64,000 nt of DNA from Streptomyces sp. NBC_00464 (GTDB taxonomy: Bacteria > Actinomycetota > Actinomycetes > Streptomycetales > Streptomycetaceae), in assembly GCF_036013915.1 (NCBI RefSeq), contig NZ_CP107899.1:8150001-8214000 (forward strand). Direction: 5' to 3'. Made by a program: the position numbers and the translations under genes. A model generated the notes under the pieces. It made no database searches. It had not been told where the DNA came from and saw only the letters and a list, made by a program, of their open reading frames with translations. Below, one piece after another: positions 1 to 64,000 of this stretch; within the stretch, counting starts at the first letter, position 1, and the number at the start of each line of letters is the position of its first letter.

Positions 1-1
1 C

Positions 2-838
2 GAGGCCGACCAGATGGCCGCGGCGGACACCGATTACCACACCCGGGACCTCTTCGAGCACATCCGCGACGGCGAGTTCCCGAGCTGGACCCTGCACGTA
101 CAGGTCATGCCGTACGAGGACGCCGCGGAGTACCGGTTCAACCCGTTCGACCTGACCAAGGTGTGGCCGCACAGCGACTATCCGCTGATCGAGGTCGGCC
201 GGATGACCCTGGACCGCAACCCCACCGACAACCACGCAGAGATCGAGCAGGCGGCCTTCCAGCCGAACAACCTGGTCCCCGGCATCGGCCCCAGCCCGGA
301 CCGCATGCTGCTGGCCCGGCTGTTCGCGTACGCGGACGCCCACCGCCACCGGATCGGCGCCAACTACCAGCAGCTGACCGTCAACGCACCCGTCGTCCCT
401 GTGAACACGTACTCGAAGGACGGGGCGATGGCGTACCGCAAGACGGCCGATCCCGTCTACGCGCCGAACTCCAAGGGCGGGCCCGCGGCCGATACCGCCC
501 GTTACGGCAGCCCGCCCAGTTGGTACGCCGACGGAGACATCACCCGGGCCGCCTATGTCTCCCACTCCGAGGACGACGACTGGGGCCAGGCCGGCACCAT
601 GGTGCGTGAGGTCCTCGACGACGCGGCTCGAGAGCGTCTGGTGGACAACGTCGTGGGCCACCTCCTCAACGGGGTGACAGAGCCCGTTCTGCGACGCGCC
701 TTCGAGTACTGGTCCAACATCGACAAGTCGATCGGCGAGCGGATCGAGCAAGGGGTACGCGCCAAGGCGGACGCGAAGGACCCCAAAGCAACGGAGCAGG
801 GCAACCCCGCACGACGGAACATGCAGGCCAAAGCCTGA
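2..838 (+). CDS. Catalase, C-terminal part (5' end outside window)
   Basis: The gene enters from the left edge; 278 residues of the C-terminal part are visible, against about 480-490 for a small-subunit monofunctional haem catalase, which disproportionates hydrogen peroxide. The reading frame is open to base 2 with no convincing internal start, so the true start lies outside the window. Family hallmarks seen are FNPFDLTKVWPH, the RNPTDNHAEIEQAAFQPNN stretch, and RLFAYADAHRHRIG, which carries the proximal haem-ligand tyrosine (in FAY). The C-terminus is polar and unstructured in appearance. Two strong hairpins follow the stop codon at once, so the gene is probably the last of its transcript. 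Which catalase paralogue this is cannot be told from the C-terminal part. Confidence 0.95.
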   Translation, partial: EADQMAAADTDYHTRDLFEHIRDGEFPSWTLHVQVMPYEDAAEYRFNPFDLTKVWPHSDYPLIEVGRMTLDRNPTDNHAEIEQAAFQPNNLVPGIGPSPDRMLLARLFAYADAHRHRIGANYQQLTVNAPVVPVNTYSKDGAMAYRKTADPVYAPNSKGGPAADTARYGSPPSWYADGDITRAAYVSHSEDDDWGQAGTMVREVLDDAARERLVDNVVGHLLNGVTEPVLRRAFEYWSNIDKSIGERIEQGVRAKADAKDPKATEQGNPARRNMQAKA

Positions 839-842
839 TGGC

Positions 843-867
843 GGCCGCGCAGAGCCTCTGCGCGGCC
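843..867 (+). terminator. Hairpin terminator after catalase
   Basis: A perfect 11-bp stem (GGCCGCGCAGA / TCTGCGCGGCC) with a 3-nt loop starts 5 bases after the catalase stop. There is no T-tract, which is usual for Streptomyces terminators. Confidence 0.75.
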
Positions 868-895
868 CTCACCGCCTGCGGAATGCGCAGCTGTA

Positions 896-920
896 CGCGG
901 GACGCCGCAAGCGTCCCGCG
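896..920 (+). terminator. Second tandem hairpin after catalase
   Basis: A perfect 10-bp stem (CGCGGGACGC / GCGTCCCGCG) with a CGCAA loop, 28 bases after the first hairpin. Tandem hairpins would isolate the next gene from catalase read-through. Confidence 0.55.
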
Positions 921-941
921 AAGCCCGCACGAGCGGTCCGG

Positions 942-971
942 TTCGAAAGCACTTCGGCTCATCGATAGCCT
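942..971 (+). promoter_or_regulatory. Candidate promoter of leaderless glutaredoxin mRNA
   Basis: TTCGAA (942-947) and TAGCCT (966-971) are separated by 18 bp. The -10-like box ends 8 bases before the ATG at 980, where no ribosome binding site is visible, so transcription would start at or next to the start codon. Inferred from spacing only. Confidence 0.35.
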
Positions 972-979
972 GCGTCATC

Positions 980-1414
980 ATGATGCGCTCGTGGATTCTG
1001 CCGATGCTTTTCGTGCTCTGCGGCTTGATGGTTGCGACCGGTGTGTTCCTCGGGGGAAGCTCCGGGGAAGGCGCAGCGATTCTGTTGATGTTCGTGCTGC
1101 TCGCAGCCGTGAACTCGTCCCTGATCTTCCCGAGATCAATCGGCGCGCAGGAGGCGCAACGCCGCAGCGCGGCCGACGGCAGGCCGGTCATCTTCTGGCG
1201 GCCGGGGTGCACGTACTGCCTGCGACTGCGCACCCGGCTGGGTCGCAGCGCCCGCCGAGCGCACTGGGTCGACATCTGGCGTGACCCGGCTGGAGCGGCG
1301 GTGGTGAGAGAAGCGTGCGACGGCAATGAGACCGTGCCAACGGTCTTCGTGGGGGGCCGGCCGCACATCAATCCCGATGTTGAATGGGTACGCGGACAGA
1401 TCTCCTCGCAGTGA
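980..1414 (+). CDS. Membrane-anchored glutaredoxin/mycoredoxin-like protein
   Basis: The 144-residue protein starts with two hydrophobic segments (about residues 4-25 and 32-50) and ends in a small thioredoxin-fold domain with the dithiol motif RPGCTYCLRLR (C-x-x-C) and the TVPTVFVGG cis-proline segment typical of glutaredoxins and actinobacterial mycoredoxins. It probably reduces mixed disulfides (mycothiol-linked in actinomycetes) at the cytoplasmic face of the membrane. Two adjacent ATG codons (980 and 983) are possible starts; no Shine-Dalgarno sequence precedes them and a promoter-like pair ends 8 bases upstream, which suggests leaderless translation. The neighbouring catalase could mean a shared oxidative-stress role, but two hairpins separate the genes. 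Confidence 0.8.
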   Translation: MMRSWILPMLFVLCGLMVATGVFLGGSSGEGAAILLMFVLLAAVNSSLIFPRSIGAQEAQRRSAADGRPVIFWRPGCTYCLRLRTRLGRSARRAHWVDIWRDPAGAAVVREACDGNETVPTVFVGGRPHINPDVEWVRGQISSQ

Positions 1415-1425
1415 TCGGGCGTGAT

Positions 1426-1451
1426 GCCGGGTCGGGTGTCCCGGACCCGGC
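1426..1451. terminator. Hairpin between convergent genes
   Basis: GCCGGGTC...GGACCCGGC forms a GC-rich stem with a one-base bulge between the glutaredoxin gene (+) and the MerR gene (-). It could terminate transcription from the left; a role for the minus strand is less clear because it lies 80 bases past the MerR stop. Confidence 0.5.
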
Positions 1452-1530
1452 CTTGACCCGTCAGGCCGGAACCGGCGAGTAGTCTGCGCCGGTCCGGGGC
1501 GGCTTCGCCTCCTCCCACCGGAGGGGCATG

Positions 1531-2535
1531 TCAGCCCGCGTCGCGTCGCTGAAGAAGGTACGTCGCGGTCAGCGCAACGGCACGGTCCTCGTCATGCGAC
1601 AACTCCACCAGTGCACGTGACGCCGTTGCCCCCGGGACGGCGGCCAGCGCCTGGGTCAGCCGTCCACGCGCAGGGGCCTGTGCGGTGTCCCGGGCGAGGC
1701 GGTCGACGAGCCCGGTCGCGATCTCATCCGCCGTTGTGGTGTCGCTCGCCAGAAGGCTCAGCGCATCAGCCGCATCGGTGTCGTTCTCTCCTTCCACGAT
1801 CATGTCGATGAGCGTCGGGACCAGATCGGCTGCTCCACGTGCCCCGAGTGCCAGAGCCGCATACCTGCGGACCACGATGTCGGGGTTTGCGAGGGCCTGT
1901 CGCAGCTGGGCAGTTGCCTCCTCCCCAGGCATCTCGGCGAGGGACCGAACCGCACGTTCCCGCACCGCGGCCACCGGTGCGGCGAGGCCCTCCGCCAGCA
2001 GCGCCGAGCCGTCGTCGCCCGATCGCGCCAGTGCCCATCGGAGAGCTCCGGCAACGTTCGGATCCGTCTCGCTCAGCGCCGCCTCCACCAGGGCCTCCAC
2101 GGGCACCGGAATCTCGTGGACCGAGGAAAGGGCAGCGCGTTGGCGTACGCCGGCGCTCTTGGAACCCAGTGCCTGGAGGAGCGCGACCGCCTGGAGGACG
2201 TCCTCCCAGCGGGCGGGGTTCGCGGTATCGATCCGGCGCAGCCGCGTGAGCAGCTCGGTCTCGGCATCGATGCGTTCGCGCGTCTGACGGATGAGGTCGC
2301 CGACGAGCTCCGAGGGCATGAAACCGGGATCGTCGAGCGCGCGCCCGATCTCACGGAGTGACAACCCCAGCGACCGCAGGCTCTCGACATGGAAGATTCG
2401 CCGGATGTCCTCCCCGGAGTACTCCCGGTATCCGGAGCCCGTACGACCGGAAGGCCGTAGCAGGCCGAGCGACTCGTAATGCCGGAGCATGCGGGCACTG
2501 ACCCCGGACCGTCGCGCCACCTCACCGATCAACAC
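1531..2535 (-). CDS. MerR-family regulator fused to a HEAT-repeat domain
   Basis: The N-terminal 70 residues are a MerR winged helix-turn-helix (IGEVARRSGVSARMLRHYES), followed by a coiled dimerisation helix (about 75-105). Residues about 110-330 are alanine/leucine-rich helical pairs of HEAT/ARM type (for example VRERAVRSLAEMPG, VVRRYAALALGARG). No cysteine is present, so a thiol or metal sensor like MerR/SoxR is unlikely; the HEAT part probably binds a protein or another ligand. The start is GTG, 3 bases after the stop of the upstream HEAT gene, with AGGAGG about 11 bases before it, so the two are translationally coupled. A promoter with the 19-bp spacer typical of MerR-regulated genes precedes the operon, which suggests autoregulation. 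Target genes and signal are unknown. Confidence 0.85.
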   Translation of the reverse strand: MLIGEVARRSGVSARMLRHYESLGLLRPSGRTGSGYREYSGEDIRRIFHVESLRSLGLSLREIGRALDDPGFMPSELVGDLIRQTRERIDAETELLTRLRRIDTANPARWEDVLQAVALLQALGSKSAGVRQRAALSSVHEIPVPVEALVEAALSETDPNVAGALRWALARSGDDGSALLAEGLAAPVAAVRERAVRSLAEMPGEEATAQLRQALANPDIVVRRYAALALGARGAADLVPTLIDMIVEGENDTDAADALSLLASDTTTADEIATGLVDRLARDTAQAPARGRLTQALAAVPGATASRALVELSHDEDRAVALTATYLLQRRDAG

Positions 2536-2538
2536 GTC

Positions 2539-3210
2539 CTATCGTCCCTCCTGGCCCGGCCCGCCGAGAGCCACGACGCGCTTGGCCTCCTCGACCGCGA
2601 ACTCGAATCCGGCATCCGGGTCCCGCAGCATGCGCTGTGTGGCGAGCGCGTGTACCCGCACCTGCGCATCAGGGACAGCCGTCGCCGTACGGAGCGTAGG
2701 CACAACAGCTTCGCCCAGGGCGATCAGCGCGCGGCTGAGACTCAGCTGCGTCTCCCGCCCGCCGCGTCCCAGTTGCGTCGCCAGAGCCGCGGCCAGAGCG
2801 GACTCCTCGCCTTCCGGTACGAGCACGACCGCGGCGCGCCAGGCGCTGCGTGCCACCTCCGGGTCGGCGTCGGACAGCAGCGACCGTGTGACCGCCGGCC
2901 ACGCCTGCCGGTCCCCGACCTTGGACAGCGTATGCAGCGCCTGGCTCCGCGCCTGCGCACGCTCCGAACGGACTTCGCGAAGCAGCCGGGGGAGTGTGAC
3001 GGCCACCGGGTGGCGCGTGAGGGCCCAGGTCAGCATGTCGCGGACGAAGAATTCGGGCTCGATCGCGCATCGCTCGATGAGCGTGTCGACAAAGCGTGGA
3101 TCAGGTGTCGTGCCGAGCTCCAGAGCAGCCCGCAGTCGCACGGACGAACGGCCGTCCTCCAGCCCCTGGAGCGCTCGGATCGCAGCCGTGTCCCGTTTCG
3201 TGATCGTCAT
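2539..3210 (-). CDS. HEAT-repeat protein, partner of the MerR-HEAT regulator
   Basis: A 223-residue soluble protein made of helical HEAT-like repeats (VRLRAALELG, ARSQALHTLSKVGD, PEVARSAWRAAVVLV), with no catalytic motif, signal peptide or membrane segment. The start chosen is the ATG at 3210, which has GAGGAGG 9-15 bases upstream; a longer reading to 3276 would run through the promoter and operator. It is the first gene of a two-gene operon with the MerR-HEAT regulator, and the repeats of the two proteins look alike. It may bind the regulator or share its ligand; that is inference. A molecular function cannot be given. Confidence 0.75.
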   Translation of the reverse strand: MTITKRDTAAIRALQGLEDGRSSVRLRAALELGTTPDPRFVDTLIERCAIEPEFFVRDMLTWALTRHPVAVTLPRLLREVRSERAQARSQALHTLSKVGDRQAWPAVTRSLLSDADPEVARSAWRAAVVLVPEGEESALAAALATQLGRGGRETQLSLSRALIALGEAVVPTLRTATAVPDAQVRVHALATQRMLRDPDAGFEFAVEEAKRVVALGGPGQEGR

Positions 3211-3232
3211 CCGGACCACCTCCTCGGCAAGC

Positions 3233-3263
3233 AGTGAAGGCCCTGTCACTGTGTCAAGGTCAA
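3233..3263 (-). promoter_or_regulatory. MerR-type promoter/operator of the HEAT-MerR operon
   Basis: On the minus strand TTGACC (3263-3258) and TTCACT (3238-3233) are separated by exactly 19 bp. An imperfect palindrome, CCTTGACACAGTGACAGGG (3259-3241, 14 of 19 positions symmetric), sits between them. An over-long 19-bp spacer carrying a dyad is the hallmark of promoters activated by DNA distortion by MerR proteins. The HEAT gene starts 23 bases downstream of the -10 box. Confidence 0.75.
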
Positions 3264-3326
3264 GCCTGCCCGCCACCGCATCCCCCGCCGGACGGCGTCA
3301 CCGGGAGCCCGGATTCCGCCACCCGT

Positions 3327-4226
3327 CTATGCGGGGTCTGCCGCCTCGTCGTCGGCAGGGATGCCCAGTTGGCCGGCCACGGTGGTGAGAGCCGTTCCCA
3401 GCGGGAGCGCGATGCGAGTGACGGCGTGCCGGTCGCCCCGGGTCAGGTCCCGATTGACGATCAGCACCGCCTTTCCGGCCTGGGCCGCCTGGCGGACGAA
3501 CCGGAGCCCGGACATGACCGTCAGTGAGGATCCCAGGACAAGCAGTGAGGCCGCTTCATGAACCAGTTCGCGGCAGTGCTCGACCCTGGACGGGGGCACG
3601 GCTTCGCCGAAGAACACCACGTCCGGCTTGAGGACACCGCCGCAGACGCTGCAGGACACCACCCGGAAGTCCCCGACCTGCTCGTCGGTGAGGTCGGCGT
3701 CGCCGTCCGGATTGATCGCAGCGGCCACCGGATCGAAACCCGCATTCGCCTCCTCCAGCCGGCGCGCGAGTTCGCGGCGCGAGCTGAACGCCTTGCAGGA
3801 AAGGCAGACGACCCGGTCCAGGCTTCCGTGGAGTTCCACGACGTCCTTGCTGCCTGCGGCCTGGTGCAGACCGTCGACGTTCTGGGTGATCACACCCGCG
3901 AGCAGACCGTGCCGCTCGAACGCGGCCACGGCCCGGTGCCCGGCGTTGGGGCGGGCACGGCCGAAGGTACGCCAGCCGAGGTGGCTGCGCGCCCAGTACC
4001 TGCGACGGGCCTGGGCGCTGCCGGTGAAGTCCTGGTAGGTCATAGGAGTGTGCCGGCTCAGGCTCCCGCCCTCGCCCCGGTAGTCGGGGATGCCCGACTC
4101 CGTGGAGATACCGGCCCCGCTGAGCACCAGCACACGGCCGGTGCCCAGTGCATCGGCGACCGGCGCCAGGTCCGTGGTGGCGGGGGGCATGTCTTCGGTG
4201 GGGGACCAGCTCAGAGTGGGGCGCAT
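3327..4226 (-). CDS. NAD-dependent protein deacylase (sirtuin)
   Basis: A 299-residue class III deacylase that removes acyl groups from lysines using NAD+, giving nicotinamide and O-acyl-ADP-ribose. Seen in order: the Rossmann motif LVLSGAGIS (residues 33-41), DYRG, TQNVDGLH for NAD binding, the catalytic histidine in ELHGSLD, two zinc cysteine pairs (CLSC and CSVC, the second in SCSVCGGVLKP), VVFFGE, and GSSLTV. The gap between the two zinc pairs is long (about 50 residues). Of two close ATG codons, 4226 has TGGAGG 7 bases upstream and was chosen over 4232. It stands alone between the HEAT operon and the beta-galactosidase. Likely targets such as acyl-CoA synthetases are known from the family and are not shown here. 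Confidence 0.92.
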   Translation of the reverse strand: MRPTLSWSPTEDMPPATTDLAPVADALGTGRVLVLSGAGISTESGIPDYRGEGGSLSRHTPMTYQDFTGSAQARRRYWARSHLGWRTFGRARPNAGHRAVAAFERHGLLAGVITQNVDGLHQAAGSKDVVELHGSLDRVVCLSCKAFSSRRELARRLEEANAGFDPVAAAINPDGDADLTDEQVGDFRVVSCSVCGGVLKPDVVFFGEAVPPSRVEHCRELVHEAASLLVLGSSLTVMSGLRFVRQAAQAGKAVLIVNRDLTRGDRHAVTRIALPLGTALTTVAGQLGIPADDEAADPA

Positions 4227-4348
4227 GCGCATGCCTCCAGGGTACGGAACCAGGCGGCGATCACTTTCGCGCGCCGTCGGTGACCCCACTCCTGCTGCGC
4301 GAGGAAGCCGGGCAAGGCAGGGGCCGTGGCCTCTCTTGCGCGGAACCG

Positions 4349-4406
4349 CCCGGGTGAGGTGCCGGGACCCGCCCGCCGGCGGACGGGTCCCGGCACCTCA
4401 CCCGGG
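4349..4406 (-). terminator. Very strong terminator after the GH2 beta-galactosidase
   Basis: A perfect 23-bp inverted repeat (4349-4371 and 4384-4406) with a 12-nt loop lies 4 bases past the stop of the minus-strand galactosidase gene. There is no T-tract. It should protect the sirtuin gene from read-through. Confidence 0.9.
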
Positions 4407-4410
4407 GCGG

Positions 4411-8438
<4,028 letters not shown>

Positions 8439-8607
8439 GTGGCGCCCTGGGGTGGACCGAACCGGCCGACGCTGCCTCGACCGCTCCGGCCACGGTCGCA
8501 GCAACGGCTCGATCGTCGCCCGCAACGCGTCGTCCATGATCCATGGTCGAGTTCCACGCCATACGAATGGCCGAATCGGCCCATGGTGTTGCGCGGCCGA
8601 GGAGGCC

Positions 8608-9210
8608 CTAGTGTCCGGCAGTGCGTGTGGTGAGGTCCTCGTCAGTGATGTGGCGGACCACCCGGCAAGGTGTGCCGAGTGCGACGGTCATGGGGGGAAT
8701 GCTGCGGCTGACGACGCTTCCTGCGCCGATGACCGATCCATATCCGATTCGGACGCCGGGCAGGACGACCACGTTGCTGCCGATCCATACCTTGTCCTCG
8801 ATCACGATCGGCTCGGAGTAGCGTCCGAAGTCGGCCCGGCGCGCAGGGTGCACCGGATGTCCCGTCGTGGTCAGTGTCACGCTGGGGGCGATCATGACGT
8901 CGTTGCCTATGCGGATGTCCACGTCATCGACAAACGTCAGGTTCACGTTGCCGAAGAAGTCGTCGCCGATATGGACGTTGCTGCCGAACCCGGCGTGGAA
9001 CGGCGGCAACAGCACCGTGCGTTCACCGAGCGAGCCGAAGATCGCAACAAGAAGTGAATGACGCCTCTCCGCTTCGCGCGGAGGCGTTTGGTTGTACTCG
9101 AAGATCTCTTCCGTGCGCCGCCGGGAGTTCTGAAACGCAGCTTCCGACTCGGTGTAGACGAGCCCCTTGGCGATCCGGGCGAGCACTTCCTCGTTGCGTG
9201 TATCCCCCAC
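8608..9210 (-). CDS. LacA/maltose O-acetyltransferase-like sugar acetyltransferase
   Basis: A 200-residue left-handed beta-helix (hexapeptide repeat) acetyltransferase that would move acetyl from acetyl-CoA to a sugar hydroxyl. The N-terminal helix-rich Mac region (SEAAFQNSRRRTEEIFEYN) is followed by hexapeptide repeats (IGDDFFGNVNLTFVDDVDIRIG split over several coils) and the catalytic histidine His118 in TTTGHPVHP, equivalent to LacA His115. The end has VWIGSNVVVLPGVRIG and VIGAGSVV. It lies upstream of a beta-galactosidase as in the lac operon, although a 297-bp gap with a promoter candidate separates them. The physiological substrate is not known even for LacA; a detoxifying role on non-metabolised galactosides is the usual suggestion. 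Confidence 0.88.
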   Translation of the reverse strand: MGDTRNEEVLARIAKGLVYTESEAAFQNSRRRTEEIFEYNQTPPREAERRHSLLVAIFGSLGERTVLLPPFHAGFGSNVHIGDDFFGNVNLTFVDDVDIRIGNDVMIAPSVTLTTTGHPVHPARRADFGRYSEPIVIEDKVWIGSNVVVLPGVRIGYGSVIGAGSVVSRSIPPMTVALGTPCRVVRHITDEDLTTRTAGH

Positions 9211-9275
9211 GGCGGGACACTCCCTTGTCCGGTTCCTCGGGCACAGGATTGACGTGCCCCTGATCGACTGCGCTC

Positions 9276-9500
9276 AGAGCCTATGCGGAGAACTCGGCCA
9301 CCGGCGTAGGCGGCCGGCTGTCGCTCCACCTCCCGGACGGTACCGAGGTGAGCCCCGAGATCGTCGCGGTCCACGGCCGGGGTCTCGGCCTGGCCGCAGC
9401 GGCCATGGACCGGACGTCCCTGGCCCGGCATGTCACCTCGGGCTTCGACAACACGCTGCTGGTACGCGGCGGCCCGCGGTGCTCGTCGGCGCCACCCGGC
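9276..9500 (+). pseudogene. Remnant of an FtsX-like ABC exporter permease
   Basis: In the 440-bp gap between the acetyltransferase and the TetR gene, one plus-strand frame reads GGRLSLHLPDGTEVSPEIV followed by AVHGRGLGLAAAAMDRTSL and a VTSGFDNTLLV segment. This resembles the periplasmic part of MacB/FtsX-type permeases, where a beta-strand with DGT and a 'GRGLG' turn recur. There is no proper start, and the frame loses similarity after about 9480. No ATPase partner or second fragment is nearby. Such permeases often sit next to TetR repressors, so the following TetR gene may once have controlled an efflux pump here. Similarity is judged by eye only. Confidence 0.5.
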
Positions 9501-9589
9501 GCCAGGTGCTCCGTTGGGGGCCGGCCTGCTGGTCCCAGCGGTAAATGATCACCACGACCCCTCTTGAATGTTCTATGCCATAACCCATA

Positions 9590-9607
9590 AGTTACTAACA
9601 GGTAGCT
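9590..9607 (+). promoter_or_regulatory. Operator-like palindrome before tetR
   Basis: AGTTACTAACAGGTAGCT has near-symmetric 6-bp ends (AGTTAC / GTAGCT, one mismatch) and lies 43 bases before the TetR start in an A/T-rich patch, a position that suits autorepression. Weak evidence. Confidence 0.3.
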
Positions 9608-9650
9608 CGCGCGGGGCGGGCCGCATCGGCATCGGGAAGCGGGGGAGCGG

Positions 9651-10262
9651 GTGAGCCCGCGCAGGAGTGACAGCCGTGACCAGATGATCCTCAGCGCCGC
9701 TGTGCTGTTGCGTGAACACGGGGCGAGCGCCACGAGTATCGACCGGGTGCTCGCCCACAGCGGAGCTCCCCGAGGCTCGGTCTATCACCACTTTCCCGGC
9801 GGGCGGGTGCAGCTCATCGGCGAGGCGGTGGCACTGGCGGGGGACTTCATCACGGGCCTGATCGATGCCGCCGTGCAGGCGGACGATCCGGTGGACGCCG
9901 TCGATGCGTTCTTCGTGCTGTGGCGCGACCGGCTCGTCGGCAGTGGTTTCCGGGCCGGCTGTCCGATCGTGGCGGTGGCCGTCGAGACCAACGACGACGC
10001 ACCCCAGCTCGCCCGCTTGGCCGCCGCGGTCTTCGCCCGCTGGCAGGAGGCGCTCGCAGCCCTCTTCGTCCAGCACGGCCTGACCGAGGAACGCAGCCGC
10101 CGGCTCGGTGCGTTCGTCGTCGCCGCGGTCGAAGGCGCGGTGATCATGTGCCGGGCCGAACAGAGCACCGCTCCGATCGAGGCAGCAGCCGCCGAGATCC
10201 ACGACCTGCTCCTCCACGCCCTGCGTGACCGCTCAGGGGCCGAACCACGACCCCGGTCGTAG
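9651..10262 (+). CDS. TetR-family transcriptional repressor
   Basis: A 203-residue protein with an N-terminal helix-turn-helix (residues about 10-56: ILSAAVLLREHGASATSIDRVL then HSGAPRGSVYHHFPGG) and an all-helical ligand-binding domain containing a lone-cysteine turn, FRAGCPIVAVAVE, typical of the TetR_C LmrA/YxaF-like subgroup. The start is GTG with a GGGGGAGC purine run just upstream. The next gene, an enoyl-CoA isomerase-like protein, follows after 45 bases and may be cotranscribed. The ligand may be an acyl-CoA or a small lipophilic compound, but that is guesswork from the neighbour. Confidence 0.88.
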   Translation: MSPRRSDSRDQMILSAAVLLREHGASATSIDRVLAHSGAPRGSVYHHFPGGRVQLIGEAVALAGDFITGLIDAAVQADDPVDAVDAFFVLWRDRLVGSGFRAGCPIVAVAVETNDDAPQLARLAAAVFARWQEALAALFVQHGLTEERSRRLGAFVVAAVEGAVIMCRAEQSTAPIEAAAAEIHDLLLHALRDRSGAEPRPRS

Positions 10263-10307
10263 TCCGCAGCCACCTCATCCAGCCAGCTCAGCTTTGAAGG
10301 AGTCGCC

Positions 10308-10979
10308 ATGGCCTCGCTCGACCGTCAGGACAACGTCTTCGTTCTCGACCTCGGAGACGGAGAGAACCGCTTCCACCCCGACTGGCTCACCGCCGTCGGC
10401 GCCGCGCTCGATGAGGTGGAGAAGGCGGAAGGCCCCCGCGCCCTGGTCACCGCCGCCACCGGCAAGTTCTACTCCAACGGGCTCGACCTGGACTGGCTGT
10501 TCGCCCACGCCGATCAGCATCAGGACTACGTCGTCTCCGTCCACGAGCTGTTCGCCCGGATGCTGTCGCTGCCGGTCGTCACGGTGGCCGCTCTGCAGGG
10601 GCACACCTTCGCCGCCGGCGCGATGTTCTCCCTCGCCCACGACTTCCGCGTCATGCGTGCCGACCGTGGCTACTGGTGCCTGCCCGAGGCGGACATCAAC
10701 ATCCCCTTCACTCCCGGCATGGCCGCACTCGTCCAGTCCCGGCTGGCCCCGCAGACCGCGCACAAGGCCATGCTCACAGCCCACCGCTACGGCGGATCCG
10801 ACGCCGCAGCCGTCGGCATCGTCGACCAGGCGGTCAGCGAGGACGCCGTGCGCTCCACCGCGATCGAGATCGCCCAGGCGCAGGTGAACAAGGCCGGCGA
10901 CACCCTCGGGACGATCAAGGCCCGGATGTACGCCCCGGCCCTGGCCACCCTGCGCGACACCACCGACCCGCTCGGCTGA
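10308..10979 (+). CDS. Enoyl-CoA hydratase/isomerase family protein
   Basis: A 223-residue crotonase-fold protein. Oxyanion-hole segments are visible at ATGKFYSNGLDLDWLF and at ALQGHTFAAGAMFSLAHDFRVM, followed by YWCLPEADINIPFTPGMAAL. The short length and this sequence style resemble peroxisomal/plant delta3-delta2-enoyl-CoA isomerases more than full-length hydratases (about 260 residues). It probably shifts double bonds in unsaturated acyl-CoAs during beta-oxidation. The ATG has AAGGAG 8 bases upstream. It follows a TetR gene in the same direction and is closed by a hairpin. The exact reaction is uncertain because the hydratase glutamate pair cannot be assigned with confidence. Confidence 0.85.
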   Translation: MASLDRQDNVFVLDLGDGENRFHPDWLTAVGAALDEVEKAEGPRALVTAATGKFYSNGLDLDWLFAHADQHQDYVVSVHELFARMLSLPVVTVAALQGHTFAAGAMFSLAHDFRVMRADRGYWCLPEADINIPFTPGMAALVQSRLAPQTAHKAMLTAHRYGGSDAAAVGIVDQAVSEDAVRSTAIEIAQAQVNKAGDTLGTIKARMYAPALATLRDTTDPLG

Positions 10980-11002
10980 TCTGCACCTTCCGAACCCCAC
11001 CA

Positions 11003-11040
11003 CCCCGCGCCCCGGGGCGTATTGACTCCGGGGGCGGGGG
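11003..11040. terminator. Bidirectional hairpin between convergent genes
   Basis: CCCCGCGCCCCGG and CCGGGGGCGGGG form an imperfect GC stem around a 12-13-nt loop between the isomerase (+) and the TPR gene (-). Confidence 0.5.
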
Positions 11041-11081
11041 CCGGCCGGGCCGTCCACGAACCGGGCCGAGGGGGGTGCTTC

Positions 11082-11594
11082 CTATTCGGGACGGCCGTCG
11101 GCGAGCCACTGGGCCAGACCGCGCAACCCGACCGCCCACCGCCCGAGGTCGGTGACCCCCGCGTGTCCGGTGACGACGGTGAGCAACTCAGCCACCGCCT
11201 CGTCCGTCCGCTGGGCGTCGTTGAGGGTCAGGGCGCGGAAGACGCGTACGGATTCGGAGTCGGGGAATTCCCGGCGGGCGCGTTCCAGCACCGCCAGGGA
11301 CTCGTCCAGTTCGCCCAGCCACCGCAGGGTGCTGGCGTACTGGCACAGGCACCGGCGCAGGACGTCACCGCCGAGGCCGAGGGCGAGCGCCCGCTCGTAG
11401 TAGCCGCGGGCGGTCTCCTCCTGGCCCGCGGTGTCGTAGGCGCCACCGACCTCGTACACGAGGACCGGGTGGTCGGGGAGTTCGGCGAGCAGCGACTGGA
11501 AGTAGGCGATCGTCGGCGCCATGTTCGCCCGGTCGCGCCGGTCGTAGCCGCGCTGGATCGCCTCGGCCAGTTCAGGCGTCACGTCGGTGGTCAT
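11082..11594 (-). CDS. Tetratricopeptide-repeat protein
   Basis: A 170-residue soluble helical protein. TPR-type helix pairs are seen at LPDHPVLVYEVGGAYDTAGQ, EETARGYYERALALGLGG, TLRWLGELDESLAVLERARR and VFRALTLNDAQRTDEAVAEL. No enzyme motif is present; TPR proteins act as scaffolds. The ATG at 11594 has GGGGG 8 bases upstream; a longer reading (to 11630) lacks a better site. It is a single gene of a type common in actinomycetes, with no functional link to its neighbours that can be seen. Confidence 0.8.
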   Translation of the reverse strand: MTTDVTPELAEAIQRGYDRRDRANMAPTIAYFQSLLAELPDHPVLVYEVGGAYDTAGQEETARGYYERALALGLGGDVLRRCLCQYASTLRWLGELDESLAVLERARREFPDSESVRVFRALTLNDAQRTDEAVAELLTVVTGHAGVTDLGRWAVGLRGLAQWLADGRPE

Positions 11595-11825
11595 TGCTGC
11601 AGCCCCCATGCGTACGAGCCTGAAGATCAATTCACCCTAGCGCAGCCTCGTCGGTGTCGGACCGTCCCGGACAGGGTCGGCAACGAGGCAGGCCGCCCGA
11701 ACAGCTTCGGCAGGCAGAGTGGTCCTTTCCGGTGCACGGGCACACTCAGTGCTTGGGCCTCGTGCAGGGACCGGTCCACAGGCCCGTCGTCGCCCACCTC
11801 CACGGCGGGCGCGGAAGCGGTCTGG

Positions 11826-12311
11826 TCATTCGTCGCTGCGACGATCCAGCAACTGCTCGACGCGGTCGAACCTCTGGTGCAGGACCCGCAACTCCGAGCT
11901 GACCGCATCCTCGCCCTCGCGGGTGTAGCGGCGTACGGCCGTGCCGAGCTCATGGGCCTCCTTCTGCGCACGGCCGACGAACCAGGTGGCGATGGCCGCT
12001 GTGATGATGCCGAAGGCGGTGATCCCGGCCAGCATCGTCACGGAGGCGATGACCCGGCCCCAAGCGGTCACCGGATACAGATCGCCGTACCCGACCGTCG
12101 TCGCCGTCTCGACGGACCACCAGATCGCCTTGGGATACGAGGTGATGTTGGCGCCTGCCGCGCCTCTCTCGGCCGGCACGACCAGCGCCGAGCCGGCCAG
12201 CAGAACAGCGGCGGTCGCCGACGTGACGCCCAGCGCGGCGCGGAAGTGCAAGGCGCGCCACCGCGGGTCGCTCAGGAGACGGCCGACCAGTTGGAAGAAC
12301 GATTGCTGCAC
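11826..12311 (-). CDS. Two-TM potassium channel subunit
   Basis: About 161 residues with one N-terminal membrane segment (GVTSATAAVLLAGSALVV), a pore helix and the K+ selectivity filter TTVGYGD (in WWSVETATTVGYGDLYPVTAWG), a second membrane segment (VIASVTMLAGITAFGIITAAIATWF), and a C-terminal coiled coil (SSELRVLHQRFDRVEQLLDRR) that may drive tetramerisation. It would form a KcsA-like tetrameric channel. The start is probably the GTG at 12311, preceded by AGGGGA; an upstream ATG at 12389 would add 26 basic residues. It is a single gene, divergent from the DEAD-box helicase. Confidence 0.9.
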   Translation of the reverse strand: MQQSFFQLVGRLLSDPRWRALHFRAALGVTSATAAVLLAGSALVVPAERGAAGANITSYPKAIWWSVETATTVGYGDLYPVTAWGRVIASVTMLAGITAFGIITAAIATWFVGRAQKEAHELGTAVRRYTREGEDAVSSELRVLHQRFDRVEQLLDRRSDE

Positions 12312-12538
12312 GGGCAGATCCCCTGGGCCGACATGAGGGAAGCGTTTCGGCGACGCTACCCGCGCGATCGGGCGGCGGCGGCTCGACACACCCCGGGAAG
12401 CGGTCAGGACCGCCGGCTTCCGGAGACGGTCGGCGCGTCACCCTGTCCGGCGGGAGCGTCGGCCCGGATCCATGTGTGTCGCGCCTCGGCTCGGTCGGGC
12501 GTGCCGACGGGGCCGGAAAGGGCCGGGGCGCCCGCTGG

Positions 12539-12594
12539 TAAACTGGGGGCACGATTCGAAACCGTTGGGGCCCGTACCGAGGGGTACGGGCCCC
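12539..12594 (+). promoter_or_regulatory. Promoter candidate and 12-bp leader hairpin of helicase gene
   Basis: TAAACT at 12539-12544 fits a -10 box; no clear -35 is seen. The predicted leader of about 80 nt holds a perfect 12-bp hairpin (GGGGCCCGTACC, 12567-12578, and GGTACGGGCCCC, 12583-12594) with a GAGG tetraloop, 38 bases before the ATG. It has no T-tract and sits before the ribosome binding site (GGAGAAAGG), so it is more likely an mRNA structure for stability or regulation than a terminator. The remainder of 12312-12538 shows nothing else. Confidence 0.55.
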
Positions 12595-12632
12595 GGCGCG
12601 TTCCGGGCGCCAGACGGAGAAAGGTTCCCCCC

Positions 12633-14003
12633 ATGAACACGAAGCCGCCGGCTCCGAAGGGCGAACTCACCACGCCGCAGACGGCTGCCCCTGGTCTGCC
12701 GCCGGCCGAGTCCTTCGACGCACTCGGGCTGCCGTCGGAACTGACGGCGACGATGACCGGCCTCGGCGTGACGGAGCCCTTCCCGATCCAGGCGGCGACC
12801 CTGCCCAACGCGCTGGCAGGCCGTGATGTCCTCGGCCGCGCGCGGACCGGCTCCGGCAAGACACTCGCCTTCGGGCTTGCGCTGCTGGCGCGGACGGCAG
12901 GCATGCGAGCGGAGTCGAAGCGGCCGCTCGCACTGGTCCTGGTCCCGACCCGGGAACTCGCGCAGCAGGTGAGCGACGCGCTGGCGCCGTACGCGCAGGC
13001 GCTGAATCTGCGGCTGGCGACGGTGGTCGGCGGGCTGGCGATCAACCGGCAGGCGGCGCTGCTGCGGACCGGCGCCGAAGTGGTCGTCGCGACGCCGGGG
13101 CGGCTCGCCGATCTGGTATCGCGACGGTTCTGTGATCTGCAGCAGGTGCAGATCACGGTGCTCGACGAGGCGGACCAGATGTGCGATCTGGGGTTCCTGC
13201 CGCAGGTCTCGGAAATCCTGGACCAGGTCCGCCCCGACGGACAGCGGCTGCTGTTCTCGGCCACGCTCGACCGCAATGTCGACCAGCTGGTGCAGAACTA
13301 TCTGCATGAGCCGGCAGTCGCCTCGCTCGACCGTGTGGCGGGCTCGGTCACCACGATGGAACACCATGTACTGAACGTCCACCCCGCCGACAAGTACGCG
13401 ACCGCGACCGAGATTGCCGCGCGGGACGGCCGGGTCCTCATGTTCCTGGACACCAAGGCCGGTGTGGACCAGTTCACCCGGCACCTGAGGGCCAGTGGTG
13501 TACGGGCCGGCGCCCTGCACAGCGGGAAGTCGCAGCCGCAGCGCACGCATACGCTCGCACAGTTCAAGGACGGCGAGATCACCGTGCTGGTGGCCACCAA
13601 CGTCGCCGCGCGAGGCATCCACATCGAGGCTCTCGACCTCGTCGTCAACGTCGACCCGCCGGCCGACGCGAAGGACTACCTGCACCGTGGCGGGCGTACG
13701 GCGCGCGCGGGGGAAGCCGGGAACGTGGTCACGCTGGTCACCCCGAACCAGCGGCGGGACGTCAACCGGATCATGACCGACGCCCGGATCCGGCCGACTG
13801 TCACCCAGGTGCGCTCCGGCGAGGAGAAGCTGACCGCCATCACCGGGGCGAAGCGCCCGCCCATCGAGGGGAAGGGCGGCGGCAACGCCCCCTTCCGAGG
13901 CATGGGTACTCGTCCGGGCCGCCCGAAGGAGTCGCGCAAGACGGCCGACGCGCGCAAGGCGGCGGAAGCACGCGCTGCGGCCAGGGTGCGCAAGAGCCGC
14001 TGA
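12633..14003 (+). CDS. DEAD-box ATP-dependent RNA helicase
   Basis: A 456-residue RhlE-type helicase that unwinds RNA duplexes. All core motifs are visible: the Q-motif region (FDALGLPSELTATM...PFPIQ), Walker A ARTGSGKT, PTRELAQQ, GG, TPGR, the DEAD box in VLDEADQM, SAT in LLFSATLDR, then in domain 2 LMFLDTKAG, LHSGKSQPQR, ATNVAARGIHIE, and HRGGRTARAG, where HRxGRxxR reads HRGGRTAR. The C-terminal 60 residues are basic (Lys/Arg/Ala-rich), suited to RNA binding. The ATG at 12633 has GGAGAAAGG upstream. The reading frame is open far upstream, but the hairpin leader and absence of similarity argue for this start. In Streptomyces such helicases are often linked to cold or antibiotic stress. Confidence 0.93.
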   Translation: MNTKPPAPKGELTTPQTAAPGLPPAESFDALGLPSELTATMTGLGVTEPFPIQAATLPNALAGRDVLGRARTGSGKTLAFGLALLARTAGMRAESKRPLALVLVPTRELAQQVSDALAPYAQALNLRLATVVGGLAINRQAALLRTGAEVVVATPGRLADLVSRRFCDLQQVQITVLDEADQMCDLGFLPQVSEILDQVRPDGQRLLFSATLDRNVDQLVQNYLHEPAVASLDRVAGSVTTMEHHVLNVHPADKYATATEIAARDGRVLMFLDTKAGVDQFTRHLRASGVRAGALHSGKSQPQRTHTLAQFKDGEITVLVATNVAARGIHIEALDLVVNVDPPADAKDYLHRGGRTARAGEAGNVVTLVTPNQRRDVNRIMTDARIRPTVTQVRSGEEKLTAITGAKRPPIEGKGGGNAPFRGMGTRPGRPKESRKTADARKAAEARAAARVRKSR

Positions 14004-14058
14004 CCCGGAGCCCGCGCGTGGGCGGAATGTCGCACCGTACGCGCTACTGACGGAGTGT

Positions 14059-15228
14059 TCACACCGCGGCCGACGGACCCGCGTCGGACTCCGAGACCTC
14101 AGCGGTGAACATCCGGGCGAGGACGTTGTACGCGGCGCCCCTGGCGAGTGCCGGTTCGTCGGCGGTGGCCAGTTCCAGCTCGGGGGCGGGCGTGTTCTCG
14201 TGTGCGTACTGCAGGCGGAACATCCGCTCCGTCCGGGCCGCGAACGCGGACAGGTCCATCTCGCGGGTGAACGCCATCACCACACGTTCGGGGCCGAACA
14301 TCTTGGCGGCGTTCGCCATGGCGGTGCCGAGCTTGTCCGCGGCGTCGGTCATGACCTCTTCGCCGTCGCCGGACAGGGTCTCGGCGTCCTTGCCGCGCCG
14401 TTCCAGCTCACGCAGGATGCCCCAGTGGCTGCTCCACGTCTCCAGGCAGTTCACCGACCCGCAGTGGCACGGCCGCACGGCGGCGGTGCCGGCGCAGACA
14501 CGGGAATGGGCGAAGCCTCCCGCCGAACCGTTGAAGCCGCGGTGGATGCGTCCCTTGACCACCACCGACGCGCCGAGGCTCGGGCCCACGCTGAAGAGCA
14601 GCAGGTCGCGGCCGGCCAGCCGGCCGTCGAACAGAAGGAGTCCGGACGCGAAGGAGTTGACGTAGCTGTCGAGGATGACCGGAGCCCCCGTGAGCTCGGC
14701 CAGCCGGTCCCGGAGGGGCACGTTCTCCCAGCCCAGGGAGCCGCTGTGCCGGACCACCCCGGTCGCCTGGTCGACGACTCCGGAGACGGCGACACCCACC
14801 CCTGTCAGCGTGGCCGCAGGGCGCCGGGCCGCAGCCGCCGCCACGGCACGGGCGATGGCGGCCTCGGCGGCTTCGGGGCTGGTGGACGGCAGGGCCTCCC
14901 GGTGTGAAGCGACCATTTCCCCGCGCAGGTTGACCAGGGTCACGAACGCCTCGGTGCCGGACAGCCGCACGCCTGCCGCGAGCACGGTGCCGCTGCCCAG
15001 CTCCAGGAGCCGGGCCGGGCGCCCACCGGTGCTGGGCACCGCGTCGGTCTCGGAGAGCAGCCCGGTCTGCAGGAGCTTGCCCGCGATCCCCGTGACGGTT
15101 GCCGCGCTGAGCCCCGTACGGGCGGCGATCACCGCCCGTGCCACCGGGCCCTGGGCCCGTACGACGTCGAGAACCAGGGCTTCGTTGATCTCGCGGATCA
15201 GGGCTTTGCTCCCGGCGCGTGGCTTCAT
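14059..15228 (-). CDS. ROK-family transcriptional repressor
   Basis: A 389-residue NagC/XylR-type protein. Residues about 5-65 form a winged helix (INEALVLDVVRAQGPVARAV then GLSAATVTGIAGKLLQTGLL); the rest is a sugar-kinase-like ROK domain with GGRPARLLELG, VAVSGVVD, GSLGWENVPL and the zinc motif PCHCGSVNCLETW. The catalytic aspartate region of ROK kinases is altered (ILDSYVNSFASG), which suits a sensor with no kinase activity. Start 15228 has GAAGGA upstream and keeps the helix-turn-helix near the N-terminus; an earlier ATG (15258) has no good ribosome binding site. It is divergent from the sulfatase/ABC operon across about 107 bp and probably represses it until a sugar or sugar sulfate binds. 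Confidence 0.88.
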   Translation of the reverse strand: MKPRAGSKALIREINEALVLDVVRAQGPVARAVIAARTGLSAATVTGIAGKLLQTGLLSETDAVPSTGGRPARLLELGSGTVLAAGVRLSGTEAFVTLVNLRGEMVASHREALPSTSPEAAEAAIARAVAAAAARRPAATLTGVGVAVSGVVDQATGVVRHSGSLGWENVPLRDRLAELTGAPVILDSYVNSFASGLLLFDGRLAGRDLLLFSVGPSLGASVVVKGRIHRGFNGSAGGFAHSRVCAGTAAVRPCHCGSVNCLETWSSHWGILRELERRGKDAETLSGDGEEVMTDAADKLGTAMANAAKMFGPERVVMAFTREMDLSAFAARTERMFRLQYAHENTPAPELELATADEPALARGAAYNVLARMFTAEVSESDAGPSAAV

Positions 15229-15335
15229 CTCAGGCGGATCCTTCGGGCTGCTCGGCATGGGGCGTCTGCATTCTGGCAGGCCGCACTTAATTCGGTCATT
15301 GACAAAAGTAGCGCAGGCTGGCAAGTTTCCGCCAC

Positions 15336-16388
15336 ATGAGTCATACGGTCGGTGCTGACCCCGAGCCGCCCAGCGGCCCCCACCCCCCTGAAAAGCCCCG
15401 GATCCTGCTGAGCGTTTCCGCAGCCGAGGCCGAGGCGTTCTTCCCCCCGGACACCCGGAACGCCCTTGCCGCCCTGGGTGAGGTGACCGAGGCCGAGCCG
15501 AAATCGCTGCACGAGCCGGAGGCGCTCCGGAGCGCGCTGGCGGGTGTGCACGTGCTCGTCACCGCCTGGGGCTTCCCGCGGCTGGACGCCGAACGGCTCG
15601 CTCTCGCACCCGATCTGCGGTTCGTCATGCACGCTGCTTCCTCGCTGCACTGGCTGATCAGCGACGACTTCTGGCAGACCGGAGTCCCGGTGTCGCAGGC
15701 CGGTGCGGCGATGGCGCCCGCAGTCGCGGAACTCTCGCTCTCCTTCACCCTGTCCCTGCTGCGGCGCACCCACCGCTACGACCACGCGCTGCGCGGGGGA
15801 GCGGACTGGCAGGCGGCCCGTGGGGTGCGCAAGGCGCGCGAGATCCGGGGGGCGCACATTGGCGTCGTCGGCGCGTCACGCACCGGCCGCCGCTACATCG
15901 AGGCGTGCAGGGCGCTCGGCGCCGAAGTGCGCGTACACGACCCGTATCTGGCCGAAAATGATCCCCTCGCGCCGCTCGGGGCCACCCTCCCGGCGCTGCT
16001 CTCCTGGTGCGACGTACTCGCCGTCCACGCCCCGGCGACCGACGAGACCAGCGGCCTGATCGGCGCCGACGAGATCGCGTCCCTCAAGGACGGCGGCCTG
16101 GTGGTGAACACGGCCCGTTCCTCGATCCTCGACATGGACGCGCTGTTCGAGGCGGTGGCCTCGGACCGGATCGACGCGGCACTGGACGTGTTCGACGAAG
16201 AACCCCTGCCCGCCGACGACCGCTGGCGGAGCCTTCCCAACGTGCTGCTCACGCCGCACATCGCAGGCGCCACAGCCGACTCCCGGCAGCGGGCCGGACG
16301 GATCGTGGTGGACGAGATCCGACGGCACCTCGACGGAGAGCCGCTGGAGCACGCGGTCACGCGACAGGCGATGGAGTCCATGGCATGA
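15336..16388 (+). CDS. D-2-hydroxyacid dehydrogenase family protein
   Basis: A 350-residue NAD(P)-dependent dehydrogenase. It has the nucleotide-binding stretch GAHIGVVGASRTGRRYIEAC, in which the usual GxGxxG is altered to GASRTG. The catalytic triad positions typical of the family are seen as Arg in NTARSSILD, Glu in DVFDEEPLP and His in LTPHIAGAT. It would interconvert a 2-keto acid and a D-2-hydroxy acid, or act on a related sugar acid. The first gene of the operon, it overlaps the sulfatase gene by ATGA. No strong ribosome binding site precedes the ATG, so the start is moderately sure. The substrate is presumably a product of the sulfated sugar handled by the operon. Confidence 0.88.
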   Translation: MSHTVGADPEPPSGPHPPEKPRILLSVSAAEAEAFFPPDTRNALAALGEVTEAEPKSLHEPEALRSALAGVHVLVTAWGFPRLDAERLALAPDLRFVMHAASSLHWLISDDFWQTGVPVSQAGAAMAPAVAELSLSFTLSLLRRTHRYDHALRGGADWQAARGVRKAREIRGAHIGVVGASRTGRRYIEACRALGAEVRVHDPYLAENDPLAPLGATLPALLSWCDVLAVHAPATDETSGLIGADEIASLKDGGLVVNTARSSILDMDALFEAVASDRIDAALDVFDEEPLPADDRWRSLPNVLLTPHIAGATADSRQRAGRIVVDEIRRHLDGEPLEHAVTRQAMESMA

Positions 16389-17845
16389 ACAGCGACACGG
16401 CACGCAACATTCTCGTACTCCACTGCCACGACCTCGGCCGGTTCCTCGGCGCCTACGCCGTGCCCACCGTCGTCACTCCGCACCTGGACGCGCTCGCCGA
16501 TCAATCGGCGCTCTTCGAGGCGGCCTTCGCCACGGCACCCCACTGCAGCCCCGCCAGGGCCTCCCTGTTCACCGGCACCTATCCCCAGACGAATGGCGTG
16601 CTCGGCCTCACCCACGACCCGTTCGGCTGGGACCTGGCCGAGCCGGCTGGCCACCTCGCCCACCGGCTGCGCACCGCCGGATACCGGACCGAACTCATCG
16701 GCGTGCACCACGAGTCGAGGGTCCTGCCCGACGACGTCGTGGCGGCCCGGCTCGGGTTCGACCGGGTGCGCACCGGCGGGGACCGGGACATCGTCGTCGA
16801 ACGCACCACCGGCGCGCTCGACCGGGCAGCGGAGGGGGCACAACCCTTCTACCTCCAGGTCGGCTTCCACGAACCGCACCGCACGCCGTCCGAGAACGAC
16901 CGGCCCGGTGTGATGGGGTTCCTCGGTGATGCCGTCAGCCCCGACAGCTCGCTCGGCCACACGGTCCCCGCGTATCTGCGCGACGACGAGGGTGCGCGCG
17001 AGGAGATCGCCGAACTCCAGGGCGCCGTACGCCACATGGACGAGGGCGTCGGCCGCATCCTGGAACACCTCGACGCGCTGGGACTGCGGGACGAGACGGT
17101 CGTGGTCTTCACCACCGACCACGGACTTCCCCTGCCCCGGGCCAAATGCACCCTCTACGACCCCGGCCTCGAAGTCGCACTCATGATGCGCGTACCCGGC
17201 CGCGGCGCCTGGAAGGGGCGCCGGATCGCCCCCATGGTGAGCCACGTCGACGTGCTGCCGACGCTCCTCGAACTCGTGGGCCTGCCCGAACCCGAGGGTG
17301 TCGCCGGCACCAGTCTCGTCCCGCTTCTGGAGACGGGAGCCGCAGCGCCCGCGCATACCTTCGGGCAGCTCACCCACCACACGTACTACGACCCGAAGCG
17401 CTCGGCACGCTCGGAGACTCACAAGCTCATCGTCAACTTCGCCAACGCACCGCGAGCGATGGATCCCACCCAGTCATGGGTGCATCGCAGCCTGCCGGCG
17501 GACCTGAACGGCCCCACCATCGGGTCGAGTCCGCTGCTGGAGCTGTACGACCTCGCCCACGATCCGCACGAGACCCGCAACGTGGCCGATGAGCCCGCAT
17601 ACGCAGACGTGTTCACCGAACTGGCCGCCGCGCTCCTCGGCTGGATGCGGGAGGCCGGCGACCCCCTGCTCACGGACCGGCCCCTGCTGGCACGCCACCG
17701 CGACGCCCTCACCGCACTGACCACGGCCGCACGAGGGCAGCTGCCCCCCGCACCGTCCACGTACGTCCGCGACCCCGCACCCGACGCGCACCGCTCCGAC
17801 AGCGGTGCGGACCCCGCCCGAGCACGAGAGCGAGAATCAGCATGA
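16385..17845 (+). CDS. Cytoplasmic sulfatase (formylglycine type, SGSH-like)
   Basis: A 486-residue type I sulfatase that hydrolyses sulfate esters or sulfamates. The active-site signature is APHCSPARASLFTGTYPQTNG: Cys54 in C-S-P-A-R matches the CxPxR core that FGE converts to formylglycine. Metal and active-site segments include GFHEPHRTP, FTTDHGLPLPRAKCTLYDPG and SHVDVLPTLLELVG. The 'TPHLDALA...AF...CSP.RASL.TG...Q.NG..GL' spacing resembles the heparan N-sulfatase (SGSH) branch. No signal peptide or Tat motif is present, so it acts in the cytosol after import. The canonical Asp-Asp near residue 15 appears as HCHDLGRFLG, a deviation worth noting. It overlaps both neighbours by ATGA. The FGE of the same operon is the likely maturase. 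Confidence 0.93.
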   Translation: MNSDTARNILVLHCHDLGRFLGAYAVPTVVTPHLDALADQSALFEAAFATAPHCSPARASLFTGTYPQTNGVLGLTHDPFGWDLAEPAGHLAHRLRTAGYRTELIGVHHESRVLPDDVVAARLGFDRVRTGGDRDIVVERTTGALDRAAEGAQPFYLQVGFHEPHRTPSENDRPGVMGFLGDAVSPDSSLGHTVPAYLRDDEGAREEIAELQGAVRHMDEGVGRILEHLDALGLRDETVVVFTTDHGLPLPRAKCTLYDPGLEVALMMRVPGRGAWKGRRIAPMVSHVDVLPTLLELVGLPEPEGVAGTSLVPLLETGAAAPAHTFGQLTHHTYYDPKRSARSETHKLIVNFANAPRAMDPTQSWVHRSLPADLNGPTIGSSPLLELYDLAHDPHETRNVADEPAYADVFTELAAALLGWMREAGDPLLTDRPLLARHRDALTALTTAARGQLPPAPSTYVRDPAPDAHRSDSGADPARARERESA

Positions 17846-19092
17846 ACATCCGACCACTGCGTACCGCAGTACTGGCCGCCTCCCTTGCCGTGGTGTCCAC
17901 GGCCTGCTCCGCTCCGGGCAACGGCGGCAAGCCCGAAGTCACGGTGTGGATGTACCCGGTCATCAAGGACGAGGCGGCCGGCAAGAAGTACTGGCAGCAG
18001 ACCGAGGCGGACTTCGAGCGGACCCACCCGGACACCGACCTCACCATCCAGATGCAGACGTTCGACAAGCGTGACGCGCAGATATCCGCGGCCCTTGCCG
18101 CAGGTTCCGGTCCGGACATCGTGCTCATCACCCCCGACCAGGCCGCGACATACGAGACGGTGGGAGGTCTGCTGCCCGTCGACGACGCCGTGAAGGACGA
18201 GCGGAAGGCCTTCTACCCCGAGACGCTCAAGGCCGCCACCATCGACGGCAAGCTCTTCGGCGTACCGCTCTTCCAGAACATCAACACGACCGCCTACAAC
18301 ACGAAGATCTTCGCCGACGCGGGTCTGGGCCTCCCGAAGACCTGGGACGACGTCCTCGCGGCCGCCCCCGTGCTCGCCAAGAAGGGCATCGCGGTCATGG
18401 ACTACGCGGGAAGTCCGGAGCAGACCCTGAACCTCTCGTTCTACCCCCTGCTCTGGCAGGCCGGCGGGAGCGTCTTCACCGACGACGGCAAGGACGTCGC
18501 CTTCGACTCCGACGCGGGCGTGTCCGCCCTGCAGTTCCTGGTCGACCTCAAGAAGAAGGGCGGCCTGCCCGCAGACGCGGCCACCGACGGCCCCGCGGTC
18601 GAGGGCGCGCCCATCGCCGACGGCAAGGTCGCGATGCGCGCCGTCACCTCGCTCCCCGAACTCACCCAGATGCGGGCCGCGCTGGGCAAGGACAACGTGG
18701 CTCTCGGCCTTCCCCTCCGGGGCAGGGAGCGGGCCACCTACGGCAACCCGGGTCTTCTCGCCCTGACGTCCATCAACAAGGACGAGAACCGCGACGCGGC
18801 GAACGACGTACTCGCCTACCTGAGTTCACCCGAGCGCCAGGCATCCCTCAATGCCGCGGCAGGGAACTTCCCCACGCGCACTGACGTGAAGACACCCGGC
18901 ACGGGGCCCGACTTCAAGGCACTGAACGACTCGTTGCAGTACGCCAGCCCCGGTGAGCCCTCCCCGGCCGCCCGCCAGGTGATGGCCGCCCTCGCCCCCT
19001 ATATCCAGGGCGCTCTCGGCGGGGACCTGTCGGCGCGCGAGGCCCTGGAGAAGGCTGCGAAGGAGGCCCGCGAACTGCTGGCCCGCTCCTGA
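17842..19092 (+). CDS. ABC sugar-binding lipoprotein of the sulfatase operon
   Basis: A 416-residue extracellular solute-binding protein (family 1, CUT1 class). The signal peptide ends in a lipobox, VVSTAC, giving lipidated Cys22. Binding-protein hallmarks are VTVWMYPVIKDE, AALAAGSGPDIVLITPDQ, NINTTAYNTKIFADAGLGLPKTWDD, and a helical C-terminal lobe. It would capture the sulfated sugar and deliver it to the two permeases downstream. It overlaps the sulfatase gene by ATGA. A small hairpin follows it, which could raise its expression relative to the permeases. No ATPase gene is present, so a shared MsiK-like ATPase encoded elsewhere is expected, as is usual for Streptomyces CUT1 importers. Confidence 0.92.
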   Translation: MNIRPLRTAVLAASLAVVSTACSAPGNGGKPEVTVWMYPVIKDEAAGKKYWQQTEADFERTHPDTDLTIQMQTFDKRDAQISAALAAGSGPDIVLITPDQAATYETVGGLLPVDDAVKDERKAFYPETLKAATIDGKLFGVPLFQNINTTAYNTKIFADAGLGLPKTWDDVLAAAPVLAKKGIAVMDYAGSPEQTLNLSFYPLLWQAGGSVFTDDGKDVAFDSDAGVSALQFLVDLKKKGGLPADAATDGPAVEGAPIADGKVAMRAVTSLPELTQMRAALGKDNVALGLPLRGRERATYGNPGLLALTSINKDENRDAANDVLAYLSSPERQASLNAAAGNFPTRTDVKTPGTGPDFKALNDSLQYASPGEPSPAARQVMAALAPYIQGALGGDLSAREALEKAAKEARELLARS

Positions 19093-19105
19093 TCCGCGGC
19101 GTCGT

Positions 19106-19126
19106 GCGGCCCCCGCCGAGGGCCGC
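19106..19126 (+). terminator. Short hairpin after the binding-protein gene
   Basis: GCGGCCC / GGGCCGC form a perfect 7-bp stem with a 7-nt loop, 14 bases after the stop. It may attenuate or protect the transcript between the binding protein and the permeases. Confidence 0.4.
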
Positions 19127-19166
19127 CACCGGTCCCTTCCCCACCCCTCAGCGCTGATTGGCCGCC

Positions 19167-20135
19167 ATGTCCGTACACACACCTCCGAGAACGGTCTCGG
19201 ACGGCAGGAAACCCCGACGTCCCGAGGCGACACGCACGACCGCGAACGGCCGCGCCGCGATCGGCCGGATCCGCCGGCGCGAGGCAGTCGCCGGCATCCT
19301 GTTCGTGCTCCCCACCCTCGTCATCTTCGGACTCTTCAAGTTCTTCCCGATCGCGGGCGCCGGAGCCATGAGCCTGACGCGCTACCGCCTCAACGGCGAC
19401 GTGACCTGGATCGGGACCGACAACTACACCCGGCTGTTCGACGACCCCCACTTCTGGGGGAGCCTCGGTGCGACGGCGACGTACGTCCTCGTCTTCGTCC
19501 CGCTGATCATGGCCGTCGCACTGGCCGGTGCCGTGCTGCTCAACAAGATCGTGCGGTTCTCCGGCACCTTCCGCGCCCTGCTGTTCGTGCCCTATCTCAG
19601 CTCCTTCGTGATGGCGGGCATCGTCTGGTCGTGGATCTTCGCCAGTGACGGACCGCTGAACACGGCGCTGGACAAGATCGGCGCCGGCCCGGTGCCGTTC
19701 CTCTCCGGTGACCAACTGCTGGTCCTGGCGTCGCTGGCCCTCGTCGCCGTGTGGAAGGGCTTCGGCTACTCCATGCTCGTCCTGCTCGCCGGACTCAAGG
19801 CACAGCCCGCGGAGGTGCACGAAGCGGCACGCATCGACGGGGCGAACAGCAGGCAGGCGTTCTGGTACATCACCCTGCCGCTGCTGAGGCCCGTCCTCTT
19901 CTTCGTGCTCGTCATCGAGACCATCGTCGGATTCCAGGTATTCGACACGATCTACGTCATGACCGGCGGCGGGCCCAACCGGGCCAGCCACAGCCTCATC
20001 TACTTCCTCTACGACGAGGGCTTCAAGTTCCTCGACTTCGGCTACGCGTCCGCGGTCGGCATGGTGCTCTTCGCCATCGTGCTCATCCTCTCCCTGATCC
20101 AGCGGCGGTTCGTCGAAGGAAAGGACGCCAAGTGA
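19167..20135 (+). CDS. ABC sugar permease, MalF-type, sulfatase operon
   Basis: A 322-residue integral membrane protein with about six membrane segments, beginning at AGILFVLPTLVIFGLFKFFPI and ending at GMVLFAIVLILSLIQRRF. The EAA loop that contacts the ATPase is VHEAARIDGANSRQAFWYITLPLLRPV. It pairs with the next permease. The N-terminus (about 40 residues) is basic and cytosolic. ATG at 19167 was chosen; a TTG 9 bases upstream is an alternative and neither has a clear ribosome binding site. The gene ends in a GTGA overlap with the second permease. Confidence 0.92.
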   Translation: MSVHTPPRTVSDGRKPRRPEATRTTANGRAAIGRIRRREAVAGILFVLPTLVIFGLFKFFPIAGAGAMSLTRYRLNGDVTWIGTDNYTRLFDDPHFWGSLGATATYVLVFVPLIMAVALAGAVLLNKIVRFSGTFRALLFVPYLSSFVMAGIVWSWIFASDGPLNTALDKIGAGPVPFLSGDQLLVLASLALVAVWKGFGYSMLVLLAGLKAQPAEVHEAARIDGANSRQAFWYITLPLLRPVLFFVLVIETIVGFQVFDTIYVMTGGGPNRASHSLIYFLYDEGFKFLDFGYASAVGMVLFAIVLILSLIQRRFVEGKDAK

Positions 20136-20983
20136 CCACTTCCCACCCGCCCGTCGCCCACCGCAGCCGAGCCCGCGAACGGCTGCGCCGAAGCGGCCCA
20201 GGACTGGCACTCGCCGTCATCTCGCTGTTCACCGTCGCACCGCTGATCGCCGTGGTCGTCCTCGCGCTCTCGCCGAAGGACGCCCCCACGCTGCCGCACG
20301 CGATCCCGCACTCCCTCACGCTCGACAACATCACGCGCATCTTCGACATCGGCGAGTTCCCCGTCTGGCTGCTGAACTCGCTCGTGTACTCGGCCGTCTC
20401 GGTGGTGGTCATCCTCCTCACCGCGTCCATGGCCGCCTACGCCCTCGTACGCAAACGCTTCCCCGGCCGCAACGTCCTGCTCTGGGCCATCGTCGCCACG
20501 CTCATGGTGCCGATGCAGGCGACCCTCATCCCCACCTTCATCCTGGTCGCCCGCATGGACGGGGTGAACACCCTCTGGGGCCTGATCATGCCCACGCTCG
20601 CCAACGCCCAGGCGGTCTTCCTCATCCGCCAGTTCGTCCGCGACCTCCCGGACGAGATCTTCGACGCCGCCCGCATCGACGGCGCGGGGGAGTGGCGCAC
20701 TTTCGTCGCGATCGTGCTGCCCCTCATCCGCCCGGTGCTGGCAACGCTCGCGATCTTCGTCTTCCTGTGGCACTGGAACGATCTGCTCTGGCCCCTCGTC
20801 GTGGGCCAGACCGACGCGGCCCGCACCCTGACCGTGGGGCTCGCCACGCTTCACACCGAGACGGTCTCCACGGCGGACATCATGTCCGCCTCCCTGGTCA
20901 GCTTCATTCCGTGCCTCATCGTCTTCCTGGTGCTGCAACGTCATATCGTCGCCAGCATCACATCGAGCGGAGTCAAGGGATGA
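20132..20983 (+). CDS. ABC sugar permease, MalG-type, sulfatase operon
   Basis: A 283-residue membrane protein with about six membrane segments (first at LALAVISLFTVAPLIAVVVL, last at SLVSFIPCLIVFLVLQRHIV) and an EAA loop, IFDAARIDGAGEWRTFVAIVLPLIRP. The GTG start overlaps the stop of the first permease (GTGA), and its own stop overlaps the start of the oxidoreductase (ATGA), so the operon is tightly coupled. It forms the heterodimeric channel with the upstream permease. Confidence 0.92.
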   Translation: MTTSHPPVAHRSRARERLRRSGPGLALAVISLFTVAPLIAVVVLALSPKDAPTLPHAIPHSLTLDNITRIFDIGEFPVWLLNSLVYSAVSVVVILLTASMAAYALVRKRFPGRNVLLWAIVATLMVPMQATLIPTFILVARMDGVNTLWGLIMPTLANAQAVFLIRQFVRDLPDEIFDAARIDGAGEWRTFVAIVLPLIRPVLATLAIFVFLWHWNDLLWPLVVGQTDAARTLTVGLATLHTETVSTADIMSASLVSFIPCLIVFLVLQRHIVASITSSGVKG

Positions 20984-21879
20984 CGGGCGGCAAGGGACCG
21001 GCAGTGCCGGTGCGGTTCGGCCTCATCGGACTGGACTCACCGCACGCCCCGTCCTTCACCCGTCTCTTCGGAGACGGCATCAACGGCGCGGTGGCGGGCG
21101 GTACGGTCGTCAGCGCATGGAAGGGCCGGGCGGCCGCCGACTTCCCGCTCAGCCGTGACCGGATCGACGGCTTCGCCGACGAGGTGGCGGGCCTCGGCGT
21201 CGAGCTCCGCGAGACCCCGGAGGAGGTCGCCGAAGCCTGCGACGCCCTGCTCGTCGTCGCCGCCGACGCGCGTACCCACCCCGACTACTTCAGCCGGCTC
21301 GCCCCCTTCGGCAAGCCCGTCTACGTCGACACCCGGTTCGCCCTGTCCACGGCCGACGCACGGTCCATGCTGGCCACGGCGAACGAGTACGGATGTCTTG
21401 CGCTGGCCGGATCACCGAAGCGGTTCATCCCTGAATTCCGCAGCGCTTCGGCCGCTTTCGAGCCGCGGCGCATCGACCTCACGGGACCCCTGCCGACCCA
21501 GCCCGGCCATCCCGGTCTGGCCTGGTACGGGGTGCACCTGGTGGACCTCGCGGTCGCCGCGCTCGGCCCCGGCTGTGCGAGCGTGGACGCCCGCCGCGGT
21601 CGCCGGACCACGCTGACGTGGCCGGACGGCCGCGTCGCCACACTCGGCGGCGACGCGGAATGGTCACCCTTCACCCAGGTACGCGTCAGTGACGGGCGGG
21701 AGGTGCGGGAGCTCACCATCGAGGCCGGACCTCCCATGCTCACCGGTCTGCTCACCTCGCTGGTCAGCGCGTGCCGGACCGGCAGGCCCAACGTTCCCGA
21801 AGCCGAAGTCCTCGATATCGTCGCGATCGTCGAGGCCGCCCGCCGAAGCCGCGCGGCCGACGCGCCCGTGTCCATCTGA
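20980..21879 (+). CDS. Gfo/Idh/MocA-family oxidoreductase
   Basis: A 299-residue NAD(P)-dependent sugar oxidoreductase of the Gfo/Idh/MocA type. It has an N-terminal Rossmann fold (VRFGLIGLDSPHAPSFTRLF, in which the usual GxGxxG is degraded), a GKPVYVDTRFALS segment in place of the EKP motif, and a C-terminal alpha/beta substrate domain ending in TGRPNVPEAEVLDIVAIVEAARRS. Both motif changes suggest divergent chemistry or substrate. Coupled to the permease gene by ATGA. It could oxidise or epimerise the desulfated sugar; the exact reaction cannot be read. Confidence 0.78.
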   Translation: MTGGKGPAVPVRFGLIGLDSPHAPSFTRLFGDGINGAVAGGTVVSAWKGRAAADFPLSRDRIDGFADEVAGLGVELRETPEEVAEACDALLVVAADARTHPDYFSRLAPFGKPVYVDTRFALSTADARSMLATANEYGCLALAGSPKRFIPEFRSASAAFEPRRIDLTGPLPTQPGHPGLAWYGVHLVDLAVAALGPGCASVDARRGRRTTLTWPDGRVATLGGDAEWSPFTQVRVSDGREVRELTIEAGPPMLTGLLTSLVSACRTGRPNVPEAEVLDIVAIVEAARRSRAADAPVSI

Positions 21880-21927
21880 CGCCCCCGGGCCCACCCGCCC
21901 GCCGCACGGAACAAGGTGCCACCGCAC

Positions 21928-22914
21928 ATGAACGACCCGACCCCGATGTCGTGCTGCGCCGCGGCCCGCCGGCCCGGACAGATCCCGGAGCCCGGCACAC
22001 CGCCGCGAACCGGTGGACCCGAGGGAACGACTCCGCCGCAGGGCACGAGCCTCCCGGACCGGACCGCGATGGTGCGCCTGGACGGCGGCACATTCCTGAT
22101 GGGCACCGACGCGGGCGACGGATACCCCGCCGACGGCGAAGGGCCCGTCCGGGAGATCCGGCTCGATCCCTTCTGGATCGACGTCACCACGGTGACGAAC
22201 GCGGCCTTCGCCGCATTCACCGGAGCCACGGGATGGGTGACGGTGGCCGAGCGGCTGGGCACGTCGTTCGTCTTCGACGGCCTGCTCGACGCGAGTCTCC
22301 GATCCGCTCCCGCCGTGGCCGCGACGCCCTGGTGGCGAGATGTCCGGGGCGCCCACTGGCGCAACCCGGAAGGGCCCGGATCGGACATCGCCGACCGGAT
22401 GAACCACCCGGTGGTCCACGTCACCTGGCGCGATGCCCGCGCCTATGCGAAGTGGGCGGGCAAGAGACTGCCGACCGAGGCCGAATGGGAGTACGCCGCC
22501 CGTGGCGGCCTCGTCCAGGCCCGGTATCCCTGGGGCAACGAACGAGAGCCGGCGGGCGCGCACCGTATGAACGTGTGGCAGGGCGAGTTCCCCACCCGGA
22601 ACACAGGCGCCGACGGATACGTCGGGACGGCCCCCGCCGACGCGTTCGCACCCAACGGATTCGGTATCCACAACGCCTGCGGAAACGTGTGGGAGTGGTG
22701 CGCCGACTGGTTCCACCCCGCCTGGCATGTGACCGGTTCCCGGTCGAACCCCACCGGCCCTCCGAGTACCACCGGCAGGAAGGCGATGCGCGGCGGCTCC
22801 TACCTCTGCCACGAGAGCTACTGCTTCCGCTACCGGGTCGACGCCCGAAGCTCCAACACACCGGACAGCAGCGCCGGCAACATCGGATTCCGCTGCGTGG
22901 CCGCAGACGGCTGA
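21928..22914 (+). CDS. Formylglycine-generating enzyme (FGE)
   Basis: A 328-residue SUMF1/EgtB-like protein that oxidises the active-site cysteine of type I sulfatases to C-alpha-formylglycine. Key features are MVRLDGGTFLMGTD, NHPVVHVTWRDARAYAKWAG, RLPTEAEWEYAARGG, NVWEWCADWF, and RGGSYLCHESYCFRYR. The last holds Cys294 and Cys299, the spacing of the copper-binding active-site pair in true FGEs (CHESYC), which separates it from EgtB and other SUMF1 relatives. No signal peptide is present, so it acts in the cytosol on nascent chains. An in-frame GTG at 21916 is an alternative start. The cognate substrate is most likely the sulfatase at 16385 in the same operon. A hairpin follows. Confidence 0.95.
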   Translation: MNDPTPMSCCAAARRPGQIPEPGTPPRTGGPEGTTPPQGTSLPDRTAMVRLDGGTFLMGTDAGDGYPADGEGPVREIRLDPFWIDVTTVTNAAFAAFTGATGWVTVAERLGTSFVFDGLLDASLRSAPAVAATPWWRDVRGAHWRNPEGPGSDIADRMNHPVVHVTWRDARAYAKWAGKRLPTEAEWEYAARGGLVQARYPWGNEREPAGAHRMNVWQGEFPTRNTGADGYVGTAPADAFAPNGFGIHNACGNVWEWCADWFHPAWHVTGSRSNPTGPPSTTGRKAMRGGSYLCHESYCFRYRVDARSSNTPDSSAGNIGFRCVAADG

Positions 22915-22990
22915 CCGGCTCACAGGGCCCGCCGCTTGTGCGGCACGCCTCAAGAGATCACCGGCCCGATCGCCGGTTCCGTGGGGCGGA

Positions 22991-23029
22991 CCGTCGTCCC
23001 CGCCCGCCCGGCCGGCACGGGGACGACGG
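22991..23029. terminator. Bidirectional terminator between FGE and AraH-like genes
   Basis: A perfect 11-bp stem (CCGTCGTCCCC, 22991-23001, and GGGGACGACGG, 23019-23029) sits between the convergent FGE (+) and permease (-) genes. Confidence 0.75.
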
Positions 23030-23034
23030 AGCGG

Positions 23035-24072
23035 TCAGTGAGGCAGCCCGACAGCCCTTTCGCCGCTGCGCCGCTGCTGGATGACGACGGCGATGACGAG
23101 CAGGGCGCCCTGGGCGACGTTCTGCCAGAAGGTGTTGATGCCCTGGACGGTGAGACCGTTCTCCAGACAGCCGAGCAGCGCCACGGCGAGCAGGGTGCCG
23201 CCGATCCCTCCCTTGCCTCCCTTGAGAGCGGCGCCGCCCAGGGCGGCCGCAGTGATCGCCTTGAGTTCGAGGCCCTCGCTGCCGGACACGGGCTGGCCCG
23301 AGCCGGTGCGCGCGGTCAGCAGAATGCCCGCGATGGCGGCGACCACGCCGATGAGCGCGTAGACGCAGATCAGGTACTTGTTGATGTTGATGCCGGCGAG
23401 GCGGGCGGCGGTGTCGTTGCCGCCGATGGCGTAGAGATTGCGCCCGATGTCGGTGTACTTCAGCAGCAGGTGGACGGTGACGGCCACCACGATCAGGATC
23501 CAGACCATGACCGGCAGGCCGGCTATCTTGCCGCGCCCGAGGAAGATGAAGACGTCGTTGTTGAGGACATAGCCCTGGGCCCGCCCGTCGGAAAGCAGTT
23601 GGGCGAGTCCCTTGTACGCGGCGAGGCCGGCCAGAGTGGCGATCGTGGGGTTGACCCGGCCGTAGACGATCACGAGGCCGTTCAACGCGCCGATCAGGAT
23701 CCCGACGCCGACGGCCGCGGCCATACCGAGGAAGGCGTTCGAGCCGGCTGAGGTGAACGCCATGGCGCTGACGACCGACGCCACGCCCACCTGCGAGCCG
23801 ACGGAGATGTCCAGACCGCCACAGATGATGACCACGGTCTGCACGATCGCGAGCAGCCCGGTGATGGTCGCCGCTTCGGCGATGACCTGCATGTTCGACA
23901 GGCTCAGATAGTTGTCGTTCAGGACACCGAACAGGATGAGAACGACGGCGAGCGCGCCGATCAGGCTGACGTTCTGGCCGCCCATGCCCGCAAGGAGCCT
24001 CGACCGACGCGGCGCGGGGCTGCTGTCGGGGGATCCCTTCACGGACGGGGAGGGGGAACTGGTAAGGGTCAT
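23035..24072 (-). CDS. Monosaccharide ABC permease (AraH/RbsC-type), copy 1
   Basis: A 345-residue CUT2-class permease with 8-10 membrane segments. Typical features are the TVVIICGGLDISVGSQVGVA segment, ALNGLVIVYGRVNPTIATLA, and a C-terminal core with GIGGTLLAVALLG. It forms the channel for monosaccharide uptake together with the ATPase encoded just upstream (ATGA overlap at 24069-24072). It is nearly the same protein as the permease at 53265-54299 on the opposite strand; differences are concentrated in the first 35 residues. The cognate sugar is probably L-arabinose or galactose, based on the AraF-like binding protein. Confidence 0.92.
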   Translation of the reverse strand: MTLTSSPSPSVKGSPDSSPAPRRSRLLAGMGGQNVSLIGALAVVLILFGVLNDNYLSLSNMQVIAEAATITGLLAIVQTVVIICGGLDISVGSQVGVASVVSAMAFTSAGSNAFLGMAAAVGVGILIGALNGLVIVYGRVNPTIATLAGLAAYKGLAQLLSDGRAQGYVLNNDVFIFLGRGKIAGLPVMVWILIVVAVTVHLLLKYTDIGRNLYAIGGNDTAARLAGININKYLICVYALIGVVAAIAGILLTARTGSGQPVSGSEGLELKAITAAALGGAALKGGKGGIGGTLLAVALLGCLENGLTVQGINTFWQNVAQGALLVIAVVIQQRRSGERAVGLPH

Positions 24073-25655
24073 GAGGTGGCTCCGGGGGCGGTGCCGACGA
24101 TGTCATCGGCCATGGCGAGCTGGAGGATGGATTCTTCGGTGGCTTCACCGCGGTCGAGTTCGCCCGTGATGCGGCCGTTCTGCATGACGACCACACGGTC
24201 TGCGAGGCCGAGGAGTTCGGGCAGCTCGGAGGAGATCACCAGCAACGCGACTCCCTCCGCTGCCAGATCGGCGATGATCTGGTAGATCTCGGCCTTGGCG
24301 CCGACGTCGATGCCGCGGGTCGGCTCGTCGAGGACCAGCACCTTGGGCTTGCGGGCCAGCCAACGGGCCAGGACCACCTTCTGCTGGTTGCCGCCCGACA
24401 GCTTGCGCACCTCGTGGTCGATCGACGGGGCACGGACCCGGAGCCGGTCGGTGTACTCCTGCGCGAGCCGGCGTTCGGCCGCGCGCCGGACGAAGCGGAA
24501 GCGCCGCAGCCGGTCCAGCACCACGAGCGAGGTGTTGTCCTTGATGGACTGCTGCAGGAACAAGGCCTGGGCCTTGCGTTCCTCGGGCGCCAGCCCGAGT
24601 CCCGCACTGATCACCTCGCCCGGCCGGCCGCTGCGCAGCGGGGCACCGTCGAGGGTGACGGTGCCACTGCGGACGGGCAGATCGCCCGCGAGCGCGAGGG
24701 CGAGCTCCGAGCGTCCCGCACCGATCAGGCCGGCGAGGCCGACGACCTCTCCGGCATGCACCTGCAGCGAGATATCGGTGACGTCGTCGGTCGTGAGGCG
24801 CTGGACGTCGAGGACCAGACGGTCGCTTGCCACGCGACGGCGTACGAATGCGGCGGAGAGGTCGCGGCCGACCATCTGGCGTACGAGCTCGCCCTCGTTC
24901 GTGGCATGGGCCTCCTGGACGCCCACCAGGCTGCCGTCGCGCAGGACGGCGATGCGGTCGGCGAGCTGGAAGATCTCCTGCATGCGGTGCGAGACGTAGA
25001 CGATGGCGATGCCCTCGTCGCGCAGCCGCCGGATGAGCGTGAACAGGGCGTCCACCTCGTGCTCCGACAGCGACGACGTCGGTTCGTCGAAGGCGATCAG
25101 CCGGGCGGCCGTGCTCCCGGTCAGCGCGCGCATGATCTCGACCAACTGGCGCTGGGCGGGCGTGAGCTGAGAGCCGAGCAGAGTGGGGTCGAGGACGTGG
25201 GAGAAGCCCAGCCGGTCCAGGTCGGACCTGATGCGCCGGTTGAGTTCGGTCCGGTCCAGCATCCGCCCGCGCTTGCGGGGGAGGGCTCCGGCGTAGACGT
25301 TCTCCGCCACGGAGATGTGGGGGATGATCTCCGGCTCCTGAGGAATGATCCGGATACCGGTAGCCCGTGCGCGGGCGGGGGAGTCGAGTGCGATGTGCTC
25401 CCCGTTCACGACCACGCTCCCCTCGGTGGGCTGGTGGTCACCGGTGAGGATCTTCAGGAGCGTGGACTTGCCGGCGCCGTTCTCACCCATCAGCGCGGTG
25501 ATCTGACCGGCGGGGAAGTCCAGCGTGACGCCACCGAGCGCCTGCACGGTACCGAAGCGCTTGATGATGCCCGACACGGCGACGGGAACGGAGTGGGACG
25601 CCGCCGGACCGCCGGGGGGTTCCGGGGCGGCGGCCGGGTGTTGCGCTGGGATCAT
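24069..25655 (-). CDS. Monosaccharide ABC ATPase (AraG/RbsA-type), copy 1
   Basis: A 528-residue protein with two fused nucleotide-binding domains, as in all CUT2 importers. Domain 1 has Walker A GENGAGKST, a signature-like QLTPAQRQLVEI and Walker B LIAFDEPTSS. Domain 2 has a degenerate Walker A (GLIGAGRSELA), the signature KLSGGNQQKV and Walker B LVLDEPTRGIDVG. The degenerate second P-loop is normal for this class. Start 25655 has GAGGTG 9 bases upstream. It is preceded by a 14-bp hairpin after the binding-protein gene and overlaps the permease gene by 4 bases. A near-identical copy is at 51673-53268. Confidence 0.94.
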   Translation of the reverse strand: MIPAQHPAAAPEPPGGPAASHSVPVAVSGIIKRFGTVQALGGVTLDFPAGQITALMGENGAGKSTLLKILTGDHQPTEGSVVVNGEHIALDSPARARATGIRIIPQEPEIIPHISVAENVYAGALPRKRGRMLDRTELNRRIRSDLDRLGFSHVLDPTLLGSQLTPAQRQLVEIMRALTGSTAARLIAFDEPTSSLSEHEVDALFTLIRRLRDEGIAIVYVSHRMQEIFQLADRIAVLRDGSLVGVQEAHATNEGELVRQMVGRDLSAAFVRRRVASDRLVLDVQRLTTDDVTDISLQVHAGEVVGLAGLIGAGRSELALALAGDLPVRSGTVTLDGAPLRSGRPGEVISAGLGLAPEERKAQALFLQQSIKDNTSLVVLDRLRRFRFVRRAAERRLAQEYTDRLRVRAPSIDHEVRKLSGGNQQKVVLARWLARKPKVLVLDEPTRGIDVGAKAEIYQIIADLAAEGVALLVISSELPELLGLADRVVVMQNGRITGELDRGEATEESILQLAMADDIVGTAPGATS

Positions 25656-25711
25656 GGGTCGGTTCACCTCAATGGCATGGTGCAGGCAAGATCGGGGGAT
25701 CGGTGCGGTCA

Positions 25712-25746
25712 CCGGCGGGCGGCCGTCTGTCGCGGCCGCCCGCCGG
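25712..25746 (-). terminator. 14-bp intra-operon hairpin between binding protein and ATPase
   Basis: A perfect 14-bp stem (CCGGCGGGCGGCCG / CGGCCGCCCGCCGG) with a 7-nt loop begins just after the stop of the AraF-like gene. It would partly terminate transcription or block 3'-end decay, leaving more binding-protein mRNA than ATPase/permease mRNA. The second copy of the operon lacks an equally strong hairpin here. Confidence 0.7.
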
Positions 25747-25752
25747 GAGTAC

Positions 25753-26793
25753 TCAGCTGCAGGTGACTCCGGCGCTCTTCCACGAGGTGTGGTCGACCAT
25801 GGTGGTGGGGGCGAAGGCCTCGGCAGGGAACTTCTTGCCGTTCTTGAGCTTGTCGTACATGGTCTGGACGGCCAGGGCGCCGACGTCCTTGCCGTTGATG
25901 AAGAGGGCCGCCTTCATGCCGGTCGGCTTGTCGGACTGCCACTCCTTGCAGGCGAGGTAGGCGCCGAGCCCGACACCGATGACGTTGTCCGGGCTGATGC
26001 CCGCATTGGCGAGCGCGGTCACGCCGCCCATGACGTTCTCGTCGTTGCAGCCCCAGACGACCCAGTTCTTGACCTTGGAGTTCGCGGTGATCGTCGCGGC
26101 GATCTTGTCCTGGGCGCCGGTGGGTGTGTTGTCGGTGGGGACGTCGATGGTCTTCACACCGGGAACGGCGTCCTGGAACGCCTTCTTGGCCCCGTCCACC
26201 CGGTCCCCGCAGACGGTGACGTCCTGCTTCCAGGCCGAGATGACGCGTGTGTCGGCGGCCTTCCAGCCGGCCTTCTTGTACTCCGCCGCGGCGCGCTTTC
26301 CGACCTCCCCGCCCATCTGGGAGCCGCTGAACCCGATCCGGGCGACGAGATCGTCCTTGCCGCATTTGGCCGGGTCGGGTCCCGTGGCGCAGATCTGGTC
26401 GTCGGACGTCAGCAGTGCGACCTTGCCGTCCTTCGTGGTCTGCACGACCTGCGGGCCGACGGCCGGGTCCGGAACGACGATGATGATCCCGCTCGTCTTC
26501 TGCGCGATCGCCGACTGCACTTCGCTGACGGTCTTGTTGGCGTCGTTGCCCAGGTTCACCACCTTGAGGCCGATGCCGAGTTCCTTCGCCTTCGCCTTCG
26601 CGCCCGCGGCCTCGCCGATGAAGTACTCCTGGTCGCCCTGCTTCTGCAGATACGTGAGCGAGATCGCGCCCTCGACCTTTCCGGCCTGGTCGTCGGTCGT
26701 GGCCTCCTTGCCCGAGGAGCACGCGGTGGTCAGGCCGAGGGCCAGGAGGAGACCGGTGGCGGCGGCCGCACGGCTGGGAGTGGAACGGAACAT
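25753..26793 (-). CDS. AraF-like monosaccharide-binding lipoprotein, copy 1
   Basis: A 346-residue periplasmic-binding-protein-like lipoprotein (type 1 fold). The lipobox LTTAC gives lipidated Cys25. The order of features resembles E. coli AraF: LTYLQKQGDQEYFIGEAAGA, IIIVVPDPAVGPQVV, LLTSDDQ, AEYKKAGWKAADTRVIS, VPTDNTPTGAQDKI and NWVVWGCNDENVMGGVTAL. Four cysteines in the mature part (CATGPDPAKC, VCGD, WGC and others) are unusual for an exported sugar binder. The likely ligand is L-arabinose or D-galactose (AraF binds both), though ribose/xylose-type ligands cannot be excluded. It is the first gene of the importer operon and has the same length as its copy at 50516. Confidence 0.9.
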   Translation of the reverse strand: MFRSTPSRAAAATGLLLALGLTTACSSGKEATTDDQAGKVEGAISLTYLQKQGDQEYFIGEAAGAKAKAKELGIGLKVVNLGNDANKTVSEVQSAIAQKTSGIIIVVPDPAVGPQVVQTTKDGKVALLTSDDQICATGPDPAKCGKDDLVARIGFSGSQMGGEVGKRAAAEYKKAGWKAADTRVISAWKQDVTVCGDRVDGAKKAFQDAVPGVKTIDVPTDNTPTGAQDKIAATITANSKVKNWVVWGCNDENVMGGVTALANAGISPDNVIGVGLGAYLACKEWQSDKPTGMKAALFINGKDVGALAVQTMYDKLKNGKKFPAEAFAPTTMVDHTSWKSAGVTCS

Positions 26794-27036
26794 CGGGGGC
26801 TCCTTTGTGCTGACAGCGGCCGCCGCTGCACATTCGCGCGGCGGCCGGTTCGTGAAAGAGAGAAAGAGGCTGCGGGCTGAGAGCGCCTCGACGGGGAACC
26901 GGAATCGTCGAAATCAAACACATTCAAACGATTAACTACATAACACAACGCACCGTCTTCGACGTCAAGAGGCGTGACGCGTCGAAATGCGTCTGTGATG
27001 TTCGATCGGTTATATCTGTGAACAGCCAACGAAAAT
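26794..27036 (-). promoter_or_regulatory. Regulatory region of AraFGH-like operon 1
   Basis: The A/T-rich gap upstream of the binding-protein gene holds three copies of CGTCGAA: CGTCGAAAT at 26906-26914, an inverted copy TTCGACG at 26958-26964, and CGTCGAAAT at 26980-26988. The last two form a 29-bp inverted repeat. AATCGT (26903-26908) and ACGATT (26928-26933) add another dyad. TTCG-containing repeats are typical of DeoR-family operators, but no DeoR gene is in the window, so the regulator is unknown. None of these motifs occurs before operon 2. Confidence 0.5.
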
Positions 27037-27092
27037 CCCCCAGTTCGCCTGATGTGCCATCGTTGCCGATGGGGCGTCAGGCGTACTGGGGG
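27037..27092 (-). terminator. Rho-independent terminator after the CUT1 importer operon
   Basis: Two 26-nt arms (27037-27062 and 27067-27092) pair almost perfectly around a TTGC loop, with two mismatches and two G-U pairs; on the minus strand the hairpin is followed by ATTTTC. This is the most canonical terminator in the window and ends the binding-protein gene that stops at 27125. Confidence 0.92.
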
Positions 27093-27124
27093 TGCAGAGC
27101 AAACAGCTGGAAATCGCGGTCGGA

Positions 27125-28456
27125 CTAGTTGACGGTGAAGCCCTGGTCCTTGCCGTACTTGATGCTCGCGTCCTGCCAGGCCTTCAGGCCGTCGGTGAGC
27201 TTGGTGGAGGAGACGTACGCCTTGCCCGCGGTGTCGTTGAAGATCGAGTTCGCGTAGACCTGGTAGGGCAGGTACGACCAGTCGGCGCCGACGTTACGGG
27301 CCGACTCGGCGAACACCTGGTTGGCCTTCTGGCCGCCGAAGTAGGGGAACGGGGCGTCGAGGAACGCCTTCGACTCCAGGTCGGCGCGGGTGGCCGGGAA
27401 GGCGCCTTCGGCGACACGGGCACTCGCACCGGCTCCGGTGGTGGCGAACTCCGTGAAGGCGTAGGCGAGTTCCTTGTTCTTGGCGGCCTTCGGCACGGCC
27501 AGTGAGCTGCCGCCGTTCTCCGCGCTCGCCTTGTCGCCCTTCGTCCACTGCGGCAGAGGGGCGACGCGCCAGTCGCCCGAGGCGGCCGCGACTCCGGAGG
27601 TGAGGTTGGCCGGCATCCAGGCGCCGATGGAGAGGGTGGCCAGGGATCCGTCGGCCAGGCCCTTGTACCAGGCGTCGCTCCACGAGCTGATGGGCGCGAC
27701 CAGCTTCTCGTCGAGGAGCTTCTGCCAGGTAGCGGTGTACTTCTTGGTGCCGGCGTCGTCGAAGGCGACGCTCACCTTCGTACCGTCGGTCTTGTAGGGG
27801 CGGCCGCCGGCCTGCCAGATGAGGCTGGTCGTGGCTCCGGCGTCACCGGTGTCGTTGGTGATGAATATCTTGGGGTCGGCCTTGTGGAGGGTCCGGGCTG
27901 CTTCCACGTATTCGTCCCACGTGGTCGGCACCTCGATGTGGTGCTTGTCGAAGACCTTCTTGTTGTAGAAGAAGGCCATCGGGCCGGAGTCCATGGGCAG
28001 GGCGTAAACCGCCTTGTCCGCGGTGACCGCGTTCCACGGTCCGGGCGTGAACGTCTTGCCGTACTTCTGGGCGCCATAGGGGGACAGGTCCTCGACGGAC
28101 TTGCCGATGGCGAACTGTCCGAGGGCGTAGTACTCGACCTGTGCGACGTCGGGGGCGCCGGAGCCGGCCGCTATCGCGTTCTGCAGGGCGGTGTACTGCT
28201 TGTCGCCGGTGCCCGCGTTGACCAGCTCGACGTCGACGTTGGGGTACTTCTTCTCGAAGTCCGCCGCCACCTTCTTGAGCGTGGGCTCCCAGGCCCACAC
28301 GGTCACCTTCCCGCCCTTCTCAAGTGCTGACTTGACGTCCTTGGGGGAGCTGTCGCCGGCATCGGAGTCCGAGCCGCCGCATGCCGTGGCCGTCAGCGCG
28401 AGGGCGGAGGCGACGGCGAGGGCGCCGAGGAGTCTGCGGGTGGAGTGAGTTCTCAT
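27125..28456 (-). CDS. CUT1 sugar-binding lipoprotein of the arabinogalactan island
   Basis: A 443-residue extracellular solute-binding protein (family 1) with lipobox LTATAC (lipidated Cys26). Seen are GGKVTVWAWEPTLKKVAADFEKK at the start of lobe 1 and NAIAAGSGAPDVAQVEYYAL, PMAFFYNKKVFDKHHIEVPTTWDEY and GSLATLSIGAWMP further on. It probably binds galacto-oligosaccharides released by the galactanases nearby, judged from operon context. It is the last gene of the permease-permease-binding protein operon (30459 to 27125), which has an operator of the LacI palindrome type upstream. The start ATG at 28456 has AGGAG upstream. An ATPase gene is absent, as expected if MsiK is shared. Confidence 0.92.
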   Translation of the reverse strand: MRTHSTRRLLGALAVASALALTATACGGSDSDAGDSSPKDVKSALEKGGKVTVWAWEPTLKKVAADFEKKYPNVDVELVNAGTGDKQYTALQNAIAAGSGAPDVAQVEYYALGQFAIGKSVEDLSPYGAQKYGKTFTPGPWNAVTADKAVYALPMDSGPMAFFYNKKVFDKHHIEVPTTWDEYVEAARTLHKADPKIFITNDTGDAGATTSLIWQAGGRPYKTDGTKVSVAFDDAGTKKYTATWQKLLDEKLVAPISSWSDAWYKGLADGSLATLSIGAWMPANLTSGVAAASGDWRVAPLPQWTKGDKASAENGGSSLAVPKAAKNKELAYAFTEFATTGAGASARVAEGAFPATRADLESKAFLDAPFPYFGGQKANQVFAESARNVGADWSYLPYQVYANSIFNDTAGKAYVSSTKLTDGLKAWQDASIKYGKDQGFTVN

Positions 28457-28533
28457 GGGATGTGCTCCTGGTCGATGGTGCGGCAGAGAAGAGGGGCAGG
28501 GGGAAGCGGAAGGGACGAGAAGGGGAGGCGGCG

Positions 28534-29529
28534 TCATTCCTTGACGCTGCCCGCGGCCAGGCCGGACTGCCAGTACCGCTGGAGCAGCAGGAAGGCCGCC
28601 ACGATCGGCACGATCGTCAGCAGGGAGCCGGTGATGATGAGGTCGAAGACGGCTTGGCCGCCGGCTGTCTGCGCCTGGGCGTTCCAGGCGTTGAGGCCGA
28701 GGGTCAGCGGGTACCAGTCGGGGTCCTTGATCATGATCAGCGGCAGGAAGTAGTTGTTCCACGTCGCGACCATCGAGAACAGGAGAACGGTGACGGTTCC
28801 CGGCATCAGCAGGGGCAGCGCGATCGTGAAGAAGGTGCGCAACTCGCTGGATCCATCGATCCGCGCGGCCTCCAGGAGCCCGGCAGGGACGGCCTCGGAG
28901 GCGAAGACCCACATGAGGTAGAGCCCGAAGGGTGAGATCAGGGACGGGATGATCACCGCCCAGGGCGTGTTCGTCAGCCCCATGTTGCTGAACATCAGGA
29001 AGGTGGGGACGGCGAGAGCGGTACCGGGGACGGCCACTGCTCCGATGACCACGGCGAACACGGCGCGCCGGCCGGGGAATTCGTACTTCGCGAGGGCGTA
29101 GCCGCCGAGAACGGCCAGAACGGTGGCGCCCCCGGCCCCGAGTGTGACGTACAGCAGTGTGTTGAGGAACCAGCGGACGAACACGCCGTCGTCGTAGGTG
29201 AGGGTGCGGGTGACGTTGTCCCAGAGGTTGAAGTCGTCGGCGAACCACAGGCCGAAGGAGTCGAAGAGCCCTCTCTGGCTCTTCGTGGCGTTGACGACGA
29301 GCCACAGCAGCGGGGCCAGTGTGTAGAGGACGACGACGCCGGTGACAAGGGTCAGCGGGATGCTGGGCCGCGGGTTGAGCGGTGTGTGCGGAGGCCGCCG
29401 GGACTTCCGTGCGGAGCGGCCGCGACGGGGGCGGGCGGTGGCTGACGGCGATGTGCGGGAGGAGCGAGGGCGAGGCCCGGGTGAGGAAGGGGAGGACCCG
29501 GCTGCGCCGGTGGTGAAGGAGGTGGTCAT
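28534..29529 (-). CDS. CUT1 ABC sugar permease (MalG-type)
   Basis: A 331-residue membrane protein. The first 50 residues are Ser/Arg/Pro-rich and low in complexity, an odd extension before the first membrane segment (PLTLVTGVVVLYTLAPLLWLVV). About six segments follow; the EAA loop is LLEAARIDGSSELRTFFTIALPLLMPG. It lies 3 bases after the MalF-type permease gene and is transcribed with it. A shorter start inside the basic extension is possible, but the spacing to the upstream gene favours this one. Confidence 0.9.
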   Translation of the reverse strand: MTTSFTTGAAGSSPSSPGPRPRSSRTSPSATARPRRGRSARKSRRPPHTPLNPRPSIPLTLVTGVVVLYTLAPLLWLVVNATKSQRGLFDSFGLWFADDFNLWDNVTRTLTYDDGVFVRWFLNTLLYVTLGAGGATVLAVLGGYALAKYEFPGRRAVFAVVIGAVAVPGTALAVPTFLMFSNMGLTNTPWAVIIPSLISPFGLYLMWVFASEAVPAGLLEAARIDGSSELRTFFTIALPLLMPGTVTVLLFSMVATWNNYFLPLIMIKDPDWYPLTLGLNAWNAQAQTAGGQAVFDLIITGSLLTIVPIVAAFLLLQRYWQSGLAAGSVKE

Positions 29530-29532
29530 GGG

Positions 29533-30459
29533 TCAGCCCTTCCGCATGCCGCGCAGCTGGACCGCGTAGGCGATGATCGCGGTGATCACGCCCATCACGA
29601 TGGCCACGGTCGCGGCGTAGTTGTGCTGCTGTCCGGCGAAGGACAGCGAGTACGTGTAGAGGTTCGGGGTGAAGTCGTTGGTGATCGCGTTGGGCGCGAG
29701 CTTCTGCAGGATGCTGGGCTCGTTGAACAGCTGGAAGCTGCCGATGACGGAGAAGATCGTGGCGATGACCAGCGCACTGCGGATCGCGGGGAGCTTGATC
29801 GAGGAGATGATCCGCCATTCGCCGGCTCCGTCGATGGCCGCGGCCTCGTAGAGCGAGCGGGGCACGACCTTGAGGGCCGAGTAGAAGATCAGCATGTTGT
29901 AGCCGACGAACTCCCAGGTCACGATGTTGCCGATCGAGGCCAGTACGAGTGAGGGGGAGAGCGGGTCGGGCAGTGACAGGCCGAAGGTGTCGTTGAGGTT
30001 GCCCACCAGCCCGAACTGCGTGCCGTAGATGAAGCCCCACATGAGGCTGGCGACGACGGCCGGAACGGCGTAGGGAAGGAAGACGGCGACGCGGAAGAAC
30101 GACCTCCCGTACAGCCTGCCGCTGTCGATCGCCAGGGCGACCAGCAGGGCGATGCCCAGCATGATCGGGACCTGGACGGCCAGGAAGAGACCGACGCGCC
30201 CCAGCCCTTCCCAGAACTGCGGGTCGGTCACCGCCTGTTGGTAGTTGTCCATGCCCACGAACGACCTGCCGCCGATCATCCGGTCCCGGAAGAGGCTCAG
30301 ATAGGCGGCGTATCCGATCGGTGCGAGGAAGACGAGTGCGAAGACCGCGACGAACGGGCCGACGAATCCCCATCCGGTCAGGCCGTACCGCCCAAGAGGG
30401 CGGCGCCGCCTCGACCGGGGTGGTCGGACTGCCTGGGCGGACGTCGACAGGAGCGTCAT
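29533..30459 (-). CDS. CUT1 ABC sugar permease (MalF-type)
   Basis: A 308-residue membrane protein with about six membrane segments (first at GWGFVGPFVAVFALVFLAPIG) and the EAA loop LYEAAAIDGAGEWRIISSIKLPAIR. First gene of the importer operon. The operator-like palindrome at 30556-30571 lies about 97 bases before the ATG, so uptake is expected to be controlled by the LacI protein encoded at 30861-31901. Confidence 0.92.
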   Translation of the reverse strand: MTLLSTSAQAVRPPRSRRRRPLGRYGLTGWGFVGPFVAVFALVFLAPIGYAAYLSLFRDRMIGGRSFVGMDNYQQAVTDPQFWEGLGRVGLFLAVQVPIMLGIALLVALAIDSGRLYGRSFFRVAVFLPYAVPAVVASLMWGFIYGTQFGLVGNLNDTFGLSLPDPLSPSLVLASIGNIVTWEFVGYNMLIFYSALKVVPRSLYEAAAIDGAGEWRIISSIKLPAIRSALVIATIFSVIGSFQLFNEPSILQKLAPNAITNDFTPNLYTYSLSFAGQQHNYAATVAIVMGVITAIIAYAVQLRGMRKG

Positions 30460-30809
30460 GGTGGTTCCTTGCGTCGTTGAGCGACCGGTCGGGAACGGAG
30501 CGGGGGAGGGGGACCTCAGGGCCGACGGGCCGGGAGAAGACTGGGCCGATGAGCCATGTTTACGTAATCATCGATAGCTGATGGTGGCACCACCCCGAGA
30601 CGGGCGTCAAGCACGATGCGGTAGCGAACGCAGGGGAATTGGGTGACGGCCGAGGGTGTGGTCGTGCCGTGCGGTGATTGAGTGCCCGGGGCACCGGCCC
30701 CTGATGAGGGGGCAACGCCGCAGGTGAGGGGGTGTATCGCGCTGCGGGTCAGGTGCCCGCTCGCGGCGGCGCCGTGAGCCGGGTCAGGGCTCGCGGGCGG
30801 GACGGAGTG
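30460..30809 (-). promoter_or_regulatory. Promoter region of CUT1 operon with LacI operator O1
   Basis: The 401-bp gap between the permease gene and the LacI gene holds the 16-bp palindrome ATGTTTACGTAATCAT at 30556-30571 (14 of 16 symmetric), matching the core TGTTTACG(T/A)(A/G)AACA seen at other promoters of the island. A/T-rich sequence around it fits a promoter. From about 30600 to 30800 nothing further is recognisable. Confidence 0.75.
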
Positions 30810-30841
30810 CGGCCCGCCCCCGTGGATACGCGGGCGGGCCG
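30810..30841 (-). terminator. Terminator after lacI-type gene
   Basis: A perfect 10-bp stem (CGGCCCGCCC / GGGCGGGCCG) with a 12-nt loop starts 20 bases past the LacI stop on the minus strand. Confidence 0.7.
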
Positions 30842-30860
30842 AGGTGTGAACGTACGCCGG

Positions 30861-31901
30861 TCAGGCGGGCGGAGGTGCGGTGCTGGCCCGGACCACGAGA
30901 GTGGGTTCGACGGCGAGGCGGTGCGGGCCGTTGGCGCGGTGCTCGATCTGCTCCAGGAGCAGGGTCACGCAATGCCGCCCCACCACATCGAAGTCCTGGT
31001 GGACCGTGGTCAGCGGCGGCTGGAAGAACCGGGCCTCGGGGACGTCGTCGAAGCCGGCCACGCTGACCTCGTCGGGTACCTTGCGCCCGGCCTCGTGCAT
31101 GGCGCGCAGCACCCCCAGCGCCATCTGGTCATTGGCCGCGAAAACGGCCGTGACGTCGGGAATCTTCGCCAGCGTCCGGCCTGCCAGATAACCGGACTCG
31201 GCGCTCCAGTCCCCGTACAGGGCCGGGTGCAGCGGAGCTCCGGCCGCGACGACGGTGCGCTCCCAGGTCTCGGCGCGCCGCCGGGCGGCGAAGGAGTCCC
31301 GCGGGCCACTGACGTGGTGCACCGTGCGATGCCCCATCTCCAGCAGGTGGGCGACCACGCTCTGCGTGCCGCGGGCCTGGTCGAAGTCGACGTTGGGATA
31401 GCGGTGCCCGGTGTCGCCGTCCGCGACGACGATCGGCATGGTCGGCGGAAGGAGCAGCGACGGTGTGTCGAGCATCTGCGACTCGATCAGCACGATGCCG
31501 TCGACGGACTGGAGCATGAGGTGCCGGAAGGCCTGCTGCACGGCGGCTTCGGTCTGCGCGCGGATACCCATGAAGTTGACGGAGAAGCCGGCCTCGCGTG
31601 CCGCGTCCGCGATGGCGGCGAGCGTCCGTGCGTTGCCGTGCGCGCCGACATCGAAGCTGACCACGCCCAGCGCCCCGAACTTGCCCGTGACCAGCGCACG
31701 AGCCGCCGCGTTGGGGCGGTATCCGAGCGCCTGCATCGCATCCAGCACCTTGGCGCGCGTCGTGGCATCCACGTTGTCGTGGTTGTTGGCCACACGCGAG
31801 ACGGTCTGGGAGGACACTCCCGCCCTCGCCGCGACCTCGGCCATCGAGGGCCACTTCCGGGGCGTGCGTGAGCGGGGTGCTCTCGTCGCCTTCTCCGCCA
31901 C
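30861..31901 (-). CDS. LacI/GalR-family repressor of the arabinogalactan island
   Basis: A 346-residue repressor with a LacI helix-turn-helix (SMAEVAARAGVSSQTVSRVAN, followed by the hinge YRPNAAARALVTG) and a type 1 periplasmic-binding-protein-like sugar domain (ALGVVSFDVGAHGNART ... VDGIVLIES ... VFAANDQMALGVLRAMHEAG ... VSVAGFDDVPEARFFQPPLTTV). The GTG at 31901 has AGAAGG 9 bases upstream; an ATG at 31943 with GGGAG is an alternative that adds 14 residues. Palindromes of the same type lie at 31963 (own promoter) and before the importer, GH43 and GH35 genes, so it is probably an autoregulated repressor relieved by a galactose-containing oligosaccharide. It is flanked by its putative targets on both sides. 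Confidence 0.93.
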   Translation of the reverse strand: MAEKATRAPRSRTPRKWPSMAEVAARAGVSSQTVSRVANNHDNVDATTRAKVLDAMQALGYRPNAAARALVTGKFGALGVVSFDVGAHGNARTLAAIADAAREAGFSVNFMGIRAQTEAAVQQAFRHLMLQSVDGIVLIESQMLDTPSLLLPPTMPIVVADGDTGHRYPNVDFDQARGTQSVVAHLLEMGHRTVHHVSGPRDSFAARRRAETWERTVVAAGAPLHPALYGDWSAESGYLAGRTLAKIPDVTAVFAANDQMALGVLRAMHEAGRKVPDEVSVAGFDDVPEARFFQPPLTTVHQDFDVVGRHCVTLLLEQIEHRANGPHRLAVEPTLVVRASTAPPPA

Positions 31902-31962
31902 AGTCGACCGCCTTCTCTTGAGGCCCGGCGCGGGTGCCCACATGGTGTGCTCCCGCGCTGCA

Positions 31963-31978
31963 ATGTTGACGCAAACAC
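31963..31978 (-). promoter_or_regulatory. LacI operator O2 at the lacI-type promoter
   Basis: ATGTTGACGCAAACAC is a variant of the island palindrome (core TGTTGACGCAAACA) and lies 20 to 60 bases before the possible starts of the LacI gene, where binding would block its own transcription. Confidence 0.65.
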
Positions 31979-32059
31979 GCCGCCCGGTCAAAAACCTGGT
32001 CCGTCTCTGCCTGACTCCTTGACAGTATCCCGCAGCCCTCACACACTTCCGGAAACATC

Positions 32060-32075
32060 GTGTTTACGAAAACAT
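32060..32075 (+). promoter_or_regulatory. LacI operator O3 in lacI/GH43 intergenic region
   Basis: GTGTTTACGAAAACAT carries both half-sites of the island palindrome. It lies 158 bases before the GH43 gene and 85 bases from O2 in the 331-bp divergent gap (31902-32232); looping between O2 and O3 is possible. Bases 32080-32232 show only the ribosome binding region. Confidence 0.75.
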
Positions 32076-32232
32076 TGCGTAGACCCGGTGATCGTTACGG
32101 TCCGGATCGGCCGGCCACATCTCCCCATCGGCCGGTCCTTCAGATGCCCCCACGCTCCGGGCCCCACGCGGTCCGTGGTCCTGCTGTCCGCGCGGAGCGC
32201 CCGGTCCGACGAACACCACGAGGTATCGCGAC

Positions 32233-33678
32233 ATGCGACTCAAGATCTCCGGAAGGGCGGCTCTGTTCTCCGCCCTTGCCGCACTTCTCCTCTCCTTGCT
32301 CACCTCCGTGGGCACCGCCCACGCCGCCGCGGTGACCATCGCCAACGGGACGCAGTTCACGGGATCCGACAACAGTCCCGTGCACGCCCACGGCGGTGGC
32401 GTACTCAAGGTCGGCGCGTACTACTACTGGTTCGGCGAGAACCGCAACGCCGACAACACCTTCCGGTACGTCTCCGCCTACCGCTCCACCGACCTGAAGA
32501 CCTGGGAGTTCCGCAACAACGTCCTGACCGAGGCTTCGGACCCGGAACTGGACTATGCCAACATCGAGCGCCCAAAAGTCGTCTACAACAGCTCCACCCG
32601 GCAGTTCGTGATGTGGATGCACAAGGAGAACGGCTCCGACTACGGCGAGGCGCGAGCCGCGGTCGCCGTGTCCTCCACGGTGGACGGTGACTACACCTGG
32701 CGGGGCAGTTTCCGGCCGCTGGGCCACATGTCCCGGGACATCACGACCTTCGTCGACACCGACGGCACCGGCTACATGATCTCGGCAGCCAACGAGAACG
32801 CGGACCTGCACGTGTACCGGCTGACCGCGGACTACACGGCGGTCGAGTCCCAGGTCCAGAAGCTCTGGGCGGGGCAGTCGCGTGAGGCCCCCGCCATGTT
32901 CGAGCGCGACGGCGTCTACTTCCTCCTCACCTCCGGTGCCACCGGCTGGTCCCCGAACCAGCAGAAGTACGCCACCGCCACCAGCATCACCGGCTCGTGG
33001 AGCGACCTGAAGGACGTGGGCGACCCCACGGCCTACCGGAGCCAGACCGCGTATGTCCTGCCGGTCCAGGGCACCCAGGGCACCGGGTACCTCTACATGG
33101 GGGACCGCTGGGGCAACGCCATGGGCGGCACGGTCTCCGACTCCCAGTACGTCTGGCTGCCGCTGACGTTCCCCAGCAGCACCAGCATGACGATGGACTA
33201 CTCGCCGCAGGTCACCGTCGACACCGCCGCCGGGACCGTGGCCGGTATGAACGTCGCCTGGGAGACGCTGACCGCGCACCAGAGCGGCAAGTGCGCCGAT
33301 GTGTCGAACTACGACTCGGCGGACGGCGCCCAGCTGATTCAGTGGGGGTGCGGCGCAGGCGTCAACCAGGACTTCTGGATCAAGAACCTGGGAACCGGCT
33401 ACGTCCAGATCATGGCCCGGCACAGCGGGAAGTGTCTCGACATCGCCGGTGCGTCGACCGCGGACGGGGCGTGGGCGGTGCAGAACACCTGCAACGGTTC
33501 CGCCTCCCAGCAGTGGAAGGCGCGGACGACGGACGTGGCCGGCTCCGTCGAACTCGTCGCCCGGCACAGCGGAAAGTGCCTCGACGTCGTGAACCAGTCC
33601 AGGGCCGACGGCACCGCTCTTGACCAGTGGACCTGCAACTCGGGCGACAACCAGAAGTGGGAGCGCGCGGCGGCCTGA
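32233..33678 (+). CDS. Secreted GH43-CBM13 exo-beta-1,3-galactanase-like enzyme
   Basis: A 481-residue secreted protein: Sec signal peptide (to about residue 32, SVGTAHA), GH43 five-blade propeller (about 35-345), then a CBM13 ricin B-type trefoil (about 350-480) with three repeats of the ARHSGKCLD...QW type. The HAHGGGVLKVGAYYYWFGE block near the N-terminus matches the GH43 exo-beta-1,3-galactanase branch (subfamily 24). Candidate catalytic residues are Glu218 (SREAPAMF, general acid) and Glu112 (IERPKVV). Gln271 (RSQTAY) would stand in place of the usual base Asp, as reported for characterised galactanases of that branch. It would release galactose or side-chain-bearing oligosaccharides from the beta-1,3-galactan backbone of arabinogalactan. 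Confidence 0.85.
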   Translation: MRLKISGRAALFSALAALLLSLLTSVGTAHAAAVTIANGTQFTGSDNSPVHAHGGGVLKVGAYYYWFGENRNADNTFRYVSAYRSTDLKTWEFRNNVLTEASDPELDYANIERPKVVYNSSTRQFVMWMHKENGSDYGEARAAVAVSSTVDGDYTWRGSFRPLGHMSRDITTFVDTDGTGYMISAANENADLHVYRLTADYTAVESQVQKLWAGQSREAPAMFERDGVYFLLTSGATGWSPNQQKYATATSITGSWSDLKDVGDPTAYRSQTAYVLPVQGTQGTGYLYMGDRWGNAMGGTVSDSQYVWLPLTFPSSTSMTMDYSPQVTVDTAAGTVAGMNVAWETLTAHQSGKCADVSNYDSADGAQLIQWGCGAGVNQDFWIKNLGTGYVQIMARHSGKCLDIAGASTADGAWAVQNTCNGSASQQWKARTTDVAGSVELVARHSGKCLDVVNQSRADGTALDQWTCNSGDNQKWERAAA

Positions 33679-33760
33679 TCGCCCGTGCCCGCAGCGCCGC
33701 CGGTCCCGCTGTACCGTCCGCTGCCGGACCGGCGGCGAACGGGCCACCGCACCGGGCCGC

Positions 33761-33825
33761 CCGTGCCACACCAGAGCCACCCGTGCCACACCCGGGCCGC
33801 CTGGCCTCCGGCCGGGAGGCCCGGG
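33761..33825 (+). repeat. Direct repeat and hairpin between GH43 and GH30 genes
   Basis: CCGTGCCACACC occurs twice (33761-33772 and 33781-33792, 20-bp period). It is followed by a strong imperfect hairpin, CCCGGGCC (33791-33798) to GGCCCGGG (33818-33825), which may terminate or attenuate the GH43 transcript. No LacI-type palindrome was seen in this 240-bp gap. Confidence 0.5.
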
Positions 33826-33918
33826 ATCCGCGGAAGGCCCGGGTGGCACGCGCAGGGTCCCGGTGGCCCTGCCCCTTCCCCCCACCGCTCAGCCTCCGAG
33901 CCTCTCAAGGAGCACTTC

Positions 33919-36366
33919 GTGTTTCCCACCCGCACCCGATCGGATCCCTCAAGGCTCCGGTTCGGTTCCCCCCGCACGCCCCGAAGGGCCACCGCCGCTC
34001 TGGGCGCTGCCACGGCCCTCGCCGTGACCGCGCTCACGGCCGCCGGGCCCGTGCCCGTCCCGGCGATCGCAGCGGAGCCGCCGACCGCGGCGCTCACGAT
34101 CCGCCTCGACCCCAGCTACCAGCACCCGTCCTTCGAGGGCTGGGGCACCGCGCTGGCCTGGTTCGCCCGTGTCACCGGCGGATGGCCCGACGCCCAGCGC
34201 AAACGCCTCGCGGACGATCTCTATGGCGCGGACGGTCTCGGCTTCACCGTCGCCCGCTACAACATCGGTGGTGGCGACAGCCCCGAGACCACCCCCTACA
34301 TGCGGCCCGGCGCGGACGTGCCCGGCTACTGGAGCCGGCCCGGACCGGAGTCCCCCGACTGGTGGGACCCGGACCGGGCGGACCACTGGAACGCCTCCGC
34401 CGACGCGAACCAGCAGTGGTGGCTCTCGGCGGCGAAGGCCCGCGGCGCCACCACCTTCGAGGCGTTCTCCAACTCCGCCCCGTACTTCATGACCAACAGC
34501 CAACTGGCCTCCGGCGCGGCCAACGGCTGGGAGGACAACCTCCGCTCCGACCAGTACGACCGCTTCGCCGGCTACCTGACCGGCTCGCTCCAGCGGGCCC
34601 AGTCCGCCACCGGCGTCACCTTCGACTCCATCTCACCGGTCAACGAGCCCGACACCGACTACTGGCATGCCGGCGGCCGCCAGGAGGGTTCGCACTGGGA
34701 CCCGGCCTCCCAGGCGCGCATGATCACCACCCTGCGCGCCGCGATGGACGCCAAGGGCGTCACGACTCCGATCGCTTCCATGGACGAGACGAACCCGGAG
34801 AAGTTCCGGTCGGACTGGGAGGCATACGCTCCCGCCGTCCGATCCACGGTGGACCGGCTCAACACGCACACGTACGGGACGAACGGCCGCACCGGGGTGC
34901 GGGACATCGCCAAGGGGGAGGCCACACCGCTGTGGATGTCCGAGGTGGACGTCGGCGGCAGTGTCCCGCAGAGCTTCACATCCATGAGTCCCGCGCTCGA
35001 CCTCGCCCAGCGCATCAACGACGACGTGCGCGAGCTGGAGCCGCGCGCCTGGGTCCTGTGGCAGGCGGTCGAGGACTACGAGAACATGACGCCGGCCCAC
35101 GAGAACTCCAACTGGGGACTGATCCAGACGGACTTCACCCCCGACGACGCGGCGACCGAGCCGCTGCGCAAGAACAAGAAGTACTGGGCCATGGCGAACT
35201 ACAGCCGCTTCGTCCGCCCCGGCGCCCGGATCATGAACACCGACGACCCGCAGACCCTGGCCGCGGTCCGGCCGGACGGCGGCGTGGTCGTCGTCCACAC
35301 CAACAGCACCGGCGAGGAGCGCGAAGTCACCCTGAACCTGGACGGCTTCACGACCGCCGCCGACGGACCCGTCGAGCGCTGGACGACCGACGCCACGAAG
35401 AACCTGCAGCGTGATGCCGATGCGGCCGTGGCGGGCCGCACCCTCAAGGCCGTCGTCGGCCCAGGCTCCGTCACCACGTTCGTACTCCCCACGGTCGGCG
35501 GAGTGAACACGACGGCGACGACCGCCCCCACCGGCGCGCCGCGCCAACTGCTCAACGACAACAGCGGCAAGGCCCTCGCCACCGTGAGCGGCGCGAGCAA
35601 CGTCGTGCAGCGCACCTCCGCCCCGGCCGACAGCGCACAGCAATGGACCTTCACCAAGGTGTCCGCCACCGACTGGGGCAGTTCCGCCGCCTACCGCCTC
35701 ACCAACGTCGGGACGGGCAAGGCGCTCTCCGTGTCGGACGGGGTCCTGACCGTCGCGTCGCCCGGATCGTCCACGGCGCAGCAATGGATCCGCTCCACCA
35801 CGGGCGACGGCCACAGCACTCTGATCAACAGCGCCACCGGACAACTGCTGGACGTCACGAACGCCTCGACAGGTGACGGGGCACCCGTCGGCGTCTATCG
35901 GCCCACGACCGGCAGCAACCAGTCCTGGTCCCTGCCCGGCGCGGCGCCGGACGACTGGGGCCCGCTCTCCTTCCGGCACAGTTCCCAGTGTCTCGATGTG
36001 AGCGGCGCGGCGGCCGGCGACGGTGCGGCCGTCGTCCAGTACGGCTGCACCACCGGCACGAACCAGCAATGGTCGCTGCGCTCCACCGGGGGCGGTTATG
36101 CCAACGTCGTCGCCCGCCACAGCGGCAAGTGTCTCGACGTGAGTGACGCGTCCGCATCCGACGGCGCCGAGGTCGTCCAGTACGCCTGCAACGGCGGCCG
36201 GAACCAGGAGTGGGCGGTACGCACGACGAGTGACGGGAACCTCACGCTCACGGCCCGGCACAGTGCCAAGTGCCTGGACGTGAACGGCGGTTCCGTGACA
36301 GCCGGAGCGTCGGTCGTTCAGCGGACCTGCGACGGTGCGGTGAGCCAGCAGCTGCGGCAGGGCTGA
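33919..36366 (+). CDS. Secreted GH30-type endo-beta-1,6-galactanase-like enzyme with CBM13
   Basis: An 815-residue secreted protein. The GTG start has AAGGAG 6 bases upstream; the signal peptide covers about residues 1-50. A (beta/alpha)8 barrel with a beta-sandwich (about 55-530) shows the acid/base Glu243 in SPVNEPDTDYWHAGGRQEG and the nucleophile Glu342 in LWMSEVDVGG. The NEP...YW.AGGRQEG block is typical of bacterial endo-beta-1,6-galactanases now placed in GH30. Two ricin-type modules follow: a divergent one (about 535-670) and a classical CBM13 with three HSxxCLDV...QW repeats (about 680-815). It would cut the beta-1,6-galactan side chains of plant arabinogalactan proteins. The GH43 gene lies directly upstream. 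Confidence 0.87.
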   Translation: MFPTRTRSDPSRLRFGSPRTPRRATAALGAATALAVTALTAAGPVPVPAIAAEPPTAALTIRLDPSYQHPSFEGWGTALAWFARVTGGWPDAQRKRLADDLYGADGLGFTVARYNIGGGDSPETTPYMRPGADVPGYWSRPGPESPDWWDPDRADHWNASADANQQWWLSAAKARGATTFEAFSNSAPYFMTNSQLASGAANGWEDNLRSDQYDRFAGYLTGSLQRAQSATGVTFDSISPVNEPDTDYWHAGGRQEGSHWDPASQARMITTLRAAMDAKGVTTPIASMDETNPEKFRSDWEAYAPAVRSTVDRLNTHTYGTNGRTGVRDIAKGEATPLWMSEVDVGGSVPQSFTSMSPALDLAQRINDDVRELEPRAWVLWQAVEDYENMTPAHENSNWGLIQTDFTPDDAATEPLRKNKKYWAMANYSRFVRPGARIMNTDDPQTLAAVRPDGGVVVVHTNSTGEEREVTLNLDGFTTAADGPVERWTTDATKNLQRDADAAVAGRTLKAVVGPGSVTTFVLPTVGGVNTTATTAPTGAPRQLLNDNSGKALATVSGASNVVQRTSAPADSAQQWTFTKVSATDWGSSAAYRLTNVGTGKALSVSDGVLTVASPGSSTAQQWIRSTTGDGHSTLINSATGQLLDVTNASTGDGAPVGVYRPTTGSNQSWSLPGAAPDDWGPLSFRHSSQCLDVSGAAAGDGAAVVQYGCTTGTNQQWSLRSTGGGYANVVARHSGKCLDVSDASASDGAEVVQYACNGGRNQEWAVRTTSDGNLTLTARHSAKCLDVNGGSVTAGASVVQRTCDGAVSQQLRQG

Positions 36367-36374
36367 CACGAGAG

Positions 36375-36410
36375 GAGCCGGGCTCCGGCCGAAGGGTCGG
36401 AGCCCGGCTC
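36375..36410. terminator. Bidirectional terminator between GH30 and GH35 genes
   Basis: A perfect 13-bp stem (GAGCCGGGCTCCG / CGGAGCCCGGCTC) with a 10-nt loop between the convergent genes. Confidence 0.88.
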
Positions 36411-36431
36411 ATTCCGGTCAGCTGCCGGAGG

Positions 36432-38180
36432 CTACTCATCGGTGGGGCCGAGGTCGGCGTTCTCCCGGAGTCCGACGGTCCGGGCGCGGTGGCAGGCGTG
36501 CAGTTCCAGCACGACGATCTCGTTGGTGCCGGGACGCAGGACCGGTGCCGGTACGTACAGGGAGTTCTGCGGGCCGCGCGACCAGAAGCGCCCCAGCGCG
36601 AATCCGTTGATCCACACACTGCCCTTCGTCCAGCCGTCGAGGTGGAGGAAGGTGTCCGCGGGTGCGTCGGCCTCGAAGGTGCCCCGGTGGAACGTGGGGC
36701 CGGCCGGTACCGTCCCTGCCGTGAAGGGCAGCGCGGTGAGATCGGTCAGGGGCAGTGGCCGACTGGTCCATCCGGTGATGTCGTCACCGTCCAGGAGGAC
36801 CTTGCCCAGCAGGCCTTTGCGGTCGTGGATGCCCGTCCCGTAGTTGACCCGCCCCTGGTTCTCCACCAGCACGCCGAGGGTGCTGCCGGCGCGGGGAGCG
36901 GTGACGGTCAGGGCGTGCTCGTGGCTCTCGCGTTCCAGCACTCCGGCCGGTACCCCGTCCACGAAGAACTGGGCGCGGTCCCTGACCTGCTCCACCTCCA
37001 GCAGGGCAGGCCCCGCGGACGGCAGCGTCGTCTCGTACAGAACGAACCCGAAGTCCTGCCCCAACTGCTCCATGGTCAGCGGCCGCGGTGCGTCCACGGC
37101 TGTGCCGAGCGTTTCCGCGCACTCCAGCAGGCCGGCACTTTCGGTGAGTACGACGGTCGTCGGCGCCAGCCTGGGGCCGCGCGGAGGGACGGGCTCGGCC
37201 GGGACCGGCGCGTACTTGGCGATCACGTCGCGGAAGGCGGTGAACTTCTCGGTCGGGTCGCCGGCCTCGTCGAGCGGAGCGTCGTAGTCGTACGACGTGA
37301 CGGTGGGGCGGTAGGTGTGCTTGTCGTTGGCGCCGTTGGTGAAACCGAAGTTCGTGCCGCCGTGGAACATGTAGAAGTTGACGGAAGCGCCGGTGGCCAG
37401 CAGCTCGTCCAGTTCCCGGGCCGCATTGCCGGCGTCCCGGATCACGTGGCGGGTTCCCCAGCGGTCGAACCAGCCGATCCAGAACTCGGTGCACATCAGC
37501 GGGCCCGTCGGCTGCTGGGTGCGCAACTCGGCCATGCTCTGTGCGGAGCGGCTGCCGAAGTTCGCCGTGGCCAGGACACCGGGCAGGCTGCCACGCGCCA
37601 GGTCGTCGGGCTGGTCGCAGGTGAACAGCGGCACGTCCACCCCGCAGCGGCGGAGAGAGTCCGCGAGATGCTCCAGATACGCGGTGTCGTCGCCGAACGC
37701 CCCGTACTCGTTCTCCACCTGGACGGCCAGCACCGGGCCTCCCCGGGTGGCCAGGTAGGGCCTCAACGGGGTCAGGAGCCGGTCGAAGTAGTCGTCGACA
37801 GCGGCGAGGAAACGCGGGTCGCGGGTCCGCAGCCGGATGCCGGGCTCCGCCAGGAGCCAGGACGGCAGGCCGCCCCCTTCCCATTCGGCGCAGATGTACG
37901 GGCCGGGCCGGAGCAGTACGCGCAGCCCCTCGGCGGCGGCGAGGTCCATGAACCGGGCTATGTCCAGTCCGTCGTCCGTCCTGAATTCGCCGGGCCGCGG
38001 CTGGTGGAGATTCCAGGGCACGTAGGTCTCGACGGTGTTGAGACCCATGAGCCGGGCCTTGCGCAGCCGGTCGGCCCACAGGCCGGGGTGCACGCGGAAG
38101 TAGTGCAGCCCGCCGGACAGGAGCCGGAACGGTTCGCCGTCGAGGGTGAAGCCGCCGTCGTCGATCTGAAGAAGGGGCAT
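36432..38180 (-). CDS. Intracellular GH35 beta-galactosidase
   Basis: A 582-residue protein without signal peptide. The GH35 barrel shows the start LDGEPFRLLSGGLHYFRVHP, the family signature GGPVLAVQVENEYGAFG with acid/base Glu158, and the candidate nucleophile Glu232 in CTEFWIGWFD; FYMFHGGTNFGFTNGA follows. C-terminal jelly-roll domains (about 380-570) close with GFALGRFWSRGPQNSLYVPA. Start ATG 38180 has AGGAG 9 bases upstream. It probably hydrolyses galacto-oligosaccharides brought in by the CUT1 importer. The LacI palindrome O4 lies 67 bases upstream of the start, the clearest operator-gene pairing in the island. Confidence 0.94.
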   Translation of the reverse strand: MPLLQIDDGGFTLDGEPFRLLSGGLHYFRVHPGLWADRLRKARLMGLNTVETYVPWNLHQPRPGEFRTDDGLDIARFMDLAAAEGLRVLLRPGPYICAEWEGGGLPSWLLAEPGIRLRTRDPRFLAAVDDYFDRLLTPLRPYLATRGGPVLAVQVENEYGAFGDDTAYLEHLADSLRRCGVDVPLFTCDQPDDLARGSLPGVLATANFGSRSAQSMAELRTQQPTGPLMCTEFWIGWFDRWGTRHVIRDAGNAARELDELLATGASVNFYMFHGGTNFGFTNGANDKHTYRPTVTSYDYDAPLDEAGDPTEKFTAFRDVIAKYAPVPAEPVPPRGPRLAPTTVVLTESAGLLECAETLGTAVDAPRPLTMEQLGQDFGFVLYETTLPSAGPALLEVEQVRDRAQFFVDGVPAGVLERESHEHALTVTAPRAGSTLGVLVENQGRVNYGTGIHDRKGLLGKVLLDGDDITGWTSRPLPLTDLTALPFTAGTVPAGPTFHRGTFEADAPADTFLHLDGWTKGSVWINGFALGRFWSRGPQNSLYVPAPVLRPGTNEIVVLELHACHRARTVGLRENADLGPTDE

Positions 38181-38608
38181 GTACGAGTGCTCCTGTGCTG
38201 AGGTGAGGTGCGCTGTCGCGTGGCCGGGACGAGCCCGTCGACAGACATGTTTACGTGAACACTCGCAGATGGCAAGCTTCCGGGGCTCGATGGGCCGGGA
38301 GGTCGGCGAACAAGGGGGAGCGCGGGTGCTCCCGGCCCTGTGGTGAGGGTGGACTCCGGCCGGGCAGGTCTCATGCGCCGAGAGGGCGATTCCACAAGGT
38401 GCAACATAACTGCACAGATGTTGACGCCAGTTGAGGGGCGTGCTGCACTGAATCCAACACGCAAGTCGTGTCACGCTCAGGAATGTTTACGCTCCCAGGT
38501 GGTGTGCGCACCAGTGGCCGGGACGCCGCTCGGGTCGCGCGTGCCGCAAGGTCCAGTGCTCTCCGACTGGCTGTCAGCTTCCCCCACCAGAGCCGCAGGA
38601 GTTCCCCC
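38181..38608. promoter_or_regulatory. Divergent GH35/GH110 regulatory region with LacI operators O4 and O5
   Basis: This 428-bp gap contains ATGTTTACGTGAACAC at 38247-38262 (O4, near-perfect palindrome) on the GH35 side. On the GH110 side are ATGTTTACGCTCCCAG at 38483-38498 (O5, only the left half conserved) and a second half-site, ATGTTGACGCCAGTTG, at 38418-38433. A separate dyad, GTGCAACATAACTGCAC (38399-38415), lies between them and may belong to another regulator. Confidence 0.7.
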
Positions 38609-41398
38609 ATGCAGTTCTTTCTCCGTTGGCCCGTGCTCGCGCTGGGCGCGGCTCTGGCGGTCACGGCCACCACACTGCTCGGGCCCCTGCCCGCGGGTGC
38701 CGCCCGAGCAGCCGCCGAGACGGTGGTCGAGGTGACTGCGTTCGGCGCCGACCCGACGGGCCGGAGCGACAGTGCCGCCGCAGTCGCCAAGGCCGTGCGG
38801 CACGCCGGGACGATCGAGGGTCCGGTACGGATCGTCTTCCCCCACGGCACCTATCAGATCTACCCGGAGCAGGCCGAGGTCCGCGAGCTGTACGTCTCCA
38901 ACACCGTCGGTGCCGACCAGTCCTACAAGGACAAGCGGATCGGCATCCTTCTTGAGGACATGGACGACGTCACCGTTGACGGCGACGGATCGCATCTCCA
39001 GTTCCACGGGCTGATGACCACCTTTGCGGCGATCCGCTCCCAGCGCGTCTCCGTCAGGAACTTCAGCTTCGACTACACCGCCCCGAAGGTGGTCGACGCA
39101 ACCGTCAGCGAGTCCGGGGTGGCCGACGGCCACGCCTACCGCGTACTGAAGATCCCTGCGGGCAGCGGATTCTCGGTCGGAGACCGGCAGGTGACCTGGC
39201 TGGGGGAGACCAGCCCGGCCACCGGCCGGCCGTACTGGTCAGGAGTCAATGGCATGCAGTACACCCAGATCCACGACCCCACGGCGAAGCGGACCTGGCG
39301 CGGCTCCAATCCGCTGTTCGACGACGTGGCCTCCATGACCGATCTCGGTGCCCAGAAGCTGCGCATCGACTACAGCACCGGGACAGCGCCGAGTGACCGC
39401 GGACTGGTCTACCAGATGCGCCAGACCACGCGGGACACCCCCTCGGCCCTCCTCTGGGAGTCGAAGGACATCACCGTCCAGGACCTGAAGGCCCGCTATC
39501 TGCATGGCTTCGGCTTCGTGGGACAGCTCAGCGAGAACGTCACGATCAAGGGCAACGAATTCCGTACGGACCCTGCCTCCGGACGCACCACGGCCGGATT
39601 CGCCGACTTCGTGCAGATGTCGGGGGTCAAGGGGCAGGTGACCATCACCGACAACGTGTTCGACGGCGCGCACGACGACGCGATCAACATCCACGGCACC
39701 TATCTGGAGGTGACCGGACGGCCCGCGCCCAACGCGCTCACGCTGGAGTACCGGCACAACGAGACGGCCGGATTCCCGCAGTTCCACCCCGGTGACACGG
39801 TGGAGATCGTGGACAAGCGCACGATGCTGCCGGTGCCCGGCACAACGGCCGGGGTCGTGTCCGTCGACGGCCCCTCCGGCCAGGACCACGACAAGTCCCT
39901 GACCAGCATGACGGTCACCTTCGACCGGACCGTCCCCGACTCGGTCAGCCCCCGGAACTTCGTGGTGGAGAACACCACGTACACCCCGTCGGTCGAGATC
40001 AGCGGCAACACCTTCCGCTCCATCCCCACCCGCGGCGTCCTGGTCACCACACGCAGGCCCGTCATCATCGAGGACAACGTCTTCGACGGCATGTCGATGG
40101 CCAGCATCTTCATCTCCTCCGACGCCTACCAGTGGTACGAGTCCGGGCCGGTCACCGATGTACTGATCCGCCGCAACACCTTCCAGCGGCCGGCCGGTCC
40201 CGTGATCTTCGTCGAGCCGACCAACCAGGCCGTGGATCCCGCACACCCCGTGCACCGCAACATCCGCATCGAGGACAACACCTTCAGGACCGGCGATGTG
40301 CGACTGCTCGACGCCAAGAGCGTGGGCGGCATCACGTTCAAGTCGAACGAGGTCTCCCGGCTCGACCGCAACACCTCTTTCGCCGCCGAGGCGAAGAACC
40401 TGTGCCCGGCTCCGGGCACCACGACTACAGTGCGTACGGTCACCACGGCCGCGCCGTACTCCACCTCGCTGTTCTCCTACCGCGGCTCCTCCGGGGCCGT
40501 CATCAGCGGCAACGACTTCGACAACGGCCTCAACCTGCGAGCCGACCTCGATGCCACCGACCCTGCGCAGGTCACCGGCGACGAGGTCGTGAACGGCGCC
40601 GACCACGTGCTGCCGCTGCTGCCGACGACGAGCTACACCAGCAGCAACGCGACCATCGCCGCTGTCGACGCGACCGGAAAGGTCACGGCAGGGTCCACCG
40701 GCACGGCCGTCATCACACCCGTCACGCACAGCCAACTCGGGGACACCACAGGTGTGCCGATCAAGCTCACCGTCGGCGCGGACCCCGCCTCGCCCGCCTG
40801 CACCAAGCCGCTCGGCCTGAACACCGACGCGTGGTCCGTGGTCCGCGACCTGCCCGATCACCGTGCCGTCCTGCCGGGTGACAACCTCCAGCTCACCCCC
40901 GGCGGACGGGGATTCCTGTGGGCGGGCGCCAACAGCGCCCACAACCTCGTCCTCACCGGCACCGGCTCCGGAAACGGCACCGCCACGGTCAGGATGAGCG
41001 GCCGCACGCAGCGCGGCTACATGGAAGCCGGCCTCCTCCTCTACCGCGGCGACGACGACTACCTCGCCCTCCAGCGCAAGCACAACGCCGGCAGCCCCAC
41101 CCTCACTCTCTCCTCGGAACAGGGAGGCCGGGCACAGGAACCGGACCGTGCACCCGACCCCGGCCAGGACGACCTCTGGCTGCGCCTGCAGCGCACCGGC
41201 GACAGCGTCACCGCCTCGTACTCCCTCGACGGCACCGGTTTCACCCGCCTCGGCGAACCGGTCGATGCCTCGTGGCTGCAGGATGCGCGCTTCGGTGTGC
41301 TCGCCGAGGTGGAGAGCATCTCCGGCTCCGACACCCCGTTCCGCTTCAACGACTTCACCGTCGACGGCACTCCGGTGTCCTTCACCTCCGCGTGGTGA
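38609..41398 (+). CDS. Secreted GH110 alpha-1,3-galactosidase-like enzyme
   Basis: A 929-residue secreted protein. Signal peptide to about residue 34 (PAGAARA); a right-handed parallel beta-helix (about 40-640) begins VTAFGADPTGRSDSAAAV and has GAHDDAINIHGTYLEVTG with the adjacent Asp356-Asp357 pair expected at the GH110 active site. A Big2-like immunoglobulin domain (about 665-730, SSNATIAAVDATGKVTAG) follows, then a concanavalin-like C-terminal module (about 735-925) with MEAGLLLYRGDDDYLALQRK. GH110 enzymes known from Streptomyces and Bacteroides remove terminal alpha-1,3-linked galactose. Arabinogalactan is mainly beta-linked, so the natural substrate here could be an alpha-galactosyl cap or another glycan. 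Clear ribosome binding site GCAGGAG. Confidence 0.85.
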   Translation: MQFFLRWPVLALGAALAVTATTLLGPLPAGAARAAAETVVEVTAFGADPTGRSDSAAAVAKAVRHAGTIEGPVRIVFPHGTYQIYPEQAEVRELYVSNTVGADQSYKDKRIGILLEDMDDVTVDGDGSHLQFHGLMTTFAAIRSQRVSVRNFSFDYTAPKVVDATVSESGVADGHAYRVLKIPAGSGFSVGDRQVTWLGETSPATGRPYWSGVNGMQYTQIHDPTAKRTWRGSNPLFDDVASMTDLGAQKLRIDYSTGTAPSDRGLVYQMRQTTRDTPSALLWESKDITVQDLKARYLHGFGFVGQLSENVTIKGNEFRTDPASGRTTAGFADFVQMSGVKGQVTITDNVFDGAHDDAINIHGTYLEVTGRPAPNALTLEYRHNETAGFPQFHPGDTVEIVDKRTMLPVPGTTAGVVSVDGPSGQDHDKSLTSMTVTFDRTVPDSVSPRNFVVENTTYTPSVEISGNTFRSIPTRGVLVTTRRPVIIEDNVFDGMSMASIFISSDAYQWYESGPVTDVLIRRNTFQRPAGPVIFVEPTNQAVDPAHPVHRNIRIEDNTFRTGDVRLLDAKSVGGITFKSNEVSRLDRNTSFAAEAKNLCPAPGTTTTVRTVTTAAPYSTSLFSYRGSSGAVISGNDFDNGLNLRADLDATDPAQVTGDEVVNGADHVLPLLPTTSYTSSNATIAAVDATGKVTAGSTGTAVITPVTHSQLGDTTGVPIKLTVGADPASPACTKPLGLNTDAWSVVRDLPDHRAVLPGDNLQLTPGGRGFLWAGANSAHNLVLTGTGSGNGTATVRMSGRTQRGYMEAGLLLYRGDDDYLALQRKHNAGSPTLTLSSEQGGRAQEPDRAPDPGQDDLWLRLQRTGDSVTASYSLDGTGFTRLGEPVDASWLQDARFGVLAEVESISGSDTPFRFNDFTVDGTPVSFTSAW

Positions 41399-41430
41399 AG
41401 CCGCGCCGCACTCGCGCGGCGGCTCTCACC

Positions 41431-41546
41431 GGCACTCTCACCGGAGCCGGCGGGAAATGCCTCGACGTCACCGACGACGCCACCACGGCAGGCAACACGC
41501 TGCGTTTGAGGTCCTGCTACGGCAGCTCCGCCCAGCAGTGGGTCCT
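41431..41546 (+). pseudogene. Orphan CBM13 (ricin-type) remnant
   Basis: Directly after the GH110 stop, in a different frame, the DNA encodes one ricin-type repeat: TLTGAGGKCLDVTDDATTAG then LRLRSCYGSSAQQWVL. It has no start of its own and the rest of the trefoil is missing; the sequence to 41657 shows no further similarity apart from the ribosome binding site of the next gene. It may be what is left of a CBM13 that was fused to the GH110 enzyme or to the CBM13-GH35 enzyme downstream. Confidence 0.65.
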
Positions 41547-41657
41547 GTGCCCCCTCAGCACTCTTCCCGGCACTCCGGCCACGACCGGTCCGCGTACCGG
41601 TGGACGAACGGCGCGTGGGACACCCGCATCGACGATGCAACCAGTGAAGGAGCCGAC

Positions 41658-44411
41658 ATGGACGCCCCGAAGAGCAATGCGCACAGCGGACCGGCCCGCC
41701 GTAGCGTGATCCGGATACTGGGGGCGGGGGCTGTGGCCCTTGCCGTCGGTCCGGTCCTCGGCGGCCTGATCCGCCCCTCACGGGCGTACGCGGCGGACCG
41801 TGTGACCGGAGCCCCGATGATCCTCACGAACGTGCACAGCGGCTGTGTGCTCGACGTCTACGGCCGCGCGTCGGACGACGGCGCTGCGATCATCCAGTGG
41901 ACGGCTACCGGCGTCTCCAACCAGGAATGGACCGCGGTCGACCAGGGCGATGGCTGGGTGACCATCGCCTCGATGAACTCGGGCAAGGTGCTCGATGTGT
42001 CGGGCGGCCGGACCGACGACGGCGCGCGGGTTATCCAGTGGAACGACAGCGGCGCCGCCAACCAGCAGTGGAGGCTGGACGACGCCGGGCAGGGCCGGGT
42101 GAAGATCGTCGGCAGAGCGAGCGGGAAGCTCCTCTCGGTCGTGGAGTCCGCGACCACCGCCGGCGCCGCGATCGAGATCCGCTCCGACACCGACGACCCG
42201 GCGCAGCTCTGGACGGCGACGCCCGCGCCGTACCGCCTGGACGCCACCGTCACCGAGTCGCGGCCCGACACGCCCCTTGCCAACGCCGGTGGCGTCGCGG
42301 GCGGGGTCACCTACGGCGTGACGCGCAACGGCTGGTCCCGCGACGGTGTGCCCTGGTACCCGGTGAGCGGTGAGTTCCACTACGTCCGCCATCCCGCCGA
42401 ACTCTGGGAGCGGGAGCTGGGCAAGATGCGCGCCGCCGGCGTGGGCATCGTGGCCACCTACGTGTTCTGGAACCACCACGAGCAGACCGAAGGCACCTTC
42501 GACTGGACGGGACGCAAGGACCTGAGAGCCTTCACGGCTGCCGCTCAGCGGCAGGGCATGATGGTCTGGCTCCGCGTGGGCCCGTTCATCAACGCCGAGG
42601 CCACGGACGGTGGAATTCCCTCCTTCGCCCTGCCGGGTTCACGTACCGATGACGCGGGGTACCTGGCCAAGGTCGACGCCTACTTCGCCCGGATCGCCGC
42701 TCAGCTCGGTGGGATGTGGGCCAAGGACGGCGGCCCCGTCGTCGGCATCCAGCTCGAGAACGAGTTCGCCAACGGCGACCCGGCACACATCACCACCCTG
42801 CGGCAGATGTGCACCGCCCACGGCATGGTGGTGCCCTATTACACGGTCACGGCCAACTCCAGATTCGACAAGGACACCGCGATCCCCCTCCAGGGCGCCT
42901 ACACCTACCGGGGATGGGAGCGGGGCGCGGGCACCTCGGCCACGTCCGGGTTCATCTACGGCACCGACGAGTGGACCGCCAACACCGACATCGGCGGGGC
43001 GACCTACGACACGCTCGACTACCCCCGCGGGTTCTGCGAGCTCGGCACGGGCAGCCCGATGCGCGGGAACGACCGCTTCCTCGTCGAGCGCACCTATGTG
43101 GCGGCGCACGCGTACGACAGTGTGGGGCGAGGCGCCAACTACCTGGGCTACTACATGTTCCACGGGGGAACCCAGATGCCGGGCCTGAGCGGAGACTGGC
43201 CGCTCACCTACGACTTCCAGGCCCCGCTGGGCGAGTTCGGACAGACCCGGGACTCCTACCGGCACTACCGGCGCCTCCACACGTTCGTCACCACCTGCGC
43301 CGAGGAACTCATCAGGACGCGGATCGCCCGTGACCCCGGACAGATCATGGACCCGGCGCAGACCCGCCGGCTGCGCTACATCGGCCGCTTCGACACCAAC
43401 GGTCGAGGCTTCGCCTTCGTCAACAACACCCAGCGCAACGTCACCCTGCCGGCCCGGTCCGACGTCCAGATCCGCGTGAACACAGCCGGCGGCACGGTCA
43501 CGTTGCCCGCCAAGCCGCTGACGATGCCGGAGGGCCGCTACAACTTCTTCCCCGTCATGACCGACCTGAACGGCGTCGACCTCCGCTGGGCCACGCTCGA
43601 ACCGCTGGCGAGGCTCACCGGCGACGACGTCCCCACCTGGGTCTACTGGGCCCCGGACTGGACGGACCGCACACTCGCCCTGGACAGCACCACCGAGATC
43701 ACCGGCGAACTGGGGACGGTCACCCAGACCTTGACCGGGAACGAGCGCATCGTCACGCTTCCCTCCGGGCAGCGCACCTCGCTGCTGGTGCGCAGGGCCG
43801 GTGCCACAGCCCCCTCCGCCAGGATCATCGTGCTCACCGAGACCGAGTCGCTGAGCGCGGTGGTCACTGCGCTCAACGGCCGCGACCGCCTCGTGCTCAC
43901 CGGCTCGGCGAACGTGACCGGCGTCCAGCCGGCCGTGCGGTTCGGCGGCCCCGCCGGCAGCACCGTCACCGCCGACATCTTCCCCGCCGAAGGCCTGGCC
44001 CCGGCCGCGGGGTGGAAGGCGGCTCGGACGGAGAAGCCCTTCACGCGCTACAGCTACCAGCTCCCCAAGGCCCCGGCCGCTCCGCAGCTGACCTCCCTGG
44101 GCGCCGGCCGGTGGCGTATCAACAGCGATGCGACGGCTCTCGCCGGCCTGGCCGAGGCCCATCTCGTGCTCGACTACCGGGGCGGCGAAGCGACGCTGAC
44201 CGGCGCGGGAACCAAGATCACGAACGACCTCTACCACGGTGACACCTGGACGATTGATCTGAAGCGCATCGACGAAGCCGCCCGCGCCGACCTGATCCTG
44301 GAGGTCTCCACCTGGGACGACGCGATCCAAGGCGTCCCACGCCCCTCCGGCACCCTTCCCGGTCTGCCCTCATGGACCTGGAAGCCACAGCATGAAGCCA
44401 CTTGGCGCTGA
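41658..44411 (+). CDS. Tat-exported CBM13-GH35 beta-galactosidase
   Basis: A 917-residue exported enzyme: Tat-type signal (ARRSVIRILGAGAVALAVG, cleavage near SRAYAA), an N-terminal CBM13 trefoil (about 50-185, repeats with QQW/QEW), then a divergent GH35 barrel starting VPWYPVSGEFHYVRHPAELW. The acid/base is Glu369 in GIQLENEFANGD; the probable nucleophile is Glu461 in GFCELGTGSP. MFHGGTQMPG replaces the usual HGGTNFG. C-terminal beta-domains (about 560-910) include a Walker-free lectin-like tail. It presumably trims beta-galactosyl ends outside the cell, unlike the cytosolic GH35 at 36432. AAGGAG precedes the ATG. It is likely cotranscribed with GH110. Confidence 0.88.
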   Translation: MDAPKSNAHSGPARRSVIRILGAGAVALAVGPVLGGLIRPSRAYAADRVTGAPMILTNVHSGCVLDVYGRASDDGAAIIQWTATGVSNQEWTAVDQGDGWVTIASMNSGKVLDVSGGRTDDGARVIQWNDSGAANQQWRLDDAGQGRVKIVGRASGKLLSVVESATTAGAAIEIRSDTDDPAQLWTATPAPYRLDATVTESRPDTPLANAGGVAGGVTYGVTRNGWSRDGVPWYPVSGEFHYVRHPAELWERELGKMRAAGVGIVATYVFWNHHEQTEGTFDWTGRKDLRAFTAAAQRQGMMVWLRVGPFINAEATDGGIPSFALPGSRTDDAGYLAKVDAYFARIAAQLGGMWAKDGGPVVGIQLENEFANGDPAHITTLRQMCTAHGMVVPYYTVTANSRFDKDTAIPLQGAYTYRGWERGAGTSATSGFIYGTDEWTANTDIGGATYDTLDYPRGFCELGTGSPMRGNDRFLVERTYVAAHAYDSVGRGANYLGYYMFHGGTQMPGLSGDWPLTYDFQAPLGEFGQTRDSYRHYRRLHTFVTTCAEELIRTRIARDPGQIMDPAQTRRLRYIGRFDTNGRGFAFVNNTQRNVTLPARSDVQIRVNTAGGTVTLPAKPLTMPEGRYNFFPVMTDLNGVDLRWATLEPLARLTGDDVPTWVYWAPDWTDRTLALDSTTEITGELGTVTQTLTGNERIVTLPSGQRTSLLVRRAGATAPSARIIVLTETESLSAVVTALNGRDRLVLTGSANVTGVQPAVRFGGPAGSTVTADIFPAEGLAPAAGWKAARTEKPFTRYSYQLPKAPAAPQLTSLGAGRWRINSDATALAGLAEAHLVLDYRGGEATLTGAGTKITNDLYHGDTWTIDLKRIDEAARADLILEVSTWDDAIQGVPRPSGTLPGLPSWTWKPQHEATWR

Positions 44412-44447
44412 TCCACCTGAGGAGGTGCCTGGGGAGGTGCCTGGGGA

Positions 44448-45024
44448 GTGATGCTCGCCGTGGGTGCCTCGCTGGGTGCGCTCCCTGCCTCCGCCGTCGG
44501 CGCCTACTGGTGTTTCGCCCTCGACGCGGTCTCCTTCTGTGTGTCCGCGGCTCTGGTCCAGCGGGTACGCAAGCCCCGCGGTGAAGCCGGGGCGGGAAGG
44601 CGGCGCGGGGCAGCGTGCGGGAAAATCTGCGCGTGACTGCCTCGTTCGCCCGCGAGGACCGCCGCATCGCGGCCCCGCTGCCGGCCAAGCCGGGAACCGC
44701 CCCGGGAAACGTGGTACCGGCTCTGTACCCTGCTCTGGGCGCTGCGGTGTTCCACGTGGGCGCTGCCGGAGTGGGTCTCCTGTACGCCGCGCGGGAAGTG
44801 GGAGCGCTGATCGGCCCCGTGCTGGGGCGCCGGCTCCTGTCGGGGCGAGAGGGCTGGATCCGCCTGCTCACCCTGGCCGCGACTCTCACGTTCGGCCTCG
44901 CCCACGCGGGCTTCTCTCTGGGCACCTGGTTTCCGCCGGCCGTCATGCTGGTCGTTCCGGCCCATGTCGGGGGCAGCACGAACTCCACCCTGTCGTCCTT
45001 CCCCCTGCGATTCGGAGAGCGGCC
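44448..45024 (+). pseudogene. Decayed MFS transporter
   Basis: The 636-bp gap before the GntR gene encodes parts of a major-facilitator efflux protein in two frames: VGASLGALPASAVGAYWCF then ALDAVSFCVSAALVQRVRKP (to about 44585). Then, after a frameshift, ENLRVTASFAREDRRIAAPL and GVGLLYAAREVGALIGPVLG run to about 45020. The N-terminal half and the C-terminus are missing, and the end runs into the convergent GntR gene. No intact copy is nearby. Confidence 0.7.
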
Positions 45025-45047
45025 ACAGCCGGTGACGTGTTGCCGCG

Positions 45048-45785
45048 TCAGACCGAACCGGGGCTGCTGCCGAGCGCGCAGTGCGCGCCCCCTTCCAGGA
45101 GTTGTTCCACCTCGCGGTGAGCGGAATCGACGATCGCGCGGACGCACCGCGACGCATCGTCCGGGCGTCCGTCGGCGACGGCCTCGGCCACCTCCATATG
45201 GCGGCGCACCGCGTCCGCGTCCACGTGGTCCGGCATCAGAGGCAGATCGCGGCGGGCGACGAGAAGCTCCTCGGTGACCTCGGAGAGCTGGGCGAACATC
45301 CCGTTTCCCGACGCGTTCAGCAGCGCCCGGTGAAAGGCCAGGTCCGCCGCTATGAAGCCCTGGATGTCATCGGCACCGGCGACAGCCTCCATCGCCTGCG
45401 CGAGCTCGACGAGTGATCTCCGGGTGTCGGGCGATGCGCCCACCGCCGCCAGGGCCGCGGCGGACGGTTCCACTGCGGCCCGCAACTCGGTGAGTTCGCG
45501 CAACTGGGCGCTGCGGAAGGGCGAGGCCAGTCGCCATCGGATGACCTGGGGATCGTAGAGGTTCCACTCGGCCATCGGCCGCACGGTGATTCCCACGCGG
45601 GGCCGGCTCGTGACGACCCGCTTCGACTCCAGGACCCGGACCGCCTCGCGTGCCACGGTCCGTGAGACTCCGTACCGGTCCTGTACGTCCTCGAGACGCA
45701 GTACATCGCCCGCACGGATCTCCTCCGCGGCGAGGGACTCCCCGATCCGCTCGACCACCTGACCGTGCAGTCCGTGCAGTTCCAC
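45048..45785 (-). CDS. GntR-family regulator, FadR/FCD subgroup
   Basis: A 245-residue regulator with an N-terminal winged helix (LRLEDVQDRYGVSRTVAREAV then VLESKRVVTSRPRVGITVRP) and a C-terminal all-helical FCD domain that commonly binds a metal and a sugar acid (histidines in DLAFHRALLNAS, RHMEVAEA and DSAHREVEQ). Its start is set at GTG 45785 (GGGAG upstream) rather than the ORF's 22-residue-longer reading. It is the last gene of the minus-strand dehydratase-aldolase-kinase-aldolase operon, and DgoR, the galactonate regulator of E. coli, belongs to the same subgroup. It may control the operon through the dyad at 50291-50309. Confidence 0.88.
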   Translation of the reverse strand: MELHGLHGQVVERIGESLAAEEIRAGDVLRLEDVQDRYGVSRTVAREAVRVLESKRVVTSRPRVGITVRPMAEWNLYDPQVIRWRLASPFRSAQLRELTELRAAVEPSAAALAAVGASPDTRRSLVELAQAMEAVAGADDIQGFIAADLAFHRALLNASGNGMFAQLSEVTEELLVARRDLPLMPDHVDADAVRRHMEVAEAVADGRPDDASRCVRAIVDSAHREVEQLLEGGAHCALGSSPGSV

Positions 45786-45847
45786 GCCACTCCCTGTAGC
45801 TCGTTCCCAAAGCGCCGGCACCCGCCGATTCTGCCGTTCCGCGCACG

Positions 45848-46468
45848 TCAACGCGGTTCGGCGAGCGTGCGCAGGAGAGCGACCACCCGGTCACCCGCGC
45901 CCCGGGCGCCGCCCGATGTCAAGGCCGAACCGATCCCGCAGGCCACCGCACCCGCGGCTATCCATTCCGGCGCATTGTCGATTGTCACACCTCCCGTGGG
46001 CAGCACGGGCGCCTGGGGGAGTGCGGCCCGCACCTCGCGCAGCCAGGCGGGTGAGACGGCCGACGCCGGAAAGAGCTTCAACGCGTCAGCACCCTCCTCC
46101 AGGGCGCGCACCATTTCGGTGGGTGTGGCAACGCCGGGGAAGACCGGAACCCCGTAGCGGTGGCCCGTGCGGATGACCTCAGGACGGAGGCACGGCGACA
46201 CGAGGAAGCGGGCGCCCGCTTCGACGGCGGCGCGTGCCGCAGCCGCGTCGATGACGGTGCCCGCGCCGAGCAGCGCGTCAGGGCGGGTCTCGGCGAGGCG
46301 GGTCAGGGCGGTGAGGGCACGTGGTGTGGTCAGAGCGATCTCCACAGCGTGCAGCCCGGCGTCCAGCACGGCTTCCGCCGCCGCGACGGCCTCGTCCGGC
46401 CCTGCCGTGCGGATGATGCCGAACACGCGCTGTGCGGTGATGGCCCGGGTGGTTTCCCATCGGTACAT
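45848..46468 (-). CDS. KDPG/KDPGal-type 2-keto-3-deoxy-phospho-sugar aldolase
   Basis: A 206-residue class I aldolase of the Eda/DgoA family. Glu43 (VEIALTTPRA) and the Schiff-base Lys131 (ADALKLFPASA) are present, with GAGTV, SPCLRPEV and LPTGGVTIDN marking successive barrel strands. It would cleave 2-keto-3-deoxy-6-phospho-galactonate or -gluconate to pyruvate and glyceraldehyde-3-phosphate. It is cotranscribed with the PfkB kinase upstream, which would make its substrate. Gluconate and galactonate forms cannot be told apart from sequence by eye; the galactose-rich island favours the galacto form. Confidence 0.9.
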   Translation of the reverse strand: MYRWETTRAITAQRVFGIIRTAGPDEAVAAAEAVLDAGLHAVEIALTTPRALTALTRLAETRPDALLGAGTVIDAAAARAAVEAGARFLVSPCLRPEVIRTGHRYGVPVFPGVATPTEMVRALEEGADALKLFPASAVSPAWLREVRAALPQAPVLPTGGVTIDNAPEWIAAGAVACGIGSALTSGGARGAGDRVVALLRTLAEPR

Positions 46469-46530
46469 GACGTTCCTGCGCTTCCGTTCGAGAAGTGGTG
46501 TGCCGGACCGGTGCGGTCCGGTCGCCGCCG

Positions 46531-47484
46531 TCACCGGAGGACGGATTCCGCGCCCGTGCCCGTGAAGCCGTCCAGAGCACGGGCGAGTCCGGCCCGGTCG
46601 GGCAATCCGTCCGTGTCCGTGGGGCACTGGACGACCAGCGCCGCGACAGCGGCGCCCTGGCGCAGGCACTGATCCGGACCGTGACCGAGCAGCAGACCGG
46701 AGAGGAAGCCTGCGGCGAAGGCGTCCCCCGCTCCCACGGGGTCGGCGACCGGTACGTCGAAGGCGGGCCGGCGGCAGGCATCGCCCCCACGGGTCAGGCA
46801 GGTGGCCGACTTGTCGCGGTGCTTGACGACGACCGTTGCGGGCCCGGCCTCCAGCAGGGAGGCCGGATGTGTGATGCCGAGCAGTTCCCACTCGTCCTCG
46901 CCCGCCAGCACCACGTCGGCGTGGGCCATCAGCGGGCCGACGACCTCACGCCAGCGGGCAGGGGAGCCGAGCTTGTGGCGGATGTTCGGATCGAACGAGA
47001 GCTTCGCCCCGGCGGCTCGCGCCAGTTCGGCCAGACGCCAGGTTGCCCGGTTCGCCGAGGCCGACAGCATCGGGGTGATCCCGGTGATGTGTACGAGCCG
47101 TGCCCCCTCGAACATGTCGGGCTCCAGTTCGTCCGGCGACAGCCGGGAAGCGGCCGAACCCGCACGCAGGTACTGCACGTCGATCGCACGAGCCGGGTGA
47201 CTGTCACGGATGAGGACCCCGGTCGGGGCCTTCGGGTCCGTCACCGCGTACGAACTGTCCACGCCCTGTGCGCGGAGCTGGGCCAGCACGGCCCGTCCCG
47301 CCGGATCGTCACCGACGCGGCCGAGCCAGCGGACGGAATGTCCGAGCCGGGCCAGACCCGCCGCCACATTGCTCTCGGCGCCCGCGATGGAGCGGCGGAA
47401 CGAGAGGGCATGTTCCAGCGGTACCCCGGGTTCGGCCAGCATGAGAAGCATGGCCTCGCCGCACACGACGACCTCGGCGCTCAT
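46531..47484 (-). CDS. PfkB-family 2-keto-3-deoxy sugar-acid kinase
   Basis: A 317-residue ribokinase-fold kinase. N-terminal GEAMLLMLAEPG and SIAGAESNVAAGLARLG bind the sugar acid; PfkB signature 2 is DPVGAGDAFAAGFLSGLL with the catalytic aspartate. ATP-binding residues lie in VVVKHRDKSATCL. It resembles 2-keto-3-deoxygluconate/galactonate kinases and would make the phosphorylated substrate of the aldolase downstream. Its ATG overlaps the stop of the DapA-family gene (ATGA), so the two are translationally coupled. Confidence 0.88.
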   Translation of the reverse strand: MSAEVVVCGEAMLLMLAEPGVPLEHALSFRRSIAGAESNVAAGLARLGHSVRWLGRVGDDPAGRAVLAQLRAQGVDSSYAVTDPKAPTGVLIRDSHPARAIDVQYLRAGSAASRLSPDELEPDMFEGARLVHITGITPMLSASANRATWRLAELARAAGAKLSFDPNIRHKLGSPARWREVVGPLMAHADVVLAGEDEWELLGITHPASLLEAGPATVVVKHRDKSATCLTRGGDACRRPAFDVPVADPVGAGDAFAAGFLSGLLLGHGPDQCLRQGAAVAALVVQCPTDTDGLPDRAGLARALDGFTGTGAESVLR

Positions 47485-48425
47485 CGGGCAAGCTCCGGAA
47501 TCAACGGGGCGAACTGTGCACAGAAGCGGTCGATCATTCTCAGTTCCTCCTCGTCCAGCCGGTATCCCGGTGCCCGGCAGTGCGCGGACGCGAACCAGCC
47601 ACGGCGCACGGAGATCTCCTTCTCCACGGCGATGATGAGCTCCACGTTCTGCATCCAGTACGAGAGGTAGGGCAGCATCCGGGTGTGCAGGGCGACGGCG
47701 CCGGTCTCGTCGCCCGCCTCCCAGCGCTTCCACAGTTCGACGTACAGCTCGGTGAAGGAGCAGCCCGGCTGCACGCCGGCCGCCCCGCGCCGCAGGGCGT
47801 CCGGCAGTTGAAGACCGGCGTAGCCGACCAGCGAGGGCAGCGGACGGGGGCCGGCGGCCAGAGCCGCTATCAGTCTGCCCGGCGGAGCCGACTCGACCTT
47901 GACCCAGCGCAGATTGGGATGCTCGGCGGCCAGCCGGAGCAGGGTGGGTGCGTCCAGTGCCGTTCCGGTCTGGGCCGGGGCGTACTGCACCACGACAGGC
48001 AGGGGATCGACAGCGGTGAGTACCTCGCGCAGATGGGCCGTGACCGCGTCCCTGGAGGGCGAGAGGAAGTGCGGTGGAAGGAGGTTGACGGCATCGGCCC
48101 CGAGCTCAGCGGCCCGGAGCGCCTGACGGACTGCCGACCGGGTGGCGTGGTCAGGCACGGAGACGATGGCGGCGACGTCGTGGCGATCCCTGGTCCGCCC
48201 CAGGAGGAGGCCGGTGAGCAGTTCCCTCTCCTCGGGGTCGAGCTTGTGGAACTCGCTCGCGAAGCCGGGGAACATCAGCGATCCGACGCCGGCTGCCAGT
48301 ACCCGGTCCACCACCGTGGTGAACCCGTCGGGGTCGAGCTCTCCGTCATCGTGGAACGGGACTTCGAGGACGGGGGAGACGCCGCGTACCAGCGTGTCGA
48401 GATCCTTGTGTACGAGTGCGGACAT
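47481..48425 (-). CDS. DapA-family aldolase/dehydratase (2-keto-3-deoxy sugar acid)
   Basis: A 314-residue (beta/alpha)8 protein of the dihydrodipicolinate synthase/N-acetylneuraminate lyase family. Schiff-base Lys176 lies in LRWVKVESA and the conserved tyrosine Tyr148 in VVVQYAPAQTG; GVGSLMFPGFASEFHKLD replaces the usual GTTGE loop, so the substrate differs from lysine biosynthesis. Relatives are 2-keto-3-deoxygluconate aldolase and 2-keto-3-deoxy-L-arabinonate dehydratase. With an IlvD/Edd dehydratase just upstream and a KDG-type kinase just downstream, either activity is possible: a non-phosphorylative branch for arabinose or galactose, or a lyase for a related acid. Confidence 0.8.
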   Translation of the reverse strand: MSALVHKDLDTLVRGVSPVLEVPFHDDGELDPDGFTTVVDRVLAAGVGSLMFPGFASEFHKLDPEERELLTGLLLGRTRDRHDVAAIVSVPDHATRSAVRQALRAAELGADAVNLLPPHFLSPSRDAVTAHLREVLTAVDPLPVVVQYAPAQTGTALDAPTLLRLAAEHPNLRWVKVESAPPGRLIAALAAGPRPLPSLVGYAGLQLPDALRRGAAGVQPGCSFTELYVELWKRWEAGDETGAVALHTRMLPYLSYWMQNVELIIAVEKEISVRRGWFASAHCRAPGYRLDEEELRMIDRFCAQFAPLIPELAR

Positions 48426-48434
48426 GTCAGTTCC

Positions 48435-50195
48435 TCAGAAGGCTTGGCGGGGCGGGGGCGAGTCGGTCGATCCGACGAGGAAGTCGAGGTCGGCGCCGGT
48501 GTCGGCCTGCGTGACGTGTTCGGTGTAGAGATAGGTCCAGCCACGGGTGACGGGCGGCTTCGGTGGCTGCCACGCGGAGCGCCGCCGGTCCATCTCGGTC
48601 TCGTCGATCAGCACGTCGAGCCGTCGGCCGGGCACATCGAGCCTGACCTGATCGCCGGTTCGGACGAACGCCAGCGGACCGCCGACAGCCGCCTCCGGAG
48701 CCACGTGCAGCACACACGTTCCGAAGGCCGTTCCGGACATGCGGGCATCGGATACGCGCACCATGTCCCTGATCCCGGCGTCGAGCAGCTTCTTCGGCAA
48801 CGGCAGGTTGCCCAACTCGGGCATGCCCGGGTAGCCGCGCGGGCCTGTGTTGCGCACGATGAGCACCGTCTCGGCGCAGGCGTCCAGTGCGGGGTCGTCG
48901 ACGACGGCGAGGTAGTCCTCGATCGAGTCGAAGACGAGGGCGGGGCCGGTGTGGTCGAGCAGGTGGGGTGCGGCGGCCGACAGTTTGATGACGGCGCCGT
49001 CCGGGGCGAGACTGCCACGCACCACGGCTGTCCCCTGTCCCGCAGGCAGTACCGGGTTGTCGAATGTCCGGATGACCTCGCGGTCGTACACCTGCGCACC
49101 CACGCAGTTGGCTGTCAGGGAACGGCCCGTGACCGTCATCGTGTCGCTGTGCAACTCGTCCCGCAGGTCGTTGACGAGTGCCGGCAGTCCTCCGGCGTAC
49201 GCGAACTCCTCCATCAGGAATCGCCCCGACGGCATCAGGTCGATGAGCAGGGGGAGTTCGGCTCCGAGACGGTCGAAGTCGGCTAGTTCCAGGGGCACTC
49301 CCAGCCGGCCGGCGAGAGCCAGCAGGTGTACCACCGCGTTGGTGGACCCGCCGATTGCCGCATTGATCCGGATGGCGTTCTCGAAGGCGTGCCGCGTCAT
49401 GATCCGGCGCGGGGTGAGATCACCCCCCGCGATCTCAACGGCCCGTGCGCCGGACTCCTCGGCCAGCGTGCCACGCCGGGCGTCCACGGCCGGCAGCCCG
49501 GAACCGCCGGGCAGCATCATGCCCAGGGCCTCCGTCAGACAGGCCATGGTGGAGGCCGTGCCCATGGTCATGCAGTGACCCGCGGAGCGGTTCAGGGACG
49601 ACTCGAACTCGGTGAACTCGTCCTGCGATATCGTCCCGGCGCGCAGTTCCTCCGTCATCCGCCAGATGTCGGTGCCGGAGCCCACGTTCCGGCCCTTGAA
49701 ACGGCCGTTGAGCATGGGGCCGCCGGTGAGGACGACGGCGGGTACGCCCGCGCTGGCGGCCCCCATCAGAGCGGCCGGTGTTGTTTTGTCGCACCCGGTG
49801 AGCAGCACGACGGCGTCGATCGGGTTGGCCCGGATCTGTTCCTCGATCTCCATGGCGGCCAGGTTCCGGTAGAGCATCGAGGTCGGCCGCAGGAACGGTT
49901 CTCCGAGAGACATGGCGGGAAATTCCAGGGGGAAGCCGCCCGCCTGCAGCACACCACGCTTCACGGCCTCGGCGAGGATCTGCAAGTGGCCGTTGCACGG
50001 GGTCAGTTCGGAGAACGTATTACAGATGCCGATGACCGGGCGGCCGTCGAAGTTATGACCTCCGCGCCCCATGGCCCGCAGGTGATGGCGGGCGATGAAA
50101 CCGTTCTTGCCGCCGTCGCCGAACCACGCACGGCTCCTGAGCCCCTCTCCGCCCGTGGCGGGAGCTGCGGCTGACGGTGTCTCTGGCTCTGCCAT
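48435..50195 (-). CDS. IlvD/Edd-family sugar-acid dehydratase
   Basis: A 586-residue iron-sulfur dehydratase. Cluster and metal residues are Cys58 (GICNTFSELTPCN), Cys135 (LLTGCDKTTPA) and Cys208 (SAGHCMTMGTAS); the C-terminal swivel domain contains RVSDARMSGTAFGT. The sequence style (KNGFIARHHLRAMGRG; SGTDIWRM) is that of the pentonate/hexonate branch that includes L-arabinonate and D-xylonate dehydratases, not branched-chain amino acid IlvD. It would convert an aldonic acid to a 2-keto-3-deoxy acid, the first committed step of the operon. It is divergent from the second AraFGH-like importer across a 320-bp regulatory gap. Confidence 0.88.
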   Translation of the reverse strand: MAEPETPSAAAPATGGEGLRSRAWFGDGGKNGFIARHHLRAMGRGGHNFDGRPVIGICNTFSELTPCNGHLQILAEAVKRGVLQAGGFPLEFPAMSLGEPFLRPTSMLYRNLAAMEIEEQIRANPIDAVVLLTGCDKTTPAALMGAASAGVPAVVLTGGPMLNGRFKGRNVGSGTDIWRMTEELRAGTISQDEFTEFESSLNRSAGHCMTMGTASTMACLTEALGMMLPGGSGLPAVDARRGTLAEESGARAVEIAGGDLTPRRIMTRHAFENAIRINAAIGGSTNAVVHLLALAGRLGVPLELADFDRLGAELPLLIDLMPSGRFLMEEFAYAGGLPALVNDLRDELHSDTMTVTGRSLTANCVGAQVYDREVIRTFDNPVLPAGQGTAVVRGSLAPDGAVIKLSAAAPHLLDHTGPALVFDSIEDYLAVVDDPALDACAETVLIVRNTGPRGYPGMPELGNLPLPKKLLDAGIRDMVRVSDARMSGTAFGTCVLHVAPEAAVGGPLAFVRTGDQVRLDVPGRRLDVLIDETEMDRRRSAWQPPKPPVTRGWTYLYTEHVTQADTGADLDFLVGSTDSPPPRQAF

Positions 50196-50515
50196 GCGTG
50201 GCCCTCCGGTGGGGTGCGGCCGCGAGGTGCTGACGCTCGAGTCCGCGCTGTGACCGTGCAGGGGCTTGCCCTGCCGACGGTTTTAATGATGCTATCAAAT
50301 GACGATAGCGTGATGGATGGGCCGCACGTGGTCAGTTGCCGGAGCCGGAGGGCGCCCGTGGAACGCAGAGTGACGGGCACAGGACCTCCCGCCTGCGGCC
50401 GGCACGCCGACGACGGAACCCGTCGACGCGACCCGAAACCGCCACACCAGTCCGCACCACACGACCCCAACAGCGCTATGCGCGGCGGTCGCTGTCAGCT
50501 CAGAAGGAGATCCGC
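50196..50515. promoter_or_regulatory. Divergent region of dehydratase operon and AraFGH-like operon 2
   Basis: The A/T-rich middle of this gap carries the dyad GCTATCAAATGACGATAGC (50291-50309, perfect 6-bp arms, 7-bp spacer), a plausible GntR operator able to control both directions. TAGCGT inside it could serve as a plus-strand -10 box. The rest (50310-50500) shows only the AAGGAG ribosome binding site of the binding-protein gene. Confidence 0.6.
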
Positions 50516-51556
50516 ATGAACTCTTCGTCCCGTCGGCGCATCGCTGTCTCCACCGGCCTGCTCCTCATCCTCGGTCCGACCGCGGCGTGCTCCTCGGGCA
50601 AGGAGTCCGCAGGTGGCGATCCTGTAGGCAAGGCCGACGGCAAGATCTCCCTCACCTACCTGCAGAAGCAGGGCGATCAGGAGTACTTCGTGGGCGAGGC
50701 CGCGGGCGCCAAGGCGAAGGCCGAGGAACTCGGCATCGATCTCAAGGTGGTGAACCTGGGCAACGACGCCAACAAGACGGTCAGTGAAGTGCAGTCCGCC
50801 GTCGCGCAGAAGGCCAAGGGCATCATCATCGTCGTCCCCGATCCGGCCGTGGGACCGCAGGTCGTCCAGACGGCGAGGGACGGCAAGGTCGCCCTGCTCA
50901 CCTCCGACGACCAGATCTGCACCACCGGACCCGACCCGGCTGCCTGCGGCAAGGACGGCCTGGTTCCGCGGATCGGGTTCAGCGGCTCCCAGATGGGCGG
51001 GGAGGTCGGAAAGCGCGCCGCGGCGGAGTACGAGAAGGCCGGCTGGAAGGCCGCCGACACGCGCGTCATCTCGGCCTGGAAGCAGGACGTCACCGTCTGC
51101 GGCGACCGGGTCGGTGCCGCCAGGAAGACCTTCGACGCCGCGGTGCCCGGCGTGAAGACCATCGACGTGCCCACCGACAACACCCCCACCGGGGCCCAGG
51201 ACAAGATCGCCGCGACGATCACCGCGAACTCCAAGGTCAAGAACTGGGTCGTCTGGGGCTGCAACGACGAGAACGTCATGGGCGGGGTCACCGCGCTGCA
51301 GAATGCCGGCGTCGGCCCCGACCACGTCATCGGCGTAGGTCTCGGCGCCTACCTGGCCTGCAAGGAATGGCAGACCGACAAGCAGAGTGGCATGAAGGCC
51401 GCCCTCTTCATCAACGGCAAGGACGTCGGCGCCCTGGCCGTCCAGACCATGTACGACAGGCTCAAGAACGGCAAGGACTTCCCGCAGGAGGCCTTCGCCC
51501 CCACCACGATGGTCGACCACTCCTCCTGGAGGGCCTCCGGCCTCACCTGCGGCTGA
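50516..51556 (+). CDS. AraF-like monosaccharide-binding lipoprotein, copy 2
   Basis: A 346-residue lipoprotein (lipobox PTAAC, Cys25) nearly identical to copy 1 at 25753-26793 after the signal peptide, including the KTIDVPTDNTPTGAQDKIAA and NWVVWGCNDENVMGG stretches. The signal peptide itself and the mature N-terminus differ. AAGGAG precedes the ATG. It heads an operon with the ATPase (117-bp gap) and permease. Being divergent from the sugar-acid operon suggests it imports the sugar that operon degrades. Confidence 0.9.
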   Translation: MNSSSRRRIAVSTGLLLILGPTAACSSGKESAGGDPVGKADGKISLTYLQKQGDQEYFVGEAAGAKAKAEELGIDLKVVNLGNDANKTVSEVQSAVAQKAKGIIIVVPDPAVGPQVVQTARDGKVALLTSDDQICTTGPDPAACGKDGLVPRIGFSGSQMGGEVGKRAAAEYEKAGWKAADTRVISAWKQDVTVCGDRVGAARKTFDAAVPGVKTIDVPTDNTPTGAQDKIAATITANSKVKNWVVWGCNDENVMGGVTALQNAGVGPDHVIGVGLGAYLACKEWQTDKQSGMKAALFINGKDVGALAVQTMYDRLKNGKDFPQEAFAPTTMVDHSSWRASGLTCG

Positions 51557-51672
51557 ACCGTCCCCGCCCGCACCGGCACCGGACGATGTCGCCCCGGACC
51601 GCCGGCATCCCCGGATACCGGCCCTGCACCCCTGACCACACTGCGCGCCATGCCTTCGAGGTGAACCGACAC

Positions 51673-53268
51673 ATGACCAGAGCCTCCCATCCGCCACCCG
51701 GCCAGGTCCCTTCCGAAGGGCAGCGGGCAACAGCGCTGCCGTGCCCGTCCATAGGTATTTCGGACGTCACCAAACGGTTCGGGACGGTGCGGGCGCTCGG
51801 CGGCATCACGCTCGACTTCCCGTGCGGGCAGGTCACCGCCCTGATGGGCGAGAACGGCGCGGGCAAGTCGACACTGCTCAAGATCCTCACCGGCGACCAC
51901 CAGCCGACCGAGGGACATGTCCTCATCGGCGACGACAGCGTGGTGCTCGACTCCCCGGCCAGGGCACGGGCGTTGGGGATCCGGATCATTCCGCAGGAAC
52001 CGGAGATCATCCCGCACATCTCGGTCGCCGAGAACGTCTACGCCGGTGCGCTGCCGCGCAAGGCCGGCAGACGTTTCGACCGGGCCGAGCTGCGCCGCCG
52101 GATCGATGCGGACCTGGCCCGGCTGGGCTTCGCCGATGTACTGGACCCGGACCTCCTCGGCTCACAGCTGACCCCGGCCCAACGCCAGCTGGTCGAGATC
52201 ATGCGCGCCCTCACCGGCAGCACGACCGCGAGGCTGATCGCCTTCGACGAACCCACCTCCTCCCTGGCCGAGCACGAGGTGGACGCACTGTTCGCCCTCA
52301 TCCGGCGGCTGCGCGACGACGGCATCGCGATCGTCTACGTCTCGCACCGCATGCAGGAGATCTTCCAGCTCGCCGACCGCATCGCCGTGCTGCGCGACGG
52401 CAGCCTGGTCGGCGTGCAGGAAGCGAGCCGGACGAACGAAGCGGAACTCGTACGCCTGATGGTGGGGCGCGATCTGTCCGCCATGTTCGTACGACAGCGC
52501 GTGGCAACCGACCGCCTCGTGCTCGACGTCAGCAACCTCACCACCGACGACGTGCACGACATCTCGCTCCAGGTCCATGCCGGCGAGGTCGTCGGCCTGG
52601 CCGGCCTGATCGGTGCGGGGCGTTCCGAACTGGCCCTGGCCCTCGCCGGTGATCAGCCCGTCCGCAGCGGCAGCGCCACCCTCGACGGTGTCCCGCTGCC
52701 GAGTGGACGGCCCGGCGCGGTGATCCGGGCCGGTCTGGGCCTCGCGCCGGAGGAACGCAAGGCGCAGGCGCTCTTCATGCAGCAGTCCGTCCGGGCCAAC
52801 ATCTCGCTGGTGGTCCTCGAGCGCCTGCGACGTTCCCGCTTCGTACGCCGCGCCGCCGAGCGGGAGCTCGCCCAGCACTACACGGACCGGCTCAGGGTGC
52901 GTACCCCATCGGTCAACCATGAAGTAGGCAAGCTGTCCGGCGGCAATCAGCAGAAGGTCGTCCTCGCCCGGTGGCTGGCGCGCAAACCGAAGGTCCTGAT
53001 CCTCGACGAGCCGACCCGCGGCATCGACGTCGGCGCCAAGGCCGAGATCTACCAGATCATCGCCGACCTCGCAGCCGAGGGAGTCGCCGTCCTCGTCATC
53101 TCGTCGGAGCTGCCCGAGCTCCTCGGTCTCGCGGACCGCGTGGTGGTCATGCAGCAAGGACGCATCACCGGCGAGCTCAGCCACGGCGAAGCCACCGAAG
53201 AATCCATCCTCGCCCTCGCGATGGCCGACGACATCATCGGCGTCAGTACCCCCGGAGCCACCTCATGA
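51673..53268 (+). CDS. Monosaccharide ABC ATPase (AraG/RbsA-type), copy 2
   Basis: A 531-residue double nucleotide-binding-domain protein with the same motifs as copy 1: GENGAGKST, LIAFDEPTSS, degenerate GLIGAGRSELA, KLSGGNQQKV, LILDEPTRGIDVG. The ribosome binding region GAGGTGAACCGACACATG is almost letter-for-letter that of copy 1, showing the duplication covered non-coding DNA too. The N-terminal 25 residues differ. It overlaps the permease gene by ATGA. Confidence 0.94.
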   Translation: MTRASHPPPGQVPSEGQRATALPCPSIGISDVTKRFGTVRALGGITLDFPCGQVTALMGENGAGKSTLLKILTGDHQPTEGHVLIGDDSVVLDSPARARALGIRIIPQEPEIIPHISVAENVYAGALPRKAGRRFDRAELRRRIDADLARLGFADVLDPDLLGSQLTPAQRQLVEIMRALTGSTTARLIAFDEPTSSLAEHEVDALFALIRRLRDDGIAIVYVSHRMQEIFQLADRIAVLRDGSLVGVQEASRTNEAELVRLMVGRDLSAMFVRQRVATDRLVLDVSNLTTDDVHDISLQVHAGEVVGLAGLIGAGRSELALALAGDQPVRSGSATLDGVPLPSGRPGAVIRAGLGLAPEERKAQALFMQQSVRANISLVVLERLRRSRFVRRAAERELAQHYTDRLRVRTPSVNHEVGKLSGGNQQKVVLARWLARKPKVLILDEPTRGIDVGAKAEIYQIIADLAAEGVAVLVISSELPELLGLADRVVVMQQGRITGELSHGEATEESILALAMADDIIGVSTPGATS

Positions 53269-54299
53269 CCCTTACCAGCCCCCCTTCCCCGGCCGTCAAG
53301 GGGCCGTCGGACGGTGCGGCCGCCTTCCGGCCGAAGCTGCTCGCCGGGATCAGCGGTCAAAACATCAGTCTCGTCGGCGCACTCGTCCTCGTCCTCGCGC
53401 TGTTCGGTGCCCTCAACGACAACTACCTGAGCATGTCCAACATGCAGGTGATCGCCGAGGCGGCCACCATCACCGGTCTGCTCGCCATCGTGCAGACCGT
53501 CGTGATCATCTGCGGCGGTCTCGACATCTCCGTCGGCTCGCAGGCCGGTGTGGCGTCCGTCGTGAGCGCGATGGTCTTCACCAGCACCGGAACCAACGCC
53601 TTCCTCGGCATGGCGGCCGCCGTCGCGGTCGGCCTGCTCGTCGGCGCACTGAACGGCCTGGTCATCGTCTACGGCCGCGTCAATCCCACCATCGCCACCC
53701 TGGCCGGCCTCGCCGCGTACAAGGGACTCGCCCAACTGCTGTCCGACGGACGGGCCCAGGGCTATGTCCTCAACGACGACGTCTTCATCTTCCTCGGCCG
53801 CGGGAAGATCGCCGGCCTGCCCGTCATGGTCTGGATCCTTGTCGTCGTCGCCCTGAGCGTCCATCTCCTGCTCCGCTACACCGACATCGGCCGCAACATC
53901 TACGCCATCGGCGGCAACGACACCGCCGCCCGCCTCGCCGGCATCAACATCAACAAGTACTTGATAAGCGTCTACGCGCTCATCGGTGTCGTCGCCGCGA
54001 TCGCCGGAATCCTGCTCACCGCCCGTACCGGGTCCGGCCAGCCCACCTCCGGCAGTGAAGGGCTCGAACTCAAGGCGATCACCGCCGCCGCACTGGGCGG
54101 CGCGGCTCTCAAGGGAGGCAAGGGCGGCATCGGCGGCACGCTCCTGGCCGTAGCCCTCCTCGGAGCCCTCGAGAACGGGCTCACCGTCCAGGGCATCAAC
54201 TCCTTCTGGCAGAACGTCGCCCAGGGCGCACTCCTGGTCGTGGCCGTCGTCATCCAGCAGCGCCGCAGCGGCGAACGCGCGGTGGGACTTCCCGGCTGA
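53265..54299 (+). CDS. Monosaccharide ABC permease (AraH/RbsC-type), copy 2
   Basis: A 344-residue CUT2 permease matching copy 1 over nearly its whole length after residue 35, ending in QQRRSGERAVGLPG (copy 1 ends GLPH). Membrane segments and the GGLDISVGSQAGVASVV core are conserved. It completes the second importer and is followed by a 126-bp gap with the GntR-type operator and the GH2 gene. Confidence 0.92.
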   Translation: MTLTSPPSPAVKGPSDGAAAFRPKLLAGISGQNISLVGALVLVLALFGALNDNYLSMSNMQVIAEAATITGLLAIVQTVVIICGGLDISVGSQAGVASVVSAMVFTSTGTNAFLGMAAAVAVGLLVGALNGLVIVYGRVNPTIATLAGLAAYKGLAQLLSDGRAQGYVLNDDVFIFLGRGKIAGLPVMVWILVVVALSVHLLLRYTDIGRNIYAIGGNDTAARLAGININKYLISVYALIGVVAAIAGILLTARTGSGQPTSGSEGLELKAITAAALGGAALKGGKGGIGGTLLAVALLGALENGLTVQGINSFWQNVAQGALLVVAVVIQQRRSGERAVGLPG

Positions 54300-54393
54300 C
54301 GCACGCGGCGCAGCCGCACGACCCGCCCCAAGGGTCTCCCAAGAGAGGAGGAACCCTCCCTCGGATCACCTACGCCCCACACTCATCGATTTA

Positions 54394-54414
54394 CCTAGCA
54401 GCCTAGTTGTCAAG
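54394..54414 (+). promoter_or_regulatory. GntR operator-like site before GH2 gene
   Basis: A 21-bp element containing TAGCAGCCTAGTTGTCAAG lies 12 bases before the GTG of the GH2 gene. It matches the dyad at 58985-59005 at 15 of 21 positions, with the central GCAGCCTAG identical. It is placed to block transcription or translation of the GH2 gene. Confidence 0.6.
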
Positions 54415-54425
54415 AAGGGTTTGAC

Positions 54426-57400
54426 GTGACGTTCTCTCACCGCCGCACACCTTCGGACCGCACGGACTCCGCAGCGCAGACCGACGGGTTCACCCGTCGC
54501 AGCGCGCTGAGGGGCCTGGCAGCGGCGGGATTCCTCGCCATCGCAGGTGATGTCTTTCTTGCCGCACCCGCGCATGCCGCCACGGCACCGCCCGTGATCC
54601 CGCCCCTGCCCGAGACGGTCTCCGGAGTACGGACCCCGCTCGTGCCCGTCACTTCCGGATGGCGCTGGACGTCCAGTCCTCCGGCATCGTTCTGGGCGTC
54701 GGGGACCGACACCTCGTCGTGGCACCCGCTCGACGTGCCGGGCGAACCGGCACTTCAGGGCGAGACCGTACCCTCGGACACCGAATGCGCGTACTCGGTC
54801 GAGGTCGCCGTTCCGGCGGACTTCGCCGGCAAGCGCGTCATGCTCCGTTTCGACGGCGTATACAACTATGCCCGGCTGTGGGTCAACGGAACTGCCGTAC
54901 GCACCCACGACGGCGGCTTCACCACGTGGTACGCCGACATCACCTCCCTGGTGACACCGGGCCGCAAGGCGGTCGTCACCCTCGGCGTCACCGACCGGCC
55001 GACCAGCATCGCCGGTCAGTCCGACTACGCGCACCACATCATTGGCGGCATCCTGCGCGATGTGACGCTCGTGGCCCTCCCCGCCTCCCACCTCACGAGG
55101 CTGCACGCGGACACGACGTTCGACAGTGGTTACAAGGACGCGACGCTCACGGTGACCGCGGCCGCGGCGATCAAGGCCGGGCAGAGCGGAACTGCCGTGC
55201 TCACCCTCACCGATCCGGCGGGGCGGCCGGTCACGATCACGCCGTCGAAGATCACTCTGACCGGGGCGGAGACCCAGCAGCAGGCGGTGATCGCTGTCAG
55301 GTCCCCGCTCAAATGGGACGCGGAACACCCCCACCTGTACACCCTGAAGGCGACGTTCACCGCTGGAGGCGTCTCGCAGACGGTGACCCGGGCGATCGGA
55401 TTCCGCCAGGTCAAGGTCGAGGGCAACCAACTGATCGTCAACGGCAAGCCCGTGCACCTGCTGGGCGTCTGCCATCACAGCATCACGGAGAAGCAGGGCC
55501 GTTCGACGAACCCGGACATGGAGGAGCAGGCCGCCCGGCTCTACAAGGAGGCGAACTGCAACTTCATCCGCACCTCGCACTACCCGCCGACACCGGGCCT
55601 GCTGGACTGGGCCGACCGCCTCGGACTCTACGTCGAGGTCGAGGCACCCGTCTGTTTCCAGCAGAGCACGGTCGACGACCCCGCCTATACCGAGCAGTAC
55701 ATGACGCAGTTCGCCGAGATGATCGAGCGCGACCGCAGCCACCCCAGCGTGATCGAGTGGTCGGTGGGCAACGAGAGCGGCATGGGGCGCAACTTCGCCT
55801 CGGAGAACACCTACGCCCATGAGACGGACCCCTCACGCCCGACGCTCTTCGAGGACATGGGGCAGCGCAACGGGGGAGACCAGACCGACATCTACAGCGG
55901 TCACTACCCCAACCTCCAGAACGCCAACGGCAACGCCGGCCAGCCCATCCAGTACGGCGAGTTCGCCCATGTGCCGTGCTACAACGTGGCCACGCTGAAG
56001 GAGGACCCCGGGGTGCGCGACTACTGGGGCCACAGCATCGCGAAGCTGGCGGCCAAGTTCCGTGCCACGGACGGAGTCGTGGGCGGCGCGATCTGGGCGG
56101 CCATCGACGAGGTGTTCCACCTGGCCAACGGGCCGGTGGGATACGGCGAGTGGGGCATCATCGACCTGTGGCGGCGCCGCAAGCCCGAGTTCTGGCTCAC
56201 CCAGAAGGCCTACTCGCCGGTGCAGATCGCGGACGGGGTACTCACCGGCCTGACCCCGGGCGGGGCGATACCGGTGTCCGTCATGAACTGGCACGACCAC
56301 AGCAACCTCGGCGAACTTACGGTGAGCTGGCAGACAGGCAGCAGATCGGGCACCCTCCAGGGAGTCGACATCGCGCCCCGGCAGAAGGGCACTGTGACCG
56401 TCCCGGCAGGCGCCTGGTCGGCGGGCGACACTCTCCGGCTCACCTTCCGGCGTGGCACGGCACTCGTGGACGACTACCGTCTCTCGCTCAACACCCGTGC
56501 GAAGCCCTCCTTCCCGTCCGACAGCGGCACCGTTCCCACCGTCGGCGAGACCGAGGGCACCATCACCGTCACAGGTGTCGACGCGCCGTTCACGGTGGTG
56601 TTCGACAAGCGCACCGCACGGCTCACCGACGCATCCGCCGACGGCACCGTAATCCTCACCAGCGGCCCGGATCTGGTGATCTCCCGTGCGGTTCCCGGTC
56701 AGTGGGCGGGAGCGTCGGCGAGTGCGCGTACGGCCGACGGGCAGGTGGTCGTCACCCTGAAGGGGCGCTGCGGCGCCATCGACACCACCTTCGAAGTGGC
56801 GGTCAGCCCCCGCGGGCTCCTGACCACGACCTACACGCTCGCCAACCCTCCCTCCGGCCAGGTCAGCGACGTCGGCGTACGGTACGTCCTCGCCGACGGC
56901 ACGGACACCCTCAGCTGGCAGCGGGACGCCCAGTGGACGGCGTACCCCGACGACCACATCGGCCGGGCCGCCGGCACCGCGACCCGCGGTCGGGCTGCCG
57001 GCGCCGACGGTTACCGCACGAAGCCGGACTGGTCGTGGGCGCAGGACACCCACAGCTACTTCCTGTTCGGCAAGGACGGCGCCGCACACTGGACCAATGA
57101 CTTCCGCAGCACCAAGGCGCAGGTCAGGGTTGCCAGGGCCACCACGGGGAAGACGGGCCCGGGTGTGCAGGTCGAGTCGGATGGCACCGACTCGGTCCGG
57201 ATGGCACCGATCGAGCCGGTGCTGATCGACGACTCCTCCCCGGACATCGTCTACACAGGTGCCTGGACCCACGCGGACGCGAGTGCGGACTACACCGCCG
57301 GTGATCTGTTCGGAACGGAGTCCTTCACCGATGCCACAGGGGCGGCGGCGGAACTGACCTTCACGGGCACCGGAGTCGGACTGTACTCAGCCCGGGCGGA

Positions 57401-58148
57401 CAACCTCGGCATGGTGAGGATCTCGGTGGACGGCAAGCCCGCGGAGACGATCGACCTCTACGGCCCCGGCAAGGTTCCGGCTCAACTCGTCTTCCGGAGC
57501 GCATTGCTGGCGTATGGCCGGCACACCGTAAGGGTGGAGTGCACCGGCGACAGGAACGCCGCGTCCAAGGGGGCCTTCGCGCTCGTCGACGCGTTCCAGG
57601 TGGTGGATCCGGTCATCGACGACGCCTCGGAGAAGGTCGTCTACACGGGGTCATGGACGCATGCGGACTCGGAGACGTGGACGGACGGGGATCTCGGGAG
57701 CACCGAATCCTTCAGCAGAAGCACAGGTGACACGGCGACCGTCAGGTTCTGGGGCACCGGAGTCCGTGTTGTCTGTCCCAAGGGCCCGAACCAGGGAATC
57801 GCCGAGATCTCCGTCGACGGCGGGACCGCCACCGAGGCGGACCTCTACGCACCGGGCAAGCAGTTCCAGCAACGGGTGTTCGAACGTACCGGTCTGGCCG
57901 AGGGCGAACACACCGTCCGCGTACGGGTGACCGGCCGCAAGAACGCTGCTGCCACGGACGTCCATGTGGTGCTCGACGCGTTCGAGACGCTGACGAGCGA
58001 CTCGTTCCCGAGCCGGGCTCCCGGAGTCGCCCTGATCGTCAGCGCCCGCATCAACTACCCGGACCTGGCCTGGGGCAACTACATCGATCCTGCGATCACG
58101 CTGCCGGCCGGCTGGAGCGGCACGGCTCGGGTGCGACTGCTGCCCTGA
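54426..58148 (+). CDS. Tat-exported GH2 glycosidase with two C-terminal repeat modules
   Basis: A 1,240-residue exported protein. The Tat motif TRRSALRGLAAAGF precedes the hydrophobic region and APAHA cleavage site. GH2 sugar-binding and immunoglobulin-like domains lead to a barrel with GVCHHSITEKQGRS, RTSHYPPTPGLLDWADRLG, the acid/base Glu450 in SVGNESGMGRN and the probable nucleophile Glu512 in IQYGEFAHVP. A galactosidase-like domain follows. Residues about 930-1055 and 1060-1185 are two similar modules (VYTGAWTHADA... and VYTGSWTHADS...; each ends HTVRV.CTG or HTVRVRVTG and DAF), perhaps carbohydrate-binding. The NxK motif of beta-glucuronidases was not seen. Specificity is unknown; beta-galactosidase is one option. 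GTG start with AAGAAGGG. Confidence 0.82.
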   Translation: MTFSHRRTPSDRTDSAAQTDGFTRRSALRGLAAAGFLAIAGDVFLAAPAHAATAPPVIPPLPETVSGVRTPLVPVTSGWRWTSSPPASFWASGTDTSSWHPLDVPGEPALQGETVPSDTECAYSVEVAVPADFAGKRVMLRFDGVYNYARLWVNGTAVRTHDGGFTTWYADITSLVTPGRKAVVTLGVTDRPTSIAGQSDYAHHIIGGILRDVTLVALPASHLTRLHADTTFDSGYKDATLTVTAAAAIKAGQSGTAVLTLTDPAGRPVTITPSKITLTGAETQQQAVIAVRSPLKWDAEHPHLYTLKATFTAGGVSQTVTRAIGFRQVKVEGNQLIVNGKPVHLLGVCHHSITEKQGRSTNPDMEEQAARLYKEANCNFIRTSHYPPTPGLLDWADRLGLYVEVEAPVCFQQSTVDDPAYTEQYMTQFAEMIERDRSHPSVIEWSVGNESGMGRNFASENTYAHETDPSRPTLFEDMGQRNGGDQTDIYSGHYPNLQNANGNAGQPIQYGEFAHVPCYNVATLKEDPGVRDYWGHSIAKLAAKFRATDGVVGGAIWAAIDEVFHLANGPVGYGEWGIIDLWRRRKPEFWLTQKAYSPVQIADGVLTGLTPGGAIPVSVMNWHDHSNLGELTVSWQTGSRSGTLQGVDIAPRQKGTVTVPAGAWSAGDTLRLTFRRGTALVDDYRLSLNTRAKPSFPSDSGTVPTVGETEGTITVTGVDAPFTVVFDKRTARLTDASADGTVILTSGPDLVISRAVPGQWAGASASARTADGQVVVTLKGRCGAIDTTFEVAVSPRGLLTTTYTLANPPSGQVSDVGVRYVLADGTDTLSWQRDAQWTAYPDDHIGRAAGTATRGRAAGADGYRTKPDWSWAQDTHSYFLFGKDGAAHWTNDFRSTKAQVRVARATTGKTGPGVQVESDGTDSVRMAPIEPVLIDDSSPDIVYTGAWTHADASADYTAGDLFGTESFTDATGAAAELTFTGTGVGLYSARADNLGMVRISVDGKPAETIDLYGPGKVPAQLVFRSALLAYGRHTVRVECTGDRNAASKGAFALVDAFQVVDPVIDDASEKVVYTGSWTHADSETWTDGDLGSTESFSRSTGDTATVRFWGTGVRVVCPKGPNQGIAEISVDGGTATEADLYAPGKQFQQRVFERTGLAEGEHTVRVRVTGRKNAAATDVHVVLDAFETLTSDSFPSRAPGVALIVSARINYPDLAWGNYIDPAITLPAGWSGTARVRLLP

Positions 58149-58167
58149 CCGCTCCCCGGGCGGCATC

Positions 58168-58209
58168 ACTGTCCGGGACTTCCGGCCGGAGTGCAACAGC
58201 CCGGACAGT
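58168..58209. terminator. Bidirectional terminator between GH2 and GntR genes
   Basis: A perfect 10-bp stem (ACTGTCCGGG, 58168-58177, and CCCGGACAGT, 58200-58209) encloses a second small dyad (ACTTCCGGCCGGAGT) between the convergent genes. Confidence 0.75.
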
Positions 58210-58222
58210 CGTCCGGGTCGCA

Positions 58223-58918
58223 TCACAGCCCGAGGTCGTGACCGGTCTCCGCGAGGTGGTCGGTCATGGCCTCGGCCGCACGGTCCCCGTCGCCGGCGGC
58301 AATTGCGTCGGCGATGCGCCTGTGCGCCTCGACGGTGGCCTGCTGGCTCACGCCCCGGCGCGCCCGCCCGTGGTAGCTCGCCCTGCGCGAGTCGAGCAGG
58401 ATCCCGTTCATCGCCGTGAGGACGAAGGAGAACAGGCCGGATGCCGCCAGTTCCGCCACTGCCTGATGGAAGGCCAGATCCGCCGCGATGAACGCCTCCC
58501 GGTCACCGGCAGCGCCGCCCATCCCGTCCAGTGCGCGAACCACTTCCGTCATGGAGCCCTCACCCGCGGCGACCCGGGCCGCGGCCCGCCGTGCGAGCTC
58601 GGCCTCGATCACGCGCCGGGTGTCGAGCAGGTCCACCAGATCCATCGAGTTCTGGCTGAGCCGGAAGTCGATGATCTGCTCCAGGACAGCGGGCGCGGGG
58701 ATCGCCACACGCGCACGCTTTCCCTGGCTGGAAACGAGGACACCGCGCGCGACCAGCGTGCGGATCGCTTCGCGCACCGCAAGACGGTTGACGCCGTGCC
58801 GCTCGGCGAGTTCGCCCTCGGCCGGGATCTCGTCACCCGCGCGCAGCCCGCGCAGTTTGATCTCGCCGATGATCTCCTGCGCCACGTGGTGGCTCAGCGT
58901 CGTCCGCACGATCGTCAT
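58223..58918 (-). CDS. GntR-family regulator, FadR/FCD subgroup
   Basis: A 231-residue regulator: winged helix (LRAGDEIPAEGELAERHGVN then RLAVREAIRTLVARGVLVSS) and FCD domain (metal-type histidines in DLAFHQAVAELAASG, VEAHRRIADAI and DHLAETGHDLGL). It shares layout with the GntR at 45048 but little sequence. It is divergent from the SDR gene, and a 21-bp dyad lies 67 bases upstream; a related site precedes the GH2 gene. The predicted regulon is therefore itself, the SDR and the GH2 enzyme, with a sugar acid as likely effector. Confidence 0.9.
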   Translation of the reverse strand: MTIVRTTLSHHVAQEIIGEIKLRGLRAGDEIPAEGELAERHGVNRLAVREAIRTLVARGVLVSSQGKRARVAIPAPAVLEQIIDFRLSQNSMDLVDLLDTRRVIEAELARRAAARVAAGEGSMTEVVRALDGMGGAAGDREAFIAADLAFHQAVAELAASGLFSFVLTAMNGILLDSRRASYHGRARRGVSQQATVEAHRRIADAIAAGDGDRAAEAMTDHLAETGHDLGL

Positions 58919-58984
58919 GCGCCCACTCTCTCACCTCTCCGGAAGCACGGTCCGGGCCGTCTTCCGGTTTCGAACCACAGATTC

Positions 58985-59005
58985 CTTGGCAGCCTAGCTG
59001 CTAAG
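58985..59005. promoter_or_regulatory. GntR operator in gntR/SDR divergent region
   Basis: A near-perfect 21-bp dyad with arms CTTGGCAGC and GCTGCTAAG around CTA (one mismatch pair). It lies between the divergent GntR and SDR genes and is related to the site at 54394-54414. Confidence 0.7.
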
Positions 59006-59136
59006 TTCGGTCGTGCTCGCATCGGAGCGGCACGCCGAACGAGGCCCAGGCGGCGCGGAATTGCCCGGCCGCCACTCTGTGGGCTTCGTGACCACCTCGA
59101 CGGCACCCCGCGCCACGCGCGGAACGGAGGACCGAC

Positions 59137-59892
59137 ATGAATGACCTGACCGGCGAAGTAGTACTCGTCACCGGTGCTGCTCGTGGCATCGGCGCCGCCG
59201 TCGCCACCACGGCGGCGGCCGCCGGCGCACAGGTGGGCCTGCTGGACATCGACGGCGACGGCGCACGGGAGACCGCGCGGCTCATCGGCCCGGCGGCGGG
59301 CTGGGCGGCATGCGACATCACCAGTGAGGACCAGGTCCATGACGCGGTGTCAGCACTGCGTGAGCAACTCGGCCCGGCTACGGGCCTGGTCAACAACGCG
59401 GGACGGAACTCCTACGCCGACGTGGTCTCCATGACCACCCAGCAGTGGGACGAGGTGTTCGGGGTCGACCTCAAGGGGGCGTGGCTCATGGCCAGGGCCG
59501 TGCTGCCGGCCATGATGGGCCGGGGGCGGGGCGCGATCGTGAACATCGCCTCCATGCACGCCACGATGACCTGCCCCGGCATGTTCCCCTACGCCTCGGC
59601 CAAGGCGGGTCTGGTCGGTCTGACCCGCAGCATGGCCCTGGAGGTGGGTCCGAAGGGCATCCGGGTCAATGCGGTCAGCCCCGGATACATCGAGACCGAT
59701 CTGCTGGCAGAGTACTTCGATCAGGAAAAGCCAGAGGTCCGGGAGGAGGCCGTCTCCAAGCACATCCTCGGCCGGCTCGGTACCCCCGACCAGGTCGCCT
59801 CCGTGGTTGCCTTCCTTCTGTCCGACGCCGCAGGCTTCGTCACCGGGGCCGACTGGGCCGTCGACGGAGGCGTGTCCGCCCGGTTCGCCTGA
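59137..59892 (+). CDS. SDR-family sugar dehydrogenase
   Basis: A 251-residue classical short-chain dehydrogenase: cofactor motif TGAARGIG (residues 12-19), Asp37 after strand 2 (LLDIDGD) favouring NAD over NADP, NNAG, catalytic Ser139, Tyr152 and Lys156 (YASAK), and C-terminal GADWAVDGGV. In this setting (GntR/FCD control, sugar-acid dehydratase operon close by) it could oxidise an aldose such as galactose, arabinose or fucose to a lactone; that is inference. GGAGG precedes the ATG at the right distance. Confidence 0.85.
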   Translation: MNDLTGEVVLVTGAARGIGAAVATTAAAAGAQVGLLDIDGDGARETARLIGPAAGWAACDITSEDQVHDAVSALREQLGPATGLVNNAGRNSYADVVSMTTQQWDEVFGVDLKGAWLMARAVLPAMMGRGRGAIVNIASMHATMTCPGMFPYASAKAGLVGLTRSMALEVGPKGIRVNAVSPGYIETDLLAEYFDQEKPEVREEAVSKHILGRLGTPDQVASVVAFLLSDAAGFVTGADWAVDGGVSARFA

Positions 59893-59923
59893 GGTGCGAA
59901 CGCAGCAGGGGCGGCGGCCGCGC

Positions 59924-60652
59924 TCAGAGCATGGCGGTGCGGGAGCTGCGGGTGTTGGTGACCGTCACGGTCGCGGTGTCCGAGCGGTAGCGGTCCTCGG
60001 ACCATTCGACGGGAGTGCCTTGGGAGTCCGTCGTCAGGCGCCGCTCCCTGAGCAGCGGGAAGCCCTCGGGGACTTCCAGCAGCTTCGCGTCCAGTGTGTC
60101 GGCGGGTACCGCGTCGAACGTGTGCCGGGCGGAGTGCAGATCCACGCCCTGCTCGGTGAGCAGGGCGTAGATGGAGCCGGCGTCCAGGTCCGCGGAGATC
60201 AACGGGCGGCCCACCGACTCGACATACGTCATGCGTTCCAGCATCGCGGGGCGTCCGTCGAGCAGACGCAGTCTGACGAGCTGGACCGCGAGGTCGTTCG
60301 GGTTGATCTGCAGGGCCGCGGCGATCTCCGGTTCGGGGCGGCGCAACGCGATCTCCTGCAGCTGCTGGCCGGGGGAGTGGCCGGTGAGTTCCGCACGGCG
60401 GGTGTAGGACAGGAACGACTCGAACGGCTGGGTGGGGACGGTGTCCAGCACCACGGCCCGCTTGCCCTGGCCGCCACCGATGAGTCCTTCGTCCCGCAAG
60501 GTGGCGAGGGCCTGCCGGACCGGTCCCCGTGACGCCGAGAACTCCTCGCAAAGCTGCGACTCGGACGGCAACGACCCGCCGACCTCAAGGTTCCCGGAAC
60601 GAACCCGATGACGGAGTTCGGCTGCGATGGTCCGGTGCAGAGGGGTGGCCAT
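59924..60652 (-). CDS. GntR-family regulator, HutC/UTRA subgroup
   Basis: A 242-residue regulator with a GntR winged helix (IAAELRHRVRSGNLEVGGSL then PSESQLCEEFSASRGPVRQAL) and a C-terminal UTRA ligand domain (LRLLDGRPAMLERMTYVES ... LREERRLTT-type strand as PLLRERRLTTDSQGTPVEWS). PhnF, a phosphonate regulator, and DasR belong to this subgroup. Start 60652 (AGGG 9 bases upstream) was chosen over 60742 because the helix-turn-helix begins directly after it. It is divergent from the zinc dehydrogenase gene, with operator-like dyads between them. Confidence 0.88.
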   Translation of the reverse strand: MATPLHRTIAAELRHRVRSGNLEVGGSLPSESQLCEEFSASRGPVRQALATLRDEGLIGGGQGKRAVVLDTVPTQPFESFLSYTRRAELTGHSPGQQLQEIALRRPEPEIAAALQINPNDLAVQLVRLRLLDGRPAMLERMTYVESVGRPLISADLDAGSIYALLTEQGVDLHSARHTFDAVPADTLDAKLLEVPEGFPLLRERRLTTDSQGTPVEWSEDRYRSDTATVTVTNTRSSRTAML

Positions 60653-60781
60653 GGACTTGACCCTACAGGTTTTGCTCCCGCCGCTCCGGTCTCCGGTCAG
60701 CCGGTCGTCCGCGCCCTGCCAGGCATTGAACAGCCTCTGCATCCCCTGTTCACCCAGAGTTTCGCTCCAGCCTCGAAAAGA

Positions 60782-60815
60782 TGTCTATACAGGTGACTTA
60801 CTCGCTTGCAAGTAA
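60782..60815. promoter_or_regulatory. Candidate HutC-type operators between gntR and zinc dehydrogenase
   Basis: TTACTCGCTTGCAAGTAA (60798-60815, 14 of 18 symmetric) and TGTCTATACA (60782-60791) are both dyads. The second resembles the T-x-TA-GAC-type half-sites bound by HutC/DasR-like repressors. They lie directly before the dehydrogenase start codon region. Confidence 0.45.
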
Positions 60816-60838
60816 TCATGACGGATTGGGTTGACGCG

Positions 60839-61918
60839 ATGCCTGGGACGATCTCCGACGGACCTCTCGACGTCCACTACGCCCGCTGGGACGGCGTCGA
60901 CCGGCCGTTCGCACTGGTGGCGACCACCACCCCCAGGTCGCCGGGTGAAGGCGAGGTGCTGGTGCGGATCGACCTGGCCACGGTGTGCGGCAGCGACCTG
61001 CACACCGTGAACGGCAAGCGGCCCTCCCCGGTTCCGGTGCTGCTGGGGCACGAACAGGTGGGCACCGTGCTGGCGGTGGGCCCGGGATCGCCGTCGTGTG
61101 TGGACGGCACCCCGGTGGTGCCGGGGCTGCGGGTGGTGTGGTCGGTCACCGCCTCCTGCGGGTCCTGTCCGCGCTGCCTGCGCGGCCATCCGCAGAAGTG
61201 CCGGGAGCTGCGCAAGTACGGGCACGAGCCGCTGGACGAACGGGCCCCCCTGACGGGTGGGTTCGCCACCCACTGTGTGCTGCTGCCCGGGACCGCCATC
61301 GTCGCCGTACCCGATGAACTGCCGGACGCGATCGCTGCTCCGGCATCCTGCGCAACCGCCACCGTGGCCGCGGTCATCGCCGCCGCCGGCCCCCTGGAGG
61401 GGCGCGAGGTGCTGGTCACCGGCGCGGGCATGCTCGGCCTGACGGCGGTGGCGATGGCCGCACTCGGGGGCGCCCGCGTGACCGCCGTCGATCCGTCCCC
61501 GGCCCGGCGGGTGCGCGCCGGACAGTTCGGGGCCGCCCGGGTGCTGGACGTGAACGAACCGCCGGGCCCGGCCGACATCGCCCTGGAGCTGTCGGGCCGC
61601 ACGGACGCGGTCCGGACGTGCCTGTCCGCCCTCGACGTCGGCGGCACCGCCGTGCTGGCCGGCTCGGTCTCCCCGGCGGACGCCGTACCCATCGACCCCG
61701 AGTGGCTCGTGCGCGGCCTGCGCACGGTCACCGGTGTCCATAACTACCGCCCTGCCGACCTCCATTCGGCCGTGGCGTTCCTCGCCGCCCGCCATGCCGC
61801 CCACCCCTTCGCCGACCTGGTGGAAGGGGCTCATTCCCTGAAGGATCTCGGTGCGGCCGTGCGGGCCGCGCAGGGAGCGGATGCTCCGCGTCAGGCCGTT
61901 CTGCCGCGACTCGGCTGA
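60839..61918 (+). CDS. Zinc-dependent medium-chain dehydrogenase
   Basis: A 359-residue MDR-superfamily alcohol/polyol dehydrogenase. The catalytic zinc ligands are Cys50 (TVCGSDLHT) and His71-Glu72 (LLGHEQVG); the structural zinc is bound by Cys107, Cys110, Cys113 and Cys121; NAD(P) is bound by VLVTGAGMLGLTAVAMA. Its N-terminal half resembles the dehydrogenases repeatedly found beside phosphonate-catabolism genes, and the neighbouring HutC-type regulator fits that, but polyol dehydrogenase activity is equally possible. Start codon: 60839 was chosen; TTG 60806 and ATG 60818 overlap the operator-like dyad and have no ribosome binding site. Confidence 0.82.
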   Translation: MPGTISDGPLDVHYARWDGVDRPFALVATTTPRSPGEGEVLVRIDLATVCGSDLHTVNGKRPSPVPVLLGHEQVGTVLAVGPGSPSCVDGTPVVPGLRVVWSVTASCGSCPRCLRGHPQKCRELRKYGHEPLDERAPLTGGFATHCVLLPGTAIVAVPDELPDAIAAPASCATATVAAVIAAAGPLEGREVLVTGAGMLGLTAVAMAALGGARVTAVDPSPARRVRAGQFGAARVLDVNEPPGPADIALELSGRTDAVRTCLSALDVGGTAVLAGSVSPADAVPIDPEWLVRGLRTVTGVHNYRPADLHSAVAFLAARHAAHPFADLVEGAHSLKDLGAAVRAAQGADAPRQAVLPRLG

Positions 61919-62017
61919 ACCGGCCGCCCCCGCGACCGCCGGCCACGGAACGCGTGACCCCCGGTGCGGATGAATATCACGCAGCGCGTCGATGGTCCGC
62001 GTGAACTCCGCATGACT

Positions 62018-62031
62018 TGTCGACACAAGCT
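62018..62031. promoter_or_regulatory. Dyad upstream of PhoD-like gene
   Basis: CTTGTCGACACAAG has perfect 5-bp arms and lies 122 bases before the phosphatase start. It might be an operator or part of a promoter; nothing supports either choice further. Confidence 0.25.
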
Positions 62032-62152
62032 ATTGCCGCCCGCCGCACTGTCTGCCGGCGTCTGCGGCACAGGCCCCGAAACGGGCACCCACCACTCGGT
62101 CTCCGTATCCGCACAAGGCGGACCCGGAGGCTGCGCTCCCAAGGAGAAACAC

Positions 62153-64000
62153 ATGCCGGACAACAGTCTGGACCGACGGAAGATACTGACGGGCGGTGTC
62201 GCCGCAGCTCTCGCGGTCGGTGTCGCCGGCCCGGCGTCAGCCGCGAGCGGCGCGCCGCTCGCCGCGGACGACACCGCCCCGCTGTGCGCCGCCGTCCTGG
62301 AGTACGAAGACCCCTGGACCAAGGCCCTGGGCCTGGCCGAACTGCTGCGGACCGCGGGCTTCGAGGTGGTGCCGCTCGACCTCACGCTGGCAGCCGACGA
62401 GCAGCCTCAGCGGGTCGACCTGATCGCGTTCGGCACCTTCACGAACAACAGCGACGACTACCTCGACTACGTCGCCGACCAGGCCGATTCCCTTCGCCGG
62501 TTCGTGGCCGACCGAGGTGTCGTGCTGGACCTGGCGCAGTCCGACCAGTACGGCGCCGCAGTCGCCTATCTGCCGAGCGGTGTGTCGGCCGTGCGGACCG
62601 ACGCCGACTACGACACGATCCACCCGGTCGACGCCGGCCACCCGCTCGTCAAGGGGCTGCGCGTCAGCAACGGCCGGCTGTTCACCGGCCGGAACGCCAG
62701 TCCGCGGGTGAGCTACGAGACGGTGCAGCGGTGGAGTTCCATGCGGGTCCTGATGGCCTGCTCCGCCTCCGGGTTCCCGCCCGCGCTGCTGGAGGGCCGG
62801 TTCGGGGCCGGCCGGTTCCTCGTCACCAGTCTGACCGTTGACAAGATCCGCAACAGTGCGGGCGTTGTGGTGCAGCCGGCCGATGCGGTGGCGGACAGCG
62901 AGGCGTTCTTCACCGCGCTGGCCGGCTATGTCGCGTCGGTGCGCAGCGGGACGGCGCCCGCCGTGGTGCCGACGCCGATGCCGCCCGAGCAGCCGGTCGG
63001 GCCGATGGTCGGCCACACCGAACCCGGCAACGCCCGGATCTGGGCCCGCCCCGGTCTGGACCCCTCGCTCTACTCCCGCTGGACCTGCGCCTACCGGGAA
63101 CTGGACGGGAAGGGGAACAAGGCCTGGCGCACCGTCACCACGGCCGTCGAACCCGGCAACGACAACACGCTCATCGCCCAACTGCGGGGACTTGCCCCCG
63201 ATACGGCGTACGAGTTCACCCTCACCCCGGTCAGGGAAGCGGCGGGCTTCACGCCGATGACCGGCTCCTTCACCACCTCGCCCGACCCGGACAGGCCCTC
63301 CGTGGTCACCATGGGGATGGGCTCGTGCGGCCCGTCGGTCCCCGACCATGTATGGACGGCGATCATGGACGAGGGCTGCGACAGCTTCGTCATGCTGGGC
63401 GACACGCCGTATGTCGACAGCTCCGACCTGGAGGTGGCCCGCCGGAAGCACCGCACGTTCCTGGTGCAGCCGGAGATCTCCCGGCTGGTCTCCTCGATGC
63501 CGGTCTGGGCCACCTGGGACGACCACGACTTCGGCGGCAACGACTTCCACGGCGACTACAAGAGCAAACGCCAGAACCGCACCGCCTTCGTCAACTACCG
63601 CGCCAACCCCAGCTTCGGGCAGAGCGCGGACGGGAAGATCCTCAAGCAGCGCACGGACGGCGAGGGTGTCTATACATCCTTCCGGCGGGGACCGATCGAG
63701 GTCTTCCTGCTGGACCCGCGCTGGTTCAGCCGTACCGCACCGAGCTGGGCCGACAGCACCCAGGTGACCTGCCTGGGCACGGTGCAGTGGGACTGGCTCC
63801 GCAAGGAGCTGAGCCGGAGCACGGCCCCGTTCAAGGCCATCGCCACCGGCATGATCTGGGACGACAAGCAGAACGCGGAGAAGGACGACTGGGCCACCTA
63901 CTCCTACGAGCGGGACGCGATCTACGACTTCATCGCCGCGGAGAAGATCCCGGGCTGCTTCCTGATCGGCGGAGACATCCACGTCTCCCGTGCCCTGAGC
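62153..64000 (+). CDS. Tat-exported PhoD-like alkaline phosphatase (3' end outside window)
   Basis: The first 616 codons are visible and the frame is open at the right edge. AAGGAG precedes the ATG. The Tat motif DRRKILTGG and an AGPASA cleavage region are followed by an extra domain (about residues 40-270, AVLEYEDPWTKALGLAELLRT to FFTALAGYV) that looks like a ThuA/glutamine-amidotransferase-type flavodoxin fold. Next come a fibronectin-like strand domain (GPMVGHTEPGNARIWARPG) and the PhoD metallophosphoesterase core: MLGDTPYVDSS (GDxxY metal motif), VWATWDDHDFGGND, and GGDIHVSRALS at the edge. It would hydrolyse phosphomono- or diesters outside the cell. The N-terminal domain is unusual for PhoD. 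Confidence 0.85.
   Translation, partial: MPDNSLDRRKILTGGVAAALAVGVAGPASAASGAPLAADDTAPLCAAVLEYEDPWTKALGLAELLRTAGFEVVPLDLTLAADEQPQRVDLIAFGTFTNNSDDYLDYVADQADSLRRFVADRGVVLDLAQSDQYGAAVAYLPSGVSAVRTDADYDTIHPVDAGHPLVKGLRVSNGRLFTGRNASPRVSYETVQRWSSMRVLMACSASGFPPALLEGRFGAGRFLVTSLTVDKIRNSAGVVVQPADAVADSEAFFTALAGYVASVRSGTAPAVVPTPMPPEQPVGPMVGHTEPGNARIWARPGLDPSLYSRWTCAYRELDGKGNKAWRTVTTAVEPGNDNTLIAQLRGLAPDTAYEFTLTPVREAAGFTPMTGSFTTSPDPDRPSVVTMGMGSCGPSVPDHVWTAIMDEGCDSFVMLGDTPYVDSSDLEVARRKHRTFLVQPEISRLVSSMPVWATWDDHDFGGNDFHGDYKSKRQNRTAFVNYRANPSFGQSADGKILKQRTDGEGVYTSFRRGPIEVFLLDPRWFSRTAPSWADSTQVTCLGTVQWDWLRKELSRSTAPFKAIATGMIWDDKQNAEKDDWATYSYERDAIYDFIAAEKIPGCFLIGGDIHVSRALS

Follow-up and report, generated by a model that had tools for sequence, protein, structure and literature searches.

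We conclude, with a probability of roughly 0.85, that positions 27125–44411 of the window (the whole 64,000-nucleotide stretch of DNA analyzed here, from Streptomyces sp. NBC_00464) encode a LacI-controlled system for utilizing the beta-1,3/1,6-galactan of plant type II arabinogalactan. An earlier note on this DNA had placed the enzymes, a CUT1 importer and a LacI gene within 17 kb, and our ORF, codon-position and Pfam analyses confirmed all nine genes in place; the start codons of LacI, the cytosolic GH35 and GH110 were picked by eye. Of 78 related loci (each covering at most 10 kb on either side of a GH43 relative, and several cut by contig ends), 14 contain all seven core genes with identities of at least 45%, so that the clustering of these genes exceeds chance. 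A GH43 gene alone does not imply such a locus, since 53 of the 78 fetched GH43 relatives have no GH30 within 10 kb, 49 of these 53 also having no importer.

The GH43 protein (32233–33678, forward strand), which is predicted to be exported and carries a C-terminal CBM13, has a Pfam score of 67.3 (cut-off 32.2) and matches 3vsf (462 bits) and 7bys (200 bits) among its nearest solved relatives, exo-beta-1,3-galactanases included. Excerpts from PMC7939473 give the subsite -1 residues of GH43 subfamily 24 as Glu57, Glu102, Arg103, Tyr126, Asp158, Glu208, Trp229 and Gln263 (Pc1,3Gal43A numbering), the Gln replacing the Asp base in this subfamily; in a phmmer alignment to 7bys, all eight are identical in the protein analyzed here. 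The exo-beta-1,3-galactanase reading proposed earlier is thus upheld at the subfamily level, and the protein is a predicted GH43_24 enzyme.

The GH30 protein (about 33919–36366, forward strand), likewise predicted to be exported and bearing a C-terminal CBM13, had been described as having endo-beta-1,6-galactanase features. It scores 99.9 with the Pfam family GH30_2 (cut-off 27), and its best solved match is 24td, a secreted GH30_5 endo-beta-1,6-galactanase (168.9 bits, versus 88.9 bits for a GH30_4 chain and at most 64.8 bits for other GH30 chains). Eleven of 20 residues mapped on this solved enzyme are identical, among them Asn216, the galactose-selecting Gln229, Tyr294, Trp350 and Trp359, and nine differ; the catalytic pair Glu217/Glu320 is kept together with Asn216 and with Gln229 of the inserted fourth loop. 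In loop 8, at subsite -2, Trp350, Pro355 and Trp359 align as identical, Asp354 is replaced by Glu, and there are nine extra residues, while Trp222, on the reducing-end side of the solved enzyme, is a Tyr. The secondary sugar site of GH30_5 (Trp341/Arg301/Asp302) is absent, its residues being aligned to Glu, Thr and Gly, and the loop 8 insertion departs from the characterized GH30_5 enzymes, for which no major loop changes are reported. Because of the unmatched secondary site and this insertion, we label the protein GH30_5-like rather than GH30_5: it is closest to the GH30_5 endo-beta-1,6-galactanases, yet some features of that subfamily are missing. The family assignment made earlier therefore stands in this weaker form, by virtue of the 24td match and the catalytic residues, and the endo mode is held more softly. 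The enzyme might instead be an exo-beta-1,6-galactobiohydrolase that releases galactobiose from the termini of the chains and supplies it straight to the importer, a reading to which we give somewhat less than even odds. The altered cleft-shaping loop 8 and the Trp222-to-Tyr exchange would be in keeping with it, despite the absence of major loop changes reported for characterized GH30_5 enzymes, as would the importer specificity described below, which fits a galactobiose product; furthermore, a review, as far as its text was available, lists Bifidobacterium longum Bl1,6Gal as a GH30 enzyme of this type. However, another paper, seen in part, names the B. longum GH30 as endo, and the closest solved enzyme acts endo.

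The CUT1 lipoprotein binding protein (27125–28435, reverse strand) lies beside two permeases on the same strand, here named permG (28534–29529; Pfam BPD_transp_1, 53.7 bits) and permF (29533–30459; 44.4 bits). A 1082-residue ORF at 27125–30373 was rejected as a single gene: the binding protein accounts for the final 436 residues, and the remainder overlaps the permeases in another frame. The binding protein matches 6q5g and 6h0h with 391 and 390.4 bits (201 of 409 aligned residues identical, 49%), the next solved binder reaching 135.7 bits. In the portion of its description consulted, 6h0h is Bal6GBP, with a Kd of 92 nM for beta-1,6-galactobiose and 300-fold weaker binding of beta-1,3. Trp63 of Bal6GBP lies at position 2 of the site, where GL-BP has Arg49; both Trp residues of a VWAW motif are kept in our alignment, in which the chain numbering is not tied to Trp63. 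The import of oligosaccharides, suggested earlier, can accordingly be specified more sharply than was claimed: the importer has a binding protein of the Bal6GBP type, a putative beta-1,6-galactobiose binder. The importer operon showed no ATPase gene, and the permeases would have to rely on an ATPase encoded at another place in the genome.

The GH35 protein encoded at 36432 to about 38177 (reverse strand), in which no signal peptide was seen by eye, is a predicted cytosolic beta-galactosidase with a Pfam score of 381.8 (cut-off 27). Its best match is 4mad (593.7 bits), which we take to be a beta-1,3-selective enzyme; given this likeness, beta-1,6-galactobiose might instead be split by a GH42 enzyme, and three GH42 genes are found elsewhere in the genome.

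A 16-bp palindromic operator is common to the regions upstream of the importer, lacI/GH43 and the cytosolic GH35, with ATGTTTACGTAATCAT (30556–30571) preceding the importer operon, ATGTTGACGCAAACAC (31963–31978) on the lacI side, GTGTTTACGAAAACAT (32060–32075) between lacI and GH43, and ATGTTTACGTGAACAC (38247–38262) preceding the cytosolic GH35. The regulator itself (30861 to about 31946, reverse strand) has Pfam scores of 57.9 bits (LacI) and 127.4 bits (Peripla_BP_3). At up to three mismatches, the operator occurs at five places in the 9-Mb genome, four in the island and the fifth inside a predicted ORF, versus one place for the reversed pattern, an enrichment that is partly circular because the island itself supplied the consensus. 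The half-site ATGTTKACG is found five times in the window, always in island gaps (0.27 expected; none of 100 shuffles reached five). Half-sites without a full palindrome, ATGTTGACG (38418–38426) and ATGTTTACG (38483–38491), precede GH110.

Related loci, which share descent yet are a better test of the operator than its own genome, contain 63 sites in 23 of the 25 loci that bear GH30 and 12 sites in six of the 53 others; the reversed pattern was found in none of these 25 and 53 loci. Within 500 bp, the operator precedes permF in all 22 loci having that gene (in 12 of them as the exact ATGTTTACGTAATCAT sequence), the cytosolic GH35 in 15 of 19 loci having it, and GH43 in 19 of the 25 GH30-bearing loci. 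None of the 75 sites in the relatives lies inside a matched gene. In the window, the intergenic placing depends on the chosen starts, as the longest ORFs of LacI, the cytosolic GH35 and GH110 would cover several sites (the longest lacI ORF starts at 32042). The operator shared by the importer, lacI/GH43 and cytosolic GH35 regions supports the repressor proposed earlier, and its conservation supports a predicted local regulon in which LacI acts before the locus promoters.

On its left side, the linked system probably extends beyond 27125. An L-arabinose-type CUT2 monosaccharide importer was identified by Pfam at 23035–26793 (reverse strand), comprising a permease (23035–24072), a double ATPase (24069–25712) and a binding protein (25753–26793) whose best PDB match is the L-arabinose-binding protein 4kzk (101 bits). 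L-arabinose-type binding-protein genes are present in eight of the 25 GH30-bearing related loci and in none of the 53 others, and in L004 the gene, at 90%, lies beside the importer; this CUT2 importer probably belongs to the wider system. Pfam recognized no alpha-L-arabinofuranosidase or beta-glucuronidase in the scanned proteins of the locus. Outside the locus, the genome yielded one GH51 C-domain and one AbfB domain, and to that extent the expectation that arabinofuranosidases are encoded elsewhere was correct. For beta-glucuronidase, a GH79 search gave no match in any sequence, the controls among them. To the right, at 45048–54299, lie neighbors that we do not claim as part of the island: on the reverse strand, genes for a GntR regulator, KDPG aldolase, a KDG-type kinase, a DapA-family protein and a sugar-acid-type IlvD/EDD dehydratase, and on the forward strand, a second L-arabinose-type CUT2 importer, with an ORF (51367–53268) between its binding protein and permease. 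Both L-arabinose-type importers had been overlooked.

The remaining two enzymes are encoded on the forward strand. The GH110 protein (about 38603–41398), which has a C-terminal concanavalin-like domain, gave only general beta-helix and C-terminal-domain hits in Pfam besides a GLAA-B barrel hit below the cut-off (23.9 versus 28), and none in NCBIfam. We assign it to GH110 because it matches solved alpha-galactosidases with up to 568 bits (8yk2), and other matches in that list are named GH110. Asp297, Asp320 and Asp321 (first-row positions) are invariant across 10 aligned sequences and have the spacing of the catalytic trio of PdGH110B (321, 344 and 345), a correspondence made by spacing only, without direct alignment to PdGH110B. 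The protein is a putative alpha-1,3-galactosidase, presumably exported. The CBM13-GH35 protein (about 41658–44411), whose leader appears Tat-like by eye, is divergent (Pfam GH35, 184 bits; best GH35 in the PDB, only 113 bits).

These two enzymes are accessory; among relatives they are rare and in part decayed. The earlier note had grouped them with the rest, and, while the genes are indeed present in the locus, a shared function is held more softly. When 25 genomes carrying the island were searched, four gave a strong GH110 match: in one the gene is interrupted by a stop, in a second just the C-terminal part is present, the third copy sits at the end of a contig, and the fourth is on a different contig. 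At E <1e-160, strong matches occur in 13 of 295 genus genomes, including its own, one being C-terminal only; seven of 12 such GH110 loci adjoin a different LacI (29–31%) within the short stretch examined. The exported GH35 is full-length in one of 25 genomes and a 73-residue remnant in another. All of this would suit a pair of passengers acting on other glycans beside the arabinogalactan locus, which we consider possible but rather unlikely. Against it, three relatives have GH110, or what is left of it, within the island or adjacent to it (placed as in the window in L003, past the binding protein in L006 and before GH43 in L009), the half-operators precede GH110 in L003 also, ATGTTTACG being kept and ATGTTGACG differing by one base, and in the L015 genome the contig with the island also carries the exported GH35, immediately beyond the importer.

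The substrate of characterized GH110 enzymes is alpha-1,3-galactose in blood-group B, alpha-Gal and carrageenan-type glycans. It is a tentative suggestion, no stronger than the passenger reading, that the GH110 protein is an arabinogalactan enzyme removing alpha-1,3-galactose caps before the galactan is cut. With similar reserve, such caps may be, for example, the alpha-D-Galp-(1->3)-L-Ara units of gum arabic, and an inverting beta-helix enzyme might conceivably fill the role of the B. longum GH36 alpha-galactosidase.

Two points could also suggest another Gal-beta-1,3/1,6 glycan, an animal or fungal glycoconjugate, as the target: blood-group B and alpha-Gal glycans are known targets of GH110, and the binding protein is a distant relative (135.7 bits) of the galacto-N-biose/lacto-N-biose binder. 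We consider this very improbable: none of the 28 window proteins scanned gave a GH20, GH29, GH33 or GH101 hit, GH43_24 plus GH30_5 is an arabinogalactan-degrading pair in the published accounts consulted, and genes for L-arabinose-type binding proteins accompany the locus.

For plant arabinogalactan as the substrate, we infer the following flux. Exported GH43_24 would shorten the beta-1,3 main chain from the terminus, skipping past branches, and the exported GH30 enzyme would cut the beta-1,6 side chains, CBM13 probably holding both on the substrate. The products, galactose and mainly beta-1,6-galactobiose, would pass via the Bal6GBP-type lipoprotein to the two CUT1 permeases, powered by the borrowed ATPase, and the cytosolic GH35 would split the imported galactosides. 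LacI would occupy the operators before the importer, its own gene/GH43 and the cytosolic GH35 until an imported galactoside causes its release. GH110 and the exported GH35 would be optional, probably removing terminal alpha-1,3-Gal and beta-Gal, and arabinose freed by enzymes encoded elsewhere would likely enter through the adjoining L-arabinose-type importer.

In a group of soil bacteria noted for breaking down polymers, the locus would provide an almost complete, regulated pathway for a plant cell-surface and gum glycan; its importer has a named specificity that, like the operator, can be tested by simple binding and reporter assays. The unexpected part is, apparently, the placing of a GH110 alpha-1,3-galactosidase in an arabinogalactan locus; if it belongs there, this blood-group and seaweed-glycan family gains a plant substrate, possibly with arabinofuranose at subsite +1, and a tool with which the side chains of arabinogalactan can be read.

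Systems of this kind are already known; the importer and operator define more sharply what is eaten. According to the parts consulted of PMC13431644, Streptomyces avermitilis and B. longum use gum arabic via a GH43/GH30 pair, and excerpts from PMC8424115 describe the S. avermitilis enzymes as a GH43 exo-beta-1,3-galactanase and the GH30_5 endo-beta-1,6-galactanase Sa16Gal30A. The same enzyme pair thus occurs in the same kind of organism; unlike Sa16Gal30A, the window GH30 has the nine extra loop 8 residues, carries its own CBM13 and is without the main secondary-site residues. In these sources, S. avermitilis appears through enzyme descriptions rather than as a locus with importer and repressor. 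The B. longum type II arabinogalactan system, as partly described, comprises Bl1,3Gal (GH43_24), Bl1,6Gal (GH30), GAfase (GH39) and a GH36 alpha-galactosidase; it shares the exo-beta-1,3-galactanase and GH30 with our locus, and its gum arabic gene cluster includes the alpha-galactosidase, whereas GH39 and GH36 gave no hit among the 28 window proteins scanned and the window alpha-galactosidase is an inverting, beta-helix GH110. With the galacto-oligosaccharide locus of Bifidobacterium animalis subsp. lactis, the island has in common the binding protein, 49% identical to Bal6GBP; the enzyme there is a GH42 rather than a GH35, and the description consulted names no secreted galactanase. Similarly, the Bifidobacterium breve bga cluster for beta-1,3-galacto-oligosaccharides, as seen in part, pairs a LacI-type regulator with a galactosidase (GH2) for arabinogalactan fragments; its three genes include a symporter in place of the ABC importer found here and, in that account, no secreted galactanase.

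ORF and Pfam analysis of the window (contig positions 8,150,001-8,214,000), whose host genome is 9 Mb in size, 99.9% complete and has a G+C content of 69%, found every gene that the earlier note had named in the putative type II arabinogalactan island, each at the position assigned to it. The CUT1 binding protein (27125-28435), two CUT1 permeases (28534-29529 and 29533-30459, the latter gene referred to here as permF) and LacI (30861-31946) lie on the minus strand; they are followed by GH43-CBM13 (32233-33678, plus strand), GH30-CBM13 (about 33919 to 36366, plus), the cytosolic GH35 (36432-38177, minus), GH110 (38603-41398, plus) and a CBM13-GH35 protein with a Tat-like leader (41658-44411, plus). 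The start codons of LacI, GH30, GH110 and both GH35 genes were picked by eye, using leader and context, and the longest ORFs begin further upstream. A single gene for 1082 amino acids at 27125-30373 was ruled out, as the binding protein ORF merely runs into an other-frame reading of the permeases.

Among solved structures, the GH43 protein is closest to 3vsf (462 bits), followed by 7bys, a galactan 1,3-beta-galactosidase (200 bits). The accessible text of PMC7939473 counts 3VSF as a GH43_24 enzyme, describes eight subsite -1 residues as conserved across this subfamily, and states that GH43_24 lacks the Asp base, in place of which Gln263 serves. All eight residues, mapped through alignment to 7bys, are identical in the window protein (positions 69, 112, 113, 137, 169, 218, 239 and 271); together with the score to 3vsf, this bears out its placement as an exo-beta-1,3-galactanase of GH43_24.

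The corresponding assignment of the GH30 protein as an endo-beta-1,6-galactanase held in part. Its top solved relative is 24td, a secreted endo-beta-1,6-galactanase of GH30_5 (168.9 bits), followed by 3clw (88.9 bits), a GH30_4 protein according to excerpts of PMC13431644, and other GH30 chains score at most 64.8 bits. Of 20 residues taken from these excerpts and mapped onto the window protein, 11 are identical (Trp123, Asn216, Glu217, Gln229, Tyr294, Gly299, Arg300, Glu320, Trp350, Pro355, Trp359) and nine are changed (Lys114 to Trp, Trp165 to Phe, Trp185 to Asp, Trp222 to Tyr, Ser297 to Thr, Arg301 to Thr, Asp302 to Gly, Trp341 to Glu, Asp354 to Glu); furthermore, loop 8 is nine residues longer than in the solved GH30_5 enzyme. 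Because the excerpts describe GH30_5 loops as free of major insertions and a secondary site as a likely GH30_5 feature, the protein falls outside a strict definition of GH30_5, while 24td remains its nearest relative. The mode of action is itself described in two ways for the B. longum GH30 enzyme, which is an exo-beta-1,6-galactobiohydrolase in the available part of PMC7889515, whereas the excerpts of PMC13431644 call it endo. The GH30 catalytic domain is present in 25 related loci drawn from the best 80 of 471 GH43 relatives, and shares 67-92% identity with 24 of these 25 copies (that of locus L004, a shorter match, being omitted).

The GH110 protein scores 553-568 bits against the alpha-galactosidase chains 8yk1-8yk3, which we take to be AgaBb of Bifidobacterium bifidum. 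In an alignment of 10 actinobacterial sequences, Asp297, Asp320 and Asp321 are invariant and spaced as are the catalytic residues Asp321/344/345 in PMC7939477. The consulted sections of that paper give alpha-1,3-galactose as the target of every characterised GH110, describe a conserved -1 subsite with the substrate set by the plus subsites, and argue that the sugar at +1 must have the galacto configuration to suit a conserved arginine there, a point against arabinofuranose in that subsite. A gum arabic cluster of B. longum includes a GH36 alpha-galactosidase; by analogy, and as the boldest reading of the data, the island GH110 might do a similar job on arabinogalactan. In the gap between GH110 and the exported GH35 (41399-41657), a third-frame CBM13-like stretch (GKCLDV...NTLRLRSCYGSSAQQW), read by eye, resembles a decayed carbohydrate-binding repeat.

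The CUT1 binding protein matches 6q5g (391 bits) and 6h0h (390.4 bits) with 201 of 409 aligned residues identical, the next chain scoring 135.7 bits. As described in the accessible text of PMC8106489, 6H0H is Bal6GBP of Bifidobacterium animalis subsp. lactis, which binds beta-1,6-galactobiose with a Kd of 92 nM and has a 300-fold lower affinity for the beta-1,3 isomer; a Bal6GBP-like importer agrees with the beta-1,6-galacto-oligosaccharides that the consulted text of PMC7939473 includes among the products of a GH43_24 enzyme. No other single finding points as strongly as this likeness to the nature of the imported sugar, which, judged from sequence, is likely of the beta-1,6-galactobiose type. 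No ATPase gene was seen within the importer operon; Streptomyces importers usually share one MsiK ATPase.

A palindrome scan of the island gaps revealed a common 16-bp motif, ATGTTTACGTAAACAT. Allowing up to three mismatches, it occurs at five places genome-wide, four of them in the island (30556, 31963, 32060 and 38247), and the reversed control pattern at one, although the former count is partly circular because the consensus was derived from the island itself. The half-site ATGTTKACG is found five times in the window (30556, 31963, 38247, 38418 and 38483) versus 0.27 expected, each time in an island gap, given the start codons chosen by eye; two half-operators, neither a full palindrome, stand before GH110. 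Among the related loci, which share descent, we found 63 sites in 23 of the 25 GH30-bearing loci versus 12 in six of the 53 without GH30, while the reversed pattern was absent from both groups (78 loci) and none of the 75 sites lay inside a matched gene. An operator stands no more than 500 bp upstream of permF in all 22 related loci that have this gene. The corresponding counts are 15 of 19 for the cytosolic GH35, 22 of 26 for lacI and 23 of 78 for GH43 (19 of 25 where GH30 is present), and the motif keeps its place across loci with GH43 identities of 73-96%. Eight relatives (L007, L015, L018, L022, L023, L028, L029 and L031) carry, in addition to the GH43-side LacI, a second LacI (53-55% identical) that adjoins the importer permease and is preceded by the same operator.

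Neither an arabinofuranosidase nor a beta-glucuronidase was recognised among the locus proteins. Elsewhere the genome holds a single AbfB domain and a single GH51 C-domain, which support the earlier expectation that arabinofuranosidase is encoded outside the locus, as well as five more GH43 and three GH42 places; a GH79 search gave no match in this genome or in any control genome. A wider LacI regulon drawing in distant arabinofuranosidases was not found at up to three mismatches, the sole extra operator match (270227) lying within a predicted ORF; none of the AbfB, GH51, GH43 or GH42 places coincides with it.

For a gene to be scored as present, at least 45% identity and 35% coverage were required, in loci bounded at 10 kb or contig ends. 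Within the set from the best 80 of 471 relatives, the nearest contig is from Streptomyces (GH43 96% identical), which points to a Streptomyces host, and all seven core genes are jointly present in 14 of 78 loci. Four loci have the importer without GH30 (L008, L021, L032 and L033), and the remaining 49 of the 53 GH30-less loci have GH43 alone, at times plus LacI. GH110 is present in three of the 25 GH30-bearing loci. Starting from island loci, 25 whole genomes were reached; 10 of them contain a GH110 match with an E value of at most 0.001, and four of these matches are strong: one with an internal stop next to the island (L003), one limited to the C-terminal part (L006), one at the island where its contig ends (L009), and one on another contig (L015). 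Genus-wide, GH110 matches of any strength occur in 47 of 295 genomes and strong ones (E below 1e-160) in 13, including this genome and one C-terminal part only. The exported GH35 has some match in all 25 genomes, GH35 and CBM13 being widespread; among the matches listed, it is full-length in at least one genome (L015, 71%, on the island contig just beyond the importer) and survives in the L004 genome as a 73-residue remnant close to the cytosolic GH35. These counts show that the core is stable and that GH110 and the exported GH35 come and go. We also scanned 20 ORFs from eight loci, out of 62 unassigned ORFs in 11 related loci. In L032 they comprise a GH95-CBM13 protein (L032:2149-5031), an adjoining aldo/keto reductase and, across the island, a galactokinase, a set that might suit fucosylated arabinogalactan; ORFs from L015 and L038 are parts of CUT2-type importers, and nothing suited to arabinogalactan was seen among the other scanned ORFs.

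L-arabinose-type CUT2 importers lie on both sides of the island, at 23035-26793 on the left, with a binding protein closest to L-arabinose-binding proteins, and at 50336-54299 on the right. Binding proteins of this type occur in eight of the 25 GH30-bearing relatives versus none of the 53 others, and L015 has one, plus an ABC ATPase, within its island; arabinose uptake therefore probably belongs to the wider arabinogalactan system, a point absent from the earlier reading. Beside the right-hand importer, a sugar-acid set at 45048-50195 (GntR regulator, KDPG aldolase, KDG-type kinase, DapA-family protein and sugar-acid dehydratase) looks like an oxidative aldose route; against the model for L-arabinonate dehydratase, its dehydratase scores 818.6 (cut-off 882), and it clears the thresholds of two broader subfamily models. 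Its inclusion in the island is not supported, the aldolase, kinase, DapA-family, IlvD, GntR and GH2 queries having no match of at least 45% identity in any of the 25 GH30-bearing loci, but a link may still hold because L017 has a kinase (41%) and an aldolase (45%) at a looser cut. At 16007-22914, a sulfatase gene is grouped with genes for a CUT1 binding protein and a permease, an unassigned ORF and a formylglycine-generating-enzyme-like gene, perhaps a separate sulfated-sugar locus, and a large GH2 gene of beta-galactosidase type lies on either side of the region (4411-8376, with a laminin-G domain, and 54426-58148).

Taken as a whole, the arabinogalactan-utilisation reading describes a real observation and is right in outline. 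To it our analysis adds the likely imported sugar, a local operator, the distinction between a stable core and accessory genes, the importers of arabinose type and the GH30 caveat. By title and abstract opening, in a search whose coverage excludes most subscription journals, we found no paper on an arabinogalactan locus of Streptomyces that combines importer and LacI. The island enzymes are of already known kinds, and the excerpts of PMC13431644 already describe how S. avermitilis uses gum arabic with the same GH43/GH30 enzyme pair.
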